From Microbulbifer sp. YPW16 (lineage in GTDB: Bacteria; Pseudomonadota; Gammaproteobacteria; Pseudomonadales; Cellvibrionaceae): a DNA stretch of 64,000 bases. The notes under the pieces are model-generated. The model was given only the letters and a program-made list of their open reading frames with translations, ran no database searches and had not been told where the DNA came from. This document shows positions 1 to 64,000 of the stretch, piece by piece; the first letter of the stretch is position 1; every line of letters begins with the position of its first letter. Both the position numbers and the translations under genes were made by a program. Location of the stretch: the NCBI RefSeq assembly GCF_021290385.1, contig NZ_CP089928.1, positions 1,782,501-1,846,500 of the forward strand, read 5' to 3'.

Positions 1-639
1 ATCTGCTGCTCAATCTGGTCAAACTCCTGAAACATTCACTCCACCTCGACTCTTGCAATATTGATAGTGCTTGCTGGGACAATTCCTGCGCTGCCAAAAC
101 GCTGCGGGCTGACTGGGATCATGCACGCACTGGCAGGAAACCAGGAATCTATTAAACAAATAAAATTTTTTAATACTTATTTATGTATTACCACCATACC
201 GTCGCCGTTATTTTTACTTTCCCAGGGCATGGGCATATAACCCCGTAAAGGTTTCCAGCCAATCGATACTGGCGCACCTGAACGGGAAAAACGACGGTTA
301 AACGGAGTGTTATTACCAGCCCCGGGGCTGTACGGAACCAAAAAACAGATTCCAGGCACAATTCCGAATAAAGGTTGGATAACTCGTTGCATCAATTATA
401 TACATTCCGGCCGCTGGGGTATTGCGCGGCGGGGGGCAGAATAATAAGCCCTCCCCCCTAAATATCAACTGGTATTGCCTGCCTCACGGGATAACCACAG
501 CCATAAAGAATCAATATTCCAAAAACACCAGGTAAGACTTACTTTTTGTTCTAAGGCTGCGGTGGCGCACAGTTCATCTGTTTGGCCCTGCCGATCCCAT
601 GGCCTATGCTACTTGGGCTGGAAAAACCCGGGGGCCCAT
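1..639. other. AT-richer left edge, mostly non-coding
   Basis: This stretch is visibly richer in A and T than the rest of the window, especially 150-420. It contains one doubtful minus-strand reading frame (177-392) and a plus-strand frame open from the window edge to a stop near 150 that resembles no family I know. On the minus strand a TATAAT hexamer (401-396) lies just upstream of the doubtful frame. I see no terminator, tRNA or repeat. It may be decayed coding DNA or a junction with a region outside the window. Confidence 0.4.
177..392 (-). CDS. Doubtful small hypothetical protein
   Basis: A 71-codon frame starting at ATG 392 (a TTG lies one codon further upstream). The product is rich in Gly, Pro, Asn and aromatic residues, with a hydrophobic N-terminus containing a Cys and a Trp/Met/Pro-rich C-terminus. 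It does not have the Arg/Ala-rich look of a shadow frame in this genome, which is the only argument for it. Against it: no clear ribosome binding site, and a TATAAT hexamer only 3 bases upstream of the ATG, so a transcript from that promoter would start at or inside the frame. I recognise no family. It could be the remnant of a longer gene. Confidence 0.25.
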   Translation of the reverse strand: MQRVIQPLFGIVPGICFLVPYSPGAGNNTPFNRRFSRSGAPVSIGWKPLRGYMPMPWESKNNGDGMVVIHK

Positions 640-1086
640 ATGTCAAAACCGCATGATATTCACCAGATACCCACACTCGCTGCAGTCATGACGCCTTTTC
701 CGTTACATATTGATATCAATGCCACGGTTGAGGCGGCACTGGAAATGATGGAAGAGCACGAGGTCCACCACCTGCCGGTAACCCGGGATGGAGACCTGGA
801 AACGATTATCTCGCGGGGCGATATAGAGCGCGCCAACGCTCCGGGACACCGGCTGGAGGAGCAACAGCTGTATGTACACGACCTCTGTGCCCGGCGCCCC
901 TATATTGCCGATATCCACGACCCCCTGGACCGGATCCTGATGGCCATGGCCGATACCGGCATCGGCTCGGTGCTGGTAATGCGCGAGGGCGAACTCGCCG
1001 GCATCGTCACGGTAACCGATGTATTGCGCTTCTGCGGCAAATTCCTGGCGGAGCTGGCGCAACCGGTAGACGATTCCATCGCCTGA
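640..1086 (+). CDS. CBS domain-pair protein
   Basis: A 148-residue soluble protein made almost entirely of two CBS motifs: one around residues 8-75, beginning at the Ala-Val-Met-Thr-Pro segment, and one around 85-140. CBS pairs bind adenine nucleotides and sense energy or regulate a partner; stand-alone pairs like this usually act in trans. The frame is open upstream to 475, but the ATG at 640 fits the family's length, and the upstream codons (Cys, Ser and Trp rich) do not look like protein. It converges on the DASS transporter gene at 1108. The ligand and partner cannot be read from the sequence. Confidence 0.85.
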   Translation: MSKPHDIHQIPTLAAVMTPFPLHIDINATVEAALEMMEEHEVHHLPVTRDGDLETIISRGDIERANAPGHRLEEQQLYVHDLCARRPYIADIHDPLDRILMAMADTGIGSVLVMREGELAGIVTVTDVLRFCGKFLAELAQPVDDSIA

Positions 1087-1107
1087 ATACCCGCACCATT
1101 GGCAGGG

Positions 1108-2976
1108 TCAGAGCGGCCAGACCCACAACAGCATAGGTACGCTCACCAGTATCACCAGGATTTCCATGGGCAGCCCCATCTGCCAGTAATCGCTGAACTT
1201 AAAGCCACCGGGCCCCAGGATCAGCGTATTGTTCTGGTGCCCCACCGGGGTCAGGAAGGCGCAGGATGCGCCGATCGCCACCGCCATCAGGAAACTGTCG
1301 GGGTTCACCTGCAGCTGGGCCGCGGCACTGATGGCGATCGAGCACATCACCGCGGCGGTGGCGGCATTGTTCATGAAGTCCGACAGGGTCATGGTTACCA
1401 CCAGCAGGATCACCAGGGTAATCACTGCGTTACCCTGGGCAATATTATCCAGCAGCACTCGAGCGATCAGGTCCGCGGCGCCGGTCTGCTCCATTACCTC
1501 CGCCACGGTAATCAGTGCCCCCAGCAACACAATTACCGCACCGTCCACAGACTCGTAGACGCTGCGCAGCGGCATTACCTTCAGCGCCATAAAAGCCAGC
1601 ACGCAGGCCGAAAACGAGATCGCCGCGGGCAGCAGGCCGAAGGCCGCCCCCGCCACCGCGAGCGCCATGGCCACCAGGGCGACCACGGCTTTTTCCTTGT
1701 TGGGGATACTGATATCCCGCTTGGCCAGGGGAACACAGCCCTGCTCCGCAGCGAAAGTATTCAGGCTGTCGTCGGTACCCATCATCAGCAGCGCGTCACC
1801 GGGCCGCAGCGGGGTCGAGCGCAGGCGCCGGACCGAGCGACGCCCCTGGCGGGACAGCGCCAGCAGGTTGATTTCATAGCGGGCCGGCAACCGCAACATG
1901 CGCGATGTACGGCCGGTGAGTGGCGAATCCGGCATTACTACCAGTTCCCGCAGCTGGATATCGTCGGCGGTGGAGCGCTCTTTGTCCTTATCTTTCTCTT
2001 CCTCATCGCCGCTCTCCCGGTGACGGCTCTTCTTTTCCTTCTTTTCCCGGCGCTGCTCCTGCTTCTTGTCCTGGGCATCCTCCTCTTCCGGGTCTGCCGC
2101 CAGGCGCAAGCCCAGCTTCGAAACCGACGTGGTCAGCGCCTCCGGTTCCGCCTCCATGATCAGGATATCCCCGCTACGGATGCGTTGCGCCGGCGTGGCC
2201 GGGGAGACCCGGGTGTCGTTATGCACCACCCCCACAACCTGGGCATCCTCCTCTTCCAGCATCTGCGAGATTTCCCACAGGGTTTTCCCATCGGCGGCGC
2301 TTTTCTCCTCCACCAGCGCCTCGGTCAGGTAGGTACCGGTGTCAAAGGTGGCGGCCCCCGCCTGGGTGCGGGACGGAACCAGGCGCCAGCCGATCAGCGA
2401 TACAAACGCCACGCCCACCAGTGCCACCACCAGGCCTACCGGGGTGAAATCAAACATACCGTAACTGCCGGCACCGGCGCTGTCGCGAAAGCCCGATACG
2501 ATCAGGTTGGGCGGGGTGCCGATCAGGGTGGTCATGCCCCCCAGGATGGTGCCGAACGATAACGGCATCAGTACCTTGCCCGGTGGCAGCTTGTTACGCT
2601 CGGCCACATCCGCTGCCACCGGCATCAACAATGCCATGGCGCCGACGTTGTTCATAAAGCCGGACATCAGCGCCCCGACCGCGGTCAGCGCAGCGATGAT
2701 TGCGGTTACGCTGCCGCTCCTGGGGATCAGCCGTTGGGCCAGGACATCCATGGCGCCAGTGCTCTGCAGGCCGCGACTGAGGATCAGCACACAGGCAACG
2801 GTCACCACCGCCGGGTGGCCAAAACCATCGAAAGCGTCCTCCGGCGCCACCAGCCCCGTCACCACACAGGCGAGGAGCGATCCCAGCGCCACCATGTCAT
2901 GGCGCCAGTTCGCCCAGATAAACATGGCGATGGTAATGCTGAGAATAATGAAGAGCGTGAGCTGGTCGAGCGTCAT
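1108..2976 (-). CDS. DASS/SLC13-family transporter with two TrkA-C domains
   Basis: A 622-residue inner-membrane protein with two blocks of transmembrane segments (roughly residues 1-200 and 425-620) flanking a cytoplasmic region. Each half has the conserved Asn-Asn membrane motif of divalent anion:Na+ symporters (FMNN near residue 107 and near 540). The cytoplasmic region has two TrkA-C (RCK-C) ligand-binding modules. Between them is an unusual, highly charged Glu/Lys/Arg/Asp segment of about 45 residues (about 294-337). Family members carry sulfate, dicarboxylates or other anions; the substrate cannot be assigned. It is divergent from selU, with 84 bp between the two start codons. Confidence 0.85.
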   Translation of the reverse strand: MTLDQLTLFIILSITIAMFIWANWRHDMVALGSLLACVVTGLVAPEDAFDGFGHPAVVTVACVLILSRGLQSTGAMDVLAQRLIPRSGSVTAIIAALTAVGALMSGFMNNVGAMALLMPVAADVAERNKLPPGKVLMPLSFGTILGGMTTLIGTPPNLIVSGFRDSAGAGSYGMFDFTPVGLVVALVGVAFVSLIGWRLVPSRTQAGAATFDTGTYLTEALVEEKSAADGKTLWEISQMLEEEDAQVVGVVHNDTRVSPATPAQRIRSGDILIMEAEPEALTTSVSKLGLRLAADPEEEDAQDKKQEQRREKKEKKSRHRESGDEEEKDKDKERSTADDIQLRELVVMPDSPLTGRTSRMLRLPARYEINLLALSRQGRRSVRRLRSTPLRPGDALLMMGTDDSLNTFAAEQGCVPLAKRDISIPNKEKAVVALVAMALAVAGAAFGLLPAAISFSACVLAFMALKVMPLRSVYESVDGAVIVLLGALITVAEVMEQTGAADLIARVLLDNIAQGNAVITLVILLVVTMTLSDFMNNAATAAVMCSIAISAAAQLQVNPDSFLMAVAIGASCAFLTPVGHQNNTLILGPGGFKFSDYWQMGLPMEILVILVSVPMLLWVWPL

Positions 2977-3060
2977 GGGAAGCCGGCGTCCGTGGCAACC
3001 TGGTCCTGTGGAAATCCTCTTTTCAGGTTACACTCACGCCGCCTTGAGAGGAGTCATGAT

Positions 3061-4149
3061 TTGCGCCACAACACCGACAACTACCGCCAGCTGTTCCTGG
3101 ATGACATCCCGCTGATGGATGTGCGCGCCCCGGTGGAATTTGCCCGCGGCGCCTTCCCCACCAGTGAGAACCACCCCCTGCTGGACGATCGCCAACGGGA
3201 GGCGGTGGGTACCGAGTACAAACAGGCCGGCCAGCAGGCCGCGATCGACCTGGGCTGGACCCTGGCCACCGACGAGGTCCGGGCCGAGCGCCTGGCCGCC
3301 TGGCGCGGGTTTATCGAGCGCCACCCCAATGGCTACCTGTACTGCTTCCGCGGCGGGCTGCGCTCGCGCACCGCCCAGCAGCTGCTGCGCGAGGCCGGCA
3401 TCGACTACCCGCTGGTCGAGGGCGGCTACAAGGCGATGCGCACTTTCCTGATCGAGGAGCTGGCGCGCCAGTGCGCGCGCCTGTCCTTTGTGGTGTTGAG
3501 CGGCCACACCGGGTCCGGCAAGACCGAGCTGCTGCAATATGCCCACCGCGCGGTGGACCTGGAGGGGATTGCCCGGCACCGGGGATCATCATTCGGCCGT
3601 ACCAGCCTGCCCCAGCCTTCGCAGATCGACTTCGAGAATGAACTGGGTATCGAACTCCTGAAGCTCGGCGAGGGACAGGGACCGGTTTTCCTGGAGGACG
3701 AAAGCCGCCTGATCGGGCGCTGCGCGCTGCCGGTGATATTGCGCCAGGGTATGCATGTAGCGCCGCGGGTGCTGGTGGACGAGCCGGTGGAGGACCGCGC
3801 CCGGCGGATCGTGCGCGACTATGTCAGCACCGCACTGACCCGCTTCGCCGACGCCGATGAAGGACCGCACACAGCCCTGGGGGAAGAATTACGCACCAGC
3901 CTGGCGCGCCTGCGCAAGCGCCTGGGCGGCCTGCGCCACCAGCAGCTGGACGAACAGCTGGCTGCCGCCAATGCCGAGCTGGCCCGCAGCGGCAACAGCG
4001 ACGGCTATATCCCGGTGGTGATGTCGCTGCTGAGCGAGTACTACGACCGCGCCTACGATCACACCATGCAGAAACATGCCGGCACTGTGCTGTTCCGCGG
4101 CACTTATGCGGAAGTGGCTGAGTGGCTGGCATCCCGCCCCGGTGAGTGA
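3061..4149 (+). CDS. selU: tRNA 2-selenouridine synthase
   Basis: SelU (MnmH/YbbB) replaces the sulfur of 2-thiouridine at the tRNA wobble position with selenium, using selenophosphate and a geranylated intermediate. The 362-residue product has an N-terminal rhodanese-like domain with the catalytic loop Cys-Phe-Arg-Gly-Gly (Cys95; E. coli has Cys97), followed by a P-loop GHTGSGKT at 148-155. The frame stays open upstream to 2734, but family homology begins at the TTG codon at 3061, which follows a GAGAGGAG ribosome binding site by 7 bases. The ATG at 3056 is out of frame. Its presence implies selenophosphate synthesis (SelD) elsewhere in the genome. Confidence 0.93.
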   Translation: MRHNTDNYRQLFLDDIPLMDVRAPVEFARGAFPTSENHPLLDDRQREAVGTEYKQAGQQAAIDLGWTLATDEVRAERLAAWRGFIERHPNGYLYCFRGGLRSRTAQQLLREAGIDYPLVEGGYKAMRTFLIEELARQCARLSFVVLSGHTGSGKTELLQYAHRAVDLEGIARHRGSSFGRTSLPQPSQIDFENELGIELLKLGEGQGPVFLEDESRLIGRCALPVILRQGMHVAPRVLVDEPVEDRARRIVRDYVSTALTRFADADEGPHTALGEELRTSLARLRKRLGGLRHQQLDEQLAAANAELARSGNSDGYIPVVMSLLSEYYDRAYDHTMQKHAGTVLFRGTYAEVAEWLASRPGE

Positions 4150-4179
4150 CGCCGCCGGCAATTGACCTTGCAGTACCTC

Positions 4180-5124
4180 TCAGGAGCTGGGGGAAGTGCG
4201 GGTCAGCTGGAAGCGCCGCGCCAGTATCCGGTCGCGCAGCCGCCGGGGCAGCCAGCGCGCCATCCACGGCAGCATTCGACTGCGGTTGCCGATCCGCACC
4301 AGGCGCCGGGGGCGCTTGCGCAGCAATTCCTTCACCAGCTGCCGCGCCATTTCCCTTGCCAGGGTGGCGTTGTGCTGGGACTCCTGCGCGCGCGCGCGCA
4401 CTGCATCTTCCTGTCGCTTGTACCAGGAGTCCGGCGCCAGTAACCCGCGCAGGGAAACCTCCGCATGGCGGCCAAACTCGGACGCAATCGCACCCGGCTG
4501 CACCGTCATCACGCGGATGCCAAAGGGCTTGAGCTCCAGTCGCAGCACATCGGACAGCGTATGCAGTGCCGCCTTGGAGGCGCAGTAGGCGCCCGAAAAG
4601 GGCGTCGGCAGGACACCGGACACCGAACCGATGTTGCAGATCAGGCCGCGACGGGCCGAGCGCATCAACGGCGCACAGGCACGGATCAGGGCCATGGGAG
4701 CAAAGACATTGGTGCGGAACTGGTTTTCCAGCGCACGGGTATCGAGTTCGATCAGCGGTCCCATCTGGCCGTAACCGGCATTGTTGATGAGGATATCCAG
4801 GCGACCGTAAGCGGCCTTGAGCGCATGCACCACGCGATTGATGTCGGCCTGGGAGTTGACGTCCAGTGCCTCGGTGGCAATGCCCATGTCCGCGAGCTCC
4901 TGCAGGCTCTCCGGGCGTCGCGCGGTGGCGATCACGATGGTGCCGCGGCGGTGCAGGGCCAGGGCCAGCTCGCGCCCGATACCACTGGAACAGCCGGTGA
5001 TCAGCGCAACCCGGTCGGGTACCACGTAGCCGCGGCCGATCTGTACCAGGCTTTCGGCGGCGAAGCCGGCATCCGATGGGCGATAACTCGAGACAGGGGG
5101 TTTATTCACTGGTCGCGGCTCCAT
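4180..5124 (-). CDS. SDR-family NAD(P)-dependent oxidoreductase
   Basis: A classical short-chain dehydrogenase: cofactor motif TGCSSGIG at about residues 44-51, NNAGYG in the middle, and a catalytic Tyr-x-x-x-Lys (YCASK) about 150 residues after the cofactor motif. The C-terminus is long and Arg-rich and could associate with membranes. The ATG at 5124 gives 314 residues and overlaps the end of the upstream VOC gene by 19 bp. A GTG about 33 codons further in would give a start nearer the usual family N-terminus, so the start is uncertain. The substrate is unknown; closest in style to acyl or retinol-type SDRs. Confidence 0.85.
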   Translation of the reverse strand: MEPRPVNKPPVSSYRPSDAGFAAESLVQIGRGYVVPDRVALITGCSSGIGRELALALHRRGTIVIATARRPESLQELADMGIATEALDVNSQADINRVVHALKAAYGRLDILINNAGYGQMGPLIELDTRALENQFRTNVFAPMALIRACAPLMRSARRGLICNIGSVSGVLPTPFSGAYCASKAALHTLSDVLRLELKPFGIRVMTVQPGAIASEFGRHAEVSLRGLLAPDSWYKRQEDAVRARAQESQHNATLAREMARQLVKELLRKRPRRLVRIGNRSRMLPWMARWLPRRLRDRILARRFQLTRTSPSS

Positions 5125-5525
5125 GGTTCCTGCTCTGCACCGGCGGCTGCCGGCGCCCGCTCGCGGAAATGGGGATTCTCGATCAGGCCGAAGATATTAC
5201 CGAATGGATCGAGGAAGCTGGCCATCCGGATGCCGTCCCCCACATCCACGGTCTCCCCGTGCTGGCGGGCCCCGAGGGTGTTCAATCGCTCCACCTCGGC
5301 AGCGATATCGGTGACCCCCCAGTAGGCGATCACGCCATCGGCGCGGCTGGTGACACTGCGGGCATCGGGGTTGAGGCCCAGTTCGAAGCCACCGACGTCG
5401 AAGCCCACGTAACCCTCGCTTTCGAAGTAGGGTTCCAGTTCCAGCACCTGGGTATACCAGCCCCGCGCCTCCGCAAGTTCCGAGACGCCGTAAACTACAG
5501 TGCGCAGACCGAGAAACTGTCCCAT
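5106..5525 (-). CDS. VOC (glyoxalase/bleomycin-resistance fold) family protein
   Basis: A 139-residue protein of the vicinal-oxygen-chelate superfamily, with paired beta-alpha-beta-beta-beta units (a GVSELAEARGWY helix, and an SFLDPFGNIFGLIENP strand near the C-terminus that is typical of the fold). Metal-dependent lyases, dioxygenases and binding proteins share this fold, so the reaction is unknown. The ATG at 5525 matches where family homology begins; an in-frame start at 5567 would add 14 unconserved residues. The 3' end overlaps the SDR gene by 19 bp, suggesting co-translation. Confidence 0.8.
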   Translation of the reverse strand: MGQFLGLRTVVYGVSELAEARGWYTQVLELEPYFESEGYVGFDVGGFELGLNPDARSVTSRADGVIAYWGVTDIAAEVERLNTLGARQHGETVDVGDGIRMASFLDPFGNIFGLIENPHFRERAPAAAGAEQEPWSRDQ

Positions 5526-5617
5526 CCTGAGACCCCTGTTATCGTTATCTTCTCCGCTGGCCGGCAACCCGCAGACCCGGTCCGGTTGATGCCGGCGCCA
5601 CCAGGCCTGTAAGGCTG

Positions 5618-5986
5618 TTACTGCAGCTCCTGTTCCAGCTGCTCCAGCAGGTCGAGCGGTTCCAGCTCAATTCCTTCCAGCTCGCCGTTCCAGTTGATGC
5701 CCACCAGCAGCACGTCGTCGTGCATGCCGGTCAGCCAGTCATCCATAAACTCTTCCAGGTCGACTGCCACCACCCGGTAGCCGGCCCAGTCGCCGGAAAT
5801 ATGTACCTCGGCGAATTCCCGCTGCGACCAGAAGGGCATCACATCCGTTTCCGGATATTTTTCCGACGCGCACAGTGCGAAACCCTCCTCGCCCTCCAGG
5901 GCCCAGACACAGCCCTGCGCAGCGGCTTCCGGCAGGAAGCGCGCGCAGTTGTCTTCAAAATCATTGCTCAGGGGTTCGACTTGCAT
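5618..5986 (-). CDS. DUF2750-like protein
   Basis: A small (122 residues) acidic cytoplasmic protein. It follows the DUF2750 pattern: an N-terminal helix, a Trp followed by a Gly-Phe-Ala strand, Met-Pro-Phe-Trp-Ser with a following Glu-Phe-Ala, then an acidic helix ending in Trp-Leu and a hydrophobic strand with a Gly. No function is established for the family. It sits in a run of minus-strand genes but has 92-93 bp gaps on both sides. Confidence 0.65.
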   Translation of the reverse strand: MQVEPLSNDFEDNCARFLPEAAAQGCVWALEGEEGFALCASEKYPETDVMPFWSQREFAEVHISGDWAGYRVVAVDLEEFMDDWLTGMHDDVLLVGINWNGELEGIELEPLDLLEQLEQELQ

Positions 5987-6079
5987 GGCAGCGGTACCTT
6001 GGAATTCGATGGCAGTTTACGCCAGATTCGCGCAAGGCACCAAAGACAACATGGCGCAGGGGACCGGCACGAAACGGAC

Positions 6080-6787
6080 TCACAGTACCAGCCGGTGGCC
6101 GTTGTCCCGCAACCAGCGCCGCTGCTCGCGGTAATCCGGGCAGACACTTGCCACGAGCGCCCAGAAGTCCGGGCTGTGGTTATGGTGCCGCAGGTGGCAC
6201 ACCTCGTGCGCCACCAGGTAATCCACCACCATTACCGGCGCAAGGCACACCAGCCAGTTGTACTGCAATTCGCCACGCAGGGTACAGTGCCCCCATTTGC
6301 TGCGTGTGCGCCGTACCCTTACCGAGCTGAAGCGCAATCCCAGCCGCGCCGCCACTTCAGCCGAGCGCTGCTGGAACTGCGCCAGTGCCTCGCGCTGGTA
6401 GAGCCGCTGCAGGGCGGCCTGCAATTGTTGCGCGTCGGGCTCGCGCGCGCGGGTATACAGGTAGATGGCATCATCGCGTATACCGGCGTCTGCCGGGCGC
6501 GCGGCGCGCAACAGCGGCAGTCGGCCTCCCAGCCAGGGGAATGCCTCACCGAAGGCAAAACGATGCCGGGGAATTTCCGCCGCGCGCTGGCGCGCCTGCA
6601 GCAACTGGGCACGCACCCAGTGGATATTTTCCTGCAGGAAGCGATGGCCGTGGCGCGCCGCGCAGCGCTGCGGTATCCGCACTTCCACGCCGGCCCCGGC
6701 CAGCACCAGGCCCAGGCGCTTGCGCCGGGGCGAGCGCACCAGCCGGTACGGCACTTCCTCGAATACGTACTGCCCGGCGTCGATCAT
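6080..6787 (-). CDS. YgjP/SprT-like zinc metallopeptidase (DUF45)
   Basis: A 235-residue protein with the gluzincin motif His-Glu-Val-Cys-His near the C-terminus, followed at family spacing by a further His and Asp-Phe-Trp, as in YgjP-type (M48-related) peptidases. Upstream is the usual Trp-Gly-His-Cys strand before the zinc site. The ATG at 6787 overlaps the stop of the upstream thioesterase gene (ATGA), which fits translational coupling; the frame is open further upstream but that part has no family resemblance. Substrates of this family are not established. Confidence 0.85.
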   Translation of the reverse strand: MIDAGQYVFEEVPYRLVRSPRRKRLGLVLAGAGVEVRIPQRCAARHGHRFLQENIHWVRAQLLQARQRAAEIPRHRFAFGEAFPWLGGRLPLLRAARPADAGIRDDAIYLYTRAREPDAQQLQAALQRLYQREALAQFQQRSAEVAARLGLRFSSVRVRRTRSKWGHCTLRGELQYNWLVCLAPVMVVDYLVAHEVCHLRHHNHSPDFWALVASVCPDYREQRRWLRDNGHRLVL

Positions 6788-7215
6788 CGGTCGCCGTGGG
6801 GCAGAACGGCCATGGTGATACGGGAGATACAGTTGAGCTTGCCCGCCGGGTCGGTAATGCGGATTTCCCACACCTGGCTGCTGCGGCCAATGTGTACCGG
6901 GCGCGTGGTGCCGGTAACCACACCCTCCGCCACCGGGCGCAAGTGATTGGCGTTGATCTCCTGGCCGACGCAGTAGAACTTTTCCCCATCCACTACCAGG
7001 TTGGCGGCAATGGACCCCAGTGTTTCCGCCAGCGCCACACTGGCACCCCCGTGCAGGATACCGAACGGCTGGCGCGTGCGCCGGTCCACCGGCATAGTGG
7101 CGGTCAGGTAATCGTCACCCAGCTCGGTGACTTCAATGCCCACGTGCGCCGGCATACAGCCGCTGCACATCTCGTTCAGCTCTGCCAGGGAGACTTCCCG
7201 GTGCCAGATACCCAT
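6784..7215 (-). CDS. Hotdog-fold thioesterase (PaaI/EntH type)
   Basis: A 143-residue hotdog thioesterase that hydrolyses acyl- or aryl-CoA (or acyl-carrier) thioesters. Diagnostic features are the central His-Gly-Gly-Ala-Ser (active-site loop of the 4-hydroxybenzoyl-CoA thioesterase/PaaI group), a following Glu-Thr-Leu-Gly helix, and Asn-His-Leu-Arg-Pro. The ATG at 7215 gives a standard-length protein; the frame upstream is a Cys/Ser/Arg-rich shadow of the next gene. The stop overlaps the start of the YgjP-type peptidase gene. Confidence 0.87.
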   Translation of the reverse strand: MGIWHREVSLAELNEMCSGCMPAHVGIEVTELGDDYLTATMPVDRRTRQPFGILHGGASVALAETLGSIAANLVVDGEKFYCVGQEINANHLRPVAEGVVTGTTRPVHIGRSSQVWEIRITDPAGKLNCISRITMAVLPHGDR

Positions 7216-7222
7216 ACAAACT

Positions 7223-7795
7223 TCAGTACCAGAAATTGACGCCAGGGGCGCCGAACCGATGCAGTTCCAGGTCCAGCATTCGCAGCTCGCGGCGCAGGGA
7301 CCGGCGACGCATTTGCAGCACCTGGACTTGCTCCTCGGACTCCGCCGAGCGCAGCGCGGCGCGGACCGAATACAGCTCATCCCGCAGGTATTCGTGGCGG
7401 CTGACCAGCTGGCGGTACTCCTGTTCCACCCGGTAGAGCGCCAGCCCACGTTCATACTCTTTCAGGAACAGGTCGGCGGTGGGACCGGTGCACACGCCCT
7501 GGTAATTGCGCCCACGGCGCCCCTGGGAAAAACCATTTGCCGCGGTGCAGTATTCCTCCACCCCCTCCTCGTGGCCGCGCAGCCAGGCCTCACTGTCCAC
7601 CCGCACACCGTAATGCTGGCACTCCTGCGCCATTTCGAAGACCTTTGCCTGGCCGACACCGCGGCTGCCATCCTGGACGCCCAGCTCATACCAACTGCCC
7701 GCGCGGCACTGCTCCTCGGAAATCACCGCGCAGCCGGACAGCAGCACCGGCACCAGGGCGGCGGCAGGGATCAGCAGGCTCTTCAGTCTTATCAT
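7223..7795 (-). CDS. DUF2799 lipoprotein
   Basis: A 190-residue lipoprotein: a short signal sequence ending in the lipobox Leu-Ser-Gly-Cys near residue 22, with Ala at +2 (outer-membrane sorting). The mature part has the DUF2799 pattern of paired Gly-x-x-Asp-Gly and Cys-x-x-Tyr-Gly repeats (a GVQDGSRG-like segment, then a second Gly-rich copy), followed by a Arg/Glu-rich C-terminal helix likely to form a coiled coil. Function unknown. The ATG at 7795 puts the signal peptide at the N-terminus; a start at 7837 would bury it. The thioesterase start lies 8 bp downstream. Confidence 0.82.
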   Translation of the reverse strand: MIRLKSLLIPAAALVPVLLSGCAVISEEQCRAGSWYELGVQDGSRGVGQAKVFEMAQECQHYGVRVDSEAWLRGHEEGVEEYCTAANGFSQGRRGRNYQGVCTGPTADLFLKEYERGLALYRVEQEYRQLVSRHEYLRDELYSVRAALRSAESEEQVQVLQMRRRSLRRELRMLDLELHRFGAPGVNFWY

Positions 7796-7876
7796 GATTG
7801 GCCTCTCGATTGACCACGCGGCACGCGGTCCTGTCATTGGCTTACTGCATTGCCCTGAATCGCTTTCGCGGGCACA

Positions 7877-8527
7877 TCAGCCGAAGCGCTTGTCCGCGAC
7901 AAAGGGGTTGGTCTCGCGCTCGTGGCCAAGGGTCGACATGGGGCCGTGACCCGGAATAAAGCGCACGTCGTCACCCAGCGGCCACAGCTTCTCGCGGATA
8001 GACCGGACAAGGGTGTCGTGGTCACCGCGGGGAAAATCGGTACGGCCGATGGAGCCCGCAAACAGCACATCCCCTACCAGGGCCAGCCGGCTGCCGGGAT
8101 GGAAGAAGATCACATGGCCCGGCGTATGGCCGGGGCAGTGGTGCACCTCCAGCGTCTCCTCACCCACGGTGACGGTGTCGCCCTGCTCCAGCCAGCGATC
8201 CGGGGTAAAGGTCTCCACCGGAGGGAAACCGAACATCTGGGTCTGCACCGCCAGCTGCTCGATCCAGAAAGCATCCTCGCGCTGCGGACCCTCGATGGGC
8301 AGCTGCAGCTGCGCCGCCAGCGCGGCGGTACCACCGACGTGGTCCAGGTGCCCGTGGGTGAGCAGGATCTTCTCCAGTTTCAGGCCACGCTCTTCCACCG
8401 CCGCCAGGATACGCTCGATATCGCCGCCGGGGTCGACCACCGCGGCGCGCTTGCTGTCATCGCACCACAGCAGCGTGCAGTTCTGCTGGAAGGGCGTGAC
8501 CGGGACGGTATGAAACTGCAGGGACAT
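7877..8527 (-). CDS. MBL-fold metallohydrolase (glyoxalase II-like)
   Basis: A 216-residue metallo-beta-lactamase-fold hydrolase. The zinc motif Thr-His-Gly-His-Leu-Asp-His is at about residues 57-63, with later metal ligands in His-Cys-Pro-Gly-His-Thr-Pro-Gly-His, Val-Gly-Asp and a C-terminal Pro-Gly-His-Gly. Length and layout match YcbL-type type II glyoxalases, which hydrolyse S-lactoylglutathione or similar thioesters; the true substrate is not determined by the sequence. It stands alone, with an 80 bp gap to the DUF2799 gene. Confidence 0.9.
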   Translation of the reverse strand: MSLQFHTVPVTPFQQNCTLLWCDDSKRAAVVDPGGDIERILAAVEERGLKLEKILLTHGHLDHVGGTAALAAQLQLPIEGPQREDAFWIEQLAVQTQMFGFPPVETFTPDRWLEQGDTVTVGEETLEVHHCPGHTPGHVIFFHPGSRLALVGDVLFAGSIGRTDFPRGDHDTLVRSIREKLWPLGDDVRFIPGHGPMSTLGHERETNPFVADKRFG

Positions 8528-8606
8528 AGGAGTAAACCACCAACGTTGAATTCAGCCGCCATTATACAGAGGCGAACACACGATTCAGCGGCACCGCTCC
8601 GGACAC

Positions 8607-9494
8607 CTAGGCAGTGGCGGCGGTGTGGCCCCGGCCCGCCACCGGACGCCCTCCGGTACGCTGCAACAGGGCACGCAGATCCTGCAGCAACTGCTCCTGC
8701 ACCAGCTCACTGTCCCAGTATCCCTGGTGCGCCACCAGCTGTGGCCCCCACTGCGCCGCACCGGTTTCTGCCAGCGAACAGGTTTCGTAATCCCGGTACA
8801 CCGCCTGGTTGTAGGAGGGGCTGAGGGGTTTCAGTGGCCATCCGAACAGGTCATCGGGGTGGTAGAAATTCTTCCAGCGGAAGCTGTAACCGCGGGTGTC
8901 GGCGGTCACCGCCTGGATCTGCTCCCGTGGCAGGGCGGCGGACCACAGCGGCATGGTGGGCCCCAGCGTGTACCAGTGACTGAGGGTCTTCAGGCGCAGG
9001 AACAGGTCGCGGGCCGAGCCCTTGTGCACCCCGCGCGGCCCGCCGTCGCGCCAGACCCCATGGCCGATGGTGGGGCGCTGGGCGTCCCACAGGTAATTGG
9101 ACAGCGTCGCACAACTGGCGGAATGGCTCAGCAGCAACACCGGCGCGGTGTCGCCGGCAGCGGCGGCGGCCTTTTCCAGGGTGCGGTAAATGGCCTGCTG
9201 GGTCTTGTCGTAGTTGCCGTCGCGCTGCTGCGAAGAAGAGAACTGCGCGGCGCTCTCGGCCATGCCGTACAGCATAAAGCGGCGCGCGCGCAGGAAATCC
9301 ATATCGCGCTTCTTCATCCCCTCGAAGACGCGCTCGACGTTGGTGTGCAGGTGTTCGTGGCAGGGAATGGTGTCGCAGTGCAGCCGCCCCCAGTCGTCCC
9401 CCAGCCCCTGGCGCAAGGCGCGGAACAGCGGTTCGGCGAAACTATCGTCTGCCGCCCCCATTCCCGGCGCTGCCAGAATGACTATATCGGTCAT
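8607..9494 (-). CDS. Unrecognised alpha/beta-hydrolase-like protein
   Basis: A 295-residue protein that I do not recognise as a named family. It starts with a hydrophobic strand and a Gly-rich turn (IVILAAPGMG) and has a central strand followed by Ser-His-Ser-Ala-Ser, which sits where alpha/beta hydrolases have Gly-x-Ser-x-Gly. There is no signal peptide or transmembrane segment. The ATG at 9494 has a CAGGGG ribosome binding site 5 bases upstream; the frame is open a further 82 codons but without protein-like composition. It is divergent from malT, with the MalT palindrome between them. The leader is unusual (see 9510-9541). Confidence 0.7.
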   Translation of the reverse strand: MTDIVILAAPGMGAADDSFAEPLFRALRQGLGDDWGRLHCDTIPCHEHLHTNVERVFEGMKKRDMDFLRARRFMLYGMAESAAQFSSSQQRDGNYDKTQQAIYRTLEKAAAAAGDTAPVLLLSHSASCATLSNYLWDAQRPTIGHGVWRDGGPRGVHKGSARDLFLRLKTLSHWYTLGPTMPLWSAALPREQIQAVTADTRGYSFRWKNFYHPDDLFGWPLKPLSPSYNQAVYRDYETCSLAETGAAQWGPQLVAHQGYWDSELVQEQLLQDLRALLQRTGGRPVAGRGHTAATA

Positions 9495-9509
9495 GAATGC
9501 CCCTGATTG

Positions 9510-9541
9510 GTTGTTCTTTTTTGTTGTTGTGTTTGTTGTTC
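9510..9541 (-). promoter_or_regulatory. A-rich (ARN-like) leader before the gene at 9494
   Basis: On the minus strand this 32-base tract contains only A, C and two G, in AAC/AAA-type triplets, and ends a few bases before the ribosome binding site of the 8607-9494 gene. A run of A-R-N triplets is the kind of RNA bound by the distal face of Hfq, and Crc/Hfq catabolite-repression sites in Pseudomonas look like this. It could equally be an unstructured translational enhancer. The role is inferred from composition only. Confidence 0.35.
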
Positions 9542-9712
9542 TGGCCACGTCAGGACATCTGCGCGGCTCGTTTTTGTCACATTGTGTGTAATGGCACCGC
9601 TGAAAAACCGGAACCTGGTCGCAGGTTGAACACGAAAGTACCATCTGGTCACGGTTTTGCAAGCGCCCGGCCAAACCACCGGGAGGACACCCTGCGCCGG
9701 GATCGATGCCGA

Positions 9713-9736
9713 CATCCTCCCCCGCGGGGGAGGATG
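9713..9736. promoter_or_regulatory. Inverted pair of MalT boxes upstream of malT
   Basis: CATCCTCCCC (9713-9722) and GGGGAGGATG (9727-9736) form a perfect inverted repeat with a 4-base CGCG centre; the symmetry extends to 9711-9738. Each arm matches the E. coli MalT box (GGGGA[TG]GAGG) at 9 of 10 positions. It lies 80 bp before the malT start. A weak hexamer (GATGCT, 9757-9762) stands at the 28-bp spacing, while a better one (CATAAT, 9770-9775) is 13 bp further on. This suggests autoregulation. No U-run follows, so it is unlikely to be a terminator. Confidence 0.65.
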
Positions 9737-9816
9737 TCACGCAGCGGTAGCCATGGGATGCTCATCATGCATAATTACGCCTGTACAAAAACCAATCAAC
9801 GGGCCGATTCTCAGCG

Positions 9817-12549
9817 ATGCTACTAGCCTCCAAATACAGCCTGCCGGACTGCCCGGAGAACACCCTGGCGCGCCCGCGCCTGCTCTCCCTGCTGGACCGG
9901 GGCGATATCGACCAGGTCATGCTGGTGACCGCCCCGGCGGGTTATGGCAAGACCACCCTGGTGTCCTCCTGGGCCGCCAACCAGGACAGCCCGGTGGCCT
10001 GGTTCTCGCTGGACAGTGGCGATAACGAACCGAGCCAGTTCTGCCGCTACCTGGTGGAGAGCGTCCACCGCGCCACCGGTAATGGCGTGCCTGAAACCCA
10101 CGCCCTGGTCAGCGCCCAGCAACGCCCCGACCCGTCACTGGTAGTGAGCCAGCTGCTGGCGGAGCTGCGCGGCCTGCCCAGCGAGCTGCGTATCGTGCTC
10201 GACGACTACCACCAGATCGACAGCGAGGCGGTGCACGACATCACCCGCTTCCTGCTGCGCCACGCACCCGCGGGTATCGGCGTGGTCCTTACCAGCCGCA
10301 GCCAGCCGCCGCTGGGGCTCGCCACCCTGCGGGTCCAGGGCCGCCTGCTGGAGCTGGGCAGCGACGAGCTGGCCCTGGATGTTGCGGAAACCGCACAACT
10401 GCTGCAGCAGCGCCTGCCCTTCAGCCTCGACCACGACCGCGTCGAGCAGCTGCACCAGCTCAGCGAGGGCTGGCCCCCGGCGGTGCAACTGTTCGCCCTG
10501 TCCGTGCGCAACGCCGAGGAAGTGGATCGATACCTGGGTGAGCTGGAGCAGGGCCACTCCCATATCCTCGATTACCTGGCCGAGGAAGTGCTGGAACGGC
10601 TGGAGCCACAACTGCGCGAGCTGCTCGCCTGCACCTCCATCCTCACCCGCGTCAATGCCACCCTGGCGGAGCGCCTGAGTGGCCTCGAGGGCGGCCAGCA
10701 GCTACTGGAGCAGACGGCACGCCGCGGCCTGTTCCTGCAGGCGCAGGACTCCAGTCGCCAGTGGTTCCGCTACCACCCGGTGTTCGCGCGCTTCCTCCAG
10801 CGCCAGCTGACCGAGAAAACCCGGCTGCAGGAACTGCACCGTATCGCCAGTGACACCTGGCAGGAGCTGGGGCAGCCGCTGGAGGCCCTGCGCCACGCAC
10901 TGGCGGCGGAGGATACCGAGCGCCTGCAGCAGCTGCTGCACACCCAGGGCGAGCAGTTCCTGCGTGAGGGGCAGATCCGCGTCCTCAATGACTGCCTGAC
11001 CTGGCTCGGCGCCGACAAGCTGCAGCGCAACGCCCGCTTTACCCTGATTGCCGCCAAGCTGGCGCGGGATAATTTTGAATACGACCAGTGCGAGAAGGTC
11101 CTGACCGCCGCAGAGAGCTGGTTGCAGCGCGAGGACCCGGAGCAGTGGCGTGATTTCGAGGGTGCCTTTGCCACCGTGCGCGCCCAGGCCGCCGTGGCCC
11201 GCGGCCAGACACTTGTAGCCAAGGAGTATGCCGAGGAGGCGCTGGAGTTGCTGCGCCCCGACCAGCTGGGCGAGCGTATCGCCGCGCTGCTGGTGGTGGG
11301 GGAAACCGGCTTCTGCCTCGGCGCGCTGGATGATGCCATCGACCATATGCGTGAAGTGGAAGCACTGGCGCTGGCCGAGAATGACCATCCCAGTGCCGCC
11401 TGGGCCATCTGCCAGCAGACCGAGATCGCCATCGCCCAGGGCCTGCTGAAGAAGGCTGCCGCCCTGCAGGAACGGGCCCAGCGGCTGGTGGAGGAACACC
11501 ACCTGGTGGGCCTGCCCATCTCCGAGTTTATCTGCCGGCTGGGCGGCCAGCTGGAGTGGGAGGACTGCCGCCTGGAAGACGCTGCCGCCTCGGCCCGGCG
11601 CGGCATGCAGATCAACCGCAAGGCCGGCGAACGCTGGCTGCTGCAGGAGTACAGCCTGCTGCTCAAGGTGGCCCAGGCCCGCGGCGAGCGGGACGAGTCG
11701 CTGGAATGGCTGTCGCGCATCGACCGCCTGCTGGCCGGCGAGCGCTACCACCGCGACTGGGTCGCCAATGCCGATGCGGCGCGGCTGCGCGCCTGGCGCG
11801 CCCTCAACGACCAGCAGGCCATCGCCGCCTGGCTGGAGCAGGCGCAGCCGGTAGCGGACCGTCCCAGCAACCATTTCGAGCAGTGCCATGGCCGCAACCA
11901 TGTGCGCGCCCTGATCGAGGTACACCGCTGGTCTGACGCCAACCGGCTGTTGAGCCGGCTGCAACAGGTGGCGCGCGAGTGCGGCCTGGTGACCGACTGC
12001 CTGCGCAACCTGGTGCTGGAAGCGCACCTGCTGTGGCTGCGGGAACAGCGCGAGGCCGCCGTGCATGCCATCCGCGAGGCCCTCAGCATCGCCGTGGAAC
12101 GGGATTTCAGGGCCAGCTTCCTGCAGGTCGGCAAGCCGCTGATCGTGATCCTCAAGGCCGCCATCGACAGCGGCCTGGGTGAAGCCGAGCAGGACAAGGC
12201 CCAGGAACTGATCCGCCTGGCCCAGCAGCAACCGGAACTGGATGGCGGAATCAGGATCGAGCTGGACGAGACCATCATCCGTGAAATCCTCGACAGCGAT
12301 GCGGTGCCCGACTTCCTGCGACACTCGCCGCTTACCCCGCGGGAGTGGCAGGTGCTCAACGCCATCCACTCCGGCCTGTCGAACGAGCGTATCGCCCGGC
12401 ACTTCAAGGTAGCGCCCAGCACCATCAAGACCCATATACGCAGCCTGTACCAGAAACTGGATGTGAAGGACCGCCAGGAGGCCATTGCCCTAGCCGAGCA
12501 GATGCTCCGCTCGGTGCAGGACCAGCCCTCCGACCAGGGTCATTCCTGA
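9817..12549 (+). CDS. malT: MalT-type transcriptional activator
   Basis: A 910-residue LuxR-family ATP-dependent activator with the MalT architecture (E. coli MalT is 901 residues): an N-terminal STAND NTPase with Walker A APAGYGKTT at 39-47 and a Walker B strand ending in Leu-Asp-Asp-Tyr near residue 130, a winged-helix and TPR-like superhelical middle (about 330-800), and a C-terminal LuxR helix-turn-helix at 839-895 (LTPRE start, then STIKTHIRSLYQKL). MalT binds ATP and maltotriose and activates maltodextrin genes. The neighbours, and GGGGAGGAGG-type boxes at five promoters here, support that role. MalT box pairs flank the gene on both sides. Confidence 0.92.
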   Translation: MLLASKYSLPDCPENTLARPRLLSLLDRGDIDQVMLVTAPAGYGKTTLVSSWAANQDSPVAWFSLDSGDNEPSQFCRYLVESVHRATGNGVPETHALVSAQQRPDPSLVVSQLLAELRGLPSELRIVLDDYHQIDSEAVHDITRFLLRHAPAGIGVVLTSRSQPPLGLATLRVQGRLLELGSDELALDVAETAQLLQQRLPFSLDHDRVEQLHQLSEGWPPAVQLFALSVRNAEEVDRYLGELEQGHSHILDYLAEEVLERLEPQLRELLACTSILTRVNATLAERLSGLEGGQQLLEQTARRGLFLQAQDSSRQWFRYHPVFARFLQRQLTEKTRLQELHRIASDTWQELGQPLEALRHALAAEDTERLQQLLHTQGEQFLREGQIRVLNDCLTWLGADKLQRNARFTLIAAKLARDNFEYDQCEKVLTAAESWLQREDPEQWRDFEGAFATVRAQAAVARGQTLVAKEYAEEALELLRPDQLGERIAALLVVGETGFCLGALDDAIDHMREVEALALAENDHPSAAWAICQQTEIAIAQGLLKKAAALQERAQRLVEEHHLVGLPISEFICRLGGQLEWEDCRLEDAAASARRGMQINRKAGERWLLQEYSLLLKVAQARGERDESLEWLSRIDRLLAGERYHRDWVANADAARLRAWRALNDQQAIAAWLEQAQPVADRPSNHFEQCHGRNHVRALIEVHRWSDANRLLSRLQQVARECGLVTDCLRNLVLEAHLLWLREQREAAVHAIREALSIAVERDFRASFLQVGKPLIVILKAAIDSGLGEAEQDKAQELIRLAQQQPELDGGIRIELDETIIREILDSDAVPDFLRHSPLTPREWQVLNAIHSGLSNERIARHFKVAPSTIKTHIRSLYQKLDVKDRQEAIALAEQMLRSVQDQPSDQGHS

Positions 12550-12560
12550 CTTTCTCTCGC

Positions 12561-12610
12561 CCTCCTCCCCACTCGGGGAGGAGGCATCAGTTGCCCGCCA
12601 TCGCCATACT
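12561..12610 (+). promoter_or_regulatory. MalT box pair and -10 of the GH13_23 gene
   Basis: CCTCCTCCCC (12561-12570) and GGGGAGGAGG (12575-12584) form a perfect inverted pair with a 4-base spacer, both arms exact matches to the E. coli MalT box. A -10-like CATACT (12605-12610) is centred 28 bp downstream of the centre of the proximal box, the spacing expected for a box at -37.5. Transcription would start near 12617, about 33 bases before the ATG at 12650. No U-run follows the hairpin, so a terminator for malT is less likely. Confidence 0.75.
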
Positions 12611-12649
12611 GACCCTATCCTGAGAAACGACTGCCGATGGGACGTAGTT

Positions 12650-14290
12650 ATGAGTGGCAACAACACCGAGTGGTGGCGCAACAGCGTTATCTACCAGATC
12701 TATCCGCGCAGCTTCTGCGACGCCAATGGCGACGGTATCGGTGACCTGGCGGGTATCACCAGCAAGCTCGACTATGTGCAGTCCCTGGGCGTGGATGCCA
12801 TCTGGATCTCACCCTTTTTCAAGTCGCCGATGGTGGACTTCGGCTACGACGTGTCCGACTACCGCGATGTGGACCCGATCTTCGGTAACCTGCAGGACTT
12901 CGACAACCTGATCGAGGCAGCCCATGCCCGCGGCCTGAAGATCATCATCGACCAGATCCTCAGCCACTCTTCCGACCAGCACCCCTGGTTCCAGGAGAGC
13001 CGCTCCAGTCGCGACAACCCGAAAGCGGACTGGTATGTCTGGGCAGACCCCCGGCCCGATGGCAGCGCCCCCAACAACTGGATGTCCAACTTCGGCGGCA
13101 GCGCCTGGCGCTGGTGCACCCGCCGTCGCCAGTACTACCTGACCAACTTCCTCAAGGAACAGCCGGACCTGAACCTGCACAACCCGGAAGTCCAGGAGCA
13201 ACTGCTGGCAGACCTGAAGTTCTGGCTCGACCGCGGCGTCGATGGTTTCCGCCTGGACGCCATCAACCACGCATTCCACAACCAGTCCCTGCAGGACAAT
13301 CCTGCGCGGCCGCTGGAGCTGGACGAGAAGGGCCAGCCACCGGTGAATACCTACCATTACCAGTGGCATATCCACGACAAGTCCCAGCCGGAGAACCTGG
13401 CATTCCTGCAGCGCGTGCGCGCCCTGATGGACCAGTACCCGGAAACCGTGACCGTGGGCGAAGTGGGCGACGACAATACCCACAAGATCATGGCCGATTA
13501 CACCACCGAAAACCGGCTGCACATGGCCTACTCCTTCGACCTGCTGGCCGAGGATTGCAGTGCCGGTTTCCTGCGCGAGACCCTGCGCAAGAACCAGCGG
13601 GTGATCGAGGAGGGCTGGCCCTGCTGGTCCATCAGCAACCACGATGTGCCGCGCCCCATGACCCGCTGGAACAGGGGCTTTGACCCGGAACAGGCTGCGG
13701 CACGCGTGCCGATGTTCCTGCTGACCCAGCTGGCCCTGCGCGGCAGCGTGTGCCTGTACCAGGGTGAGGAACTGGGCCTGGAGGAGGCGGATATCGCCTT
13801 CGAGGACCTGGTGGATCCCTACGGCATCAACCTGTGGCCGGAATTCAAGGGCCGCGACGGCTGTCGCACTCCCATGCCCTGGTCCAACGGCGGCGAGATC
13901 AATGCGGGTTTTTCCCGGGTCAAGCCCTGGCTGCCGGTGCCGGACGAGCATTACCACAAGGCGGTAAGCCTGCAGGAGGACGATTCCGCATCGATGCTGA
14001 ACCGCTTCCGCGCGCTGCTCAAGTGGCACCACGAGTGGCCGGGACTGGCCACTGCCGAGCAGGAAATCGTCGACACCGGCGGCGACCTGCTGGCGTTCTA
14101 CCGCCGCACCGGGACAGAAGAGTTTTTTGTGGTCGCCAACTTCGGCCACGAAGCCGGCTCCCTGGAGCTGCCCGCAGAATTTAGCAACGCACGCGATATC
14201 ACCCCGGCGGGCTTCGCCGGCAAGGTCACCGACAGCAGCATCGCCCTGCCCGTGGCGGGTGCCCGCGTGCTCTACCGGAAAATTAACTAG
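12650..14290 (+). CDS. Cytoplasmic alpha-glucosidase (GH13, subfamily 23 type)
   Basis: A 546-residue GH13 enzyme without a signal peptide, so it should act in the cytoplasm and release glucose from maltose or short maltodextrins. Conserved region II (GFRLDAINH) gives nucleophile Asp203, region III (VGEVGDDN) acid/base Glu271 and region IV (SNHDVPR) Asp332. These positions and the Asp-Ala-Ile-Asn signature agree closely with the halophilic Halomonas alpha-glucosidase of subfamily 23. The N-terminus (WWRNSVIYQIYPRSF) is typical of oligo-1,6-glucosidase-like enzymes, so isomaltose-type specificity is possible. It is preceded by a MalT box pair and followed by a terminator at 14434. Confidence 0.92.
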   Translation: MSGNNTEWWRNSVIYQIYPRSFCDANGDGIGDLAGITSKLDYVQSLGVDAIWISPFFKSPMVDFGYDVSDYRDVDPIFGNLQDFDNLIEAAHARGLKIIIDQILSHSSDQHPWFQESRSSRDNPKADWYVWADPRPDGSAPNNWMSNFGGSAWRWCTRRRQYYLTNFLKEQPDLNLHNPEVQEQLLADLKFWLDRGVDGFRLDAINHAFHNQSLQDNPARPLELDEKGQPPVNTYHYQWHIHDKSQPENLAFLQRVRALMDQYPETVTVGEVGDDNTHKIMADYTTENRLHMAYSFDLLAEDCSAGFLRETLRKNQRVIEEGWPCWSISNHDVPRPMTRWNRGFDPEQAAARVPMFLLTQLALRGSVCLYQGEELGLEEADIAFEDLVDPYGINLWPEFKGRDGCRTPMPWSNGGEINAGFSRVKPWLPVPDEHYHKAVSLQEDDSASMLNRFRALLKWHHEWPGLATAEQEIVDTGGDLLAFYRRTGTEEFFVVANFGHEAGSLELPAEFSNARDITPAGFAGKVTDSSIALPVAGARVLYRKIN

Positions 14291-14433
14291 AGAACGGCAG
14301 GTAGCCCGAATCAGTCAGTTTACGAGGCACCCCGCGGCCCTGAACCGCCATTCGTCACCGCGGGGCGCCTCACCTCACCCTATTTCTCTCGTCACTTGTA
14401 CCGCAATGGATGGCACTTTTGACATCTCTCTTC

Positions 14434-14456
14434 GCCGGCCCCGAGCCGGCTTTTTT
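14434..14456 (+). terminator. Rho-independent terminator of the GH13_23 gene
   Basis: GCCGGC (14434-14439), a 5-base loop and GCCGGC (14445-14450) are followed directly by six T. It lies 143 bp downstream of the alpha-glucosidase stop. Confidence 0.85.
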
Positions 14457-14515
14457 CTGCCCGCAATTCCCTCGGGCAGTGCATCCGGGTGTCAGGCGGG
14501 CCCCAAGAGCACGAT

Positions 14516-14770
14516 TCAATCGTCGCGCTTGCGGCTGATCACCTGGAAAGACTGGTCGAGCTTGACCACCCAGCTTCCCCGGCCCTCGCAACTGGCGCTG
14601 ATTACCCGGTATCCGTAATCCTTTACCTCGATGACGCCCAGCTCACAGCTGACCGAATCGAGCGCCTGTTTAATTTTCGCCTTCTCTTCTTCGGTTGGCT
14701 TCCGGTCCGCTGCTAATGCGGCCGGCACCAGGACAAGCCAGGCCAACAGGGCCAGGGATACTCGTTTCAT
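14516..14770 (-). CDS. Small exported hypothetical protein
   Basis: An 84-residue protein with a good Sec signal peptide (Met-Lys-Arg, hydrophobic core, Ala-Leu-Ala-Ala cleavage near residue 20). The mature part is about 64 residues: a charged helix and then a strand-rich section with two Cys (positions about 42 and 60) that could form a disulfide. The overall pattern resembles small PepSY-like or inhibitor-like periplasmic proteins, but I cannot place it in a family. It stands alone between the alpha-glucosidase and the amine oxidase. Confidence 0.7.
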   Translation of the reverse strand: MKRVSLALLAWLVLVPAALAADRKPTEEEKAKIKQALDSVSCELGVIEVKDYGYRVISASCEGRGSWVVKLDQSFQVISRKRDD

Positions 14771-14986
14771 TGGCTCTACTCCTCACGGAACCTGCTCGCG
14801 CCCGCGCGGGAAATGCACGGGGACCGCACTCACCAGGGAAACCAACAGGTGCTCCCGCCGGGCACAGGCTGTATACACGGCAGATAGTAGGGTCTGCCTC
14901 CCAACATGCGTAGACCGGTCGCACAGACGTGCGGGATCCGGCGCAGGTCACCGCTGCCATATGACATAAAACATCCATCACGTAAT

Positions 14987-15014
14987 AAAAAAGGCGCACC
15001 GTTTCCGGTACGCC
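14987..15014 (-). terminator. Terminator of the amine oxidase gene
   Basis: Read on the minus strand: GGCGTACC, a 6-base loop, GGTGCGCC (8 bp stem with one G-U pair), then six U (14992-14987). It is 30 bp past the stop of the gene at 15044. Confidence 0.85.
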
Positions 15015-15043
15015 TCTCGCAGGCAAAACCCAGCCAGCGGCTG

Positions 15044-16714
15044 TCAGCCCTGGTGGATTTCCTGTGCGGCCCGCTCGCCGGTGCTGATGGCACCATCGAT
15101 GTAGCCAAACATTTCCAGGGCGGTGTGTTCGCCACAGAAATGGATGTTGCCTTCCTGCAGGCCCTGCGCCCCCCACCAGCCGGTGTAACCACCGAAAGTC
15201 TGGGTGGAGTAGGAACCCTTCGACCAGGGGTTCGCGGCCCACTTGGACAGCATGGCGGTGCCGGTAAAGGCATCACTGGTGCCCGGGAATACGTTATCCA
15301 CGATGCCGAAGAAGTGGTCCAGGTCCCTCTTCGACGGCGGCGCGAACGGCTTGTCGCCACCAATTTCCCTGCCGTAGCTGCCACCGAAGAAGTCCACCAG
15401 GATGCCATCCTGGCTGCCGGTTACCGAAGTGGAATCCCAGGTATCAAACAGCTCCGGACGGCCCACATAGGTAACACCATTCGGGGTGAACTGCTGGCCG
15501 TCGACCACCTGCGGCTGTGTCCACGGACGGGTCGCGCAGTGCACCGCCAGCTTGCCGTTGGTACCGAAGCCCATTTCCTCGATCGCACGGCGCTTCTGCG
15601 GCAGGAAGGAGTCGTAAATGCGCGCATCGATATCCACATCGCGCAATACCGAGAACGGCAGTGCCAGTACCAGCCGATCACATACATACTCGTAACCATC
15701 GGCAAAAGTCAGCTTGTACGGGCCGTTGATATCACCCTTGACGGCAATCAGCTTGCGGCCGGTCTCGATGGTACCTTCCGGCAGCTCCTCTACCATGCGC
15801 GTTACCAGCTGGTCGTTACCACCGGAGATACGGAAGCGCTCATCGGTGCCCGCCAGCGGCAGTGCCGTGTTGATCGGGTTCCAGGCCAGCAGGTAGATCA
15901 GGTTCAGGGCGGTGGTGTCTTCCGGCTGTATACCGTATTCCGCCACGATGTCCGCCTGGAAGACCTGGCCCATATTGGAGTTGGCCCCGATACCCACGTG
16001 ATCCAGCCAGGTGTTCACGTCGATATGGTCCAGCTCCTTGTGCATGGCATTGTGCCAGTCGTAGGTGGGCAGCCAGGGCGCATCCTGCTGGGCCTGCTTG
16101 AAAATCTTGTACACGTCGCGCCACTCGGCATTCAACTGGTGCTCGGTATAGCGCTGGCCATTCACCCAGTACAACTCATTGCCACCGGGTACGGCATTGC
16201 CGTTCACGTCCTCAACGTCCAGCCCCAGCTGGTTGGCCAGGTTGCGCGCATAGCTGTGCTCGGTGGAGATCAGCTCACCACCACGCTCCACGGGACGGCC
16301 GAAGATATCGCGGTTGGTGTTTACACGACCGCCCAGGCGGGTGTTGCCCTCGAATACCTTGCTGGTGGCGCCGTTGTACTGGTACAGGCGGTGCGCACAG
16401 CGGATGCCCGCAACGCCGCCACCGATAATGGCGACACGGCCCGGGTCAGTGGCACCACCGGCAATGGCCTGCGCCGGGCGTGAGGCGGTACCCGCGGCAC
16501 CGGCGGTGCCCAGCACTGCGGCGCCCAGGCCCAGCTGCTTGAGGAACTGGCGACGGCCTTCTTCGGAGGCGTTCTTGCCGCCGTGGCGTGCACCTTCATT
16601 GATGATGTCGAGACTTTCGTCGGCGGGAATGCCGGTCTTGTCGGAGAGTTCCTGTGCCGCGCGCATACGGCGCAGCAGTCCCGCGATAGGGGAAAGGGTC
16701 TTACGGCTTCTCAT
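15044..16714 (-). CDS. Tat-exported FAD-dependent amine oxidase
   Basis: A 556-residue flavoprotein of the monoamine oxidase/polyamine oxidase superfamily, catalysing oxidative deamination. The Rossmann motif IIGGGVAGI is at 95-103, followed by the second FAD motif Arg-Leu-Gly-Gly-Arg and a C-terminal segment with Gly-Glu-His-Thr and Gly-Tyr-Ile-Asp-Gly-Ala that closes the FAD site. A Tat motif (RRQFLK, 54-59) precedes a hydrophobic stretch and an Ala-Gln-Ala cleavage site near residue 83, so the folded holoenzyme should be exported. The 53-residue segment before the Tat motif is unusually long. No partner gene indicates the amine. Confidence 0.87.
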   Translation of the reverse strand: MRSRKTLSPIAGLLRRMRAAQELSDKTGIPADESLDIINEGARHGGKNASEEGRRQFLKQLGLGAAVLGTAGAAGTASRPAQAIAGGATDPGRVAIIGGGVAGIRCAHRLYQYNGATSKVFEGNTRLGGRVNTNRDIFGRPVERGGELISTEHSYARNLANQLGLDVEDVNGNAVPGGNELYWVNGQRYTEHQLNAEWRDVYKIFKQAQQDAPWLPTYDWHNAMHKELDHIDVNTWLDHVGIGANSNMGQVFQADIVAEYGIQPEDTTALNLIYLLAWNPINTALPLAGTDERFRISGGNDQLVTRMVEELPEGTIETGRKLIAVKGDINGPYKLTFADGYEYVCDRLVLALPFSVLRDVDIDARIYDSFLPQKRRAIEEMGFGTNGKLAVHCATRPWTQPQVVDGQQFTPNGVTYVGRPELFDTWDSTSVTGSQDGILVDFFGGSYGREIGGDKPFAPPSKRDLDHFFGIVDNVFPGTSDAFTGTAMLSKWAANPWSKGSYSTQTFGGYTGWWGAQGLQEGNIHFCGEHTALEMFGYIDGAISTGERAAQEIHQG

Positions 16715-17255
16715 TGTTGTCTTCCTGGAGCCCGGTGGATTTTCGGCCCGGGTACCTCTGGGGGCCGGTTTGCTTGCCTATCCCGATTCCCTGAACAGCC
16801 ACGCCCCGGGGCGCCTCCAGCTACTGCAAAGCCTGCTATAGAAAGAGGATTTTTTATTCAGAATCGAAATAATCCAACCCCATTTTACAGATTGCGACCC
16901 AAAACTGAATAAAAGTTCGATTAATTTTCCTTTTTACAAAACAAAGTTTTACTTCTGGGCCGCCAGCCAGAACGGCCCTAACTGCCATCTATGCCCCTTG
17001 TATCTATCCCATCGGGGCGTAATACCTAATTCGTGTAAAAGCGCGCCAGCCCCAACCCTACTATCCACACCACTCGTTCGCGGTTTTACCGCCCGGGCCC
17101 AGTCTGCGGCAGAGACCAGGAAACACCGGTCGCCGCTTTGGGGAAATACACAACCTGTTGTCGCGTCTGCCGGACGTGTAGGTTCCTTTTGCCTCGCGAA
17201 GGTGCGCGCGGCGGGTTCATCTCGCAGATGCAGCTGTTTGCAAGAGAGGTGTGCA
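16715..17255. other. Intergenic region between divergent genes
   Basis: About 540 bp without a convincing gene, between the divergent amine oxidase and L,D-transpeptidase genes. The middle (about 16850-16960) is clearly AT-rich, with many A and T runs and a small AAAAC/GTTTT inverted repeat near 16935-16949, and is the likely promoter zone for both genes. 16960-17250 is GC-rich and open in several frames without protein-like composition. I found no known operator or riboswitch. Confidence 0.5.
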
Positions 17256-17849
17256 ATGCAGAGCCGTCGTTCGCTAACCAAGATCTTTTCCATCACCGCA
17301 GCCCTGCTGATCGGCAGCGGCAGCTTACTGGCGCCGCTGGCCCAGGCCCGCGACTATGCGTACCCCTACCAGCGCCATCCATCCCAGCACAATGGCTCGG
17401 CCTGGTTCCGGCCCGACGCGGGGCACGGAGCGGCACATATCCGCATCGACCTGAGTGACCAGATGGCTTACTACTACAAGGGCGGCCGGCTGGTGGGAAT
17501 GTCGCCGGTATCCACCGGTAAGCCCGGCCACCGCACCCCCACGGGCACCTTCCGTATTTCCGAGAAAAAGGTGAACCACCGCTCCAACCTCTACGGCCAC
17601 TATGTCAGCCCGCGGGGTTATGTAATGCGCAGCAATGTGGATGTGCGCCGCGATCGCCGCCCCCCGGGTGCAGTCTTCCGCGGTGCCTCGATGGACTTCA
17701 TGATGCGCGTTAACGGTGCCATCACCATGCACGCCGGCCGCGTGCCGGGCTGGCCCGACTCCCACGGCTGTATCCGCCTGCCCTGGCATATGGCGAAGAT
17801 TTTCTTCGCCCATACACCAACGGGCACCAAGGTCAGCATCGTCCACTGA
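17256..17849 (+). CDS. L,D-transpeptidase (YkuD domain)
   Basis: A 197-residue periplasmic enzyme. An N-terminal signal peptide (about 1-31, ending Ala-Gln-Ala) precedes a YkuD domain with the catalytic motif His-(x)n-Ser-His-Gly-Cys-Ile-Arg (Cys172). Such enzymes make 3-3 cross-links in peptidoglycan or anchor lipoproteins to it. The conserved Pro-Thr-Gly-x-Phe strand is also present. The ATG at 17256 follows an AGAGAGG ribosome binding site; an upstream start would hide the signal peptide. There is no LysM or other binding domain. A terminator follows at 17874. Confidence 0.92.
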   Translation: MQSRRSLTKIFSITAALLIGSGSLLAPLAQARDYAYPYQRHPSQHNGSAWFRPDAGHGAAHIRIDLSDQMAYYYKGGRLVGMSPVSTGKPGHRTPTGTFRISEKKVNHRSNLYGHYVSPRGYVMRSNVDVRRDRRPPGAVFRGASMDFMMRVNGAITMHAGRVPGWPDSHGCIRLPWHMAKIFFAHTPTGTKVSIVH

Positions 17850-17873
17850 CCCGCTCACCTGGCGAGCATAAAA

Positions 17874-17906
17874 AAAGCCCCCTTCCCTGCCCGGGAAGGG
17901 GGCTTT
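17874..17906. terminator. Bidirectional terminator between convergent genes
   Basis: A perfect 14-bp inverted repeat (arms 17874-17887 and 17893-17906) around a 5-base loop, GC-rich inside and ending in AAA/TTT, with further A upstream. It can terminate both the L,D-transpeptidase (+) and the symporter (-). Confidence 0.9.
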
Positions 17907-17968
17907 CGTTTGCGAGTACTGCCGCGCGATTCAGCGACTGCGCCAGCGTACCAGCGCGTCCCGGTGCC

Positions 17969-19378
17969 TCAGGAAGGTGAGCCCTTGCTTACCCCGCTTG
18001 CCTCGAGGTCGTGGGTGGTGAAGTAATCGTGGGCGGCCCGGTTGACCCGTTTTGCCAGTACCAGGGTCGAGGTCATGGTGGGCACCGCCATCACCGCGTA
18101 CATACCGATGATGATGCTGTTGACCGCATTCAGGGACGCCACCGCGCCGATGACAATCAGGGCGATATAGGCTGCGGTATACAGCGCCTGGTAGCGGGTC
18201 CCGAACAGGAACACAAAACACTTCACGCCGTAATACCAGAAGGTAACGATGGTGCTGAACGCCAGCGGCAACACCATCAACAACAGCAACACCGGTCCCC
18301 AGTGGCCAAACACCTGGGAAAAGGCCTCGGCGGTCAGCGATACGCCCTCGATCCCCTCCCCGTGCTGCCACACCCCGGTCAGCAGGATCACCAGCGCCGT
18401 GCAGGTACACACCACCAGCGTATCCACAATCGGGCCCACCATCGCCACCACACCCTCGCGGATCGGCTCGGTGGTCTTGGCCGCACCGTGGGCGAGGGAC
18501 TCGGTGCCGATACCGGCTTCATTGGAGAAAGCCCCGCGACTGATACCGGTGGCAATCACCGCGCCCAGTGCACCACCGGCCACCGCCTGCCCGGAAAAGG
18601 CGTCGCTCACAATCAGCCACAGCGCCGCCGGCACGTCCTGCCAGAAATAGCCAATGACGATAAACGTCAGCGCCAGGTAGAACAGCACCATGCCCGGCAC
18701 CACGCGCACGGCAAACTTGCCGATGCGCTGGATGCGCCCGGCAATCACCACCGCGGCGGCGATGGCCAGCACCAGGCCGATGGCGAAGTCGAACCACAAC
18801 GAACCGTCCTCGCCCACCACCCCGAGTGGCACGGCGAAGGATTCCCGCAGCAGCTGCACGGTCTGGTTGGACTGGAACACCGGCAGCATGCCGCACAGCC
18901 CGGCCACCGCAAACAGCAGCGCCAACGGCATCCAGCGCCGTCCCAGGCCCTCGCGGATCACATACATGGGGCCACCCTGCAGCTCGCCGGCGGCATCCCG
19001 CCCGCGATACATCACCGACAGGCTGGCGGTGTAGAACTTGGTCGCCACCCCCACCAGGGCGGTCACCCACATCCAGAAGATCGCACCCGGCCCACCGGTA
19101 CTGATGGCAATCGCCACACCGGCGATATTGCCCAGCCCCAGCGTTCCGGACAGGGCGGTGGACAGCGCCTGCCGGTGTGGCACCTGGCCGGGGTCATCGG
19201 GGTTATCGTACTTGCCCCGCAGCAGGTCGATACTGTGCCCCAGGTGGCGATAGGGCCGGCCGCGGGAGACGATCAGGAGATAGAGCCCGCCGCCCACCAG
19301 CAGGACCAGCAGCGGAGTGCCCCAGACAAACGAGGCGAACGCGGCGAGTGCCGCATCGATGGATTTTAGGAATGACAT
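17969..19378 (-). CDS. Sodium:alanine/glycine symporter (AGCS family)
   Basis: A 469-residue integral membrane protein with about 10-11 transmembrane segments. It carries AGCS signatures: Thr-Ala-Leu-Ser-Gly-Thr-Leu-Gly-Leu-Gly-Asn-Ile near residue 90, Gly-Pro-Gly-Ala-Ile-Phe-Trp-Met-Trp, Gly-Gly-Pro-Met-Tyr-Tyr/Val in the middle, and Gly-Ala-Phe-Ser-Asn-Glu-Ala-Gly-x-Gly later. These symporters import alanine, glycine or related small amino acids with sodium. The ATG at 19378 is preferred over a TTG five codons upstream; neither has a strong ribosome binding site. No functional link to the sugar genes is visible. Confidence 0.9.
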   Translation of the reverse strand: MSFLKSIDAALAAFASFVWGTPLLVLLVGGGLYLLIVSRGRPYRHLGHSIDLLRGKYDNPDDPGQVPHRQALSTALSGTLGLGNIAGVAIAISTGGPGAIFWMWVTALVGVATKFYTASLSVMYRGRDAAGELQGGPMYVIREGLGRRWMPLALLFAVAGLCGMLPVFQSNQTVQLLRESFAVPLGVVGEDGSLWFDFAIGLVLAIAAAVVIAGRIQRIGKFAVRVVPGMVLFYLALTFIVIGYFWQDVPAALWLIVSDAFSGQAVAGGALGAVIATGISRGAFSNEAGIGTESLAHGAAKTTEPIREGVVAMVGPIVDTLVVCTCTALVILLTGVWQHGEGIEGVSLTAEAFSQVFGHWGPVLLLLMVLPLAFSTIVTFWYYGVKCFVFLFGTRYQALYTAAYIALIVIGAVASLNAVNSIIIGMYAVMAVPTMTSTLVLAKRVNRAAHDYFTTHDLEASGVSKGSPS

Positions 19379-19470
19379 GCAGGTTTCAGTCAATTACGGG
19401 TAGATCCGGGAGTCTATGAAGCGGCGCGCCCGCTTGTCAAAACAGGCAAGCGCAGGCTCGACGGCCAGAA

Positions 19471-19498
19471 AACACAAAAGCCCCTCATTGAGGGGCTT
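19471..19498 (-). terminator. Terminator of the MFS transporter gene
   Basis: On the minus strand: AAGCCCCTC, 3-base loop, GAGGGGCTT, then a T-rich tail (TTGTGTTTT). It lies 25 bp past the stop of the gene at 19524. Confidence 0.85.
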
Positions 19499-19523
19499 CT
19501 TGGTTGGCAACAACGGGAGCCGG

Positions 19524-21014
19524 TCAGGCAACCGCCGGCTCGGGTTCCAGCCCGGTCGGGGCCACTTCGGGCTCCCGCACGAAGAACACCGACAGGGCAC
19601 CCAGGATCATGAACACACCGGCCAGCACGATGATGTAAATGGCCTGGTTGTCGAACACGCTGTGCAGGATCGGGCCCGCCACCAGCGCCGACAGGATCTG
19701 CGGTGCGGCGATGGTGAAATTGAAGATCCCCATGTAAACGCCGGTCTTGCTCGCCGGCAGGGAGTCGGACAGGATCGAGTACGGCATGGCCAGGATCGCG
19801 GCCCAGGCAATGCCCACTCCCACCATCGGCAGCAACAGCCCCAGCGCGCCGCTGGGCACCGTAACCTCGGTGATCAGCAGGTCTACCTGGGTCGGCGCAC
19901 CGCCCTTGAACAGCAGGAAGCTGATATAGCCCACACCCCCCAGCAGCAGCGACAGCGCGTAGGTGGGCTTGCGGCCCAGGGCACCGGCGATGCGGGTCAG
20001 GGCAATGGAAAAGATCGCGGCAAACAGCGAATAGGCGGCGAAGATAATCCCCACCCAGTCACCCGCGGCGCCCTTGGCGGCGGCAATATGGTCGGGGATC
20101 TGGCCCACGGTGGCCAGGTAATCGTGGTCGAACCACTTGGCGTCCACGCCCCAGACATGCTGGGTAATGGCCGGGGTGGTATACACCCACATGATAAACA
20201 GGGCGAACCAGGAGAAGAACTGCACCACTGCCAGCTGGCGCATGGTGCGGGGCATATTGAACAGCAGGCGGGTGAAACCACCTAGGCGCTGCAGCAGGGT
20301 CTTGCGCTCGGCCAGCTCGCGGGCCAGCGCTTTCTCGTCGATCCCCTTGTAGGCGTTGTACTCTCTGGGGGCGTACTCCTTCGTGCGGAACACGGTCCAC
20401 AGCACGCTGCCCAGCAGCACCGAGGCACCAATGTAGAAGGCCCAGATCACCGAGGGCGCCACCTCACCGGCCCTGGAAGTGTTCTCCAGGCCGATCACGT
20501 TGGTGAGGATAAACGGCAGCATGGATCCCAGCACGGCGCCAATGTTGATCAGCAGCGACTGCACCGAGTAGCCCAGGGTGCGCTGCTCGGAGGGCACCAT
20601 ATCGGATACCAGGGCGCGGAACGGCTGCATGGTGACATTGAAGGCGGCATCCATCAGCGCCAGCATCACCCCGCCGAACAGGATCGGTGCCACGAAAGCC
20701 ACCACGATCCCCGCATTGGGCATAAAGGCCATCCCCACCGCCGCGGCGATGGCACCGAACAGGATATAGGGGTTGCGGCGACCGAAGCGGCTCCAGGTAC
20801 GGTCCGAGGCGGAGCCCACGATCGGCTGCACAATCAGTCCCATCAGGGGCGCGACGATCCAGAACAGGGACAGCGAGTGCAGGTCCGCACCCAGGTCGGA
20901 GAGGATCCGGCTGGCGTTGGCATTCTGCAGGGCAAAGCCAAACTGCACACCGAGGAAGCCGAGGCTGACATTCCAGACCTGCCAGAAGGGTAACTTGGGC
21001 TGTTTCATCTTCAT
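19524..21014 (-). CDS. MFS maltose/oligosaccharide transporter
   Basis: A 496-residue major facilitator with 12 predicted transmembrane segments. It has the SLC45-like GPH/MFS signatures: Phe-Trp-x-Val/Leu-Trp-x-x-x-x-Gly-Phe at the start, Pro-Leu-x-Gly-Leu-Ile-Val-Gln-Pro, and Gly-x-x-Ser-Asp-Arg-x-x-x-x-x-Gly-Arg-Arg-x-Pro between segments 2 and 3. This matches the maltose permeases found in TonB-dependent maltose loci of Xanthomonas and Caulobacter, so proton-coupled maltose or maltodextrin uptake is the likely job. The start is ATG 21014 or 21008. It is divergent from the exported GH13 gene, with MalT box pairs between them. Confidence 0.85.
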   Translation of the reverse strand: MKMKQPKLPFWQVWNVSLGFLGVQFGFALQNANASRILSDLGADLHSLSLFWIVAPLMGLIVQPIVGSASDRTWSRFGRRNPYILFGAIAAAVGMAFMPNAGIVVAFVAPILFGGVMLALMDAAFNVTMQPFRALVSDMVPSEQRTLGYSVQSLLINIGAVLGSMLPFILTNVIGLENTSRAGEVAPSVIWAFYIGASVLLGSVLWTVFRTKEYAPREYNAYKGIDEKALARELAERKTLLQRLGGFTRLLFNMPRTMRQLAVVQFFSWFALFIMWVYTTPAITQHVWGVDAKWFDHDYLATVGQIPDHIAAAKGAAGDWVGIIFAAYSLFAAIFSIALTRIAGALGRKPTYALSLLLGGVGYISFLLFKGGAPTQVDLLITEVTVPSGALGLLLPMVGVGIAWAAILAMPYSILSDSLPASKTGVYMGIFNFTIAAPQILSALVAGPILHSVFDNQAIYIIVLAGVFMILGALSVFFVREPEVAPTGLEPEPAVA

Positions 21015-21206
21015 CTCTGCGAGTTTCGTTATCGTTGTGGGAAGAATCTCGGTTCGCACAACGGGCCGGGGCCATTAGCCAGCGAGGCATCGGCGCACGA
21101 AACCGTGCAGGGCTCCCCTGGCCGGGCAGTGCCGGCGGGGCAAAGACTCATCGCTGACTGCGCGGGAGCCCCCGGTCCGGAGCTTCCCTTTATAGGATTT
21201 TGCCGG

Positions 21207-21257
21207 ATCATGGCACGGCGGGGGTGGCCCTCCATCCTCCCCCGCCGGGGGAGTAGG
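21207..21257 (-). promoter_or_regulatory. MalT box pair and -10 of the MFS gene
   Basis: CATCCTCCCC (21233-21242; GGGGAGGATG on the minus strand) and GGGGAGTAGG (21248-21257) form an imperfect inverted pair with a 5-base spacer. On the minus strand CATGAT (21212-21207) is centred 28 bp from the centre of the leftward box, fitting a MalT-dependent promoter for the MFS gene with a leader of about 185 bases. The rightward arm could also serve the GH13 gene, but no -10 stands at the matching distance. Confidence 0.65.
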
Positions 21258-21345
21258 CGGCCGGCCTGCATCATGGCGGACACCCGGGGAATGACCCGGC
21301 AGTCGACGGGATGCTGTCACCTTCGCAAGAATGCACACGCTCCAG

Positions 21346-21399
21346 CGCTCTCCCCCTGCCGGGGAGGGGGATCTTTGCCGCCACCAGGTGCCGCACAAT
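21346..21399 (+). promoter_or_regulatory. Degenerate MalT box pair before the exported GH13 gene
   Basis: CGCTCTCCCC (21346-21355) and GGGGAGGGGG (21361-21370) form a weaker inverted pair with a 5-base spacer. A CACAAT hexamer (21394-21399) is centred 31 bp from the proximal arm, 3 bp more than at the other promoters, and would start transcription about 32 bases before the ATG at 21438. Boxes and spacing are both imperfect. Confidence 0.45.
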
Positions 21400-21437
21400 G
21401 GGGCGTCTAGTTCCATTTGCGACCGGAGGAAACGGTG

Positions 21438-23291
21438 ATGAAGCGCTTACTCACACTGGTGCAGGTACTGGCCCTGGCGGCGGGCCAGTACGCCATGGCC
21501 GCGGCGCCCGATCGCGTAGAGCCTCCCTTCTGGTGGGCCGGTATGCAGGAGCCCGGTCTCCAGCTGATGCTCCACGGCAAGGATATCGGCGATCTCACCG
21601 CAACCGTGGATCATCCCGGGGTGACAGTCCTCGGCACCGAATCCACCGACAATCCCAACTACCTTTTTATCAACCTGCGCCTGGCCAGCGATATCGAGCC
21701 GGGCACGGTTGCGATCCGGCTGCAGGAGGACGGCATCCCCCACAGTTCGTTCGACTACGAACTGCGCACCCGCACCGCCCCTCCCCGCGGCGAGCGTGGC
21801 TTCGACAGCAGTGACGCCATCTACCTGGTCACCCCGGACCGCTTTGCCAATGGCGACCCCGGCAACGATACGGCGGAGGGCGTACAGGAGGGCCTCGACC
21901 GCGACGCGCCCGGGGGGCGCCACGGCGGGGATATCGCCGGCATGCGGGCGGCGCTGGACTACATCGAGGGTCTGGGCTTCACCGCGATCTGGCCCAACCC
22001 GCTGCTGGAAAATGACCAGCCCGGCTATTCCTACCACGGCTATTCAGCCACCGACCACTACCGCATCGACCCGCGCTTCGGCAGCAATGCGGAGTTCCGT
22101 GCATTTGTCGCGTCCGCCGGCAAGAAAGGCATTGGCGTTATCCAGGACGTGGTACTGAACCATATTGGCGATGGCCACTGGTGGATGGACGACCTGCCCG
22201 ACAGCGACTGGCTGAACGGTGCCGGCACTCGCAGGGGTGAGTTTGCGATTACCAACCACAGCCGCTTCACCCCGGTCGACCCCCACGCGAGCGACGCCGA
22301 CCGGCGCCTGTTCCTGGAGGGATGGTTTGTGGATTCCATGCCCGACATGAACCAGCGCCACCCACTGCTGGCCAACTACCTGATCCAGAATACCCTGTGG
22401 TGGATCGAGTACGCGGGCCTGAGCGGTATCCGTGCCGATACTTACGCCTACTCTGACCCGGGCTTCCTGGAGCAATGGGCAGAGCGCATCCGCCGGGAAT
22501 ACCCGCACTTCAATATCGTCGGCGAGGAGTGGACCCGCAACGCCGCGCTGGTGGCCCACTGGCAGCGCAGCGAGAGCGAGCCGGCAACCGGCGGGCGCCT
22601 GAAGAGCATGATGGACTTCCCCCTGCATTATTCATTGCGGGAAGCACTGACCGCGGAAGAGAGCTGGAGCAGCGGCCTGATCCAGCTCTATGAGGGACTC
22701 GCCAACGATTTCCAGTACCCCAACCCGCAGCGCCTGGTGATATTTGGTGGCAACCATGACACCAGCCGGCTGTTCAGCCAGCTGCATGACGAGCCGGCCC
22801 TGTTCCGCATGGCGGTGGCCTACCTTGCCACCATGCGGGGTATCCCGCAGTTCTTCTATGGCGACGAACTGCTGATGACCAGCCCCCGCCACCGCGCCGA
22901 CGGTATCGTGCGCAGCGATTTCCCGGGCGGCTGGGACGGCGATAAAGCCAATGGCTTTACCGGCGCGGGGCTCACCGCGCAACAGCGGCAGGCGCAGGAC
23001 TATGTCCGCGCGCTGTTCCGCTGGCGCCGCACCCAGCCGGTGATCCACCGCGGCGATGTCACGCACTTCGCCCCGGTCGACGGTACCTACGTTTACTTCC
23101 GCCACGACGCCGATGATGTCGTGATGGTGGCAATGAACAAGGGGGAGGACGCGGTACCCTTCAACCGGGCGCGCTTCGCAGAGGTACTCGGCGATCGCAG
23201 GCGTGCAGTGGACGTCGTCAGCGGCCGCCAGTACCCGCTGGACGGCCTGGAAATCCCGCCCCGCGACGTCCTGGTGATGGAAATACAATAA
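21438..23291 (+). CDS. Exported GH13 alpha-amylase/neopullulanase-like enzyme
   Basis: A 617-residue exported glycoside hydrolase. A signal peptide (1-15, Ala-Met-Ala-Ala region) is followed by an N-terminal immunoglobulin-like domain of the cyclomaltodextrinase/SusA type (about 20-115) and the catalytic barrel: region II (IRADTYAY) nucleophile Asp334, region III (VGEEW) acid/base Glu363, region IV (GGNHDTSR) Asp441. SusA-like enzymes cleave maltodextrins, cyclodextrins or pullulan in the periplasm. The ATG at 21438 follows CGGAGGA by 7 bases. First gene of a likely operon with the GH31 gene, 44 bp downstream, and the GH13 lipoprotein. Confidence 0.88.
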   Translation: MKRLLTLVQVLALAAGQYAMAAAPDRVEPPFWWAGMQEPGLQLMLHGKDIGDLTATVDHPGVTVLGTESTDNPNYLFINLRLASDIEPGTVAIRLQEDGIPHSSFDYELRTRTAPPRGERGFDSSDAIYLVTPDRFANGDPGNDTAEGVQEGLDRDAPGGRHGGDIAGMRAALDYIEGLGFTAIWPNPLLENDQPGYSYHGYSATDHYRIDPRFGSNAEFRAFVASAGKKGIGVIQDVVLNHIGDGHWWMDDLPDSDWLNGAGTRRGEFAITNHSRFTPVDPHASDADRRLFLEGWFVDSMPDMNQRHPLLANYLIQNTLWWIEYAGLSGIRADTYAYSDPGFLEQWAERIRREYPHFNIVGEEWTRNAALVAHWQRSESEPATGGRLKSMMDFPLHYSLREALTAEESWSSGLIQLYEGLANDFQYPNPQRLVIFGGNHDTSRLFSQLHDEPALFRMAVAYLATMRGIPQFFYGDELLMTSPRHRADGIVRSDFPGGWDGDKANGFTGAGLTAQQRQAQDYVRALFRWRRTQPVIHRGDVTHFAPVDGTYVYFRHDADDVVMVAMNKGEDAVPFNRARFAEVLGDRRRAVDVVSGRQYPLDGLEIPPRDVLVMEIQ

Positions 23292-23335
23292 CGATCGGCA
23301 ATACGGCGGCCTATCGGCCCCGGGCCCAGACAGAG

Positions 23336-25777
23336 ATGATGATGAAGTTTAGACAGACCCTGCAACTGTGCGCCCTCGCCGGCGCCATTGCCAGCCACAG
23401 CGCCGCTGCACTGGAATCACGCCAGTACCTGGACCACCACCTGGACGGGGACGCACTCACCATTGAAACCAGCGATGGTGAAGTCACCCTGACGCCGATC
23501 AATGACGATGCGATAGCCGTGCATTATCGGCGCGAGGGCGTTAAGCAGTTACCCTCCTTTGCCCTCGCCGACGCGCAACGCGCGGCGGTGGAAGCCCGTA
23601 TCGAGGAAAGCGAAGACCAGCTGACCTACGACCTCGGGGACCTGCACGCGGTAATCCACAAGTCACCCTTCGCTATCAGCTACCACCGCGATGGCGAGAA
23701 GCTGCTGAGCGAGGAAACCGGGTTCTTTGCCACCGAGACCATACGCGGTTTCCGCTTCGCGCTGGAAGACGGCGAGAAACTGCTGGGTGGCGGTGAGCGT
23801 GTGCTGGGCATGGACCGGCGCGGCAAGCGCCTGCCGCTCTACAACCGCGCCCACTATGGCTACACCACCGAGTCCGAGCAGATGTATTTCAGCCTGCCGG
23901 CAGTGATGTCCAGCAACAAGTACATCCTGATGTTCGACAACTCCGCCACCGGCACCCTGGACCTGGGTGCCAGTGAGGAGGATGTACTGCAGTTCGAGGC
24001 CGTCGGCGGCCGCACCTCCTATATTGTCGCCAGCGGTGGCAGCTATCCGGAACTGGTCGAAAACTATGTCGATGTCACCGGTCGCCAACCGCTGCCGCCG
24101 CGCTGGGCCCTGGGCAACTTTGCCTCCCGCTTCGGCTATCACACCGAGGCGGAAGTCCGCGCGACTGTGGATAAATTCGCCGAGGAGGATTTCCCGCTGG
24201 ATGCCGTGGTACTGGACCTGTTCTGGTTCGGTCCCGACATCCAGGGGCATATGGGCAACCTGGCCTGGGACCGGAAAGCTTTCCCGCAGCCGGAAAAAAT
24301 GATGGCCGACTTCAGCGAGCGCGGTATCGAGACCATCCTGGTGACCGAACCGTTCGTGCTCACCAGCTCCGGGCGCTGGGATGAGGCGGTGGCCGCTGAT
24401 GCGCTGGCGAAGAACCTGGCCGGTGAACCCAAGCGTTTTGATTTCTATTTCGGCAATACCGGGCTGGTCGACGTGTTCGACGAGAACGGGCGCGACTGGT
24501 TCTGGAATATCTACGACGGACTGCTGCAACAGGGGGTCAGTGGCTGGTGGGGTGACCTGGGCGAACCGGAAGTGCACCCGTCCGATACCGTCCATGCCAT
24601 CGGCATGGCAGACGAGGTGCACAACGCCTACGGCCATCGCTGGGCGCAGACGCTGTTTGAAAAGCAGACTGCCGCATACCCGGAACGCCGCCCCTTTATC
24701 ATGATGCGCGCCGGCTTCCCCGGCTCACAGCGCTACGGCATGATTCCCTGGACCGGCGACGTTGCCCGCGAATGGGGCGGCCTGAAACCGCAGGTGGAAC
24801 TGGCGCTGTCGATGGGCCTGCTGGGCTTCGGTTATACCCACTCGGACCTGGGCGGCTTTGCCGGCGGTGAGGAATTTGACCGCGAACTGTATATCCGCTG
24901 GCTGCAGTACGGTGTGTTCCAGCCGGTTTACCGGCCCCATGCACAGGAAAATATCGCCCCGGAACCGGTATTCCACGACCGCACCACCCGCAACATCACC
25001 CGCGAATATATCAAGCTGCGTTACCGCCTGCTGCCGTACAACTACACCCTGGCATTCGAGAACAGCCAGACGGGCATACCCCTGATGCGGCCTCTGTTCT
25101 TCACCGATGAAAGCGATCCGGCGCTGATGGATTACAAGGATGCCTACCTGTGGGGCAATGACTTCCTGGTGGCCCCGGTGACCGAAGCCGGTGTCGACGA
25201 GGTGGAGCTGCGCCTGCCGCCCGGTGGTGTCTGGTTCGATTACTGGACTGACGACCAGTACAGTGGCGAGAAGGCGACCATCGACGTGGAGCTGGAGACC
25301 ATACCGGTATTGGTGCGCGCCGGTGCCTTTATCCCCACCGTGGACGACATGGACACCACCCGGGACTATTCCAGTGAAAACCTGACACTGGACTACTACG
25401 CCCACCCGACATCCCTGGAGTCCAGCGGCTACATCTACGAGGATGATGGCAAAACCGTCGACGCCTTTGCGCGCGATCGCTATGCCAGGCTGCATTTCCA
25501 GGCCGAGCGCAGTGCCGACGGCATTCGCTTCGGGTTCCGCCGGGACGGCGGTGGTTACCGGGGCGAGCCGCAGCAACGCAGCGTGGAGCTGAACATCCAC
25601 AACTGGGATTTGCAGCCGTCACAGGTTCTGGCCGCCGGCACGGCGATCCCCGTGCTGGACAGTGAACGCGCGCTGGAGCAGGCCGGCGAAGGGGCCTGGC
25701 TGGACCGGCGCACCAACCAGCTGCGGGTGAAGTTCAACTGGGGCCGGGAGCCCCTGCAACTGACCGTCGAGCACTGA
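23336..25777 (+). CDS. Exported GH31 alpha-glucosidase
   Basis: An 813-residue GH31 enzyme with a signal peptide (cleavage after the Ser-Ala-Ala region near residue 24), placing it in the periplasm or outside. Domains: an N-terminal beta-sandwich (30-245), a catalytic barrel with nucleophile Asp407 in Gly-Trp-Trp-Gly-Asp-Leu-Gly-Glu and acid/base Asp475 in Trp-Thr-Gly-Asp, then C-terminal beta domains with a DUF5110-like end. It should release glucose from the non-reducing end of alpha-glucans; alpha-1,6 or alpha-xyloside activity is possible. Three ATG codons in a row make the start uncertain by two residues. It lies between two GH13 genes on the same strand. Confidence 0.92.
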   Translation: MMMKFRQTLQLCALAGAIASHSAAALESRQYLDHHLDGDALTIETSDGEVTLTPINDDAIAVHYRREGVKQLPSFALADAQRAAVEARIEESEDQLTYDLGDLHAVIHKSPFAISYHRDGEKLLSEETGFFATETIRGFRFALEDGEKLLGGGERVLGMDRRGKRLPLYNRAHYGYTTESEQMYFSLPAVMSSNKYILMFDNSATGTLDLGASEEDVLQFEAVGGRTSYIVASGGSYPELVENYVDVTGRQPLPPRWALGNFASRFGYHTEAEVRATVDKFAEEDFPLDAVVLDLFWFGPDIQGHMGNLAWDRKAFPQPEKMMADFSERGIETILVTEPFVLTSSGRWDEAVAADALAKNLAGEPKRFDFYFGNTGLVDVFDENGRDWFWNIYDGLLQQGVSGWWGDLGEPEVHPSDTVHAIGMADEVHNAYGHRWAQTLFEKQTAAYPERRPFIMMRAGFPGSQRYGMIPWTGDVAREWGGLKPQVELALSMGLLGFGYTHSDLGGFAGGEEFDRELYIRWLQYGVFQPVYRPHAQENIAPEPVFHDRTTRNITREYIKLRYRLLPYNYTLAFENSQTGIPLMRPLFFTDESDPALMDYKDAYLWGNDFLVAPVTEAGVDEVELRLPPGGVWFDYWTDDQYSGEKATIDVELETIPVLVRAGAFIPTVDDMDTTRDYSSENLTLDYYAHPTSLESSGYIYEDDGKTVDAFARDRYARLHFQAERSADGIRFGFRRDGGGYRGEPQQRSVELNIHNWDLQPSQVLAAGTAIPVLDSERALEQAGEGAWLDRRTNQLRVKFNWGREPLQLTVEH

Positions 25778-25885
25778 ACAATTAGCAACGCTGCCCGCAG
25801 GCGCTTGCCTCGCGGGCGCGCGGCCACGCCCCCAGGCATCGACAGGCCGTACTTAACAGACACCAAACCGGGAATACGGGATTTG

Positions 25886-27766
25886 ATGAAAACATTCAAT
25901 AAACTGATCGCCACCGCGCTCCTCACCGCAACCGCCGGCTGCGCCGGGGAAAAACCGGATGCACCAGCAACGGATGCCACAGCGGAAAACAGCCACCCAC
26001 AAAAAGCGGTGATCTACCAGACCCTGCCGCGCCTGTTCGGCAATACCACCGAAACCAACAAGCCCTGGGGCACCATCGAGGAGAACGGTGTCGGCAAGTT
26101 CAATGACTTCACCCCCAAGGCCCTGGACAAAATCAGTGAGCTGGGCGCCACCCATATCTGGTATACCGGCTCCCTGCACCATGCCCTGGTAGGTGACTAC
26201 ACCGAGTACGGCATCAGCAACGACGACCCGGACGTGGTCAAGGGCCGTGCCGGCTCGCCCTATGCGATCAAGGACTACTACAGCGTGAACCCGGACCTGG
26301 CACAGGATCCGGCCCGGCGACTGGAGGAATTCCGCCAGCTGATCCAGCGCAGCCATGACGCCGGCCTCAAGGTGATTATCGATATCGTGCCCAACCATGT
26401 GGCGCGCGCCTATGAATCATTGGACAAGCCGGAAGGGGTGAAGGACTTTGGTCGCGAAGACGACACCTCGGTGACCTACACCCGCGACAACAACTTTTAC
26501 TATGTGGTGGGCGAGGACTTCAAAGTCCCGCAAGCCGATGACTACCAGCCGCTGGACGGCGAACCGCACCCCCTGGCGGACGGCAAATTCGCAGAGAGCC
26601 CGGCCAAGTGGACCGGCAACGGTGCCCGCGCGGCACAGCCGGACATCAATGACTGGTACGAAACCGTCAAGATCAACTTCGGTGTGCGCCCTGACGACAG
26701 CAAGGACTTCCCCGAATTACCGGCGGGCTATGCGGAAAAGAATTATCGGGCCCACGCGGAATTCTGGGCGGACAAGGACGTGCCGGATTCCTGGGAAAAA
26801 TTCCGGGATATCACCCACTACTGGCTCGATTTCGGTGTCGACGGCTTCCGCTACGATATGGCCGGCATGGTGCCGGTGGAATTCTGGAGCTACCTGAACT
26901 CGTCCATCAAGATGAAAGCCCCGGATACCCTGCTGCTGGCCGAGATCTATACCCCGGAGCGCTACCGCGACTACATCCACCAGGGCAAGATGGATTACCT
27001 CTATGACAAGGTCGGCACCTACGATGCCATCCGCGCGGTGATGGAGGGTGAGGGCAGCACCGACACGGTTGCGGCAGTCCAGGCCGAACTGCGGGACATT
27101 GCGCCCCACATGCTGCGCTTTATGGAAAACCATGACGAACAGCGCATTGCCAGCCCGGAGTTTGCCGGCGATGCGCGCATGGGCAAACCGGCCATGGTGG
27201 TCTCCGCCACGGTCTCCGCGGCGCCCACCCTGCACTACTTCGGCCAGGAGTTCGGTGAGCCCGCCAGTGAGGATGCCGGCTTTGGCAAGGCCAGCCGCAC
27301 CACCATCTTCGACTACTGGTCAGTGCCGAGTGTGCGCCGCTGGGTGGATGGAGGCAGCTTCGATGGCGGCCGCCTGGCGCAGTACGAAAAGGACCTGCAG
27401 GACTTCTACCGTCGCCTGCTGAACTTCTCTACCGACAGCAAAGCGCTGCAGGGTGAATTCATGGACCTGCATGCTGCCAATCGCGACACCGATAACGGCT
27501 ATGGCGACAAGCACTACGCCTTTGCCCGCTGGGCCGGCGACGAGCAGCTGCTGGTAGTAACCAGTTTCAACCGCGAGGCCACCGACATTGCCCTGCAGGT
27601 GCCGGCAGCGCTGATTGAACAGTGGCAGCTCGCCGACGGCACTTACGGGCTGGCCGGCCAGCTTGACCCGTCGAGCACTGCAGAACTGCAGGTGCAGGAT
27701 GGCGCCGGCCGGGTAAACCTCCGGTTACCGCCGATGGCCGCGCATATTTTCCGTATCGGCCAATAG
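25886..27766 (+). CDS. GH13 alpha-amylase-family lipoprotein
   Basis: A 626-residue lipoprotein: signal sequence with lipobox Thr-Ala-Gly-Cys (Cys near residue 19, Ala at +2, so outer-membrane sorting). The catalytic barrel has nucleophile Asp324 (GFRYDMAGM), acid/base Glu353 (LAEIYTPE) and Asp417 (MENHDEQR). The Asp-Met-Ala-Gly-Met stretch after the nucleophile is shared with the lipoprotein at 32836. It likely cleaves starch or long maltodextrins at the cell surface or in the periplasm; exact specificity is unclear. The ATG at 25886 puts the signal sequence at the N-terminus. Last gene of the 21438 operon. Confidence 0.9.
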   Translation: MKTFNKLIATALLTATAGCAGEKPDAPATDATAENSHPQKAVIYQTLPRLFGNTTETNKPWGTIEENGVGKFNDFTPKALDKISELGATHIWYTGSLHHALVGDYTEYGISNDDPDVVKGRAGSPYAIKDYYSVNPDLAQDPARRLEEFRQLIQRSHDAGLKVIIDIVPNHVARAYESLDKPEGVKDFGREDDTSVTYTRDNNFYYVVGEDFKVPQADDYQPLDGEPHPLADGKFAESPAKWTGNGARAAQPDINDWYETVKINFGVRPDDSKDFPELPAGYAEKNYRAHAEFWADKDVPDSWEKFRDITHYWLDFGVDGFRYDMAGMVPVEFWSYLNSSIKMKAPDTLLLAEIYTPERYRDYIHQGKMDYLYDKVGTYDAIRAVMEGEGSTDTVAAVQAELRDIAPHMLRFMENHDEQRIASPEFAGDARMGKPAMVVSATVSAAPTLHYFGQEFGEPASEDAGFGKASRTTIFDYWSVPSVRRWVDGGSFDGGRLAQYEKDLQDFYRRLLNFSTDSKALQGEFMDLHAANRDTDNGYGDKHYAFARWAGDEQLLVVTSFNREATDIALQVPAALIEQWQLADGTYGLAGQLDPSSTAELQVQDGAGRVNLRLPPMAAHIFRIGQ

Positions 27767-27859
27767 GTCTCAGACCATCAGCGGGCGTCGTTACCATGCC
27801 GCCCGCTCTCCCCTTTTCTCGTCATCCCGCTTCTCTCGCGCCCCTCCTCGACCTGCCAC

Positions 27860-27873
27860 TTGATTTAGCTCAA
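27860..27873 (+). promoter_or_regulatory. FNR/Anr-type box before the universal stress gene
   Basis: TTGAT-TTAG-CTCAA matches the FNR/Anr consensus TTGAT-N4-ATCAA at 9 of 10 defined positions. It is 157 bp before the start of the universal stress gene at 28030. Universal stress genes are classic Anr targets in pseudomonads, so oxygen-limitation control is plausible. I did not find a convincing -10 at the activating distance. Confidence 0.55.
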
Positions 27874-28029
27874 ACACGCCCACGGCGATCGCCGGCAGTA
27901 TTCGACACACCAGTTTTCATGAAGACCACTGATAATCGCCCCTGCAAACCGGACCCCGTCCCATGGTAAAGTTTGACTTACCGGTCAGAGGTTTGGCACG
28001 GCAGAAACCAGCGATATCAAGGAGAGAAA

Positions 28030-28914
28030 ATGCAACAGAAAACCATATTCGTCGTCGTCGACCCCAATGACGATCAACACGTGGCGCTGGAACGCGCACT
28101 GGCTACCGCCCGCCTGCGTTCTCCGCAGCCCCGGCTGGCGGTTTTTGTCGCCGTGGACGGCGAGGCCGTCGATACCCGGGCGGTCAACGATCACCTGTTC
28201 CGCGACGAGCACTGGTTCCGCGAGGCAATTCGCGAACCGGTGGCTGCTGCCGGACTGGAGTGCGAAATACAGGTGTGCTGGTCCAGCGACTGGCAGGGCG
28301 CCATCATCCAGGAGTCCAAGCGCTGCAATGCCGAGATGGTCTACCTGCCCGCGCACGCCAAGACCAGCCGCCGCTTTACCTTCGCCGAGTCCAAGTGGCA
28401 GGTGCTCAAGGGCGCCCGCTGCCCGGTAGTACTGATCCGTCCCGGTGCCAAAGACCAGCGCAAGGTGGTCCTGGCCACGGTCAATTACCAGGCCAAGACC
28501 GCCAAACAGCGCCAGCTGAATCGCCAGATCACCGAGCGCGCCCGCTATATTGCCGGCTGCTATGATGCGGAACTGCACCTGGTCAATGCCTACCTGGATT
28601 CCATGCTCTACCCGGACCGTGGCGCACTGGCGAAGCTGGCGTCCAAGACCGGCGTGCCCGCCAGCCGTATTCACGTGCGGCGCGGCTATACCAGCGATGT
28701 GGTGGCCAGCGTCGCCGGGGAAATCGATGCGGATGTAGTGGTGATGGGCACCCTCAACCAGTACGGGGCCACCGGCACCCTGCTGCGCGGCAATACCGCC
28801 GAGCGGGTAATCGGTGGACTGGATGTGGATGTGATGGTGTGTAACGAGTTCACTTCCACGGACAGCGAAGAAGTGACCACGCCGGCAGCTGAACCCGCGG
28901 AAGCAAGCAGCTGA
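28030..28914 (+). CDS. Universal stress protein (two-domain, UspE-like)
   Basis: A 294-residue protein built of two UspA-type domains (about 1-145 and 150-280). The second keeps the nucleotide-binding pattern Val-Val-Met-Gly-Thr followed by Gly-Leu-Leu-Arg-Gly-Asn-Thr-Ala-Glu, as in UspE. Tandem Usp proteins help survival under stress and starvation; no enzymatic activity is implied. The ATG at 28030 follows GGAGAG closely, and the C-terminus is Glu/Ala/Pro-rich. An FNR/Anr-type box lies upstream. It interrupts the sugar genes but has no evident link to them. Confidence 0.88.
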   Translation: MQQKTIFVVVDPNDDQHVALERALATARLRSPQPRLAVFVAVDGEAVDTRAVNDHLFRDEHWFREAIREPVAAAGLECEIQVCWSSDWQGAIIQESKRCNAEMVYLPAHAKTSRRFTFAESKWQVLKGARCPVVLIRPGAKDQRKVVLATVNYQAKTAKQRQLNRQITERARYIAGCYDAELHLVNAYLDSMLYPDRGALAKLASKTGVPASRIHVRRGYTSDVVASVAGEIDADVVVMGTLNQYGATGTLLRGNTAERVIGGLDVDVMVCNEFTSTDSEEVTTPAAEPAEASS

Positions 28915-28923
28915 ACCGGGCTG

Positions 28924-28976
28924 GCCGCCACCGCCTGGATGGTGGCGGCTTTACGCGGGCCACCGGCCCGCGTAAA
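28924..28976. terminator. Double hairpin between convergent genes
   Basis: Two adjacent inverted repeats: GCCGCCACC/GGTGGCGGC (28924-28932 and 28941-28949), then a perfect 12-bp repeat (28950-28961 and 28965-28976) with a 3-base loop ending in TTT/AAA. They lie between the stress gene (+) and a GH13 gene (-) and probably terminate both, although the T-runs are short. Confidence 0.65.
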
Positions 28977-28990
28977 TGCCAACAGGCCAC

Positions 28991-30661
28991 TCAGCCCTTG
29001 TTGGCGGGTCCCAGCAGCAGCATATCGAAAGCGCTGTCGATGGTGACGGCGCCATCCTTCACCCTGGCCTCCTGGCCCGAATAGAAGTCCTTCAATACCG
29101 AGCCTTCGGCAAAGACGTCGCCCACCGGTACCTGTTTCTCACCGGCGCCCAGGTCCAGCGCAACGACCACTGACGGCTTCCCGTCCAGGGTGCGGGCGAA
29201 GGTGTAGGGTTGGTCCGCCAGCTTGTGGTGCTCGCCCGCACCAACGGCCAGGTGAGCGCGGCGGAACTGGCCAAGTTTCTGCCAGTGTTCGAGCAGTTCG
29301 CGGGTATCCTGTCGCTCCAGGTCTTCCCAGTTCATGGCGCTACGCAACTGGGCATCCCCCTTGGCTTCAGGAGCGTGCAGCGGCCGTGCCAGCTCATCAC
29401 CGTAATAGATCTGTACCGCGCCCGGTGCGAGCATCAGTTTGGTTGCGGCTTCCCGCGCGCGCTGGCGCTTGCGGTCGAAGGAATTCATGTCGTCGTGGGA
29501 AGTCAGGTAGTTGAGCACGCCAACACCGTCGAGCGGACCGCCGTGCAGGTTTTCCCCGTAGGTAGAGAACAGGGTCTCCCAGTCTTCACCGGCGCGCTGG
29601 GAGAAGTCGAAATTGATCAGGCTGTCGAAGCCATAATTGTAAAAATCCACCTGCCGGTCGCCGAAATCGTAATTGCGCCCACGGGTCACACCAAAATCGT
29701 TGGCGCCGAAACCGTAAACTTCCCCCACCATGAAAAAGTCACGATCCCCGGGAGCCTTGTGCGGGTTTTCTGCCCGCCACTCAGCCAGTGCCTGGCGCGC
29801 TTCCTTTTTCAGTAGAGCCCAGACCTCCGGCTCCACATGCTTGGTGGTGTCCACGCGGAACCCGTCCACACCGTAGTCGCGCACCCAGTCGGTGGCCCAC
29901 TTCACCAGGTAGTACTTGGGCGCACGGGGATATCCGGTGCGGTCGAAGAAGGCATCGAGTTCCGCCAGCTCCTGCTCCAGCCGGCCTTCACGCTGCCACT
30001 TGTCCAGCAGCTGCGGCGGCAGCTCCACCGGTTCTTCACTCTCGGTGAGGATATCCGGCAGGTTCTCGACCAGTGTGCAGCTCACTGTGCCGGAAAAGCC
30101 CTGCCAGTCACAGGTCGGGGCCGGCCGGACCCAGGATTGCGGAGCCAGCGGGTCCTGCTCGGTGACGGGCCCGGTGTGATTGATAACCACGTCCAGCAAC
30201 ACACGAATACCCTTGCTTCGTGCCGTCTCAATCAGTTGCGCCAGCTCGGCTTCGGTACCGAAATTGCGGTCAACAGCGGTCCAGTCCCTGGGCCAGTAGC
30301 CGTGATATGCATAAGTGCGGCCGGTACCCTCATCGGTAGCGCCCTGTATCTGCTCGTACAGGGGGGACATCCAGATGGCGTTGACCCCGAGGTCATTGAA
30401 ATAACCGGCCTCGAGCTTGTCGATTACCCCCTGCAGGTCGCCCCCCATGAAGCCGCGCAAGGGGGCAGCGTCATCCCTGCGGCCGTAGGCCAGGTCGTTG
30501 CCAGGATTGCCGTTGGCAAAGCGGTCGGGCAGCATGAAGTACACGGTTGCATTGCGCCAGAAAGGGTCCACGCCATCTTTGGCCACCGCCGTATCGACCG
30601 CCGGGCCACAGCCCGCCAGCAGGCCCAGGCCTGCCAGCACACCTGCAATTCTTTTCTTCAT
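28991..30661 (-). CDS. GH13 alpha-amylase lipoprotein (MalS/subfamily 19-like)
   Basis: A 556-residue lipoprotein with lipobox Leu-Ala-Gly-Cys (Cys near residue 18, Gly at +2). Nucleophile Asp271 (GFRVDTTKH), acid/base Glu314 (VGEVYGFG) and Asp390 (TSHDDMNS) match the periplasmic MalS-type amylases. An insert between the barrel's early strands carries two Cys (the Thr-Cys-Asp-Trp and Ser-Cys-Thr segments), likely a disulfide as in MalS. It would release maltodextrins from starch in the periplasm or at the outer membrane. Of the two adjacent ATG codons, 30661 has the better distance to GGAG. It is divergent from the esterase gene. Confidence 0.9.
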   Translation of the reverse strand: MKKRIAGVLAGLGLLAGCGPAVDTAVAKDGVDPFWRNATVYFMLPDRFANGNPGNDLAYGRRDDAAPLRGFMGGDLQGVIDKLEAGYFNDLGVNAIWMSPLYEQIQGATDEGTGRTYAYHGYWPRDWTAVDRNFGTEAELAQLIETARSKGIRVLLDVVINHTGPVTEQDPLAPQSWVRPAPTCDWQGFSGTVSCTLVENLPDILTESEEPVELPPQLLDKWQREGRLEQELAELDAFFDRTGYPRAPKYYLVKWATDWVRDYGVDGFRVDTTKHVEPEVWALLKKEARQALAEWRAENPHKAPGDRDFFMVGEVYGFGANDFGVTRGRNYDFGDRQVDFYNYGFDSLINFDFSQRAGEDWETLFSTYGENLHGGPLDGVGVLNYLTSHDDMNSFDRKRQRAREAATKLMLAPGAVQIYYGDELARPLHAPEAKGDAQLRSAMNWEDLERQDTRELLEHWQKLGQFRRAHLAVGAGEHHKLADQPYTFARTLDGKPSVVVALDLGAGEKQVPVGDVFAEGSVLKDFYSGQEARVKDGAVTIDSAFDMLLLGPANKG

Positions 30662-30747
30662 CATCTCTCCGCTCACTGTCAGCAATGCTGCTTGTCCGAA
30701 CTCAGTTGTCGTAATTTATCCCGTTACTCTAGCGCCCGGCCGTGAGC

Positions 30748-30774
30748 TTACCTCCCCCGCATCGGGGGCGTAGC
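30748..30774. promoter_or_regulatory. Weak MalT-like box pair between divergent GH13 and esterase genes
   Basis: TTACCTCCCC (30748-30757) and GGGGCGTAGC (30765-30774) resemble the inverted MalT boxes, at 7 and 8 of 10 positions against the other arms here, but the spacer is 7 bases and no -10 stands 28 bp away on either strand. A GATAAA hexamer on the minus strand (30720-30715) is 35 bp away. It may be a degenerate site or chance G/C symmetry. Confidence 0.3.
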
Positions 30775-30852
30775 CGGGGCCGGGGGCTGCACTGTGGGTG
30801 GCGGGCCGGAATCTGTGGCAGAATCGACATGATTCCCGTCGCTGGAGGCACC

Positions 30853-31725
30853 ATGCCCCCCATCCGAGCTTTTTCCCGGCTTGCCACGCTGCTGGCCGGC
30901 GTTGCGGCCGCGACCCTCGCAGCACTTCCCGCTGCGGCAACCGGTGAAAGTGACATGCCAGCGCACACCGTCGCAGGCAATGTCCAGATACTGTCGCCAG
31001 TGACCATGGACAGCCTCGGTCGCCAGCGCACCATCCGTCTTTACCTGCCACCGGGGTATAGCGATGGGGACAGGCGCTACCCGGTTCTGTATATGCACGA
31101 CGGCCAGAACCTGTTCGACAACGCCACCGCCTATGCACGGGAATGGGGCGTGGACGAAACCCTCAATCGCCTCGCTGCAGAAACCGGGCTGGAACTGATC
31201 GTGGTGGGCATTGACCATGGTAATGAGCGCCGCATCCACGAACTGGTCCCCTTCGACCACCCTGAATACGGCCCCGCCGAGGGACAGGCTTACCTGGAGT
31301 TCATAGTGAACCAGCTAAAACCCCTGGTGGATGCCCGTTTCCGCACCCTGCCCGACCGGCTACACACTGCCATCATGGGCAGCTCACTGGGCGGCCTGAT
31401 GTCCCACTATGCCCTGCTGCAGCACCCCGAAACCTTCTCCCGTGCCGGTGTTTTCTCCCCCGCCTACTGGATCGCGCCGCAATTCCACGCCCTTGCCAGG
31501 GACACAGCCAGGGGGGATGACACACGCCTGTACCTGCTGGTTGGCGGCGCCGAGGGTGATGAGATGGTGCAGGGCTACCGCGATATGGAAAGGCTGCTCG
31601 GGCAGCAGCGACCGGCCGGAAGCTGGCGCGCCCGCCTGGTAGAGGGCGCCGGGCATAATGAGGCATTCTGGCGGGAGGAGTTCGCTCGCGCCGTGCGCTG
31701 GCTGTTCGCAGCGCGGGAATCCTGA
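30853..31725 (+). CDS. Exported esterase (esterase D/Fes-like alpha/beta hydrolase)
   Basis: A 290-residue serine hydrolase of the PF00756 type. A signal peptide (about 1-30, ending Ala-Ala-Ala-Thr) is followed by the fold's His-Asp-Gly-Gln-Asn-Leu-Phe-Asp strand, the nucleophile elbow Gly-Ser-Ser-Leu-Gly-Gly, and a C-terminal Gly-Ala-Gly-His-Asn-Glu with the catalytic His. Relatives are feruloyl and acetylxylan esterases, trehalose mycolyltransferase-like proteins and glucan-active esterases, so it may remove acyl groups from polysaccharides. The ATG at 30853 follows GCTGGAGG. It is divergent from a GH13 gene. Confidence 0.85.
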   Translation: MPPIRAFSRLATLLAGVAAATLAALPAAATGESDMPAHTVAGNVQILSPVTMDSLGRQRTIRLYLPPGYSDGDRRYPVLYMHDGQNLFDNATAYAREWGVDETLNRLAAETGLELIVVGIDHGNERRIHELVPFDHPEYGPAEGQAYLEFIVNQLKPLVDARFRTLPDRLHTAIMGSSLGGLMSHYALLQHPETFSRAGVFSPAYWIAPQFHALARDTARGDDTRLYLLVGGAEGDEMVQGYRDMERLLGQQRPAGSWRARLVEGAGHNEAFWREEFARAVRWLFAARES

Positions 31726-31948
31726 ACCGCCATTGTGACGACCCGGCGTCGAGGATACCTTTTCCAGAGCCATATAGAGGCAGTAGAGACAGTGAGCTGG
31801 CCGGAACTCCGCCCGGGCACCCACCTGGAACGAAACTGCGCCTTGCACCCGCTGTCTGAAGTTTTATGCTCCCTTATAGGCACATTACAGATCGGGTGTT
31901 CGCAAAACGCCGGACAGACATTCCATTCAAGGACAGGGGACCCAGAGT

Positions 31949-32779
31949 ATGTCAGAAGAGAATTCGAGCCGCGGCTGGATCATCGGGCTTGCGGTAGTAG
32001 TCCTGGTGGCGCTTGGCGCCTATTTCTACCTTACATCCGCCCCTGAACCCGAGGCGCCGCCCCCCACCGTGAGCGAGCCGGAACCGGAGCCTGAGCCGGG
32101 CCTGGAACTTGAGCCGGAACCTGAGCCCGAGGTCGCCGACACCTCCGAACCCGAGCCCGCCCCCGAGCCAGAGCGGGAGCTGCCACCGCTCAACGAGAGT
32201 GATGAGGAGGTGCGCAAGGACCTGCTGAGCCTGGCCCCGGATGGCGCCCTGGGACGCTGGCTGGTATCCGACGAGGTCATCCGCAAGTGGGTTGCCGCTG
32301 TAAACGCGGCCTCCTCCGGCCAGATGATGGCCAAGAACCGCCCATACAAATCGCCCAGGGGCTCGCTGGCGGTTGAGAAGCAAGGCGCCACCGGAATGAC
32401 ACTCTCCGAGGATAATTACCGGCGCTACGATACCCCGGTGCGCCTGCTGGCCAACATGGACAACGATGCCGCGATGGCGCTGTACAGGTTCTGGTACCCG
32501 CGCCTGGCCGAGGCATTCGGCGAGCTGGGGATGCCGGACAAGACCTTCCACAGCCAGGTATTGAAAGCCATCGATGTGGCCCTCGATGCACCTGAAGCCG
32601 ACCAGCCGATCCAGCTGGTGCGCCCATCGGTGTACTTCAAGTTTGCCGACCCCAAGATGGAAAGGTTACCCGGCGTACACAAGCTGATGATCCGCATGGG
32701 GCCGGACAATGCCGCGCGGGTGCAGGAGAAACTCCGGGCGCTCAAGAGCGAGCTGGAGCAGTTCCAGCCTCCGCAGTAA
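31949..32779 (+). CDS. DUF3014 membrane-anchored protein
   Basis: A 276-residue protein with a single N-terminal transmembrane helix (about 9-29) and then a strongly acidic Glu-Pro repeat linker (about 31-78, many Pro-Glu-Pro units). The C-terminal domain (about 85-270) is of the DUF3014 type, with Leu-Leu-Ala-Asn-Met-Asp-Asn, Tyr-Arg-Phe-Trp-Tyr-Pro and Arg-Pro-Ser-Val-Tyr-Phe-Lys-Phe-Ala-Asp-Pro motifs. No function is established. The linker would hold the domain away from the inner membrane in the periplasm. Confidence 0.85.
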   Translation: MSEENSSRGWIIGLAVVVLVALGAYFYLTSAPEPEAPPPTVSEPEPEPEPGLELEPEPEPEVADTSEPEPAPEPERELPPLNESDEEVRKDLLSLAPDGALGRWLVSDEVIRKWVAAVNAASSGQMMAKNRPYKSPRGSLAVEKQGATGMTLSEDNYRRYDTPVRLLANMDNDAAMALYRFWYPRLAEAFGELGMPDKTFHSQVLKAIDVALDAPEADQPIQLVRPSVYFKFADPKMERLPGVHKLMIRMGPDNAARVQEKLRALKSELEQFQPPQ

Positions 32780-32789
32780 ATTCCCGTGA

Positions 32790-32822
32790 CTGCCCGGGGG
32801 AGCGCCGGCTGGCCCCGGGCAG
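32790..32822. terminator. Hairpin between convergent DUF3014 and GH13 genes
   Basis: CTGCCCGGGG (32790-32799) and CCCCGGGCAG (32813-32822) form a 10-bp stem with a 13-base loop in the 56 bp between the two stops. There is no T-run directly after the stem; TTTTT follows at 32832-32836 on the plus strand. Confidence 0.5.
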
Positions 32823-32835
32823 ATACACACATTTT

Positions 32836-34221
32836 TCATCGCACGTAAACGCGATACTCCCAGGGCTGCAGGGCCAGGGTAAACCCTTTATCGAGCTCAA
32901 CCACCTGCTGTGAGAACAGTTCCGTGTAAGCACCCGGAAAGAGTGTGTCGGAAAAGCTCACCTGTCGTGGCTTCCCGGAAAAGTTCATCACTGCAAATAC
33001 CTTGTCCCGGTCATTCTCCCGGACAAAACTGAAAACCTGCTGGGGCTGGGAGTTCGGCACCCGTACCATGGTTGCGCCGGCAGCACCGTTCCAGAGTGCA
33101 GTATTTTCTTTTTTCAGGTGCAGTAACTGCTGGTAAAGATCCCCGATGGGATCGGCCTTCCACTCGATCGGGTCCTTCTCAAAAAACTCCAGGCGCTTGC
33201 GGTTGCCGGCCTCCTGGCCGTTGTAGACCAGCGGCATACCCTCACCCACCACGGACAACACGATTGTTGCCTCAAGGCCCTCACCAAAGGCTTCGTACTG
33301 GGTCGCCTCCCAGGAATTCTTGTCGTGGTTGGAGACAAACACCATGCGGTAGGAATCTTCCGGAAAGGCGCTTTCATTCCAGGAGTAGTACGTGAACAGG
33401 CGGCCCAGGTCGGCCTTGCCATGAGTAATGGCATGCATGGTATCCCACCAGCTCCAGGCATAGGTCATATCAAACGCATGCTCGTGCAGGTCCCGGGACT
33501 CCCACTCCGCCAGCATGAACACCGGTTTGACCCGGTCCAAGCGCCTGCGCACCGTGTTCCAGAAATCCAGCGGCACAAAACCGGCCACGTCAGCGCGGAA
33601 GCCGTCAACGCCGACCTCCTCGACCCAATAGACCATGGCGTCCGTCATATACTTGCGCAGGCCGGGCTTGCTGTAGTCGAGGTCGATGATATCGCTCCAG
33701 TCCCACCAGGGCGTCGGCCGAAAATCGCCATTGTGATCCCGCTCATACCACTCCGGGTGCTGGTAACGCATCCCGTTGTCCCAGGCGGTATGGTTGGCTA
33801 CCCAGTCCAGGATGACATACATATCCAGTGCATGGGCCGCATCGATAAATTGCCTGAGGTCATCCAGTGACCCGAATTCAGGGTTAACGCCGTAGTAATC
33901 CTTCACCGAATAAGGGCTTCCAAGCTTCCCCTTGCGGTTCTCCTCACCGATCGGGTGAATCGGCATCAACCAGATAATATCGGTACCCAGGGCCTTGATA
34001 CGCGGCAACTGTTCCTGCGCAGCGCTGAACGTGCCCTCTTCGGTAAACTGGCGGGTATTCAGCTGGTAGATAGATGCATTGCGGGACCATGCCGGGTGCT
34101 CGACCTTGACATAGGACCGAGGCTCATAGGTGATTGCAGAAGAATCCGGACCGGGTTCGGCATTGTCCTGGCAGGCTGCCAGCAACAAAACGGCAAGGCC
34201 CGGAAGCAGGTAGCGGATCAT
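32836..34221 (-). CDS. GH13 alpha-amylase-family lipoprotein (short form)
   Basis: A 461-residue lipoprotein with lipobox Leu-Ala-Ala-Cys (Cys17, Gln at +2). Catalytic residues are Asp211 (GFRADVAGF), Glu239 (MLAEWESR) and Asp300 (VSNHDKNS). There is little N-terminal extension, so it is essentially the barrel plus a C-terminal beta domain. It is likely an outer-membrane or periplasmic maltodextrin-degrading amylase. It is the third gene after the TonB-dependent receptor and the halogenase (53 bp gap) and is probably transcribed with them. Confidence 0.9.
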   Translation of the reverse strand: MIRYLLPGLAVLLLAACQDNAEPGPDSSAITYEPRSYVKVEHPAWSRNASIYQLNTRQFTEEGTFSAAQEQLPRIKALGTDIIWLMPIHPIGEENRKGKLGSPYSVKDYYGVNPEFGSLDDLRQFIDAAHALDMYVILDWVANHTAWDNGMRYQHPEWYERDHNGDFRPTPWWDWSDIIDLDYSKPGLRKYMTDAMVYWVEEVGVDGFRADVAGFVPLDFWNTVRRRLDRVKPVFMLAEWESRDLHEHAFDMTYAWSWWDTMHAITHGKADLGRLFTYYSWNESAFPEDSYRMVFVSNHDKNSWEATQYEAFGEGLEATIVLSVVGEGMPLVYNGQEAGNRKRLEFFEKDPIEWKADPIGDLYQQLLHLKKENTALWNGAAGATMVRVPNSQPQQVFSFVRENDRDKVFAVMNFSGKPRQVSFSDTLFPGAYTELFSQQVVELDKGFTLALQPWEYRVYVR

Positions 34222-34274
34222 TGTCAGTCTCCATCTTTTTTATATTTACACGTCAGTGTGGTGTCACTGCGGCA

Positions 34275-35783
34275 CTATTTACCCGGCTTACCCGGCAGGA
34301 AGGCCTCGTGGTCGGGCAGCTTCTGCACAGTCCCCCCGATCAGCGTCCTGAGGCTGGACATCAGGTCCGCCAGCTGGGCCTCCGACAGCGAATCGGCGAT
34401 GGTGTGGTGGTCCTCCGGAATGATGCCCTGGCCGATCATCACCTGTTGCCAGGCCACCTCGGTAAACAGGTCGTCGTAGTCCCGAAACACCTTGCCGGTC
34501 TTGCGGAATAGCTCAATCTTGTCACCGAGTGTCGCGGGAATATCCATGCGCTCGCACTCCCGCCAGAAGTCGCTGTCCCGTCGCTGGTTGGCCTTGTAAT
34601 GGAGGATGATAAAGTCACGGATACGCTCCAACTCCACCCGCGACTGCCGGTTGAACTCGGCCACCTCCGCCGGGCATACACCTGCGTGGGGAAAACTTTT
34701 GACCAGGCGAATTGCCGCCGACTGCACCAGGTGGATACTGGTGGACTCCAGCGGTTCCAGGAAACCGCTCGACAGGCCGATACTGACCACATTCTTGTTC
34801 CACTGCTTACGGCGGCGGCCGGTCCGGAAGCGGATCTCACGCGGCTCATCCAGCGGCTCTGCATCCAGGCTGGCCAGCAGGGCATCACGGGCCTGGTCGT
34901 CACTCCAGTGACGGCTGGAATACACCATCCCATTGCCCGTGCGGTGCTGCAGCGGTATACGCCACTGCCAGCCCGCCTCGTGGGCAATGGAGCGTGTGTA
35001 GGGAATAATGGGCTTCACTGCAGCACTCGGCACGGCCAGCGCCCGATCGCACGGCAGCCAGTGGGACCAGTCTTCGTACCCGGTACCCAGCTTTTTCTCA
35101 ATCAGCAACGCCGCCATGCCAGAGCAGTCCACGTAGAGATCTCCCCCGACTCGCTGGCCGCCTTCCAGGACCAGGCTGTCAATGAACCCATTGTCGGGCT
35201 TCACGTCGACCTCACTCACCGTGCCTTCAATTCGCTTTACACCTTTACTCTCGGCGTAACGGCGCAGGTACTGTGCATACAGGCCCGCATCGAAATGATA
35301 GGCATAGGAAATCCCGGGGAGGCTGGTTCCCGGGATCTGCGCCAGGTGGCCAAACTTGTTTTGCTTTGCAGCCTGGTAGTTGAGGGAGTAATCCCAGAGA
35401 CTGGAGTCATCACCCCGCTCGCGGCTTCTCTTCCAGAAATGGTGGAAGTCGCAGAAGGGGAAGTTCTTGCCGATGGAGCCGAAGGCATGCATGTAGCTCT
35501 CGCCGCGGCGAAACCAGTCCTCAAACTGGATGCCCAGTTTGATCGTGCCCTTTGTCTCCCGCAGGAAGTCCTGCTCATCCAGCCCCAGGGCCTGGTTGTA
35601 ATTGAGGATTGGCGGAATGGTCGCCTCACCGACGCCGACTGTACCGATCCTTTCGGACTCCACCAGGGTGATATTGATGGACTTGCCGAGCATCTTGACC
35701 AGCAGCGCCGCGGTCATCCAGCCGGCGGTACCGCCACCCAGTATGACCACCTCTCTTATTATTTTGTCGTTCACTGTGTACAC
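34275..35783 (-). CDS. Flavin-dependent halogenase-family protein (tryptophan halogenase type)
   Basis: A 502-residue protein with all hallmarks of tryptophan 7-halogenase PrnA/RebH: FAD motif GGGTAGW (16-22), the Lys of the chloramine/HOCl site (Lys82, in Ile-Lys-Leu-Gly-Ile-Gln-Phe; Lys79 in PrnA), the Trp-x-Trp-x-Ile-Pro motif (272-277) and the catalytic Glu346 (Pro-Leu-Glu-Ser-Thr), numerically identical to PrnA. It lies 97 bp after the receptor gene and before a GH13 lipoprotein. Such homologues occur near TonB-dependent receptors in Xanthomonas, Caulobacter and Brevundimonas; few have a known substrate. A partner flavin reductase is not encoded nearby. Confidence 0.88.
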   Translation of the reverse strand: MYTVNDKIIREVVILGGGTAGWMTAALLVKMLGKSINITLVESERIGTVGVGEATIPPILNYNQALGLDEQDFLRETKGTIKLGIQFEDWFRRGESYMHAFGSIGKNFPFCDFHHFWKRSRERGDDSSLWDYSLNYQAAKQNKFGHLAQIPGTSLPGISYAYHFDAGLYAQYLRRYAESKGVKRIEGTVSEVDVKPDNGFIDSLVLEGGQRVGGDLYVDCSGMAALLIEKKLGTGYEDWSHWLPCDRALAVPSAAVKPIIPYTRSIAHEAGWQWRIPLQHRTGNGMVYSSRHWSDDQARDALLASLDAEPLDEPREIRFRTGRRRKQWNKNVVSIGLSSGFLEPLESTSIHLVQSAAIRLVKSFPHAGVCPAEVAEFNRQSRVELERIRDFIILHYKANQRRDSDFWRECERMDIPATLGDKIELFRKTGKVFRDYDDLFTEVAWQQVMIGQGIIPEDHHTIADSLSEAQLADLMSSLRTLIGGTVQKLPDHEAFLPGKPGK

Positions 35784-35816
35784 CTGAAATCGGGATGGGT
35801 AGTGATTTTCAGAAAC

Positions 35817-35853
35817 AAAAAAGCCCTTGTAATAAAACTATTACAAGGGCTTT
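35817..35853 (-). terminator. Strong hairpin between receptor and halogenase genes
   Basis: A perfect 15-bp inverted repeat (35820-35834 and 35839-35853) around a 4-base loop, followed on the minus strand by a U-run. It lies 28 bp past the receptor stop and 36 bp before the halogenase start. It should end most receptor transcripts and let only a fraction continue, or protect the receptor mRNA 3' end. Confidence 0.85.
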
Positions 35854-35880
35854 GGTTGGCTCAACCTCTAACCGCGGGGA

Positions 35881-38661
35881 TTACAGCTCGTAGCTGAAGC
35901 CCAGCAGGTAGATGCTGCCATAGCTCTGGTAGTCACGAACCTGCAGAGAGTTGTCACCACTCAGGGTGGTGAACGGTTCATCGGTCAGGTTCTGACCCTG
36001 CAGGTACACAGACAGCCCTTCCAGGCCGCTGATGCCGGCATCGGCAAAGTCGTAGCCCAGCTGGACATCGACAATGGTCTCGCCGACAACGTCAACCTGC
36101 TGGGTGCTGAAGCCCAGGCCGTATACCTCGCCCTTGAAGTCATCACGCTTGCGCATGCTGGCCCTGGCGGAGAAACCGTAGTTCTCGTAGTAGGCAGTGA
36201 GCGTCTGGATGCTGTCGGACAGGCCCGGCAGCTGGTAGTCGTTGCCGCTCGGGTCCTGGATGTCAGACTCCAGGCCGGTATGGCTGGCCAGCAGGCCGAA
36301 ACCGTCCAGGCTCTCGGAGAAAATGTTGAACGGCAGGGTAACCGCCAGCTCGTAGCCACTCAGGGTACCGCCGCCGCCATTCACTTTACCGGTGCCGGTG
36401 GCAGTGGAGAACTCGGGCACTTCACCAGTAGCCGGATCCGCGACGCCAGCCAGCTCAACCTGGTAGTTGCCGTCGAAAGTCCACTGGTCCAGGTCTTTCC
36501 AGAACAGCGCCACAGAGAAGTAACCTTCTTCGCTGAAGTAGTTCTCGTAGGAGAGGTCCACGCCCAGCGCTTCTTTCGGCTCCAGCTGCGGGTTACCACC
36601 GCTGATGCTCCAGAAGTTGCCGTTGTCGTCCGGCTGCTGGTTGTAGTTAACCGAGACAGAAGCGTTCATCTCATCCAGGCGGGCACGGGAGATGGTCTGG
36701 GCTGCACCGAAGCGCAGGGTCTGGCGCTCGTCCAGTTCCAGGGCCAGGTTCAGGCTCGGCAGGAAGTGGCTGTAATCGTGGCTGATGTCGGTCGGGGTAG
36801 CCACTACCAGGCCGTCAATCGCTTCAGCCGCGAAACCCTGGGAGTTCTGCTCGGTGTAGACATAACGCAGGCCGGCGTTACCGGTCAGCGGCAGGCCCGC
36901 GACCTGGGTCTCGAAGTTGGCCTGGGCGAAGGCAGAGGTAATTTCCTCACCCACAGTCCAGGAGCCGGTCAGGTGCTTGATGTCCGTCAGGGATTCGGCC
37001 AGCAGGTTGTAATAACCATCATTGAGCAGGCCAGCAGCGTCATAGGCAATCATGTCGCCCATGCCGATGAAATCCAGGGAAGCGGTCCCCAGGCGGTACT
37101 CTTCCGGAACTTCCAGGGTGCCCGGGAAGTTGGACAGGGTCATGTAGAAACCCTCCGACTTCTTGGACTTCTCGCGGTCACGGTAGGAAACGCCGTAGGA
37201 GATTTCGTTAACGATACCCACTTCCACCATCTGGCTGGCAGCCAGCTTGAGGGAGGTCAGCTCGTCGTCGATTTCCGGGGTATTCAGGAAGCCGTCCTGC
37301 GCCGCGTTGACGTAGGGGTCGCCATCTACCAGGCCGTATTCACTGTTCAGCGCTGCACTGTAACCCCAGGTCAGCGGGCCGCCCAGCTGGATCAGGTTCC
37401 AGTCACTGTAATCCAGGTCGTGATCAAACTTGGCGCCGGTATTACCACCGTCAAAGGTGTAGGACAGGTTGTCCGCGACACCCTCGCTGTCGCCACGTCC
37501 GGTACCGGAATAGCTCTCGAAGCTCCAGATATCACGCTTGACTGCAGAGTGGGCAGCGTCGAATTCGATCTGCAGGGTATCGGTGAGGTCGTACTTGGTG
37601 TTGAAGCCGAAAGACTTCAGGTCCGCAGCGCGGGTTTCCAGGTCGTTACGCACAACAACGCGCTGGCCCTCGGTAGTGGCACCGGTGATAAAACCGCTGG
37701 ACGGGTCCACGGTGGCGCTTTCCGGGCTGATGGAACCCTGGCCCCAGGCAAAGGGAATCTCGATACCGCGCAGGATCTTCTCGTCAGTGAAGTCCACATA
37801 CAGGGCATCGAAGGTCATGTTCAGTTTTTCGTTCGGCTGCGCCTCGACCACCAGCATGGTGCTGTCGCGATCCAGGACAGAGGAACGTACAAACGGCTTG
37901 GCACCGCCCAGGATGGAGTAGGTATTGCCATCATCCGCGGTGAATTCCGGGTAGCCCCAGGAATTCCAGCGCTCTTCCTGGTTCGGGGAGCTCATGGTGT
38001 TGTAGGCGAAAGCTACACCAATCTTGTCATCGGCGAACTGGTCGATGTAAGAGAAAGTCGCGCGATGGCCGTCGTCCTCACCATCGGGGTTCAGCTTGTC
38101 GAAGCTGGTCATCTCGTACTGGGTGTTCACCTTGACGACACGCTCGCCACGCTCCAGCGGCTTGACGGTCTGCATGTCGATGACACCGGCGATACCCTCG
38201 GCCTCGAGGCTGGCGGTGGGCGTCTTGTAGACGGTCACGCCGCTCATGATCTCGGAGGGGTACAGGTCGAATTCCACACCGCGGTTATCGCTGATGGAAA
38301 CCTGCTCACGACCATTGAAGGTGGTGGCACTCTCGTTTTCACCGAAACCACGGATAGACACCCGGCTGGCGCGGCCATCGAGGCGCTGCGCGGCCAGGCC
38401 TGGCAGGCGGGCAATGGATTCGGCAATGGAGGAGTCCGGCAGTTTGCCGATATCTTCTGCAGAAATGGCCTCAACAACGGCCTTGGCATCGCGCTTGGTG
38501 TCGATGGAATCCATCACACTCTTGCGGAAACCGGTAACGGTTACCTCTTCCAGCGAACTCGCGCCCTCTTCCTGTGCGTAGGCGCCAATGGAAGTGGCCA
38601 CAGAGGCTGCGATGGCTGCGGACAGCAGGGCTGGCCGGAACCGCTTGTTGTTAGAACTCAT
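35881..38661 (-). CDS. TonB-dependent outer-membrane receptor for maltodextrins
   Basis: A 926-residue receptor of the TonB-Xanth-Caul group. Signal peptide (about 1-30, Ala-Tyr-Ala-Gln), TonB-box region (Glu-Glu-Val-Thr-Val-Thr-Gly, about 39-45), plug domain with Ile-Pro/Lys-Leu-Pro-Asp-Ser-Ser-Ile-Ala-Glu-Ser-Ile-Ala-Arg-Leu-Pro-Gly and Val-Ser-Ile-Arg-Gly-Phe, then a long beta-barrel ending in an aromatic C-terminus (Phe-Ser-Tyr-Glu-Leu). It imports a substrate using TonB/ExbBD energy; maltodextrin is inferred from the MalT boxes and neighbours. Of three consecutive ATG codons, 38661 is best spaced from GGGAG. Confidence 0.88.
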   Translation of the reverse strand: MSSNNKRFRPALLSAAIAASVATSIGAYAQEEGASSLEEVTVTGFRKSVMDSIDTKRDAKAVVEAISAEDIGKLPDSSIAESIARLPGLAAQRLDGRASRVSIRGFGENESATTFNGREQVSISDNRGVEFDLYPSEIMSGVTVYKTPTASLEAEGIAGVIDMQTVKPLERGERVVKVNTQYEMTSFDKLNPDGEDDGHRATFSYIDQFADDKIGVAFAYNTMSSPNQEERWNSWGYPEFTADDGNTYSILGGAKPFVRSSVLDRDSTMLVVEAQPNEKLNMTFDALYVDFTDEKILRGIEIPFAWGQGSISPESATVDPSSGFITGATTEGQRVVVRNDLETRAADLKSFGFNTKYDLTDTLQIEFDAAHSAVKRDIWSFESYSGTGRGDSEGVADNLSYTFDGGNTGAKFDHDLDYSDWNLIQLGGPLTWGYSAALNSEYGLVDGDPYVNAAQDGFLNTPEIDDELTSLKLAASQMVEVGIVNEISYGVSYRDREKSKKSEGFYMTLSNFPGTLEVPEEYRLGTASLDFIGMGDMIAYDAAGLLNDGYYNLLAESLTDIKHLTGSWTVGEEITSAFAQANFETQVAGLPLTGNAGLRYVYTEQNSQGFAAEAIDGLVVATPTDISHDYSHFLPSLNLALELDERQTLRFGAAQTISRARLDEMNASVSVNYNQQPDDNGNFWSISGGNPQLEPKEALGVDLSYENYFSEEGYFSVALFWKDLDQWTFDGNYQVELAGVADPATGEVPEFSTATGTGKVNGGGGTLSGYELAVTLPFNIFSESLDGFGLLASHTGLESDIQDPSGNDYQLPGLSDSIQTLTAYYENYGFSARASMRKRDDFKGEVYGLGFSTQQVDVVGETIVDVQLGYDFADAGISGLEGLSVYLQGQNLTDEPFTTLSGDNSLQVRDYQSYGSIYLLGFSYEL

Positions 38662-38700
38662 CATCATCTCCCTGGACTTATCGTTATGGTGAGTACCCTA

Positions 38701-38751
38701 ATCCTAGGTTTACCCATCGTCCTTGACCTCCTCCCCCGAGGGGGGAGGAGG
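38701..38751 (-). promoter_or_regulatory. MalT box pair and -10 of the receptor gene
   Basis: GGGGAGGAGG occurs once on each strand, at 38736-38727 (minus) and 38742-38751 (plus), as an inverted pair with a 5-base spacer; both arms are exact matches to the E. coli MalT box. On the minus strand TAGGAT (38706-38701) is centred exactly 28 bp from the proximal box centre. Transcription would start near 38694, about 33 bases before the receptor ATG. Confidence 0.8.
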
Positions 38752-38843
38752 GGGGAGAGATCACGGCGCCCCTTCTTGGGGCGTCAGATCGCACCATCAC
38801 TTGTCTGGTTTTCTGGTTAAAAGTGCTTCAAATGGCCCGTTGC

Positions 38844-39806
38844 TCAGCGGTCCAGCTGGGCCGCCGCCCCCAACAGGGCCTGGAAACCGGCATTCAGTGT
38901 GTATACCGGCACCGTCTGCATCCATTCCCGCAGGCGCCCCTTGGCCAGGAAGCGCTGTTCGAACTCGCTCTCGGGGAGCAGGCTCTCGATCCGCGGCAGG
39001 ATCCCCCCGCCCAGGAAGACGCCACCGCGGGCAGCGAAATAGGCGGCTACATCCCCGGCAGTGCTGCCCAGGAAGTTGAGAAAATCGATCAGTGTTTCGC
39101 GACACATGGGGTCAGTCCCCTCCAGCCCGCGACCGCTGACATCCGGCGGCGTGAGTTCTTCGGCCTCACGGCCGTTGAGCGCACAGACCGCGCGGTAGAG
39201 GTTAACCAGCCCGCTGCCGGACAGGATCCACTCGTTGAACACCGGCTGCTGTTCCCGCACCAGGATCTGCAGCAGCTCCATTTCCCGCTGGCTCGCCACC
39301 GGCAGGTTGGCATGCCCGCCCTCGCCCGCCACCACGTAATGGCGCCCGTCCTCGCGGATCAGGCCGGCGACCCCCAGCCCGGTACCTGGCCCCAGTACCG
39401 CCATGGTGGCGTCCTCGATCCGGGGCGCGGCGCGCAATACCTTGTATTCATGCTCTCCCAGCAGGGGCAGGGACAGTGCCAGCGCGGCAAAGTCATTCAT
39501 CAGCTGCGCCTCGGCCAGCCCGTGTCGGGCCCGCAGCCCCGCGGCATCGATATGCCACCCCAGGTTGGTCATGTAGACCCGCCCACCGGTGTCATTTTTT
39601 TCCACCGGTCCGGCACAGGCGATACAGGCCCGCTCAGGTACCGGCTGTTCCAGCCCCTCAAGCCAGTGCTCCAGTGCGGCGTCAAAACCGCCGAATTCGC
39701 GGCAGTTCACCACTTTGAGCGCATCCAGCGAGTAACCGGTGTCGGTTGGATTGGCAATGGCAAATCGGGCGTTAGTGCCACCGATATCCGCGACGATACT
39801 TGTCAT
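38844..39806 (-). CDS. glk: Glucokinase (Glk family)
   Basis: A 320-residue ATP-dependent glucokinase of the bacterial Glk (PF02685) type, not ROK. It phosphorylates the glucose released by the glucosidases. Motifs: Asp-Ile-Gly-Gly-Thr-Asn-Ala-Arg-Phe (phosphate 1, about 7-15), Asn-Asp-Phe-Ala-Ala with the catalytic Asp, Gly-Pro-Gly-Thr-Gly-Leu-Gly, Gly-Glu-Gly-Gly-His-Ala-Asn and Val-Phe-Leu-Gly-Gly-Gly-Ile. The ATG at 39806 follows AGGAAG. It is 189 bp downstream of malG on the same strand; the intervening 39807-39995 could hold its own promoter. Confidence 0.93.
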   Translation of the reverse strand: MTSIVADIGGTNARFAIANPTDTGYSLDALKVVNCREFGGFDAALEHWLEGLEQPVPERACIACAGPVEKNDTGGRVYMTNLGWHIDAAGLRARHGLAEAQLMNDFAALALSLPLLGEHEYKVLRAAPRIEDATMAVLGPGTGLGVAGLIREDGRHYVVAGEGGHANLPVASQREMELLQILVREQQPVFNEWILSGSGLVNLYRAVCALNGREAEELTPPDVSGRGLEGTDPMCRETLIDFLNFLGSTAGDVAAYFAARGGVFLGGGILPRIESLLPESEFEQRFLAKGRLREWMQTVPVYTLNAGFQALLGAAAQLDR

Positions 39807-39995
39807 TGGTCTTCCTGTTATCTTCCCCCGGGGTCGGCGGGCGCGTAAGTTACGGGCCCCGCCCCGATAAATCCAGTTTTCTGGATGATTTTTCACCAGC
39901 TTTTTTAGTGAACCGGGCGTCACCTTCCCACCCGGGCATCCAGAAATTGTAAGAGGTGAATTCGATTCCTGCTGTGGTCAGTGGTCCCGGTCTTC

Positions 39996-40937
39996 CTAAC
40001 CCTTGACCGCGCCGGCGGACAACCCGGATACCAGGAATCTCTGCAGCGCCATAAACAGGGCAATCACCGGCAACGACACCAGGATGGCCCCGGCGGCGAA
40101 GTAACCCCATTCCGACGCATAGTCGCTGACGAAAAAACGCAGCCCCACCGGGACCGTGTAGAGCGCCTCATCATCCATGAAGATGGACGCGAGGATGAAC
40201 TCGTTCCAGGCCGTCATAAATGAGAAGAGCCCGGTCACGGCAATCGCCGGTCGCGCCAGCGGCAGGATGATCCGGTAAAAAATCGTGAACCGTGACGCCC
40301 CTTCCAGCAGGGCCGATTCCTCGATCTCGTACGGCAAGGTGTCGAAGTACCCTTTCAGCATCCAGACACAGAACGGCAGCGCCGTAATGGCATAGACCAG
40401 GATCAGCCCCAGCCAGCTGTTCCCCAGCCCCAGCCACTGCACCACGATCACGTAGAGCGGAATCAGCATCAGCACCGCGGGAAACATCTGGGAAATCAGG
40501 AACAGCACCAGTCCCCGGTCGCGACCGGGGAAACGGAAACGGGAAAACGCGTAAGCGGCAGAACAGGACAGCGCCAGCCCCACCACCGTGGTGGACAGTG
40601 AGACCACCAGGCTGTTCAGCAGCCAGCGCATAAACGGCTGCTCAGTAAGCACCGCGCGAAAGTTTTCCAGGGACCACTGCTGCGGCAGCGGTACCAGCGC
40701 CACCAGCTGCTGCCAGAAGCCGGCATCATCCGGCAGCTCCACCAGCTGCAGCGACTGCTGCCCGGAAAAAGCCAGGCTCACCACCCACAGCAGGGGGTAG
40801 ACGACCACGGCGCCGGCAAACAGCAGCAGGGCAAATCGCCAGCTGAAGATATCACCCAGCACGGCTTTAATACGCGCAGTGGCTCCCGGCCCGGCCGCCG
40901 CGGCCAGGACTCCCGTGGCGATCCGCGAACTGCTCAT
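39996..40937 (-). CDS. malG: Maltodextrin ABC transporter permease MalG
   Basis: A 313-residue inner-membrane permease with six transmembrane helices. The EAA loop (Glu-Ser-Ala-Leu-Leu-Glu-Gly-Ala-Ser, then Pro-Leu-Ala-Arg-Pro) that docks on the MalK ATPase is present. The N-terminus is longer than usual by an Ala/Gly-rich segment before helix 1. The ATG at 40937 overlaps the TGA stop of the upstream fused gene, so translation is coupled. It is the third gene of malK-malEF-malG. Confidence 0.92.
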   Translation of the reverse strand: MSSSRIATGVLAAAAGPGATARIKAVLGDIFSWRFALLLFAGAVVVYPLLWVVSLAFSGQQSLQLVELPDDAGFWQQLVALVPLPQQWSLENFRAVLTEQPFMRWLLNSLVVSLSTTVVGLALSCSAAYAFSRFRFPGRDRGLVLFLISQMFPAVLMLIPLYVIVVQWLGLGNSWLGLILVYAITALPFCVWMLKGYFDTLPYEIEESALLEGASRFTIFYRIILPLARPAIAVTGLFSFMTAWNEFILASIFMDDEALYTVPVGLRFFVSDYASEWGYFAAGAILVSLPVIALFMALQRFLVSGLSAGAVKG

Positions 40938-43264
40938 CGGCCCGCCTCCAGTGTGCGCGACACCCGCATCTGCCACATGGCATAGCACAGCAGCAACACC
41001 AGGATCACCATGGAATAGGCCGCCGCATAAGCGTACTGGTATTTCTCGAACCCGATACGGAACGCCCGGGTAATCAGGATATCGTTGGCGCCCGCCGGCG
41101 CCCCGTCACTCACCAGGTAAATCACATTGAACATGTTGAACGTCCACACCACCGACAGGATCACCGCCGGCACCAGCACCGGTTTCAGCAGCGGCAGGGT
41201 AATCCGGCGGAACTGGATCCAGCGACTGGCACCCTCTACCCGCGCCGCCTCATAAAGGTCGCGGGGAATCGACTGCAGGCCGCCCAGGATCACCACCATC
41301 ATAAACGGGATGCTCAGCCAGACATTGGTCACCAGCCCGGTAAAGAAGCTGGTGCCCACCGAGTCGAACCAGGCCACCGGCGCCAGCCCCACCACCTGCA
41401 GCGCCTGGTTGATGACACCAAATTGCGGGTGGAACATGCCCTTCCACACCAGCGCAGTGATGTAATTGGGAATCGCCCACGGCAGGATCAACAGCACCCT
41501 GAACCAGGTACGCCCGAAAATGGGCCGGTCCAGCGCCAGCGCCAGTACCAGGGCCAGCCCCACGGCCAGGATCACATTGCTGGCGGTCCAGGCAATGGTC
41601 ACCAGCAGGGTCCAGTAGAAGTTGTCGTAATTGATGCTGCGCCCGTCGCCCTCGCCGTACCAGAGGTTCCAGTCGCCGAGGATACTGGCGTAGTTATCCA
41701 GTCCCAGCCAACGGGAGGCAAACGGGGTGTTTTCGTTCAGCAGGGTGGTGTCCGTGAAAGACAGCAGCAGGCCATACAGCAGCGGGAAGAACACCAGCAG
41801 CAGCATGCCCAGCATGGCCGGCAGGATATACAGGTAGGCGGTGCGATGGGTGCGCCAGCTGGCCGCAATTCGCCGACGCCGCCGCCACAGCAGCACAGCG
41901 AGCCCGGACAGGCACAGTGCGATGGCCAGCCAGACCCAGCCCGGTACCGACCGGGGTGTGTCACTTCTTTGCTGCGCCAGCTCCAGGGCTGCCACATCCC
42001 GCTGTACCTCGCCCTGCAATCGCTGCATTTCCTCCGCCGGCCGGGCCGCGCCCTTCACCACTTTTTTCAGGGCGTTTTCCAGCGGCTTCCACAGCAATGT
42101 CATCTGCGGCAGGTTGGGGATAGCGACCGCGGTATCCAGCTGGCGACGGAATGCCTGGGCACTGGCGTCGGCCATCACTTCAGGATGGGAGAAAACGGCC
42201 AGGTTGGCCGGCAACTGGCCACCGGCGACCGCCATGCGCAACCCGGCCTCCTCGCCGGTCAGGTAGCGCATCAGGCCATAGGCCGCCTGCCGCTCCTGGC
42301 TCCACGGGGACAGGAAAATGCCCTCCACCGCCATCCAGGGCGCCAGCGGCGCACCGCTGGCATTGTTGTAGGGCAGCGGGGCCACCCCGTAATCCATATC
42401 CGGGCTGATTTCCCCCAGCATCCAGGGGCCACTGATTACCATGGCCGCCCGCCCCTGGTTGAACAGGTTGGTCACCAGGGTGCTGTTGGGCTCTTCCGGC
42501 AGGATGCGCTCTTCGCGCACCCAGCCCAGCAGCTGCTCCAGCGAGCGAATATTGCCGTCACTGTCCAGCGCCAGCCGACCGGAGCGATCGAATGGCCCGC
42601 TGCCGAAACTGTTCAGCAGGGCGCCGTGAAAGAAGGGTTCGGTGTAGTTGTAGGCGAGTCCGAAGCGGCCGCGCTGGCGGTCGGTTTGGCTGCGGGCCAG
42701 GGCCACCAGCTCGTCCGTGGTCCCGGGAGGGGAGTCCACCAGCGCCCGGTTGTAGATCAGCGCGGTGCTCTTGAAGTTGAATGGCAGGCCGTAGAGGCGG
42801 CCCTCGAAGCGCATCGCCTCCACCAGGCTGGCGGGGAAGCGCCGCAGGACTTCTGCGGAAACCAGGTCATCCACCGGGGCAACGGTGTTACCGGCGCGGG
42901 CCCAGCCGCCGATGCGGTCATGGCCAAAGATGAACAGGTCCGGCCCCTGTCCGCGCGGGACTGCAGCGGAGAGTTTGTCGGCAAAACTGCCAAATGGCAC
43001 CGCCAGCGCCCGCACCCGCGTTTCCCGCTGGCTGCGGTTGTACTGCTCCAGCAGCTGCTCCAGTGCCTGGCGCTCCTCACCGCGATAGCCGTGCCAGAGC
43101 AGCAGCTCGTCGGGCTGCTGGGCGGCAACCGGCAGGGTGGCAAAGCCAAGCAGGAGGAAAAGCACCGACAGCAACAGGTGACCCGCGGGCAGGCGCCCAC
43201 GCACAGGGAATTTGCACTGCAACTCCCCGTCGGTCAGGTCCCGGCCGCTGGCGGTGCCGGTCAC
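40934..43264 (-). CDS. Fused maltodextrin-binding protein and permease (MalE-MalF)
   Basis: A 776-residue protein joining two ABC-importer subunits that are normally separate. Residues 28-48 are a hydrophobic signal or anchor (with a possible Ala-Ala-Gln cleavage site). Residues 53-430 are a family 1 solute-binding protein (Trp-His-Gly-Tyr start, Phe-Asn-Phe-Lys-Ser-Thr-Ala-Leu-Ile-Tyr-Asn-Arg, Gly-Arg-Ala-Ala-Met-Val-Ile-Ser-Gly-Pro-Trp). A transmembrane helix (440-460) with five following Arg leads back to the cytoplasm, and 476-776 is a MalF-type permease with its EAA loop at 672-692. E. coli MalF's large P2 loop is absent (only about 45 residues at 505-549). Start is GTG 43264, overlapping the malK stop. 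Confidence 0.92.
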   Translation of the reverse strand: MTGTASGRDLTDGELQCKFPVRGRLPAGHLLLSVLFLLLGFATLPVAAQQPDELLLWHGYRGEERQALEQLLEQYNRSQRETRVRALAVPFGSFADKLSAAVPRGQGPDLFIFGHDRIGGWARAGNTVAPVDDLVSAEVLRRFPASLVEAMRFEGRLYGLPFNFKSTALIYNRALVDSPPGTTDELVALARSQTDRQRGRFGLAYNYTEPFFHGALLNSFGSGPFDRSGRLALDSDGNIRSLEQLLGWVREERILPEEPNSTLVTNLFNQGRAAMVISGPWMLGEISPDMDYGVAPLPYNNASGAPLAPWMAVEGIFLSPWSQERQAAYGLMRYLTGEEAGLRMAVAGGQLPANLAVFSHPEVMADASAQAFRRQLDTAVAIPNLPQMTLLWKPLENALKKVVKGAARPAEEMQRLQGEVQRDVAALELAQQRSDTPRSVPGWVWLAIALCLSGLAVLLWRRRRRIAASWRTHRTAYLYILPAMLGMLLLVFFPLLYGLLLSFTDTTLLNENTPFASRWLGLDNYASILGDWNLWYGEGDGRSINYDNFYWTLLVTIAWTASNVILAVGLALVLALALDRPIFGRTWFRVLLILPWAIPNYITALVWKGMFHPQFGVINQALQVVGLAPVAWFDSVGTSFFTGLVTNVWLSIPFMMVVILGGLQSIPRDLYEAARVEGASRWIQFRRITLPLLKPVLVPAVILSVVWTFNMFNVIYLVSDGAPAGANDILITRAFRIGFEKYQYAYAAAYSMVILVLLLCYAMWQMRVSRTLEAGR

Positions 43265-44364
43265 AGCACCGGCTCCGCGTGCCCGGCCGGCTGCGCCAGC
43301 CGGATACGCTGGCGGCTGCCGGCGTCGAACAGGTAGACCGCCTGCGGGTCGAAGGCGAGTTCAATGGTCTCGCCCGCGGCCAGCGGGCGCAGGCCGGGCA
43401 GGCGCGCGACCAGGCGCTCCTCGCCCACCCCCAGGTGCACCAGCATTTCCGCACCCAGGGTCTCCACCATCTCGATAGCGGCGCGCAGGCGCGGCCAGTG
43501 GTCCGGCGCGGCGGCGGCATATTCAAGTTTTTCCGGGCGCAGCCCCAGCAGCAGCTCGCCGCCCAACCCGGAAAGGCCCGCCAGCGACAGGTCCAGCAGC
43601 CGGTTGGATACCCGCTCGCCGCCGTTGCGCACCGGGATGATGTTCATCGGCGGCGATCCCATGAAACCGGCCACGAACACATTGTCCGGGTCGTTGTAGA
43701 GTTCCATCGGGGTTCCCACCTGCATCAGCTCCCCGGCGTTGAGGATCGCGATGCGCTGGCCGAGGGTCATGGCCTCGACCTGGTCGTGGGTAACGTAAAC
43801 CGAGGTGGTGGCAAACTCCCGGTGCAGCCGGGCGATATTGGCCCGCATCTGCACCCGCAGCTCGGCGTCGAGGTTGGACAGAGGCTCGTCGAACAGGAAT
43901 ACCTGCGGGTCGCGCACCATGGCGCGCCCCAGGGCCACACGCTGGCACTGCCCCCCGGACAGCTGCCCGGGCTTGCGCCTCAGCAGCTCGGCGAGCCCCA
44001 GGGTCTGGGCGGCGCGCTCGATTTTTTCGCGGATAACCGCTTCCGGCTCCCGGCGCACCCGCAGGCCGAAGGCCATGTTCTCGAACACGGTCATGTGCGG
44101 GTAGAGGGCGTAATTCTGGAACACCATTGCCACGTCGCGCTCGCCGGGCGCCACGTCATTGACCAGCCGATCGCCGATCCACAGCTCGCCACCGCTCACC
44201 GACTCCAGGCCGGCAATCATGCGCAGGGTGGTGGACTTGCCGCAGCCGGAGGGCCCTACCAGTACCATAAACTCCCCGTCCCGCACGGACAGGTCCAGGC
44301 CCGGCACCGTTGGCTGGCTGCCCGGGTACTGCTTGGCTACGCGCTTGAATTCAATGCCGGCCAC
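43261..44364 (-). CDS. malK: Maltodextrin ABC transporter ATPase MalK
   Basis: A 367-residue CUT1-family ATPase. Walker A GPSGCGKST (37-45), signature LSGGQ (135-139), Walker B FLFDEP (156-161), H-loop His193, then a C-terminal regulatory OB-type domain (about 235-360). It energises import with the fused MalE-MalF and MalG encoded downstream; in E. coli MalK also restrains MalT. The GTG at 44364 gives a standard N-terminus and has a GAGG 7 bases upstream; a TTG five codons further upstream is less likely. The stop overlaps the GTG of the fusion gene. Confidence 0.93.
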   Translation of the reverse strand: MAGIEFKRVAKQYPGSQPTVPGLDLSVRDGEFMVLVGPSGCGKSTTLRMIAGLESVSGGELWIGDRLVNDVAPGERDVAMVFQNYALYPHMTVFENMAFGLRVRREPEAVIREKIERAAQTLGLAELLRRKPGQLSGGQCQRVALGRAMVRDPQVFLFDEPLSNLDAELRVQMRANIARLHREFATTSVYVTHDQVEAMTLGQRIAILNAGELMQVGTPMELYNDPDNVFVAGFMGSPPMNIIPVRNGGERVSNRLLDLSLAGLSGLGGELLLGLRPEKLEYAAAAPDHWPRLRAAIEMVETLGAEMLVHLGVGEERLVARLPGLRPLAAGETIELAFDPQAVYLFDAGSRQRIRLAQPAGHAEPVL

Positions 44365-44493
44365 GGCGATACCTCGCAATGGCGCGATCGCCGGTGGGAA
44401 ACTGGGAGCTGGGATTAGTCATCGACGCACAACTTCGTCTTGTTCTGTATCGCGCACAATACTGCCATGCATTCACCTGCAGCACAGCCGGGT

Positions 44494-44543
44494 ATTCTTG
44501 ACCTTCAGGTCCGCCACGGCATCCACCCCGCCAAGGGCGTAGG
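44494..44543 (-). promoter_or_regulatory. MalT box pair and -10 of the malK operon
   Basis: CATCCACCCC (44520-44529; GGGGTGGATG on the minus strand) and AGGGCGTAGG (44534-44543) form an imperfect inverted pair with a 4-base spacer, each 8 of 10 against the best boxes here. On the minus strand AAGAAT (44499-44494) is centred 28 bp from the proximal box. Transcription would start near 44487, about 120 bases before the malK GTG. Individually weak; supported by the shared geometry. Confidence 0.55.
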
Positions 44544-44647
44544 GATGGGGCCAGACAGCACGAACCACGGGGTCGGCGGCTACCCGGCTGGCAACCGCGA
44601 ATGACAGCAGCCAAAGCGCTGAACATTAATTGAACAGCCCGGAAAGG

Positions 44648-44968
44648 TCAATTTTTAGACAGCTTTTTCAGGAATACGCCGATTTCGCGTTCCACCTGCA
44701 CATCCCCGCGCTCTCGCGCCACCTCCAGTCCACGCTCGAATGCCTGTTTCGCGCCCGGCCTGTCCTCTAGCGCCATGCGGCTGCGGCCCAGTAGCTTCCA
44801 GGCCGCGGAGTGCTCCGGCATCTGCTCGGTGCACCGCTGCAGGTGGTCGGCGGCCTCGGCATAGTCCCCGGCATTGAACAGCGCACTGCCGAGGCCAAAG
44901 CGCAGCAGCGGCGAGTCCCGCCCCTCCTCGAGTTGCGCCCGCAGGCGCTGGATGATCGGATTGGTCAT
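44648..44968 (-). CDS. Small TPR-like protein
   Basis: A 106-residue soluble protein that looks like two to three tetratricopeptide helical pairs (LRFGLGSALFNAGDYAEAADHL and AAWKLLGRSRMALEDRPGA segments). It probably mediates protein contacts; the partner is unknown. The ATG at 44968 is chosen because the frame upstream is Ser/Cys-rich and belongs to the divergent promoter. It is 64 bp from the divergent M20 gene. Confidence 0.8.
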   Translation of the reverse strand: MTNPIIQRLRAQLEEGRDSPLLRFGLGSALFNAGDYAEAADHLQRCTEQMPEHSAAWKLLGRSRMALEDRPGAKQAFERGLEVARERGDVQVEREIGVFLKKLSKN

Positions 44969-45032
44969 GGGTGCTCGGTTTTCCCCCGGGTTAGAATTTG
45001 TGGTCACGTAACAATAATCAGGGGACACCACC

Positions 45033-46334
45033 GTGAAAAGAGCGCTTCTGTCACTGGCGGTCGGCGCCGCACTGGCCGCCACCAATCCTGCCGCGGCCGC
45101 CGCGGACCCGGAACAACTGCTGCAGAAAACCGAAGACAAGGTGATCGAGTGGCGCCGCCACATCCACCAGAACCCGGAGCTGGGCAATCGCGAAGTCGAG
45201 ACCGCCAGCTACATCGAGAAGCACCTGGAGCAACTGGGCCTGGAAGTGGAAACCGGTATTGCCCACACCGGCGTGGTGGGCCTGCTCAAGGGTGGAAAAC
45301 CCGGTCCCACCGTGGCACTGCGGGCGGATATGGACGCACTGCCGGTCACCGAACAGGTCGACCTGCCGTTTGCCTCCAAAGCCACCACCACCTTCAACGG
45401 TGAGGAAGTCGGCGTTATGCACGCCTGCGGCCACGACACCCATGTGGCCATGCTTATGGGCGCTGCGGAAGTGCTTGCGGGCATGCGCGACGAGCTGCAG
45501 GGCAATGTGCTGTTCGTGTTCCAGCCCGCCGAGGAGGGCGCCCCCGAGGGAGAGGAAGGTGGTGCCGAGCTGATGCTCAAGGAAGGCCTGTTCAAGAAGT
45601 ACAAGCCGGACGTGGCCTTTGGCCAGCATGTGACCTCCAACCTGCCCACCGGCGTGATCGGATACCGCTCCGGCCCGCTGATGGCGAGCTCGGACAAGTT
45701 CCGCATTATGGTCAAGGGCCGCCAGACCCACGGCTCCCGTCCCTGGGGCGGCGTCGACCCCATCACCACGGCGGCACAGATCGTCATGGGCACCCAGACC
45801 ATTGTCAGCCGCCAGATCGACATTACCAAGGAACCCGCGGTGGTGTCTTTCGGCAAGATCGACGGCGGGGTGCGCAACAACATCATCCCGGATAACGTGG
45901 AGCTGGTGGGCACCATCCGCAATTTCGACATGGACAATCGCCAGCGGATTTTCGAGCGGCTGCCCATCACCGCCGAGAACATCGCCAGAAGCGCCGGGGC
46001 CGAGGCAGATGTCACCATCTACGAGGGGTATCCGGTAACCGTCAACAACCCGGACCTGACCAAGGCGGCACTGCCGACCCTGCGCGAGGCTGCCGGGGAA
46101 AAGAAAGTGATCGAGATTCCCAAGATCACCGGCGCCGAGGATTTTTCCTTCTTCGCCAACGAGGTACCGGGCTTCTACTACTTCCTGGGTGTAACCCCCG
46201 CGGGCCAGGACCCGGCCCAGGCCCCCAGTAACCATTCTCCGCGTTTCTTCGTGGATGAGGCGGCCCTGCAGGTAGGCACCGAGGCCCTGACCCGGCTGGC
46301 GCTGGACTATATGGAACAGCACAGCGACGGTTAA
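45033..46334 (+). CDS. Exported M20-family amidohydrolase
   Basis: A 433-residue zinc/manganese hydrolase of the hippurate hydrolase/N-acyl-amino acid deacylase group. A signal peptide (1-22, Ala-Ala-Ala-Ala region) implies export. Metal-binding motifs include Arg-Ala-Asp-Met-Asp-Ala-Leu-Pro, His-Ala-Cys-Gly-His-Asp-Thr-His (bridging ligands) and Gln-Pro-Ala-Glu-Glu-Gly; a dimerisation lid domain lies near residues 215-330 and the last metal His is in Asn-His-Ser-Pro. It would split N-acyl amino acids or amino acid conjugates. The start is a GTG with AGGGG 8 bases upstream. Proximity to ectoine genes may be accidental. Confidence 0.9.
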   Translation: MKRALLSLAVGAALAATNPAAAAADPEQLLQKTEDKVIEWRRHIHQNPELGNREVETASYIEKHLEQLGLEVETGIAHTGVVGLLKGGKPGPTVALRADMDALPVTEQVDLPFASKATTTFNGEEVGVMHACGHDTHVAMLMGAAEVLAGMRDELQGNVLFVFQPAEEGAPEGEEGGAELMLKEGLFKKYKPDVAFGQHVTSNLPTGVIGYRSGPLMASSDKFRIMVKGRQTHGSRPWGGVDPITTAAQIVMGTQTIVSRQIDITKEPAVVSFGKIDGGVRNNIIPDNVELVGTIRNFDMDNRQRIFERLPITAENIARSAGAEADVTIYEGYPVTVNNPDLTKAALPTLREAAGEKKVIEIPKITGAEDFSFFANEVPGFYYFLGVTPAGQDPAQAPSNHSPRFFVDEAALQVGTEALTRLALDYMEQHSDG

Positions 46335-46602
46335 CTCCCCCATCGGGTGGCCAACCGGTCCGGTGCCGCGATCACAGCGCCCCGGGCCGGCTCTCCAGCC
46401 CCCTTCCGGTCACCCCTACCGGTCTCCCACCACTTGCCCCCTTTCCCCTGCTCGCCCCCCCTGACGCTGGCCCGCCCTCCCCGATTGGTCGATGGGCATA
46501 TTGCAAACTACCCTGAGCCAGTGACGCGTGACTTTTAGTTGCGTCATTGATCCCGGCTGCACGCCAGGACAGAACGGCCATTGGCGCCATTGAGGTACCT
46601 GT

Positions 46603-47148
46603 ATGACGCCCGGTGAAGAAGAAAGCAGTATCCATTTTCGCCACCCAACTGTGGCCGACGGCGCAGCTATCTGGCAACTGGTGGTAGACGCCGGGACGCT
46701 GGACCGCAACTCCAGCTACCTGTACCTGCTGCTGTGCCGGGACTTCCCCGACTGCTGCGTGGTGGCGGAACGGGGCACATCCCTGCTCGGCTTTACCACC
46801 GGCTATCGTGCGGCGGCACGTCCCGATACCTGGTTCCTGTGGCAGGTGGGTGTGGCGGCAGAGGCGCGGGGCCAGGGACTCGCCAAGCGCATGGTCACCT
46901 TCGCGCTGGGCGCACTGGTGCCCGGTGAGGTGCGCTACCTGGAGACCACTGTATCCCCCTCCAACACAGCATCCCGCGCACTGTTTAAAAGTATCGCCCG
47001 GCAGTTTGAAACCCGGCTGGAGGAAAGCCCGCTGTTCGACGCTTCCCTGTTCCCCGGATCGGAGGGCGAGCACGAATCGGAACCCCTGTTGCGGCTGGGC
47101 CCGTTCGATCCCGGCGCCCTGAAACAGGCCGGACACACACTGATTTAA
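46603..47148 (+). CDS. ectA: L-2,4-diaminobutyrate acetyltransferase
   Basis: EctA acetylates L-2,4-diaminobutyrate to N-gamma-acetyl-diaminobutyrate, the second step of ectoine synthesis. The 181-residue product is a GNAT protein with the EctA pattern: an N-terminal Ile-x-Phe-Arg-x-Pro, then Leu-Asp-x-Asn-Ser-Ser-Tyr-x-Tyr-Leu-Leu-Leu-Cys, and the acetyl-CoA site Arg-Gly-Gln-Gly-Leu-Ala. Ribosome binding site GAGG is 8 bases upstream. It starts the ectA-ectB-ask cluster; 268 bp separate it from the M20 gene and should hold an osmotically controlled promoter. Confidence 0.95.
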   Translation: MTPGEEESSIHFRHPTVADGAAIWQLVVDAGTLDRNSSYLYLLLCRDFPDCCVVAERGTSLLGFTTGYRAAARPDTWFLWQVGVAAEARGQGLAKRMVTFALGALVPGEVRYLETTVSPSNTASRALFKSIARQFETRLEESPLFDASLFPGSEGEHESEPLLRLGPFDPGALKQAGHTLI

Positions 47149-47178
47149 TGCCGGCACAAAGCAAGAAGGAGCAACCCC

Positions 47179-48456
47179 ATGCGAATCTTTGAAGAAATGG
47201 AATCCGAGGTGCGCGGCTATGTGCGCTCCTTCCCCACGATCTTCGACACCGCGCACGGCTCGGAGATGTTCGATGAACAGGGCACCCGCTACCTGGACTT
47301 TTTTGCCGGCGCCGGAACCCTGAATTACGGCCACAACAACCCGAAGGTCACCCGTGCGATGATCGACTACCTGGAAAGGGGTGGCATCGTGCATGGCCTG
47401 GACAAGGCCACGGTGGCCAAGCGCGCATTCCTGACCAAGCTGCGGGATACCATCCTGGCACCCCGCAACCTGCACTACAAAGTGCAGTTCACCGGCCCTA
47501 CCGGCACCAACGCGGTAGAGACCGCGATGAAGCTCGCGCGCCTGGTGAAGAAGCGTTCCAACATCATCACCTTCACCAATGGCTATCACGGCCTGACCCT
47601 GGGCTCGCTGGCTGTTACCGGTAACTACGATTACAAGGACGAAACCTACGGCTCCCGCAGCAATACGGCGTTTATGCCCTACGACGGCTTCCTCGGCCCC
47701 GGCGTGGATACCATCGACTACATGCGCCGCTTCCTCGAGGACGGTAGCAGCGGCGTCGACCTGCCGGCAGCGATTATCCTGGAGACAGTACAGGGCGAGG
47801 GCGGTATCAATATCGCCAGTGTGGAATGGCTGCAGAAACTGGAGGCCCTGTGCCGCGAATTCGATATCCTGCTGATCGTTGACGATATCCAGGTAGGCAA
47901 CGGCCGCACGGGTACTTTTTTCAGTTTCGAGCGCGCCGGGATTTATCCCGACATGGTGACCCTGTCGAAGTCCATTGGTGCGGGCCTGCCCATGGCCCTG
48001 CTGCTGATGCGTCCGGACGTGGACCAGTGGCAGCCGGGTGAGCACACCGGCACATTCCGCGGCAACAACCTGGCATTTGTCGCCGCCACCGAAGCCCTGG
48101 GCTACTGGGACAATGACGACCTGTCCGCGGCGGTGAAGCGCAACGGCGAACTGATGCAGGAAGAGTTGCAGCGCATTGTGGAAAAGTATCCGCAGCTGGA
48201 TGCCAGCGTGCGCGGTATCGGTATGGTGTGGGGCCTGGAGCTGCCGCAGACCGGTGTCGCCGGCGCAGCCTCAAGAGAGGCCTTCGAGCGCAAGCTGCTG
48301 ATCGAGACTGCCGGCGATCGCGACCAGGTACTGAAATTCCTGCCGTCACTGTTGATCGAGGAAGAGCTGCTGCGGGAGGGACTGGGTATCGTGGATGAGG
48401 CACTCGGTGCCATTGTCGAGCAGCGACAGAAAACCGTCGGCGGCCAGGGCAGTTGA
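47179..48456 (+). CDS. ectB: Diaminobutyrate-2-oxoglutarate transaminase
   Basis: EctB makes L-2,4-diaminobutyrate from aspartate semialdehyde and glutamate, the first ectoine-specific step. The 425-residue class III aminotransferase has the typical EctB N-terminus (IFEEMESEVRGYVRSFP), Gly-Pro-Thr-Gly-Thr-Asn-Ala-Val-Glu, an Asp-Asp-Ile-Gln-Val-Gly-x-Gly-Arg-Thr-Gly segment and PLP lysine Lys264 (Leu-Ser-Lys-Ser-Ile-Gly). An AAGGAG ribosome binding site precedes the ATG, 30 bp after ectA. The next gene is ask, not the expected ectC. Confidence 0.96.
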   Translation: MRIFEEMESEVRGYVRSFPTIFDTAHGSEMFDEQGTRYLDFFAGAGTLNYGHNNPKVTRAMIDYLERGGIVHGLDKATVAKRAFLTKLRDTILAPRNLHYKVQFTGPTGTNAVETAMKLARLVKKRSNIITFTNGYHGLTLGSLAVTGNYDYKDETYGSRSNTAFMPYDGFLGPGVDTIDYMRRFLEDGSSGVDLPAAIILETVQGEGGINIASVEWLQKLEALCREFDILLIVDDIQVGNGRTGTFFSFERAGIYPDMVTLSKSIGAGLPMALLLMRPDVDQWQPGEHTGTFRGNNLAFVAATEALGYWDNDDLSAAVKRNGELMQEELQRIVEKYPQLDASVRGIGMVWGLELPQTGVAGAASREAFERKLLIETAGDRDQVLKFLPSLLIEEELLREGLGIVDEALGAIVEQRQKTVGGQGS

Positions 48457-48458
48457 GC

Positions 48459-49817
48459 ATGTCAGATATTATCGTCAGTAAATTCGGCGGCAGCTCGGTG
48501 GCCAGCGCCGGGCAAATCGAGAAAGTCCGCCAGATCGTCGCCGGCGACAAGCGCCGGCGCATCGTGGTGGTGTCGGCGCCCGGTCGCAGCCAGCCGGGAG
48601 AACAGAAGCTCACCGACCACCTGATTAATATCGCCACCGACGGCACACATTTCCGCGAACAGCGCATCAATATCCCGGTGGCTGACAGCAAACTCGCCGT
48701 CATCGAGCGCTTCACCAAAATCATGCACGAGCTGGAAATCACCGACAACGACCTGGTCGAGTCACTGAAACAGGACCTGGACTGCAAACTCAGGGGCGAC
48801 CGGCGGGTGGCATTCCTGGCTTCGCGGGGCGAGCACTACAACGCGCGGGTGATTGCCAGGTATTTCCAGCAATCGGATATGGACGCAGAGGTCGGCCTGC
48901 CGGAGGATTTCGGCATGCTGGTCAGCGAGCAGTTCCTGAACGCAAAGCTCCTGGAAGAAGCCTACGTCAATATCCGGAAACTGGCGGCCAGTGAAAAAAT
49001 TACGGTAGTGCCGGGATTTTACGGCGTCACCAAAAGCGGGGAGGTGGCAGTGTTTTCCCGCGGCGGCTCCGACCTGACCGGCGGCGAGATCGCCAAGGGT
49101 GTCTACGCGGGCAGCTATGAAAACTGGACCGATGTGAGCGGTGTTTTCGAGGCCGACCCGCGCCTGGTGCCAGAGGCCAGGGCCATTCCCAGGCTCACCT
49201 TCAAGGAGATAAGGTTACTGTCCAGCAAGGGCTTCAACGTTTTCCACCTGAACGCCATGCTGCCCTGCAAGGAACTGAAGATCCCCATTCATATTCGCAA
49301 TACCAATGCCCCTGACGATCCCGGCACCGTCATCCTGTTCGAGCGGGTGCCGGAAGAGGGAGTGGTTGGTGTTGCGCGCCTGGACAGTGTGGCTTATCTC
49401 TACCTGGAAAAGGACATGCTTGGGGAGGAAGTGGGATTTACCGCCGACCTGCTGGGTATCCTGCGGGAGTTCGGTATCCAGACTTATCACTTTCCGACGG
49501 ACAAGGATGATATCGCTGTGGTGGTCAACCAGGATGATTTGACCGGGGCCATCAACGACCTGCGCCGGCGTATCGAGCAGCAGCTGAAACCGGACTTTAT
49601 GGACGTGGTTTACAACCTGTCGATACTGACGGCCGTGGGGCTGGGCCTGCAGGGCAACTCCTACCCGATCGTCGATGCGCTGAGTGCGCTGGGCAAGTCG
49701 CATATCCCCATCGAGATGATCGACCAGAGCCCGTCGCAAATCTGTTTCCATATCGGCGTCCAGCAGTCAGTTGCCGACGACGCCCTCAAGATCCTTTACC
49801 GGGCCCTGATCGACTGA
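48459..49817 (+). CDS. ask: Aspartate kinase of the ectoine-cluster type (Ask_Ect)
   Basis: A 452-residue aspartate kinase that feeds aspartyl phosphate toward aspartate semialdehyde. It has the kinase N-terminus Val-Ser-Lys-Phe-Gly-Gly-Ser-Ser-Val, a Phe-Ser-Arg-Gly-Gly-Ser-Asp-Leu-Thr-Gly motif in the kinase domain and two C-terminal ACT domains (about 300-450). Ectoine-specific copies usually escape lysine/threonine feedback inhibition; this form resembles them in position and sequence. The ATG at 48459 gives the standard N-terminus; a TTG at 48453 would overlap ectB. It is 2 bp from the ectB stop, so co-translation is likely. Confidence 0.93.
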   Translation: MSDIIVSKFGGSSVASAGQIEKVRQIVAGDKRRRIVVVSAPGRSQPGEQKLTDHLINIATDGTHFREQRINIPVADSKLAVIERFTKIMHELEITDNDLVESLKQDLDCKLRGDRRVAFLASRGEHYNARVIARYFQQSDMDAEVGLPEDFGMLVSEQFLNAKLLEEAYVNIRKLAASEKITVVPGFYGVTKSGEVAVFSRGGSDLTGGEIAKGVYAGSYENWTDVSGVFEADPRLVPEARAIPRLTFKEIRLLSSKGFNVFHLNAMLPCKELKIPIHIRNTNAPDDPGTVILFERVPEEGVVGVARLDSVAYLYLEKDMLGEEVGFTADLLGILREFGIQTYHFPTDKDDIAVVVNQDDLTGAINDLRRRIEQQLKPDFMDVVYNLSILTAVGLGLQGNSYPIVDALSALGKSHIPIEMIDQSPSQICFHIGVQQSVADDALKILYRALID

Positions 49818-49841
49818 GGGCGAACACCGGGTTCGCCCTCA
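49815..49841. terminator. Hairpin terminator between ask and the helicase gene
   Basis: TGAGGGCGAAC (49815-49825), a 5-base loop and GTTCGCCCTCA (49831-49841) form a perfect 11-bp stem that includes the ask stop codon and fills the gap before the convergent helicase stop. T-runs are lacking on both sides. Confidence 0.6.
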
Positions 49842-49850
49842 ACACGAACG

Positions 49851-51191
49851 TCAGGCCGATTCTGTCGACCGGGACGGGCGACGACGACGGCGCGGGCGCT
49901 GGCTGTCGCTGCGCGGGGCATCGGAACGATTGCCACCGTTACCACGTCCACCGTTGCCGCGCCGGTTTCCACCACCGCCATTGCCGGGCTTGCCGTTACC
50001 GGGCTTCCTGTTGCCCTGGTTCCCGCCGCGCGGCGCGCGACCGGACTCCGGCAGCGCATGGTCAGGCTCGAAGCCCTCGATCTCCTCGCGCTTGATCGGG
50101 TTCTTGATCAGGCGCTCGATATCCCGCAGCTGCTTGATCTCGTCCGCACTCACCAGCGACACGGCCTGGCCGCGCGCACCGGCACGGCCGGTACGGCCGA
50201 TACGGTGGACGTAATCCTCAGGCACATTGGGCAGGTCGAAGTTGACCACCTGCGGCAGTTGGTCGATATCGATACCGCGGGCAGCGATATCCGTCGCCAC
50301 CAGGATCTGCACCTTGCCGTTCTTGAAATCCGCCAGGGCCTTGGTACGGGCATTCTGGCTCTTATTGCCATGGATCGCAGCCGCGCGGATATCATCACCC
50401 TCAAGCTGCTTCACCAGGCGGTTGGCACCGTGCTTGGTGCGGCTGAATACCAGCGCCTGGTGCCAGCCGTTCTCGTGGATCAGGTGGCTCAGCAGCTTCT
50501 GCTTGCGCGCCTTGTCCACCGGGTGCAGCGTCTGGCGAACAGACTCGACTGTGCTGTTGCGCGGGCTCACGTCGATTTCCACCGGGTCGTGCACCAGACC
50601 CCGGGCCAGCTGGCGGATCTCCGGAGAGAAGGTGGCCGAGAACAGCAGGTTCTGGCGGCGTTCCGGCAGCAGTCGCAGCACGCGCTTGATATCGTGGATA
50701 AAGCCCATGTCCAGCATGCGGTCGGCCTCGTCCAGTACCAGCGCCTCCAGCTCGTCAAAGCGGATGGCGCCCTGGCCGTGCAGGTCCAGCAGTCGTCCGG
50801 GAGTGGCTACGAGGATATCCGCACCGCCGCGCAGCCGGGAGATCTGCGGGTTGATTTTCACCCCGCCGAACACACAGGCGTGTTTCATCGGCAGGTATTT
50901 ACTGTACAGCTGCACATTGTCGAATACCTGCGCAGCCAGCTCGCGGGTCGGTGTCAGCACCAGCGCGCGCACCTGCTTGTTGCGGGCCTTGTCGCCCTGC
51001 ATCAGGCGATGCAGCAGCGGCAGGGTAAATCCGGCAGTCTTGCCGGTACCGGTCTGCGCCGCCGCCATAATGTCGCCACCACGCATCACCGCAGGAATGG
51101 CCTGCGACTGGATCGGGGTGGGTTTTTCGTAGCCCTGTTCAGCTACCGCGCGGGCCAGCTCATCGGCCAGGCCCAGTTCTTCAAATAACAT
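49851..51191 (-). CDS. rhlE: DEAD-box RNA helicase (RhlE type)
   Basis: A 446-residue ATP-dependent RNA helicase. Q motif near residue 25, AQTGTGKT (motif I, about 44-51), PTRELA (Ia), DEAD (motif II), Ser-Ala-Thr (III), ARGIDI (V) and HRIGRTGR (VI) are all present. The C-terminus (about 390-446) is a Gly/Asn/Arg-rich low-complexity tail ending in an Arg cluster, as in RhlE, and binds RNA nonspecifically. It acts in RNA remodelling and ribosome assembly. It is preceded by about 510 bp without a gene, possibly a long cold-regulated leader. Confidence 0.9.
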
Positions 51192-51705
51192 ATCAGTCCT
51201 CAGGTCGCGTCGCGCGCGACCGCACAGATGCCCGCCCCAGGCGGTTACATCGGGGAAAACCAGAGATCACGAAGAGGATCGTTTCGCTCTGCCGTCATGT
51301 GACCGGGAATTGTTCGACCGGTTCGGTGCGGCATTCAGTAGTGAGTTCCAGGGGGACTTTTGGGAAAGTGTTCCAGGAGGGGTGCCGCAGGGAGGTCGAG
51401 CGGCCTACAGATGACGCTGCTGGCATGTCACCAGCGCGGGCACTATACCACACATGAACTGACCGGTAAGTTCTTTTTTTGGGGCGCTGCAATCTGCCCC
51501 GCTGCCGGCGCATCCCACCCTGCCTCCCTGCTCGCGCAGGTAATAGACAACGCCTATTTACAGCTGCCCCCATAGGACTAGCGGGTATTTGCGGGCAGCT
51601 GGTGCCACCCTAGCCTACGGAAAAGGCCGGTAGCGGCGAAGGTATCGTATAAGCGAAATTTACGATGTAACACATTAATAATGCTGTGCTGGGCAGCGGG
51701 AGGTT
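51192..51705. other. Long gap upstream of the helicase gene
   Basis: About 510 bp with no convincing gene between the divergent helicase (-) and GNAT (+) genes. Short open frames here are Arg/Ser/Ala rich and lack ribosome binding sites. The right part (51600-51700) is AT-richer, with TTACGATGTAACACATTAATAATGC-like sequence before the GNAT ribosome binding site, and is the likely promoter zone. The left part may be a leader of the helicase mRNA. I recognise no riboswitch or cold-shock element. Confidence 0.4.
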
Positions 51706-52299
51706 ATGGCCATGTCTGCCTATTATTGTGAAAACTTCCAGCCGGAAACTGTCACCCTCGACGACGGTCGCGTTGTGCAAATCCGCGCCGTATGCAGCAC
51801 TGACGGTGACCTGGAAAAACAACTGTTTGAAGGCCTGTCACCGGAACTCCGCCGCGACCGCTTCCTGGGGGGGAGCTGCAAGGTCAGTGACAAGCTGCTG
51901 TCCCTGCTTACTGACAACGACCACCATATCCACGAAGCATTGATCGCTATCGCCGATGCCGATTCCGATCCCAGGGCGGTGGGCGTGGCCCATTATGCCT
52001 GTGACGCCAGTGGCCATGCCTGCGAATGTGCAGTCGTGGTTGCGGACGACTGGCAACACCAGGGGCTGGGCAGCACCCTGCTCGATCGACTGACCCAAAT
52101 CGCCAGTGGCCACGGTCTCGATGAGATCTACTCGATTGAATCCGCGGAGAACCACCACGGTGAACGACTGGCAAGGGCCATGGGGTTCCAGGCCCATGCG
52201 GACCCGCACGACTATACGTTGCTGACTTACACCAAGTACCTGCATCCGGATTACCTGGTGAGCAAGGAAGCGGCAAATACCGCAGTGCGGAGGCACTAG
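51706..52299 (+). CDS. GNAT-family N-acetyltransferase
   Basis: A 197-residue GNAT protein. The acetyl-CoA loop is Gln-His-Gln-Gly-Leu-Gly-Ser-Thr-Leu-Leu (about 125-134), preceded by the conserved Val-Val-Val-Ala-Asp-Asp-Trp strand and followed by a Glu-Asn-His-His-Gly and Ala-Met-Gly-Phe motif. The Leu-Ser-Pro-Glu-Leu-Arg-Arg-Asp-Arg-Phe segment near residue 45 is like stand-alone relatives of the Pat lysine acetyltransferase GNAT domain. The substrate is unknown. ATG 51706 and ATG 51712 are both near the GGGAGG ribosome binding site. Confidence 0.85.
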   Translation: MAMSAYYCENFQPETVTLDDGRVVQIRAVCSTDGDLEKQLFEGLSPELRRDRFLGGSCKVSDKLLSLLTDNDHHIHEALIAIADADSDPRAVGVAHYACDASGHACECAVVVADDWQHQGLGSTLLDRLTQIASGHGLDEIYSIESAENHHGERLARAMGFQAHADPHDYTLLTYTKYLHPDYLVSKEAANTAVRRH

Positions 52300-52334
52300 C
52301 GGTGAACCGACTCAGGCTGGAAACAGATGAAAAA

Positions 52335-52377
52335 AGGGCCGGTCGCCCCCCGGGTAGCCCCGGGGGCGACCGGCCCT
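52335..52377 (-). terminator. Very stable hairpin terminator
   Basis: AGGGCCGGTCGCCCCC (52335-52350) and its exact complement (52362-52377) form a 16-bp GC-rich stem with an 11-base apical region that can pair three further bases. On the minus strand it is followed by U5, terminating the lipoprotein gene at 52483; from the plus side it may stop GNAT transcripts. Confidence 0.85.
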
Positions 52378-52482
52378 GTCGATGGGGCAGTCGTAATCCC
52401 GTAATCGCCAACCGGCCAGGAGCTTTCCCAGCCGGTTACTCGTATCCGGATAACCTGTTACCCGATCTCTGCCAACAAATCG

Positions 52483-54318
52483 CTACATGGTGCCGTTGGC
52501 GATTGTGATCACGTCAACCGCGTAGTCTACCGCCGGCGTGAGATCCAGGGCCTTGCTGGAGTAAGGACCAGTCTCACCCACGAGGGTCGTTTCCTGGGGC
52601 ATCTGCAGGGTTGCGCTTTCCTGTTCTGCCGGTTCGTCAGTAATGGTCCCGCTGTACCCGTCCCTGAAGGCAAAACTCTGCACCGGCGCAAAACGCCAGA
52701 CGGCCAGGTCACCGCGTTCCGGCATGGAATTGTGCTCGGTAAAACCATTCTTGCTCAACACCACCGGCTCACCGTCCGCGGCCACTGCAATACTCTCCCC
52801 GTAAAACTCTGCGCTTACGGCGACACTGAGATGCTGCTGGATCAGCCCATCCGGTCCCATTTTCGATACCCAGTATCCGCCGGCACCCGAGCCCAGCATC
52901 CAGATATCCCCTCCCGGCGTGGGTATCACTCGCCTTACATCGCCATAGGCGACTGACTGTGTGTAACGATAGCTGCTACTGATATTGCCCAGGCTATCCA
53001 GGGCAACCACTACCGGGCGCAGGTCAACGGCCGCCTCGGGATCAAAATCAGCGGTGCCCACCAACAGCACTTCTGCGGGGTTATCCGGATCAGTGACCTC
53101 GGCCAGGCGGGCGGAGAAGTGGTAATTGGCATCCAGCACCGGGTACTTCCGCTGGTAGAGCAGGTTGCCATAGGCATCCAGCTTGAACAGCTGCGGCAGC
53201 TTGCTGGATTCAGCGCGATCAAAGGCCACATAAATGCTGCCATCAGCAACCTGCAGCACATCGGCCGGGACGCCGAGCACGTCCACGGTATAGCGCTTCG
53301 ACCAGACCAGCTCCCCCTGGCTGGATACTTTTACGATATCAAAGAAATCCTCAACGGCATTCTGGCGGGCCACCGCCACAAAGCCATCGGTTACCCCGTC
53401 GCGATCCTCATCCAGCGCTTCCAGCTCGCTGAAGGTCGGCTCACTGGTATAAGCATCGTCCTCAAGGTGTTTCTCCCACAATTTGGAACCATCAGCGGCA
53501 TTTACCTTGATCAACTTCTTCTGGTAAATGTCCGTGTAGCGACGGACATTGAGCAGGAATACCGGATTACCGTCTGAGGCCGCTACTACACCGCCAAACT
53601 CCACTTTCCCGCCATTTTCAGCCTGGGTGAACTCCTTCGCCCAGACCACCTGCCCATACTGGTCCAGCCTGAAGTACTGGGTCTGGAAATTCGACTCACC
53701 TACGACCAGGTACTGGCCGCCACCGAGTGCCAGCAACTCCTTCGGCGTAATCGCCCCGCTAGCCCCCGGGTATGTCCTGATCCATGCGTTCGCAGCAAAC
53801 TGCTCTCCCGTGGTGACAGTGGCCTGGTTGGAATACTCCGACACCACATCGCTATTGGCGGCGTAAATTCGGTAAACGTAGGTGGTTTCGTAGGCGAGAC
53901 CCGAATCCGTGTACTGCTCCACATCCGCTGTGACGGCTGTGACACGGCTGAAAGTGCCCCCATCCAGCTTTCGCTCAATAACGAACTCTTGTTCGTTATC
54001 GGACATATCCACCCACTGGAGGGTTATGCTGTTGCCATTGACCCCGGTCACGGCCAGCTCGGCTGGTGCGTTTACGGGATCCGGCTCCGTAGTCGTGTCC
54101 CCAGAACTATCACCACCGGTCCCGGAGCCATCGCCAGCAGTGTCACCGCTACCGGAACCACTGTCCCCGGTGCCACCACCATCAGAGGTCCCGCCGTCAC
54201 CGGAACCGCTGTCAGAACCACTGGGCACCGGATCGGTGCTGTCGCCACCACCGCCGGACCCGCCCCCGCCACAACCGGCCAGGACCATAAACAAAGACAA
54301 AACAATCGCGTATTTCAT
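52483..54318 (-). CDS. Lipoprotein with Gly/Ser/Asp linker and fibronectin type III domain
   Basis: A 611-residue exported lipoprotein. Signal sequence with lipobox Leu-Ala-Gly-Cys (Cys16, Gly at +2), then a low-complexity linker of Gly, Ser, Asp and Thr (about 17-82), a fibronectin type III domain (about 84-168, ending Tyr-Ser-Asn-Gln-Ala-Thr-Val), and a long C-terminal region (about 175-600) made of repeated beta segments of the form Gly-Gly-x-Tyr-Leu-Val-Val-Gly and Asp-Gly-x-x-Tyr-Val-Ala, suggesting a beta-propeller. It probably sits on the outer membrane. Function unknown; the arrangement is common in surface proteins of marine gammaproteobacteria. Confidence 0.82.
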   Translation of the reverse strand: MKYAIVLSLFMVLAGCGGGGSGGGGDSTDPVPSGSDSGSGDGGTSDGGGTGDSGSGSGDTAGDGSGTGGDSSGDTTTEPDPVNAPAELAVTGVNGNSITLQWVDMSDNEQEFVIERKLDGGTFSRVTAVTADVEQYTDSGLAYETTYVYRIYAANSDVVSEYSNQATVTTGEQFAANAWIRTYPGASGAITPKELLALGGGQYLVVGESNFQTQYFRLDQYGQVVWAKEFTQAENGGKVEFGGVVAASDGNPVFLLNVRRYTDIYQKKLIKVNAADGSKLWEKHLEDDAYTSEPTFSELEALDEDRDGVTDGFVAVARQNAVEDFFDIVKVSSQGELVWSKRYTVDVLGVPADVLQVADGSIYVAFDRAESSKLPQLFKLDAYGNLLYQRKYPVLDANYHFSARLAEVTDPDNPAEVLLVGTADFDPEAAVDLRPVVVALDSLGNISSSYRYTQSVAYGDVRRVIPTPGGDIWMLGSGAGGYWVSKMGPDGLIQQHLSVAVSAEFYGESIAVAADGEPVVLSKNGFTEHNSMPERGDLAVWRFAPVQSFAFRDGYSGTITDEPAEQESATLQMPQETTLVGETGPYSSKALDLTPAVDYAVDVITIANGTM

Positions 54319-54668
54319 ACTGCGCTCACAGGCATCCCAAAGTGTTTATCCCGATCCTGCGGTATGCATACGGCACAGGTGCGCCCGGCCAGCACTAACC
54401 CGAAAGATCCAGATTCTCGTTAACTACACATCCCTGCGAGTCCTATTCCACGTCGAATAGTGGAAATCTCCCTATCACGCGTGGTATCCAGCAAGTGGCA
54501 CGAATGTTTAACCCGAAGCGTCAAAAATGTGACCCCCGTCTCACTTTTGGCGAGGTTGTTGAATTGAGAGGAGAACTGGCAAGAGTAGAGAGGAAGGGAA
54601 GCGGGCGGTCCCGTCAGGGGACCACCACTCAGGTCTGCCGGCCCGCCCTGGCAGGCGGTTATTGGAGC
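54319..54668. other. Gap between two lipoprotein genes
   Basis: About 350 bp without a gene. It should contain the promoter of the minus-strand gene starting at 54318. Visible structure: a short inverted repeat TTCCAC/GTGGAA (about 54446-54465) and a GGTCCC/GGGACC repeat (54607-54623), the second placed to act as a weak terminator-like hairpin for the gene at 54669. No U-run follows. Confidence 0.4.
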
Positions 54669-55193
54669 CTAGGGAAAGATGATTTCGCGGGGCTCTGCAC
54701 CGCTGAACAGCGAGGGATACTTCCTCTTCGCCAGGGCAATCATCTGGTCACGGTATTCATCGGTGAGGCCGACACCCTTGTCCGAGGTAACCACGGTCCC
54801 GTAATAGAACACTCCCTCATTATCGAAGCGCATCAACCTGGGATCCTTGACATCGAGATAGGGGAACCTGGCCTGCACAGCATTGGAACCGGGCAGGGTT
54901 TCAAATTGTATATATTCGATGGCCAGGCTTTCACCTGCGGGAAACGCAAGCGCATAGACGTCGACTATTTCCGACGAGTGATTGCGGGGATGCACGACCA
55001 GGGAATAGCGCTTGCCGTCGGCATTCTTGCCCTTGACGACATTGAGGTCATAACTGCCGACAACCCCGAGCAACATGACCGCTTCGTCCTGGTAAAAGCG
55101 GAAGTCCGGGTTGCGTGAATAGTAATAGCCATCATTGACACATCCGGAACAAAGCAAAACAAGCAGTAAAACAATTACACCTTTAATCCTCAT
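54669..55193 (-). CDS. Small lipoprotein of unknown family
   Basis: A 174-residue lipoprotein: signal sequence with lipobox Leu-Cys-Ser-Gly-Cys (Cys near residue 18, Val at +2). The mature part is a beta-rich domain with several Tyr-Tyr and Phe-Tyr pairs, and there are no other Cys. I recognise no family. ATG 55193 follows a run of G (GGGGGG) and puts the signal at the N-terminus; a longer frame upstream lacks sense. It lies in the minus-strand set of exported genes downstream of the Rhs gene. Confidence 0.75.
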   Translation of the reverse strand: MRIKGVIVLLLVLLCSGCVNDGYYYSRNPDFRFYQDEAVMLLGVVGSYDLNVVKGKNADGKRYSLVVHPRNHSSEIVDVYALAFPAGESLAIEYIQFETLPGSNAVQARFPYLDVKDPRLMRFDNEGVFYYGTVVTSDKGVGLTDEYRDQMIALAKRKYPSLFSGAEPREIIFP

Positions 55194-55327
55194 AATCCCC
55201 CCAAAAAGCAACATGAATTGATAGTGAACCCAGGGTGCGAAAGTGGACATCGAATCATCCACCTCGCCCTGTCTTTTGATGGCTGCCGCAGGATATGGCT
55301 CAACCAGCCGCACCAATGCAACGATAT

Positions 55328-55355
55328 AAAAAAACCCCGCAGCGAGTGCGGGGTT
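55328..55355 (-). terminator. Terminator of the exported TPR gene
   Basis: On the minus strand: AACCCCGCA, 5-base loop, TGCGGGGTT (9-bp stem), then seven U. It is 40 bp past the stop of the gene at 55396 and separates it from the lipoprotein gene. Confidence 0.88.
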
Positions 55356-55395
55356 ATCCCATCCTGGTCAGCTCTTCCCGGAAACCGGGAAGGCT

Positions 55396-56184
55396 TTAGA
55401 TATCCTCTACGTTCAGCTTGTCCGCGTCAGTTGTCTTGTCCCCGGACTCCTTTGCCGCCTTGATATCCCTTCGCAGCATTGCGACAGCCTGGCGAAACTG
55501 CTTGTCATTCTCAGCCTCGGGATTGTTCTCGGACAGCACACCCAACAGGTTACGAGCCACTAAAAACTTACCCTGCTTGGCATAACACCGGGATGCAACC
55601 ACCATGGCTTGCGTATTACCGTAGGTAGCCTTATCGAGCGACGCAGCCTGCTCTATCGCGACAATTGCCTCACCACAGTTGTCGACGATATACAGAGCCT
55701 TGGCCAACTCAATATACGCCTTGGGAGTCGGCTTCAACTTGATGGAGCTGATAAAACTCCGTACCGCTTCATCGAACTCGCTTTCAGTCACCAGCATTTC
55801 GCCCAGGAACAGGTGCGCCCTGAAGTTATCCGGCTCCTCCTGGAGATACGCCCTGACCTTTGCGATTGCGGTATCAGTCTTGCCGATCATCGTATGCGCT
55901 TTCGCATCCAGAACAACAAACTCATATCGGTATTTACCGGTGTCTTCAACAGCGGCGACCAGTTCGATCGCCTTGTTGAAATCGCGGTTCTTGGCGTAAA
56001 ACTGGGCTTTGATCAGCTCATAGTATGCATCACCTGAACACTGCTTTTCCTTCTCCAGCAACATGTTCAGTTTTTCACCATCCGTGGCATCCCGGTGCAG
56101 CACCGAGTCAACGACTTCCCGACAATTGTCAGCATAGACATGTTGCATAAATAACAACCCGAACAAAAAAGCTAGAAATTTCAT
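55396..56184 (-). CDS. Exported TPR-repeat protein
   Basis: A 262-residue periplasmic protein: signal peptide (about 1-18, ending Tyr-Ala-Asp) followed by tetratricopeptide-like helical pairs (residues about 20-215), the clearest around Ala-His-Leu-Phe-Leu-Gly-Glu-Met-Leu and Ala-Tyr-Ile-Glu-Leu-Ala-Lys-Ala-Leu-Tyr, ending in a charged Lys/Asp tail. Its start is 33 bp from the end of the Rhs gene on the same strand, so the two are probably co-transcribed, and it is more AT-rich than its neighbours. It could be a chaperone, partner or protector for the Rhs protein; nothing in the sequence settles that. Confidence 0.8.
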   Translation of the reverse strand: MKFLAFLFGLLFMQHVYADNCREVVDSVLHRDATDGEKLNMLLEKEKQCSGDAYYELIKAQFYAKNRDFNKAIELVAAVEDTGKYRYEFVVLDAKAHTMIGKTDTAIAKVRAYLQEEPDNFRAHLFLGEMLVTESEFDEAVRSFISSIKLKPTPKAYIELAKALYIVDNCGEAIVAIEQAASLDKATYGNTQAMVVASRCYAKQGKFLVARNLLGVLSENNPEAENDKQFRQAVAMLRRDIKAAKESGDKTTDADKLNVEDI

Positions 56185-56217
56185 AGTGTTAACCGCTCTC
56201 AACCCGTTACGACCGGC

Positions 56218-59200
56218 TTAATCATCCCACCAATCGAAATCAAAGTATTCAGAGACCTCATCAATGCCGTCTGACACTGTGTTAATACCGGTGTCGATAG
56301 CCGATTCAATCGCGGGAATTGCGCTGTCGATTGTTTCGGTTAGCTTATCATAGTCAAACTGTACTCCTACAGTGGTTTTTAGCTTGCCGCCTATCAGCGC
56401 AGAGACACCGCCACCAAGGGTCGCAGAGAAGCCGGGCTTGGTTTCATAAGTCTTGAAACCGGCTTCGCCGGAAACCCCGATAGCCCCGACATTGAAGTCA
56501 CCTTCCGTTTTTACCGATACGGTAATGCCCCACATGGATTCATATTTCACTTCGCCCTGGCCCTGGAACTTCAGGGCAACTGCCTCCAGGGAACCCTGTG
56601 CATTTACATCCACCTTGGGAACAATGCCGCTACCGCGGGAGAATACCGCTTTCAACTGGCCGTCCGCCTGGGCGACAGATCCAATCGACCCGCTTCCCGC
56701 AAATGTGGTGTTGCCGTATTCGCTCGGCAAAACGTAGTCTCCCTTCGCATCCAGATATGACAACTCTGCAGTCGCGTGAGCTGACAACTCACCCTGGAAA
56801 CCACTCTTGTTGAGTTCGAACTTATACCCGGCATTAGTAGACCCTTCCAGGCCAACACCAATCCTTACAAAGTCCTCGCTGTCGCCCCAGGTCTCGCTGA
56901 CGAAATCAATACGTCCGGAAAGATCCTCGTCAAAGAGCTTGTCTTCGGCAAAGACTACGGAAAAATCGGTTTCGTTTTCAAAGCGCTTCTCGCGGGCGTA
57001 GTCCTCCATGCTTTCCCGGTCATCCCAGGGGTTAGTGGCAAACCGACCGGTTTCCACATCGCGGTAGCGTCCGTTTTCGTCATAGACACGCCGGTTATTG
57101 ATTCCCTTGACGCTTTTGGCAAGGACAGCGATATCCTCAACGGCATCGTCGGTGTCAACGTCGTCGGAGCCAGCGATCGGCTCAAAGGTCTCAGTGACGT
57201 TTTCTACGCCCTCCCAGGTATCCAGGAATCGTGCGTTATTGCCATTGAAGGCGATCTGGAGATCCTGGGCCCGGCGCACCAGGTCACCCTCCACGGTGTA
57301 GAGCCCGCCAGCGACCATCTCTGTACGGGATAGTTGGCCAACGGTTTCCTCTGTCTGGGTGTTGTTGACGTCCAGGTTGAACTCCAGGCCAGCATTCCGG
57401 AAATTCGCCTGCGCCGCCTCAATTGCCTCCAGGTTCAGTGTGCCATCCCGGTTGACCAGTGCTTGTGGATCCCCATTGGCGATTTTCTCCAGCTCGGTGA
57501 CAGCAACATCACCTCCATAGGTCTTCAATGCAGCAGCGGTAATCTCCTCGGAGCCCGAAGGCAGGATTACTTCTGTACCCACCTGGATACCACGGGTATT
57601 GATACCCTGTAGCTCCGGGTTGATGCTGACCATCTGCTGGACATACAGCTGGACATCACGCTCGGAAGCCTCCGGGCCTAGCACCTGCCGGGCAACCGCG
57701 CTCGGGTTGTCACCTGACTGGAAGGTATAGGTCTCCGGCCCTGCCTGCTCCTCCAGTGGCAGCGGCTCGAGTGGAGTCAGGGTCTCGAGCGGGTTCTCCA
57801 GCTTGGGAGCCTCGAGTACCGGCACCATCATCGGGCGGCCTACTGCCACTGCGCCAGAGGCAGCGGCTGTATTCCTGGCCTGCTCCTCGAAATATTCGGC
57901 AAGCCCGCTGCTGGCACGCTTCTGCTGTGTAGTGGCCCAGCGCTGAAGGCCGCTCTTGCTGGCAATCACGTTGCCGATCGACTTGCCGATTTCGTTGCCA
58001 ATGGCATTCTGCAGGTACGATGTACCGGCATTCCGGTCGACGAGGCTCATAGCGCCGCCAATCAGCAGGTCTGCGCCCAGGTTACTCCCGGCAATTTCGA
58101 ACTTATCCGTCTTGCCTACCGCTGCACCGATCGTGCTGCCAACCGCGTTGACCCAGTCACCAGTAGTTACCTCGCCCTCACGGATATAGGTTTCGGCCAC
58201 ATCCAGCCACGGCGTAATCATCTGCACCGTGCTGGAGCTTAGGCCACCAATGCCCTGGATCGCCACGCTGCCATCCTGGCTGGTTGTGGGTGTCAGGGCG
58301 GCGGCAGCCAGGCTGGACCAGCTGGTGATCTTGCCGCTGGTGATCAGCTGCTTGGAGGCCGCACCCGCGACCTTCAGGGCAGCAGCAGCGGTTTTGGCGT
58401 ACTTCAGGGTTTTTGCGCTGACATCCGCAGCCTTGACGGCGGCGCCAAGCCCCTGGGCGGCACCACTGAAGGCACCGGCCACTGCGCCGGCAGCCACTTC
58501 TTTCCAGTTGAAGCTCTCCTGGTAGCCAAGGGCGATAAACAGCCCCTGCTGCACAATGGCGGCCGCCGCACCCACCACCGCGCCTGCCACGGCGAAGGCG
58601 GCCAGCGAGGCCGCGGTACCGCTCAGACCCAGGAAGGTACCGGCCGCTCCCAGCAGCGCACCGGCCAGGCCGGCGGTCACGATGGTGGCCACTACCGCAA
58701 TGACCACCACAATGATGATCATCAGGATGTTGCCGCAATCGTCGTCGTCCTGCGGGGTTTTCAGGTTCGGCAGCGTGGAGCCGATAATGTCATTTTCGTT
58801 GTAGACCTTGTGGGTATCCGCATCGATACGGCCGGTCTCAACGCTATTGGGCACGGTGATACGGACACCGCCCTTGATCGGCTGGCTGGGATCCAGGCCG
58901 TTGGCCTGTGCCAGCACAAACCACAGGCTGGGGTTGCCGTAAACGCGGGCAGCGATGGACTGCAGGCTGTCACCCTCAACCGCAGTGACAGTGGTGACGG
59001 AGCCGGACGGGTAATCCTCACCGATGTTCTGCATCAGGTTGTAGTCACCGGTATCCAGCTGCTCTTCCACATCACCGTTGGCCCAGGTTTTCTTCTCGCC
59101 CACGGCGTGGCCGTTGGCATACTGGAACTCGGTCTCGCTGATGTCGTTATCGGTACCCTCGTCGTGGTAGCGGTACAGGATCTGGCCGTCGTTGTTGTAA

Positions 59201-62200
59201 ACAAAGGTCAGGTATTCCCTGCGGTCCTGGTTGTCGCCTTCCCCCTTGTCCAGGCGCGTCAGCTGGTCGTTGGCATTGTAGGTATAGCGGCTGGTGCCAT
59301 TGGCATCACCCTTGCCCACGATTTTCTGCTCACGGCCATCGGCGTGGTAGTAGTAGGTATAGGTATAAGTGGCGTCCTCGGTGACGAGCTTGGTTTTCAG
59401 CAGGCGACCGGAGTCGTCATAGGTGCTGTAGGTCTTCTGGTCATCACTGTCGCTGTAAGTCGAGATTCCATTGGCGCTGTATGTTGTATAGCTGTAGGTC
59501 TCGCGGCTGCCGTCCTTGAAGGTTTCGTAACGCCTTACATTACCATCGGCGTCGTATTGCCAGGTGCTATACCAGTTACCGGCATCCTCGCCGTCCTGGT
59601 CGGTCCACTCCGCCCGGGTCACCCAGCCGCTCTGGTTGTACTGGTAGGAGACGACGGCGTCGCCCTTGTTCCAGGTGGCCCGCTGCCCCAGGCCGTCATA
59701 GCCAAACTGGCTGATTACCTTGTTCTCAATCCCGTCACGCATTTCAGTAACGCGATTGGCACCGTCATATTCATACCAGTGATCAACCGCCTCACCGGTG
59801 TAACTCGCATCGGTAAAGACATGTTTCTGGTTGCCCGCAGCATCCCACAGGTAGTTGAGGTGCTGGCCGGTGACACTGTCATGCCAGCGGACCATCTGCC
59901 CCGACTCATCGTAGCCATAGGTGATATTGCGGTTGTGGTCGCCGGCCCCGGTAATGACCTCGGACATCCGGTTGCCCATCAGGTCGTACTGGTAAAAAGT
60001 GGAAATGCCGGTTTTTATGTCCTCGACAGATTCGAGATTCCCCGATGTGTCGTAGGTCTTGCGGATGTCCGGCCCACCTGTACCGGTGCTGCTCGCCCCG
60101 ACCAGTTCCAGCGTGCGGAATATCTGTGAGAAGTTGTAATAGAAATTGTCGTCCAGCGGATCGAAACCGAAGTTCCACAGGCCGGTATTGATCGCACTGT
60201 TGGAGACCGGCCGGAACTCACGGATCATGTTGCCAAAGTCGTCATACTCATAGGCGGTCTTGCGACCACCCTGGTCGACCGTCGCCACCTTGCGACTGAA
60301 GGCGCCATACTCATGGCTGGTTACCCGGCCGGCGGCGTCTTTTTCGGCAACCAGGTTGCCGTAGGCATCGTACTGGCGGGTCTCGGTAACGGTGTTGCCG
60401 TTCACGCCCTCATAAGAGGTGGACACAACCCGGTTGAGGCCATCGTACTCCTGGTATGTCCAGTCGCCGGCAATATCACGGCTACCGGTACGGTTGTCGC
60501 GATTGTCGTACTCGAACTCCAGGCTGCGGTTACCGGCATCGGTTTGCCGGGTCAGGCGATCGCGATGATCGTACTCAAAGCTGGTGGTGCGCTGCCCGAG
60601 GTTACCGACCGTATCGATGAGGGACATGGACAGGCGACGCCCGAAGACATCGTAAGTGTAACGCTTGAGTTCGCCCTCGCCGTTGATCTCCTCCACCAGG
60701 CGACCGGCGTCGTCGTAACGCATGCTGGTCTCATTGCCCAGCTGGTCGATGGTCCGGGTCTCGTTGCCCAGGCGATCATAGAAATGCTGTGTCACACCGC
60801 TGTATTGCCCGGTGCGGTTGTCATCCTCCCAGGTCATCATGCCCAGCGCATTGAACTCACGTGTGGTGGTATAGCCACGGGCATCGGTCACAGAGACCTG
60901 TTTGTCCTGTACATCGTAGCCATACTGGGTGAATGCACGCTGTGAGGAAGCCTGGCCAAATACTTCGGTGGCCACGCCGTACTCGGCCACCATGCGGTTG
61001 CGGCCGTCGAACACCGCGTAGCTGTCACGTCCGGTGGCGGTGCCGCTTTCGCCGGTAATCTCCGTAACGACGCGGTTGCCGTTTGCATCGACACCGTATT
61101 CCCGCCAGACGCCATCGCCCTCGTTGCTGGCAACCAGCTGGTCCAGCGCGTTGTAAACATACTGCGTGTAGTAACCCGCTGACTTGCCATCGACCGCACG
61201 GCCGCCCTGCCCGAGGCCACTGTCCTCCACTGCCAGGCTGACAAAATTCCGCTCGTCATTGCTGGGACCGGAATACAGGCCGGTTGCAAACGAGATGTGG
61301 CCGGCCGCCGTTACCTCCAGGTTGCCGCCGGTCTCGCTGCCCAGCACAGTGAGACTGCTGCCCTGGTAGTTCTGGCTGGTGCCGCTGGTGACCTGGTCAC
61401 TGTCCAGCCGCAGCCACTGCACGATCACCTCGTTGCCATCGGCATCGGTATAGCTGAGCTTGACGTCGTAAGCACCCTCCTGCAGCTGTGCCAGGGTGGC
61501 CGAGTGGCTGGTGCCGTCGAACGCCATCACGGTGCTGTCTGTGAAGTCCAGGCCACTGCCCGCCGCGCGCCAGGACAGGGTCAGGTCGCCATTGATATTG
61601 GCCACCTCCGCCGGGTCCAGGGTCAGGCTGAAGTCCTGGTCGTAGCCCAGTACGTTGGTGACAGGGGGATTCTCCGGGTTATCGGGATCCTCCACGTCTT
61701 CAGTGATTTCGGTACTGGTGATATCCAGGCTGTGGCCCGTGCCCACCTGCTCGCCATAGAAAGCGTTATAGCTGTGCGTACCGGCCGCTAACTCAGCCGA
61801 TACCACCAGCTGGCCGTCGGCATCCCGGGTGCTCTCCACCCACTGGCCGTCGATCAGGACCAGCTGGGAACGTGCGCCTTCGGCGCCGACGTCGGCAGCC
61901 TGCCAGCTCAGTCCCTGGCGTGAGCCAGACAATGGCTCGGCGCCACCAACCTCGACGGTGAACTGGTCCAGCAGGAGCTCCTGGGCACCGAACAGGGTGG
62001 CATCGGCGTAGGCCCCCTCGAGCGTGATCTGGTAACTGCCGGCAGCCAGCGGGCTGCTGCTGGTGCCAAGATCCAGGGCATAGCTCCAGGTGCCGTCGCC
62101 GTTATCGACACCCTCAACCGCGGCTGTACCAGTCGTGCCATCGGGGCCGGTCCAGCTCGCCACCACGGTGGAGAACTGGCTCGCGACTTCCGCCGGCACC

Positions 62201-64000
62201 CTGCTGTCGAGGTTGATGATGTAGTTGGTATTCTCGCCGCTGACGACAGAAGTCTGTGACAGCCCGGTGTTCACCCCGACATGCTGGGAGTCGGCGACAA
62301 AAGTTTTTTCACCACTCTGGAAACTGCTGCCACTAGCGTCTTCCCAACCGATACGGTAAGAAAGCTCGGCAAGGTTGGTGACATTGTCCAGGGTAACGCT
62401 GAAACTGCCATCGGCGTTTTCAGTCATGGCCACCTGGTTGGCGGTGCTGCCCGCGGCACCGTAATTCAGCACCAGGTTGCTGGCGGTACTGCCGGGCTGC
62501 ACAGTGATCGTGACGCTGTCACTGTCAACGCGCTCTACCTCGATATCGCCCAACAGTGGCGGTACCTGCAGTACTTTTTCCTCGGACCAGGCCAGGTTGC
62601 CGGCGCGGTCGGCGGTGACCACACGGAAATAGAGTGCCTCGCCCTCGCCGAACTCCTCGCTGGGAATATAGACCTCGCCGGTCTCCGAGAACCAGGTGCC
62701 CAGTTCCGCACTACGCGAGCTGTAAGACTCCGGCTGTTCCTGGCTGCTGGAACCCCAGACTACCCAGCTCTTCTGGTCGACGCCCTGGGGCATATCCCAC
62801 TGCACCACCAGCATGTCGCCGAACTCGGCGGTAATGTTTTCCACCTGCTGGACATTGTTCTCGATTTCACCGGTGTACATCTCCACCTGGTTACCCGCAG
62901 CGTCGTAACGGATACTGGAGCCGGTACCGTCCGGGGAGATGTTCTTGGTGATGCGGCCAGCGGCGTCGTAGGCCATCTCGGTGACGAACCCGTCCCCGTC
63001 CTGCGCCCAGGTCTGCTCGCCGCGAGCGTTGTAGCGGATTGTCTTGGTGATGTCGTCGGCGTCGTTGGCCGCGTCCATCAGGTCGGTCTCCGACGTCTGG
63101 CGGTTGCCGGCGTCGTAGCCCATGGTCGTGGCCTGGTCGTTGGTGTGGCTTGCCACCAGCGTTGCGAACGCGGTGTCGCCACTCAGGCTCGCCAGGTTCA
63201 CGCCCGCAGCCACGGCGTTGTAGTAACGCTTGCGCTCGGTCAGGTTGCCGTTTTCATCGTAGCTGTAGGTGTGCAGTACCCGGTCGCTGTTGATCACCGC
63301 CACCTTGCGGTCGGCGGCATCGTAGTAGCTGTACTCGGTGGCTTCCTGGCTGGTGCCGGCCGCCACGGTGCGGCTGGTCTGGTTGCCCTTGCCGTCGTAG
63401 GTGTACAGGGTGAGCACGCGCTCCCGGGTCTGTACGCCGTCGTTGTCGAGTACGTCCACCAGCGGTGAGCGTTCCTCGATCACGCGGTTGGCCGCGTCGT
63501 AGGTCTTGTTGACGGTGTACACCTCACCGGCCGGCGCCGCCGGGCGGGTGGCTGAGGTGATGCCGGTGGTATCCAGCGGCTGGGTGTAGACGCGCTGCTC
63601 CAGCACATTGTCCTGGGCGTCGTAGTCCCACTCCACCAGGTAGCCTTCCGGGTCCACCTGCGCCAGCAGGCGGTCTTTGTCGTCGTACCAGGCGTAGGTG
63701 GTGTTGCCGTTCTTGTCGGTGACTTCGATGGCGTTGCCGAAGTCGTCGTAGACGGTGGTTGCCTCCGGGCGCACCTCTCCTGTGGTGGCCACCGGCTCGC
63801 CGGTGCTGGTGTCCACGGAGGTCACTGTCACCTGCGGGTACACGGTGCGGGTGAGGCGCCCCATGCGGTCGTAGGACATGTCGGTGGTGCGGGTGTCGCC
63901 CAGCCCGGTCGGGCGCACGCTCGGGTCAGTGTGCGCGGCGGATGCCAGGCGGGTCATGTACAGGGTCTCGCTGGCCTTCTCGCCAAAGGCGTTGTAGCTC
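56218..64000 (-). CDS. Giant Rhs/YD-repeat protein (5' end outside window)
   Basis: At least 2,590 codons; the frame continues through the right edge of the window, so the N-terminus is missing. Transcribed right to left, it contains many YD repeats (Tyr-Asp-x-x-Gly-Asn/Arg-x-x-x) from 63950 to 59000, interrupted by fibronectin/Ig-like segments (about 62850-61400). Then come a LysM motif (about 59005-58860), a hydrophobic Gly/Ala-rich stretch (58730-58480), a second LysM-like motif (57735-57540) and a beta-rich, glycine-repeated C-terminal region (56950-56300) ending in aromatic/acidic residues. The usual Rhs core end (DPxG motif and short toxin tip) is not seen. It is likely an extracellular or polymorphic-toxin-type protein. 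Confidence 0.88.
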   Translation of the reverse strand, partial: SYNAFGEKASETLYMTRLASAAHTDPSVRPTGLGDTRTTDMSYDRMGRLTRTVYPQVTVTSVDTSTGEPVATTGEVRPEATTVYDDFGNAIEVTDKNGNTTYAWYDDKDRLLAQVDPEGYLVEWDYDAQDNVLEQRVYTQPLDTTGITSATRPAAPAGEVYTVNKTYDAANRVIEERSPLVDVLDNDGVQTRERVLTLYTYDGKGNQTSRTVAAGTSQEATEYSYYDAADRKVAVINSDRVLHTYSYDENGNLTERKRYYNAVAAGVNLASLSGDTAFATLVASHTNDQATTMGYDAGNRQTSETDLMDAANDADDITKTIRYNARGEQTWAQDGDGFVTEMAYDAAGRITKNISPDGTGSSIRYDAAGNQVEMYTGEIENNVQQVENITAEFGDMLVVQWDMPQGVDQKSWVVWGSSSQEQPESYSSRSAELGTWFSETGEVYIPSEEFGEGEALYFRVVTADRAGNLAWSEEKVLQVPPLLGDIEVERVDSDSVTITVQPGSTASNLVLNYGAAGSTANQVAMTENADGSFSVTLDNVTNLAELSYRIGWEDASGSSFQSGEKTFVADSQHVGVNTGLSQTSVVSGENTNYIINLDSRVPAEVASQFSTVVASWTGPDGTTGTAAVEGVDNGDGTWSYALDLGTSSSPLAAGSYQITLEGAYADATLFGAQELLLDQFTVEVGGAEPLSGSRQGLSWQAADVGAEGARSQLVLIDGQWVESTRDADGQLVVSAELAAGTHSYNAFYGEQVGTGHSLDITSTEITEDVEDPDNPENPPVTNVLGYDQDFSLTLDPAEVANINGDLTLSWRAAGSGLDFTDSTVMAFDGTSHSATLAQLQEGAYDVKLSYTDADGNEVIVQWLRLDSDQVTSGTSQNYQGSSLTVLGSETGGNLEVTAAGHISFATGLYSGPSNDERNFVSLAVEDSGLGQGGRAVDGKSAGYYTQYVYNALDQLVASNEGDGVWREYGVDANGNRVVTEITGESGTATGRDSYAVFDGRNRMVAEYGVATEVFGQASSQRAFTQYGYDVQDKQVSVTDARGYTTTREFNALGMMTWEDDNRTGQYSGVTQHFYDRLGNETRTIDQLGNETSMRYDDAGRLVEEINGEGELKRYTYDVFGRRLSMSLIDTVGNLGQRTTSFEYDHRDRLTRQTDAGNRSLEFEYDNRDNRTGSRDIAGDWTYQEYDGLNRVVSTSYEGVNGNTVTETRQYDAYGNLVAEKDAAGRVTSHEYGAFSRKVATVDQGGRKTAYEYDDFGNMIREFRPVSNSAINTGLWNFGFDPLDDNFYYNFSQIFRTLELVGASSTGTGGPDIRKTYDTSGNLESVEDIKTGISTFYQYDLMGNRMSEVITGAGDHNRNITYGYDESGQMVRWHDSVTGQHLNYLWDAAGNQKHVFTDASYTGEAVDHWYEYDGANRVTEMRDGIENKVISQFGYDGLGQRATWNKGDAVVSYQYNQSGWVTRAEWTDQDGEDAGNWYSTWQYDADGNVRRYETFKDGSRETYSYTTYSANGISTYSDSDDQKTYSTYDDSGRLLKTKLVTEDATYTYTYYYHADGREQKIVGKGDANGTSRYTYNANDQLTRLDKGEGDNQDRREYLTFVYNNDGQILYRYHDEGTDNDISETEFQYANGHAVGEKKTWANGDVEEQLDTGDYNLMQNIGEDYPSGSVTTVTAVEGDSLQSIAARVYGNPSLWFVLAQANGLDPSQPIKGGVRITVPNSVETGRIDADTHKVYNENDIIGSTLPNLKTPQDDDDCGNILMIIIVVVIAVVATIVTAGLAGALLGAAGTFLGLSGTAASLAAFAVAGAVVGAAAAIVQQGLFIALGYQESFNWKEVAAGAVAGAFSGAAQGLGAAVKAADVSAKTLKYAKTAAAALKVAGAASKQLITSGKITSWSSLAAAALTPTTSQDGSVAIQGIGGLSSSTVQMITPWLDVAETYIREGEVTTGDWVNAVGSTIGAAVGKTDKFEIAGSNLGADLLIGGAMSLVDRNAGTSYLQNAIGNEIGKSIGNVIASKSGLQRWATTQQKRASSGLAEYFEEQARNTAAASGAVAVGRPMMVPVLEAPKLENPLETLTPLEPLPLEEQAGPETYTFQSGDNPSAVARQVLGPEASERDVQLYVQQMVSINPELQGINTRGIQVGTEVILPSGSEEITAAALKTYGGDVAVTELEKIANGDPQALVNRDGTLNLEAIEAAQANFRNAGLEFNLDVNNTQTEETVGQLSRTEMVAGGLYTVEGDLVRRAQDLQIAFNGNNARFLDTWEGVENVTETFEPIAGSDDVDTDDAVEDIAVLAKSVKGINNRRVYDENGRYRDVETGRFATNPWDDRESMEDYAREKRFENETDFSVVFAEDKLFDEDLSGRIDFVSETWGDSEDFVRIGVGLEGSTNAGYKFELNKSGFQGELSAHATAELSYLDAKGDYVLPSEYGNTTFAGSGSIGSVAQADGQLKAVFSRGSGIVPKVDVNAQGSLEAVALKFQGQGEVKYESMWGITVSVKTEGDFNVGAIGVSGEAGFKTYETKPGFSATLGGGVSALIGGKLKTTVGVQFDYDKLTETIDSAIPAIESAIDTGINTVSDGIDEVSEYFDFDWWDD

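Follow-up and report, generated by a model that had tools for sequence, protein, structure and literature searches.

The complete genome of Microbulbifer sp. YPW16 (4.19 Mb) contains the window analysed here, a stretch of 64,000 nucleotides (positions 1,782,501 to 1,846,500 of contig NZ_CP089928.1) that carries a cluster of mal-type genes. Among the products of the cluster are a MalT equivalog, a GH13 glycosidase, an MFS sugar transporter, a cyclomaltodextrinase, a GH31-like enzyme and further GH13 enzymes, as well as a TonB-dependent receptor, a glucokinase and a malK-EF-G ABC importer. The regulator at 9817 bears detectable TPR_MalT and GerE domains and is 97% identical to the closest named MalT, that of M. 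sediminum TT37. It shares 37% identity with E. coli MalT, and 40 of the C-terminal 75 alignment columns are identical; judged by this alignment, its predicted DNA-binding region is conserved relative to that of the E. coli protein. Among the other products, the MFS transporter has a GPH-type match below its cut-off, and the cyclomaltodextrinase possesses both the N and the C Pfam domains. Upstream of several of these genes lie pairs of MalT-box-like sequences, each accompanied by a -10-like hexamer on the side of the gene (window coordinates; distances run between centres):

9713-9736, plus strand: candidate MalT box pair upstream of malT, GGGGAGGATG at 9713-9722 (minus strand) and GGGGAGGATG at 9727-9736 (plus strand), centre-to-centre 14 bp
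9757-9762, plus strand: GATGCT, a poor -10-like hexamer of malT at 28 bp from the proximal box; relatives have CACACT, CAGACT or the like
9768-9775, plus strand: TGCATAAT, the likely extended -10 of a basal malT promoter, 41 bp away from the box
9817-12549, plus strand: malT, 910 aa, the proposed activator (NF003420, 884 bits against a cut-off of 537)
12561-12584, plus strand: candidate MalT box pair in front of the GH13 glycosidase gene, both boxes perfect and their centres 14 bp apart
12605-12610, plus strand: -10-like hexamer of the GH13 glycosidase gene, CATACT, 28 bp from the proximal box
12650-14290, plus strand: GH13-family glycosidase, alpha-glucosidase-like (NCBIfam matches below their cut-offs)
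21207-21212, minus strand: -10-like hexamer of the MFS gene, CATGAT, 28 bp from the proximal box
21233-21257, minus strand: candidate MalT box pair in front of the MFS transporter gene, with its proximal box at 21233-21242 (minus strand) and the centres 15 bp apart
21349-21373, plus strand: diverged candidate MalT box pair of the cyclomaltodextrinase promoter, CAGGGGGAGA (minus strand) and GAGGGGGATC (plus strand), centre-to-centre 15 bp
21394-21399, plus strand: -10-like hexamer of the cyclomaltodextrinase gene, CACAAT, 28 bp from the proximal box
38701-38706, minus strand: -10-like hexamer of the TonB-receptor gene, TAGGAT, 28 bp from the proximal box
38727-38751, minus strand: candidate MalT box pair in front of the TonB-dependent receptor gene, both boxes perfect and their centres 15 bp apart
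44494-44499, minus strand: -10-like hexamer of malK, AAGAAT, 28 bp from the proximal box
44520-44543, minus strand: weak candidate MalT box pair in front of malK, GGGGTGGATG and AGGGCGTAGG, with centres 14 bp apart

The MalT box GGGGA(T/G)GAGG is matched perfectly at 12561 and 38727 and with 0 or 1 mismatch at most other arms. All of the arms that an earlier note on this DNA had listed were found in place, and the 28-bp spacing that it had described at 12605, 21212, 38706 and 44499 is exact and holds also at malT (GATGCT). The weak pair that it had read at 21346 shows this spacing too when its register is moved by 3 bp; it is better read as 21349-21373, with a box at 21364-21373. The same cyclomaltodextrinase element and spacing occur in three relatives (G089, G110 and G083), with the hexamer changed to CAGAAT in G110 and to CAAAAT in G083.

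A strict form of the palindrome, CNTCCTCCCC-N2-8-GGGGAGNANG, occurs at four sites genome-wide, all of them in the mal cluster of the window (9713, 12561, 21233 and 38727), while its reversed control has no match in the same genome. Scans with the 16-base core, allowing up to 2 mismatches and a spacer of 4 or 5, recovered the same four sites and one at 944480, the reversed control giving 2 matches per strand with either spacer. The near-match at 944480 lies outside the mal cluster, and no mal context was seen in the bare flanking sequence.

Across the family, the core palindrome was found in 39 of 48 genomes of the genus as opposed to 2 of 96 other genomes, with the reversed control present in 3 of the 144. 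The earlier note had proposed a search of relatives for enrichment of the palindrome upstream of carbohydrate genes, and 57 of the 59 strict palindromes in the 39 genus genomes proved to lie 62-176 bp upstream of a mal-type gene. Two genus palindromes could not be connected with mal genes: the one at G064:1025611 lies between a pilin-like and an usher-like ORF, and the one at G081 C13:69947 lies near a glucokinase gene, before a membrane-protein ORF. In the two family genomes outside the genus (G030 and G141), no relative of the window proteins was found beside the palindrome. A MalT above the curated cut-off is encoded by 49 of the 144 family genomes, namely 47 of the genus together with G007 and G113, and since the protein is nearly universal in the genus (47 of 48), co-occurrence there cannot discriminate. 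In 368 other genomes sampled evenly across the class, the palindrome is present in 13 and a MalT (E <= 1e-150) in a single one, which has no palindrome, so that an isolated palindrome is by itself no proof of a MalT site.

Orthologous promoters were compared in 196 upstream regions, those of malT from 47 genus genomes and G007, of the GH13 gene (47), and of the MFS (40), TonB-receptor (31, close orthologues) and malK (30) genes; for TonB genes fragmented in 4 genomes the N-terminal piece was used, and a 5'-truncated match (G082) was left out. The best pair reached at least 18 bits in 146 of the 196 regions (malT 28/47, GH13 gene 46/47, MFS 38/40, TonB receptor 30/31, malK 4/30), a score attained by 3 of 3920 mononucleotide shuffles. 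The MalT box is conserved genus-wide. All 146 pairs are inverted and outward-facing, with spacers of 4-5 bases in 125 of them; some of the other spacer lengths represent register slips in G-runs. Because the score matrix had been trained on inverted pairs, the count was repeated with the plain E. coli consensus, allowing at most 1 mismatch and all orientations. Inverted pairs again predominated, with centres 14 bp apart in 50 of the 196 regions, 15 bp in 37, 17 bp in 15 and 12 bp in 7; the 14- and 15-bp classes of inverted pairs together make up 87 region counts, whereas direct repeats make up about 9, all of them at 27-34 bp, and 1960 shuffles gave one pair of any kind. The E. coli-type arrangement of two boxes in direct repeat is not that of these promoters. 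No additional box was found outside the distal arm for the GH13, MFS, malT or malK genes, and for the TonB gene only a weak nGGGAGAA, which is conserved and abuts the distal arm. The palindromes are real, conserved, far beyond chance and functional-looking.

A CRP site was looked for as a constant neighbour of the main pairs and not found, CRP-like sequences (TGTGAN6TCACA, at least 8/10) lying beside 0/30 tonB, 1/28 malT, 1/36 mfs, 0/46 GH13 and 0/8 malK pairs. In 11 species that carry only a distant TonB receptor (best segments of about 30-46% identity), the receptor gene adjoins glucokinase and is preceded by the same palindrome with TAGGAT at 28 bp; in 5 of the 11, perfect CRP-like sites were seen by eye beside this other receptor.

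Measured from the gene-side box, an nAnnnT hexamer stands at exactly 28 bp in 141 of the 148 promoters with a clear pair, as opposed to 7 of 148 on the far side, counts that are not independent, given that the promoters of one gene family are related. By group, the gene-side hexamer was found at malT in 28/28, at the GH13 gene in 46/46, at the TonB gene in 30/30, at the MFS gene in 94% and at malK in 3/8. Other offsets can likewise be high by common descent, and an offset of 34 bp scores 61/148 owing to conserved malT and GH13 sequence; 28 bp is the one offset common to the four strong groups (malT, GH13, TonB and MFS). The hexamers differ from gene to gene (CATACT, TAGGAT, CASAAT, CACACT), which argues that the spacing does not reflect one copied sequence. 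The best match to TTGACA amounts to 1-3 of 6 positions in 134 of the 148 promoters and to 4 of 6 in 14. The putative promoters are thus ones without a good -35 element, in which the gene-side box is placed at a fixed distance from the predicted -10 and over the -35 position.

This placement bears on whether the palindromes are RNA hairpins or terminators rather than operators. They are perfect, G+C-rich inverted repeats, the copy at 12561 begins 12 bp after the end of malT, and a hairpin would be sensible at the G064 palindrome between the pilin-like and usher-like genes. The sites, however, precede the putative -10 by a fixed 28 bp and hence fall outside the transcript on which they would act, and by eye no T-run follows the palindromes of this genome. 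Only 18 of 148 pairs, moreover, have two identical arms, and the arms vary mostly independently (position 5 agrees in 55 pairs against 60.8 expected; position 9, with 91 against 74.8, is the exception), as would be expected of two protein half-sites. On position, independent arm variation and fixed spacing, the hairpin or terminator was rejected, and its probability is regarded as very small indeed.

With the palindromes taken as operators, the symmetry of the arms raises the question of direction. The earlier note had proposed that one element could drive transcription both ways, and a general bidirectional switch firing both flanking genes would suit the symmetric arms. In other species, 13 of 36 MFS promoters carry nAnnnT at 27 bp on the far side (TAGGAT, TAGCAT or similar), and at the 7 such loci checked the divergent gene encodes a GH31 enzyme in 6 and cyclomaltodextrinase in one. 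Against such a switch stands the rarity of far-side hexamers at 28 bp noted above. In the YPW16 genome, moreover, the divergent MFS and cyclomaltodextrinase genes each have an element of their own (21233-21257 and 21349-21373), and the far-side neighbours of the 12561 and 38727 elements are not divergent. General bidirectionality was consequently rejected for this genome, where the elements look one-way, and as a rule it is considered unlikely; it was retained for a single promoter in a subclade, that of the MFS gene in some other species, where the palindrome probably serves as a true two-way element.

The malT promoter presents a second arrangement. A palindrome-type pair of at least 18 bits precedes malT in 28 of 47 Microbulbifer genomes and is absent in 19, and at all 28 pairs nAnnnT recurs at 41 bp from the box. 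In addition, 45 of 48 malT genes are preceded by CATAAT or TACAAT, whether or not the palindrome is there. As this basal-looking -10 occurs even in promoters that have no palindrome, the feedback seems to have been added in particular lineages. The hexamer at 28 bp, predicted to be MalT-dependent, would lie 13 bp upstream of the basal extended -10 promoter, an overlap that probably provides positive feedback, and autoregulation of malT is likely in the 28 species.

Membership of malK in the regulon, which had been proposed from the arms and the 28-bp hexamer present here, stands on these features in the YPW16 genome and finds less agreement elsewhere, as a pair of 18 bits or more was found at only 4 of 30 orthologues. 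In the selection used for the spacing test, 22 of the 30 were without a pair and 8 pairs were detected. The arms at 44520, the weakest of the listed elements, are nearly unchanged in two near relatives (G089 and G110). The malK-EF-G operon may thus be counted as a weak member.

Taken together, the score of the regulator, the conserved box, the 28-bp spacing and the genus-wide conservation support the proposal that these promoters form one MalT-type regulon under the equivalog at 9817. The palindromes are very probably MalT operators; sequence, spacing, orientation, conservation and gene context are shown directly, and binding by MalT, activation, inducer and autoregulation are inferred. In the proposed mechanism, MalT activated presumably by maltotriose and ATP, as in E. 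coli, would place two DNA-binding domains on two outward-facing GGGGA(G/T)GA(G/T)G boxes. With its centre 28 bp from that of the -10, the gene-side box would occupy the -35 position, from which bound MalT could recruit RNA polymerase to promoters without a good -35. Direction would be set by the side that carries the -10, not by the palindrome. The regulon would comprise the genes of the GH13 glycosidase, the MFS transporter and the TonB receptor, the cyclomaltodextrinase operon and malT itself, and weakly the malK-EF-G operon.

The same operators could in principle serve a different local or global regulator that recognises a GGAGGA-type palindrome, a reading left room by the indirect assignment of MalT binding and by the presence of MalT in nearly all genomes of the genus. 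The half-site is nevertheless the MalT box of E. coli, the distance to the -10 equals that in E. coli mal promoters, hardly any palindromes occur in the family outside the MalT-bearing genus, and G007, which has a MalT, shows the same layout at its GH13 gene. Another regulator is accordingly held to be improbable, and MalT remains the preferred ligand of these sites.

It is enticing to combine these features into a single evolutionary picture, one that may be correct as a whole but invites slightly more doubt than confidence. A multi-box array would have been reduced to a minimal two-box operator on which two MalT DNA-binding domains sit as a two-fold inverted pair about 1.4 helical turns apart. 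Feedback on malT, in about 60% of species, would operate through overlapping MalT-dependent and basal promoters; in one subclade a copy of the element would fire the MFS and GH31 genes both ways; and the element would have persisted as the TonB receptor beneath it was replaced or changed past recognition, as in the 11 species.

MalT is a model STAND regulator, and the asymmetric sites that it uses in E. coli were reportedly called puzzling by Danot and Raibaud in 1993. Promoters with just two boxes in one fixed layout would represent a minimal natural MalT promoter and could be useful for determining the number and geometry of the protomers. In a marine polysaccharide degrader they would also connect MalT with glucan uptake via a TonB receptor. 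Among the matches listed from the open-licence PMC literature, none was a paper about MalT in Microbulbifer. Finally, these promoters predict malT autoregulation, a form of control not listed in the accessible part of an E. coli account that places malT under CRP and Mlc (PMC3161199).

Close comparisons are offered by two genomes with a MalT above cut-off, G007 (Microbulbifer sp. NKW57, placed in another genus) and G508 (same order, other family). Both have a GH13 gene directly after malT, and no box pair was found upstream of malT in either. The GH13 gene of G007 has an inverted pair 14 bp apart with CATAAT at 28 bp, as in the genus Microbulbifer, whereas that of G508 has a box with CATCAT at 28 bp and a weak inverted partner (3 mismatches) 22 bp away, which is nearer the E. 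coli layout.

In E. coli itself, which has a MalT-equivalog regulator in common with this genome, extra MalT boxes in direct repeat are reported (Vidal-Ingigliardi 1991). As in Microbulbifer, a gene-side box with nAnnnT at 28 bp was found at malP, malK, malE, malZ and malS of K-12, where 28 bp is the only common spacing (it is absent at malT), for boxes accepted with up to 3 mismatches, at which shuffles score in 3-15% per promoter; with up to 2 mismatches only malP and malS pass. An inverted box is the nearest good one upstream at malP, malK and malZ; at malS it is likewise inverted but weak, and at malE it is direct. The earlier note therefore overstated the difference from E. coli, as malP has a close inverted pair (12 bp centre to centre, against a single pair mostly 14-15 bp apart in Microbulbifer). 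What Microbulbifer lacks is mainly the extra direct-repeat boxes of E. coli, which include several minus-strand boxes at malP, malK and malZ. What is new is the reduction to one close inverted pair without upstream direct repeats, a layout variant of known MalT promoters.

A palindromic MalT site has also been described in Actinoplanes sp. SE50/110, whose regulator comes from another phylum. According to that report, which quotes the E. coli consensus GGGGA(T/G)GAGG, the palindrome TCATCC-5nt-GGATGA occurs at 17 transcription starts, its 3' end 34.4 +/- 1.0 nt from the mapped start, and maltose-dependent activation is supported by deletion and overexpression of malT (PMC7567727). In that account the regulon is without maltose genes, whereas in Microbulbifer it would be the maltose cluster; the Actinoplanes core hexamers are 11 bp apart, centre to centre, with 5 nt between them, whereas those of Microbulbifer are 14-15 bp apart with 8-9 nt between cores in 125 of 146 pairs. 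In both, however, inverted GGA(T/G)GA cores face outwards (here in all 146 pairs), and the distance from motif end to start would be about 34-35 nt in Microbulbifer if transcription begins 6-7 nt after the -10. The Actinoplanes palindrome is the closest experimental precedent for the operators of this genus.

The malK-EF-G ABC importer of the window includes a single 776-aa ORF in which a MalE-like binding protein is fused to a MalF-like permease, as follows:

40934-43264, - strand, residues 47-418: MalE-like binding protein part
40934-43264, - strand, residues about 470-770: MalF-like permease part

Across the genus, the alignment to this ORF continues to residue 477-528 at 30 malK loci, only one of which shows a stop (a single one), so the fusion looks from sequence to be conserved at these loci.

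At the malT promoter the extended -10 (window 9768-9775 and relatives) is strongly conserved and reads TGCATAAT or TGTACAAT; it sits 41 bp from the box and is found in palindrome-less species too.

In one genome of the genus (G064:C1:1025611-1025632, locus L036), a perfect GGAGGA palindrome that has no relation to mal genes is flanked by a pilin-like ORF on one side and an usher-like ORF on the other. The distant gammaproteobacterial genome G283 carries four TCCTCCCC-N7-GGGGAGGA palindromes (C9:66501; C15:44315, 54574 and 56528) and has no MalT match at E <= 1e-150; these palindromes are possibly another regulator's sites or a repeat family.

Further motifs adjoin the palindromes of TonB-dependent receptors. 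At the distantly related receptor encoded beside glucokinase, a perfect CRP-like TGTGAN6TCACA lies about 10 bp past the distal (far-side) arm in 5 of 11 species (L053, L238, L062, L059 and L241), and no such site was found at the main TonB-receptor promoters, those of close orthologues of the window receptor. Among 30 aligned TonB-receptor promoters (window 38752-38760 region and orthologues), nGGGAGAA is conserved directly against the distal arm and, judged by its sequence, may add a weak third MalT box, placed as a direct repeat.
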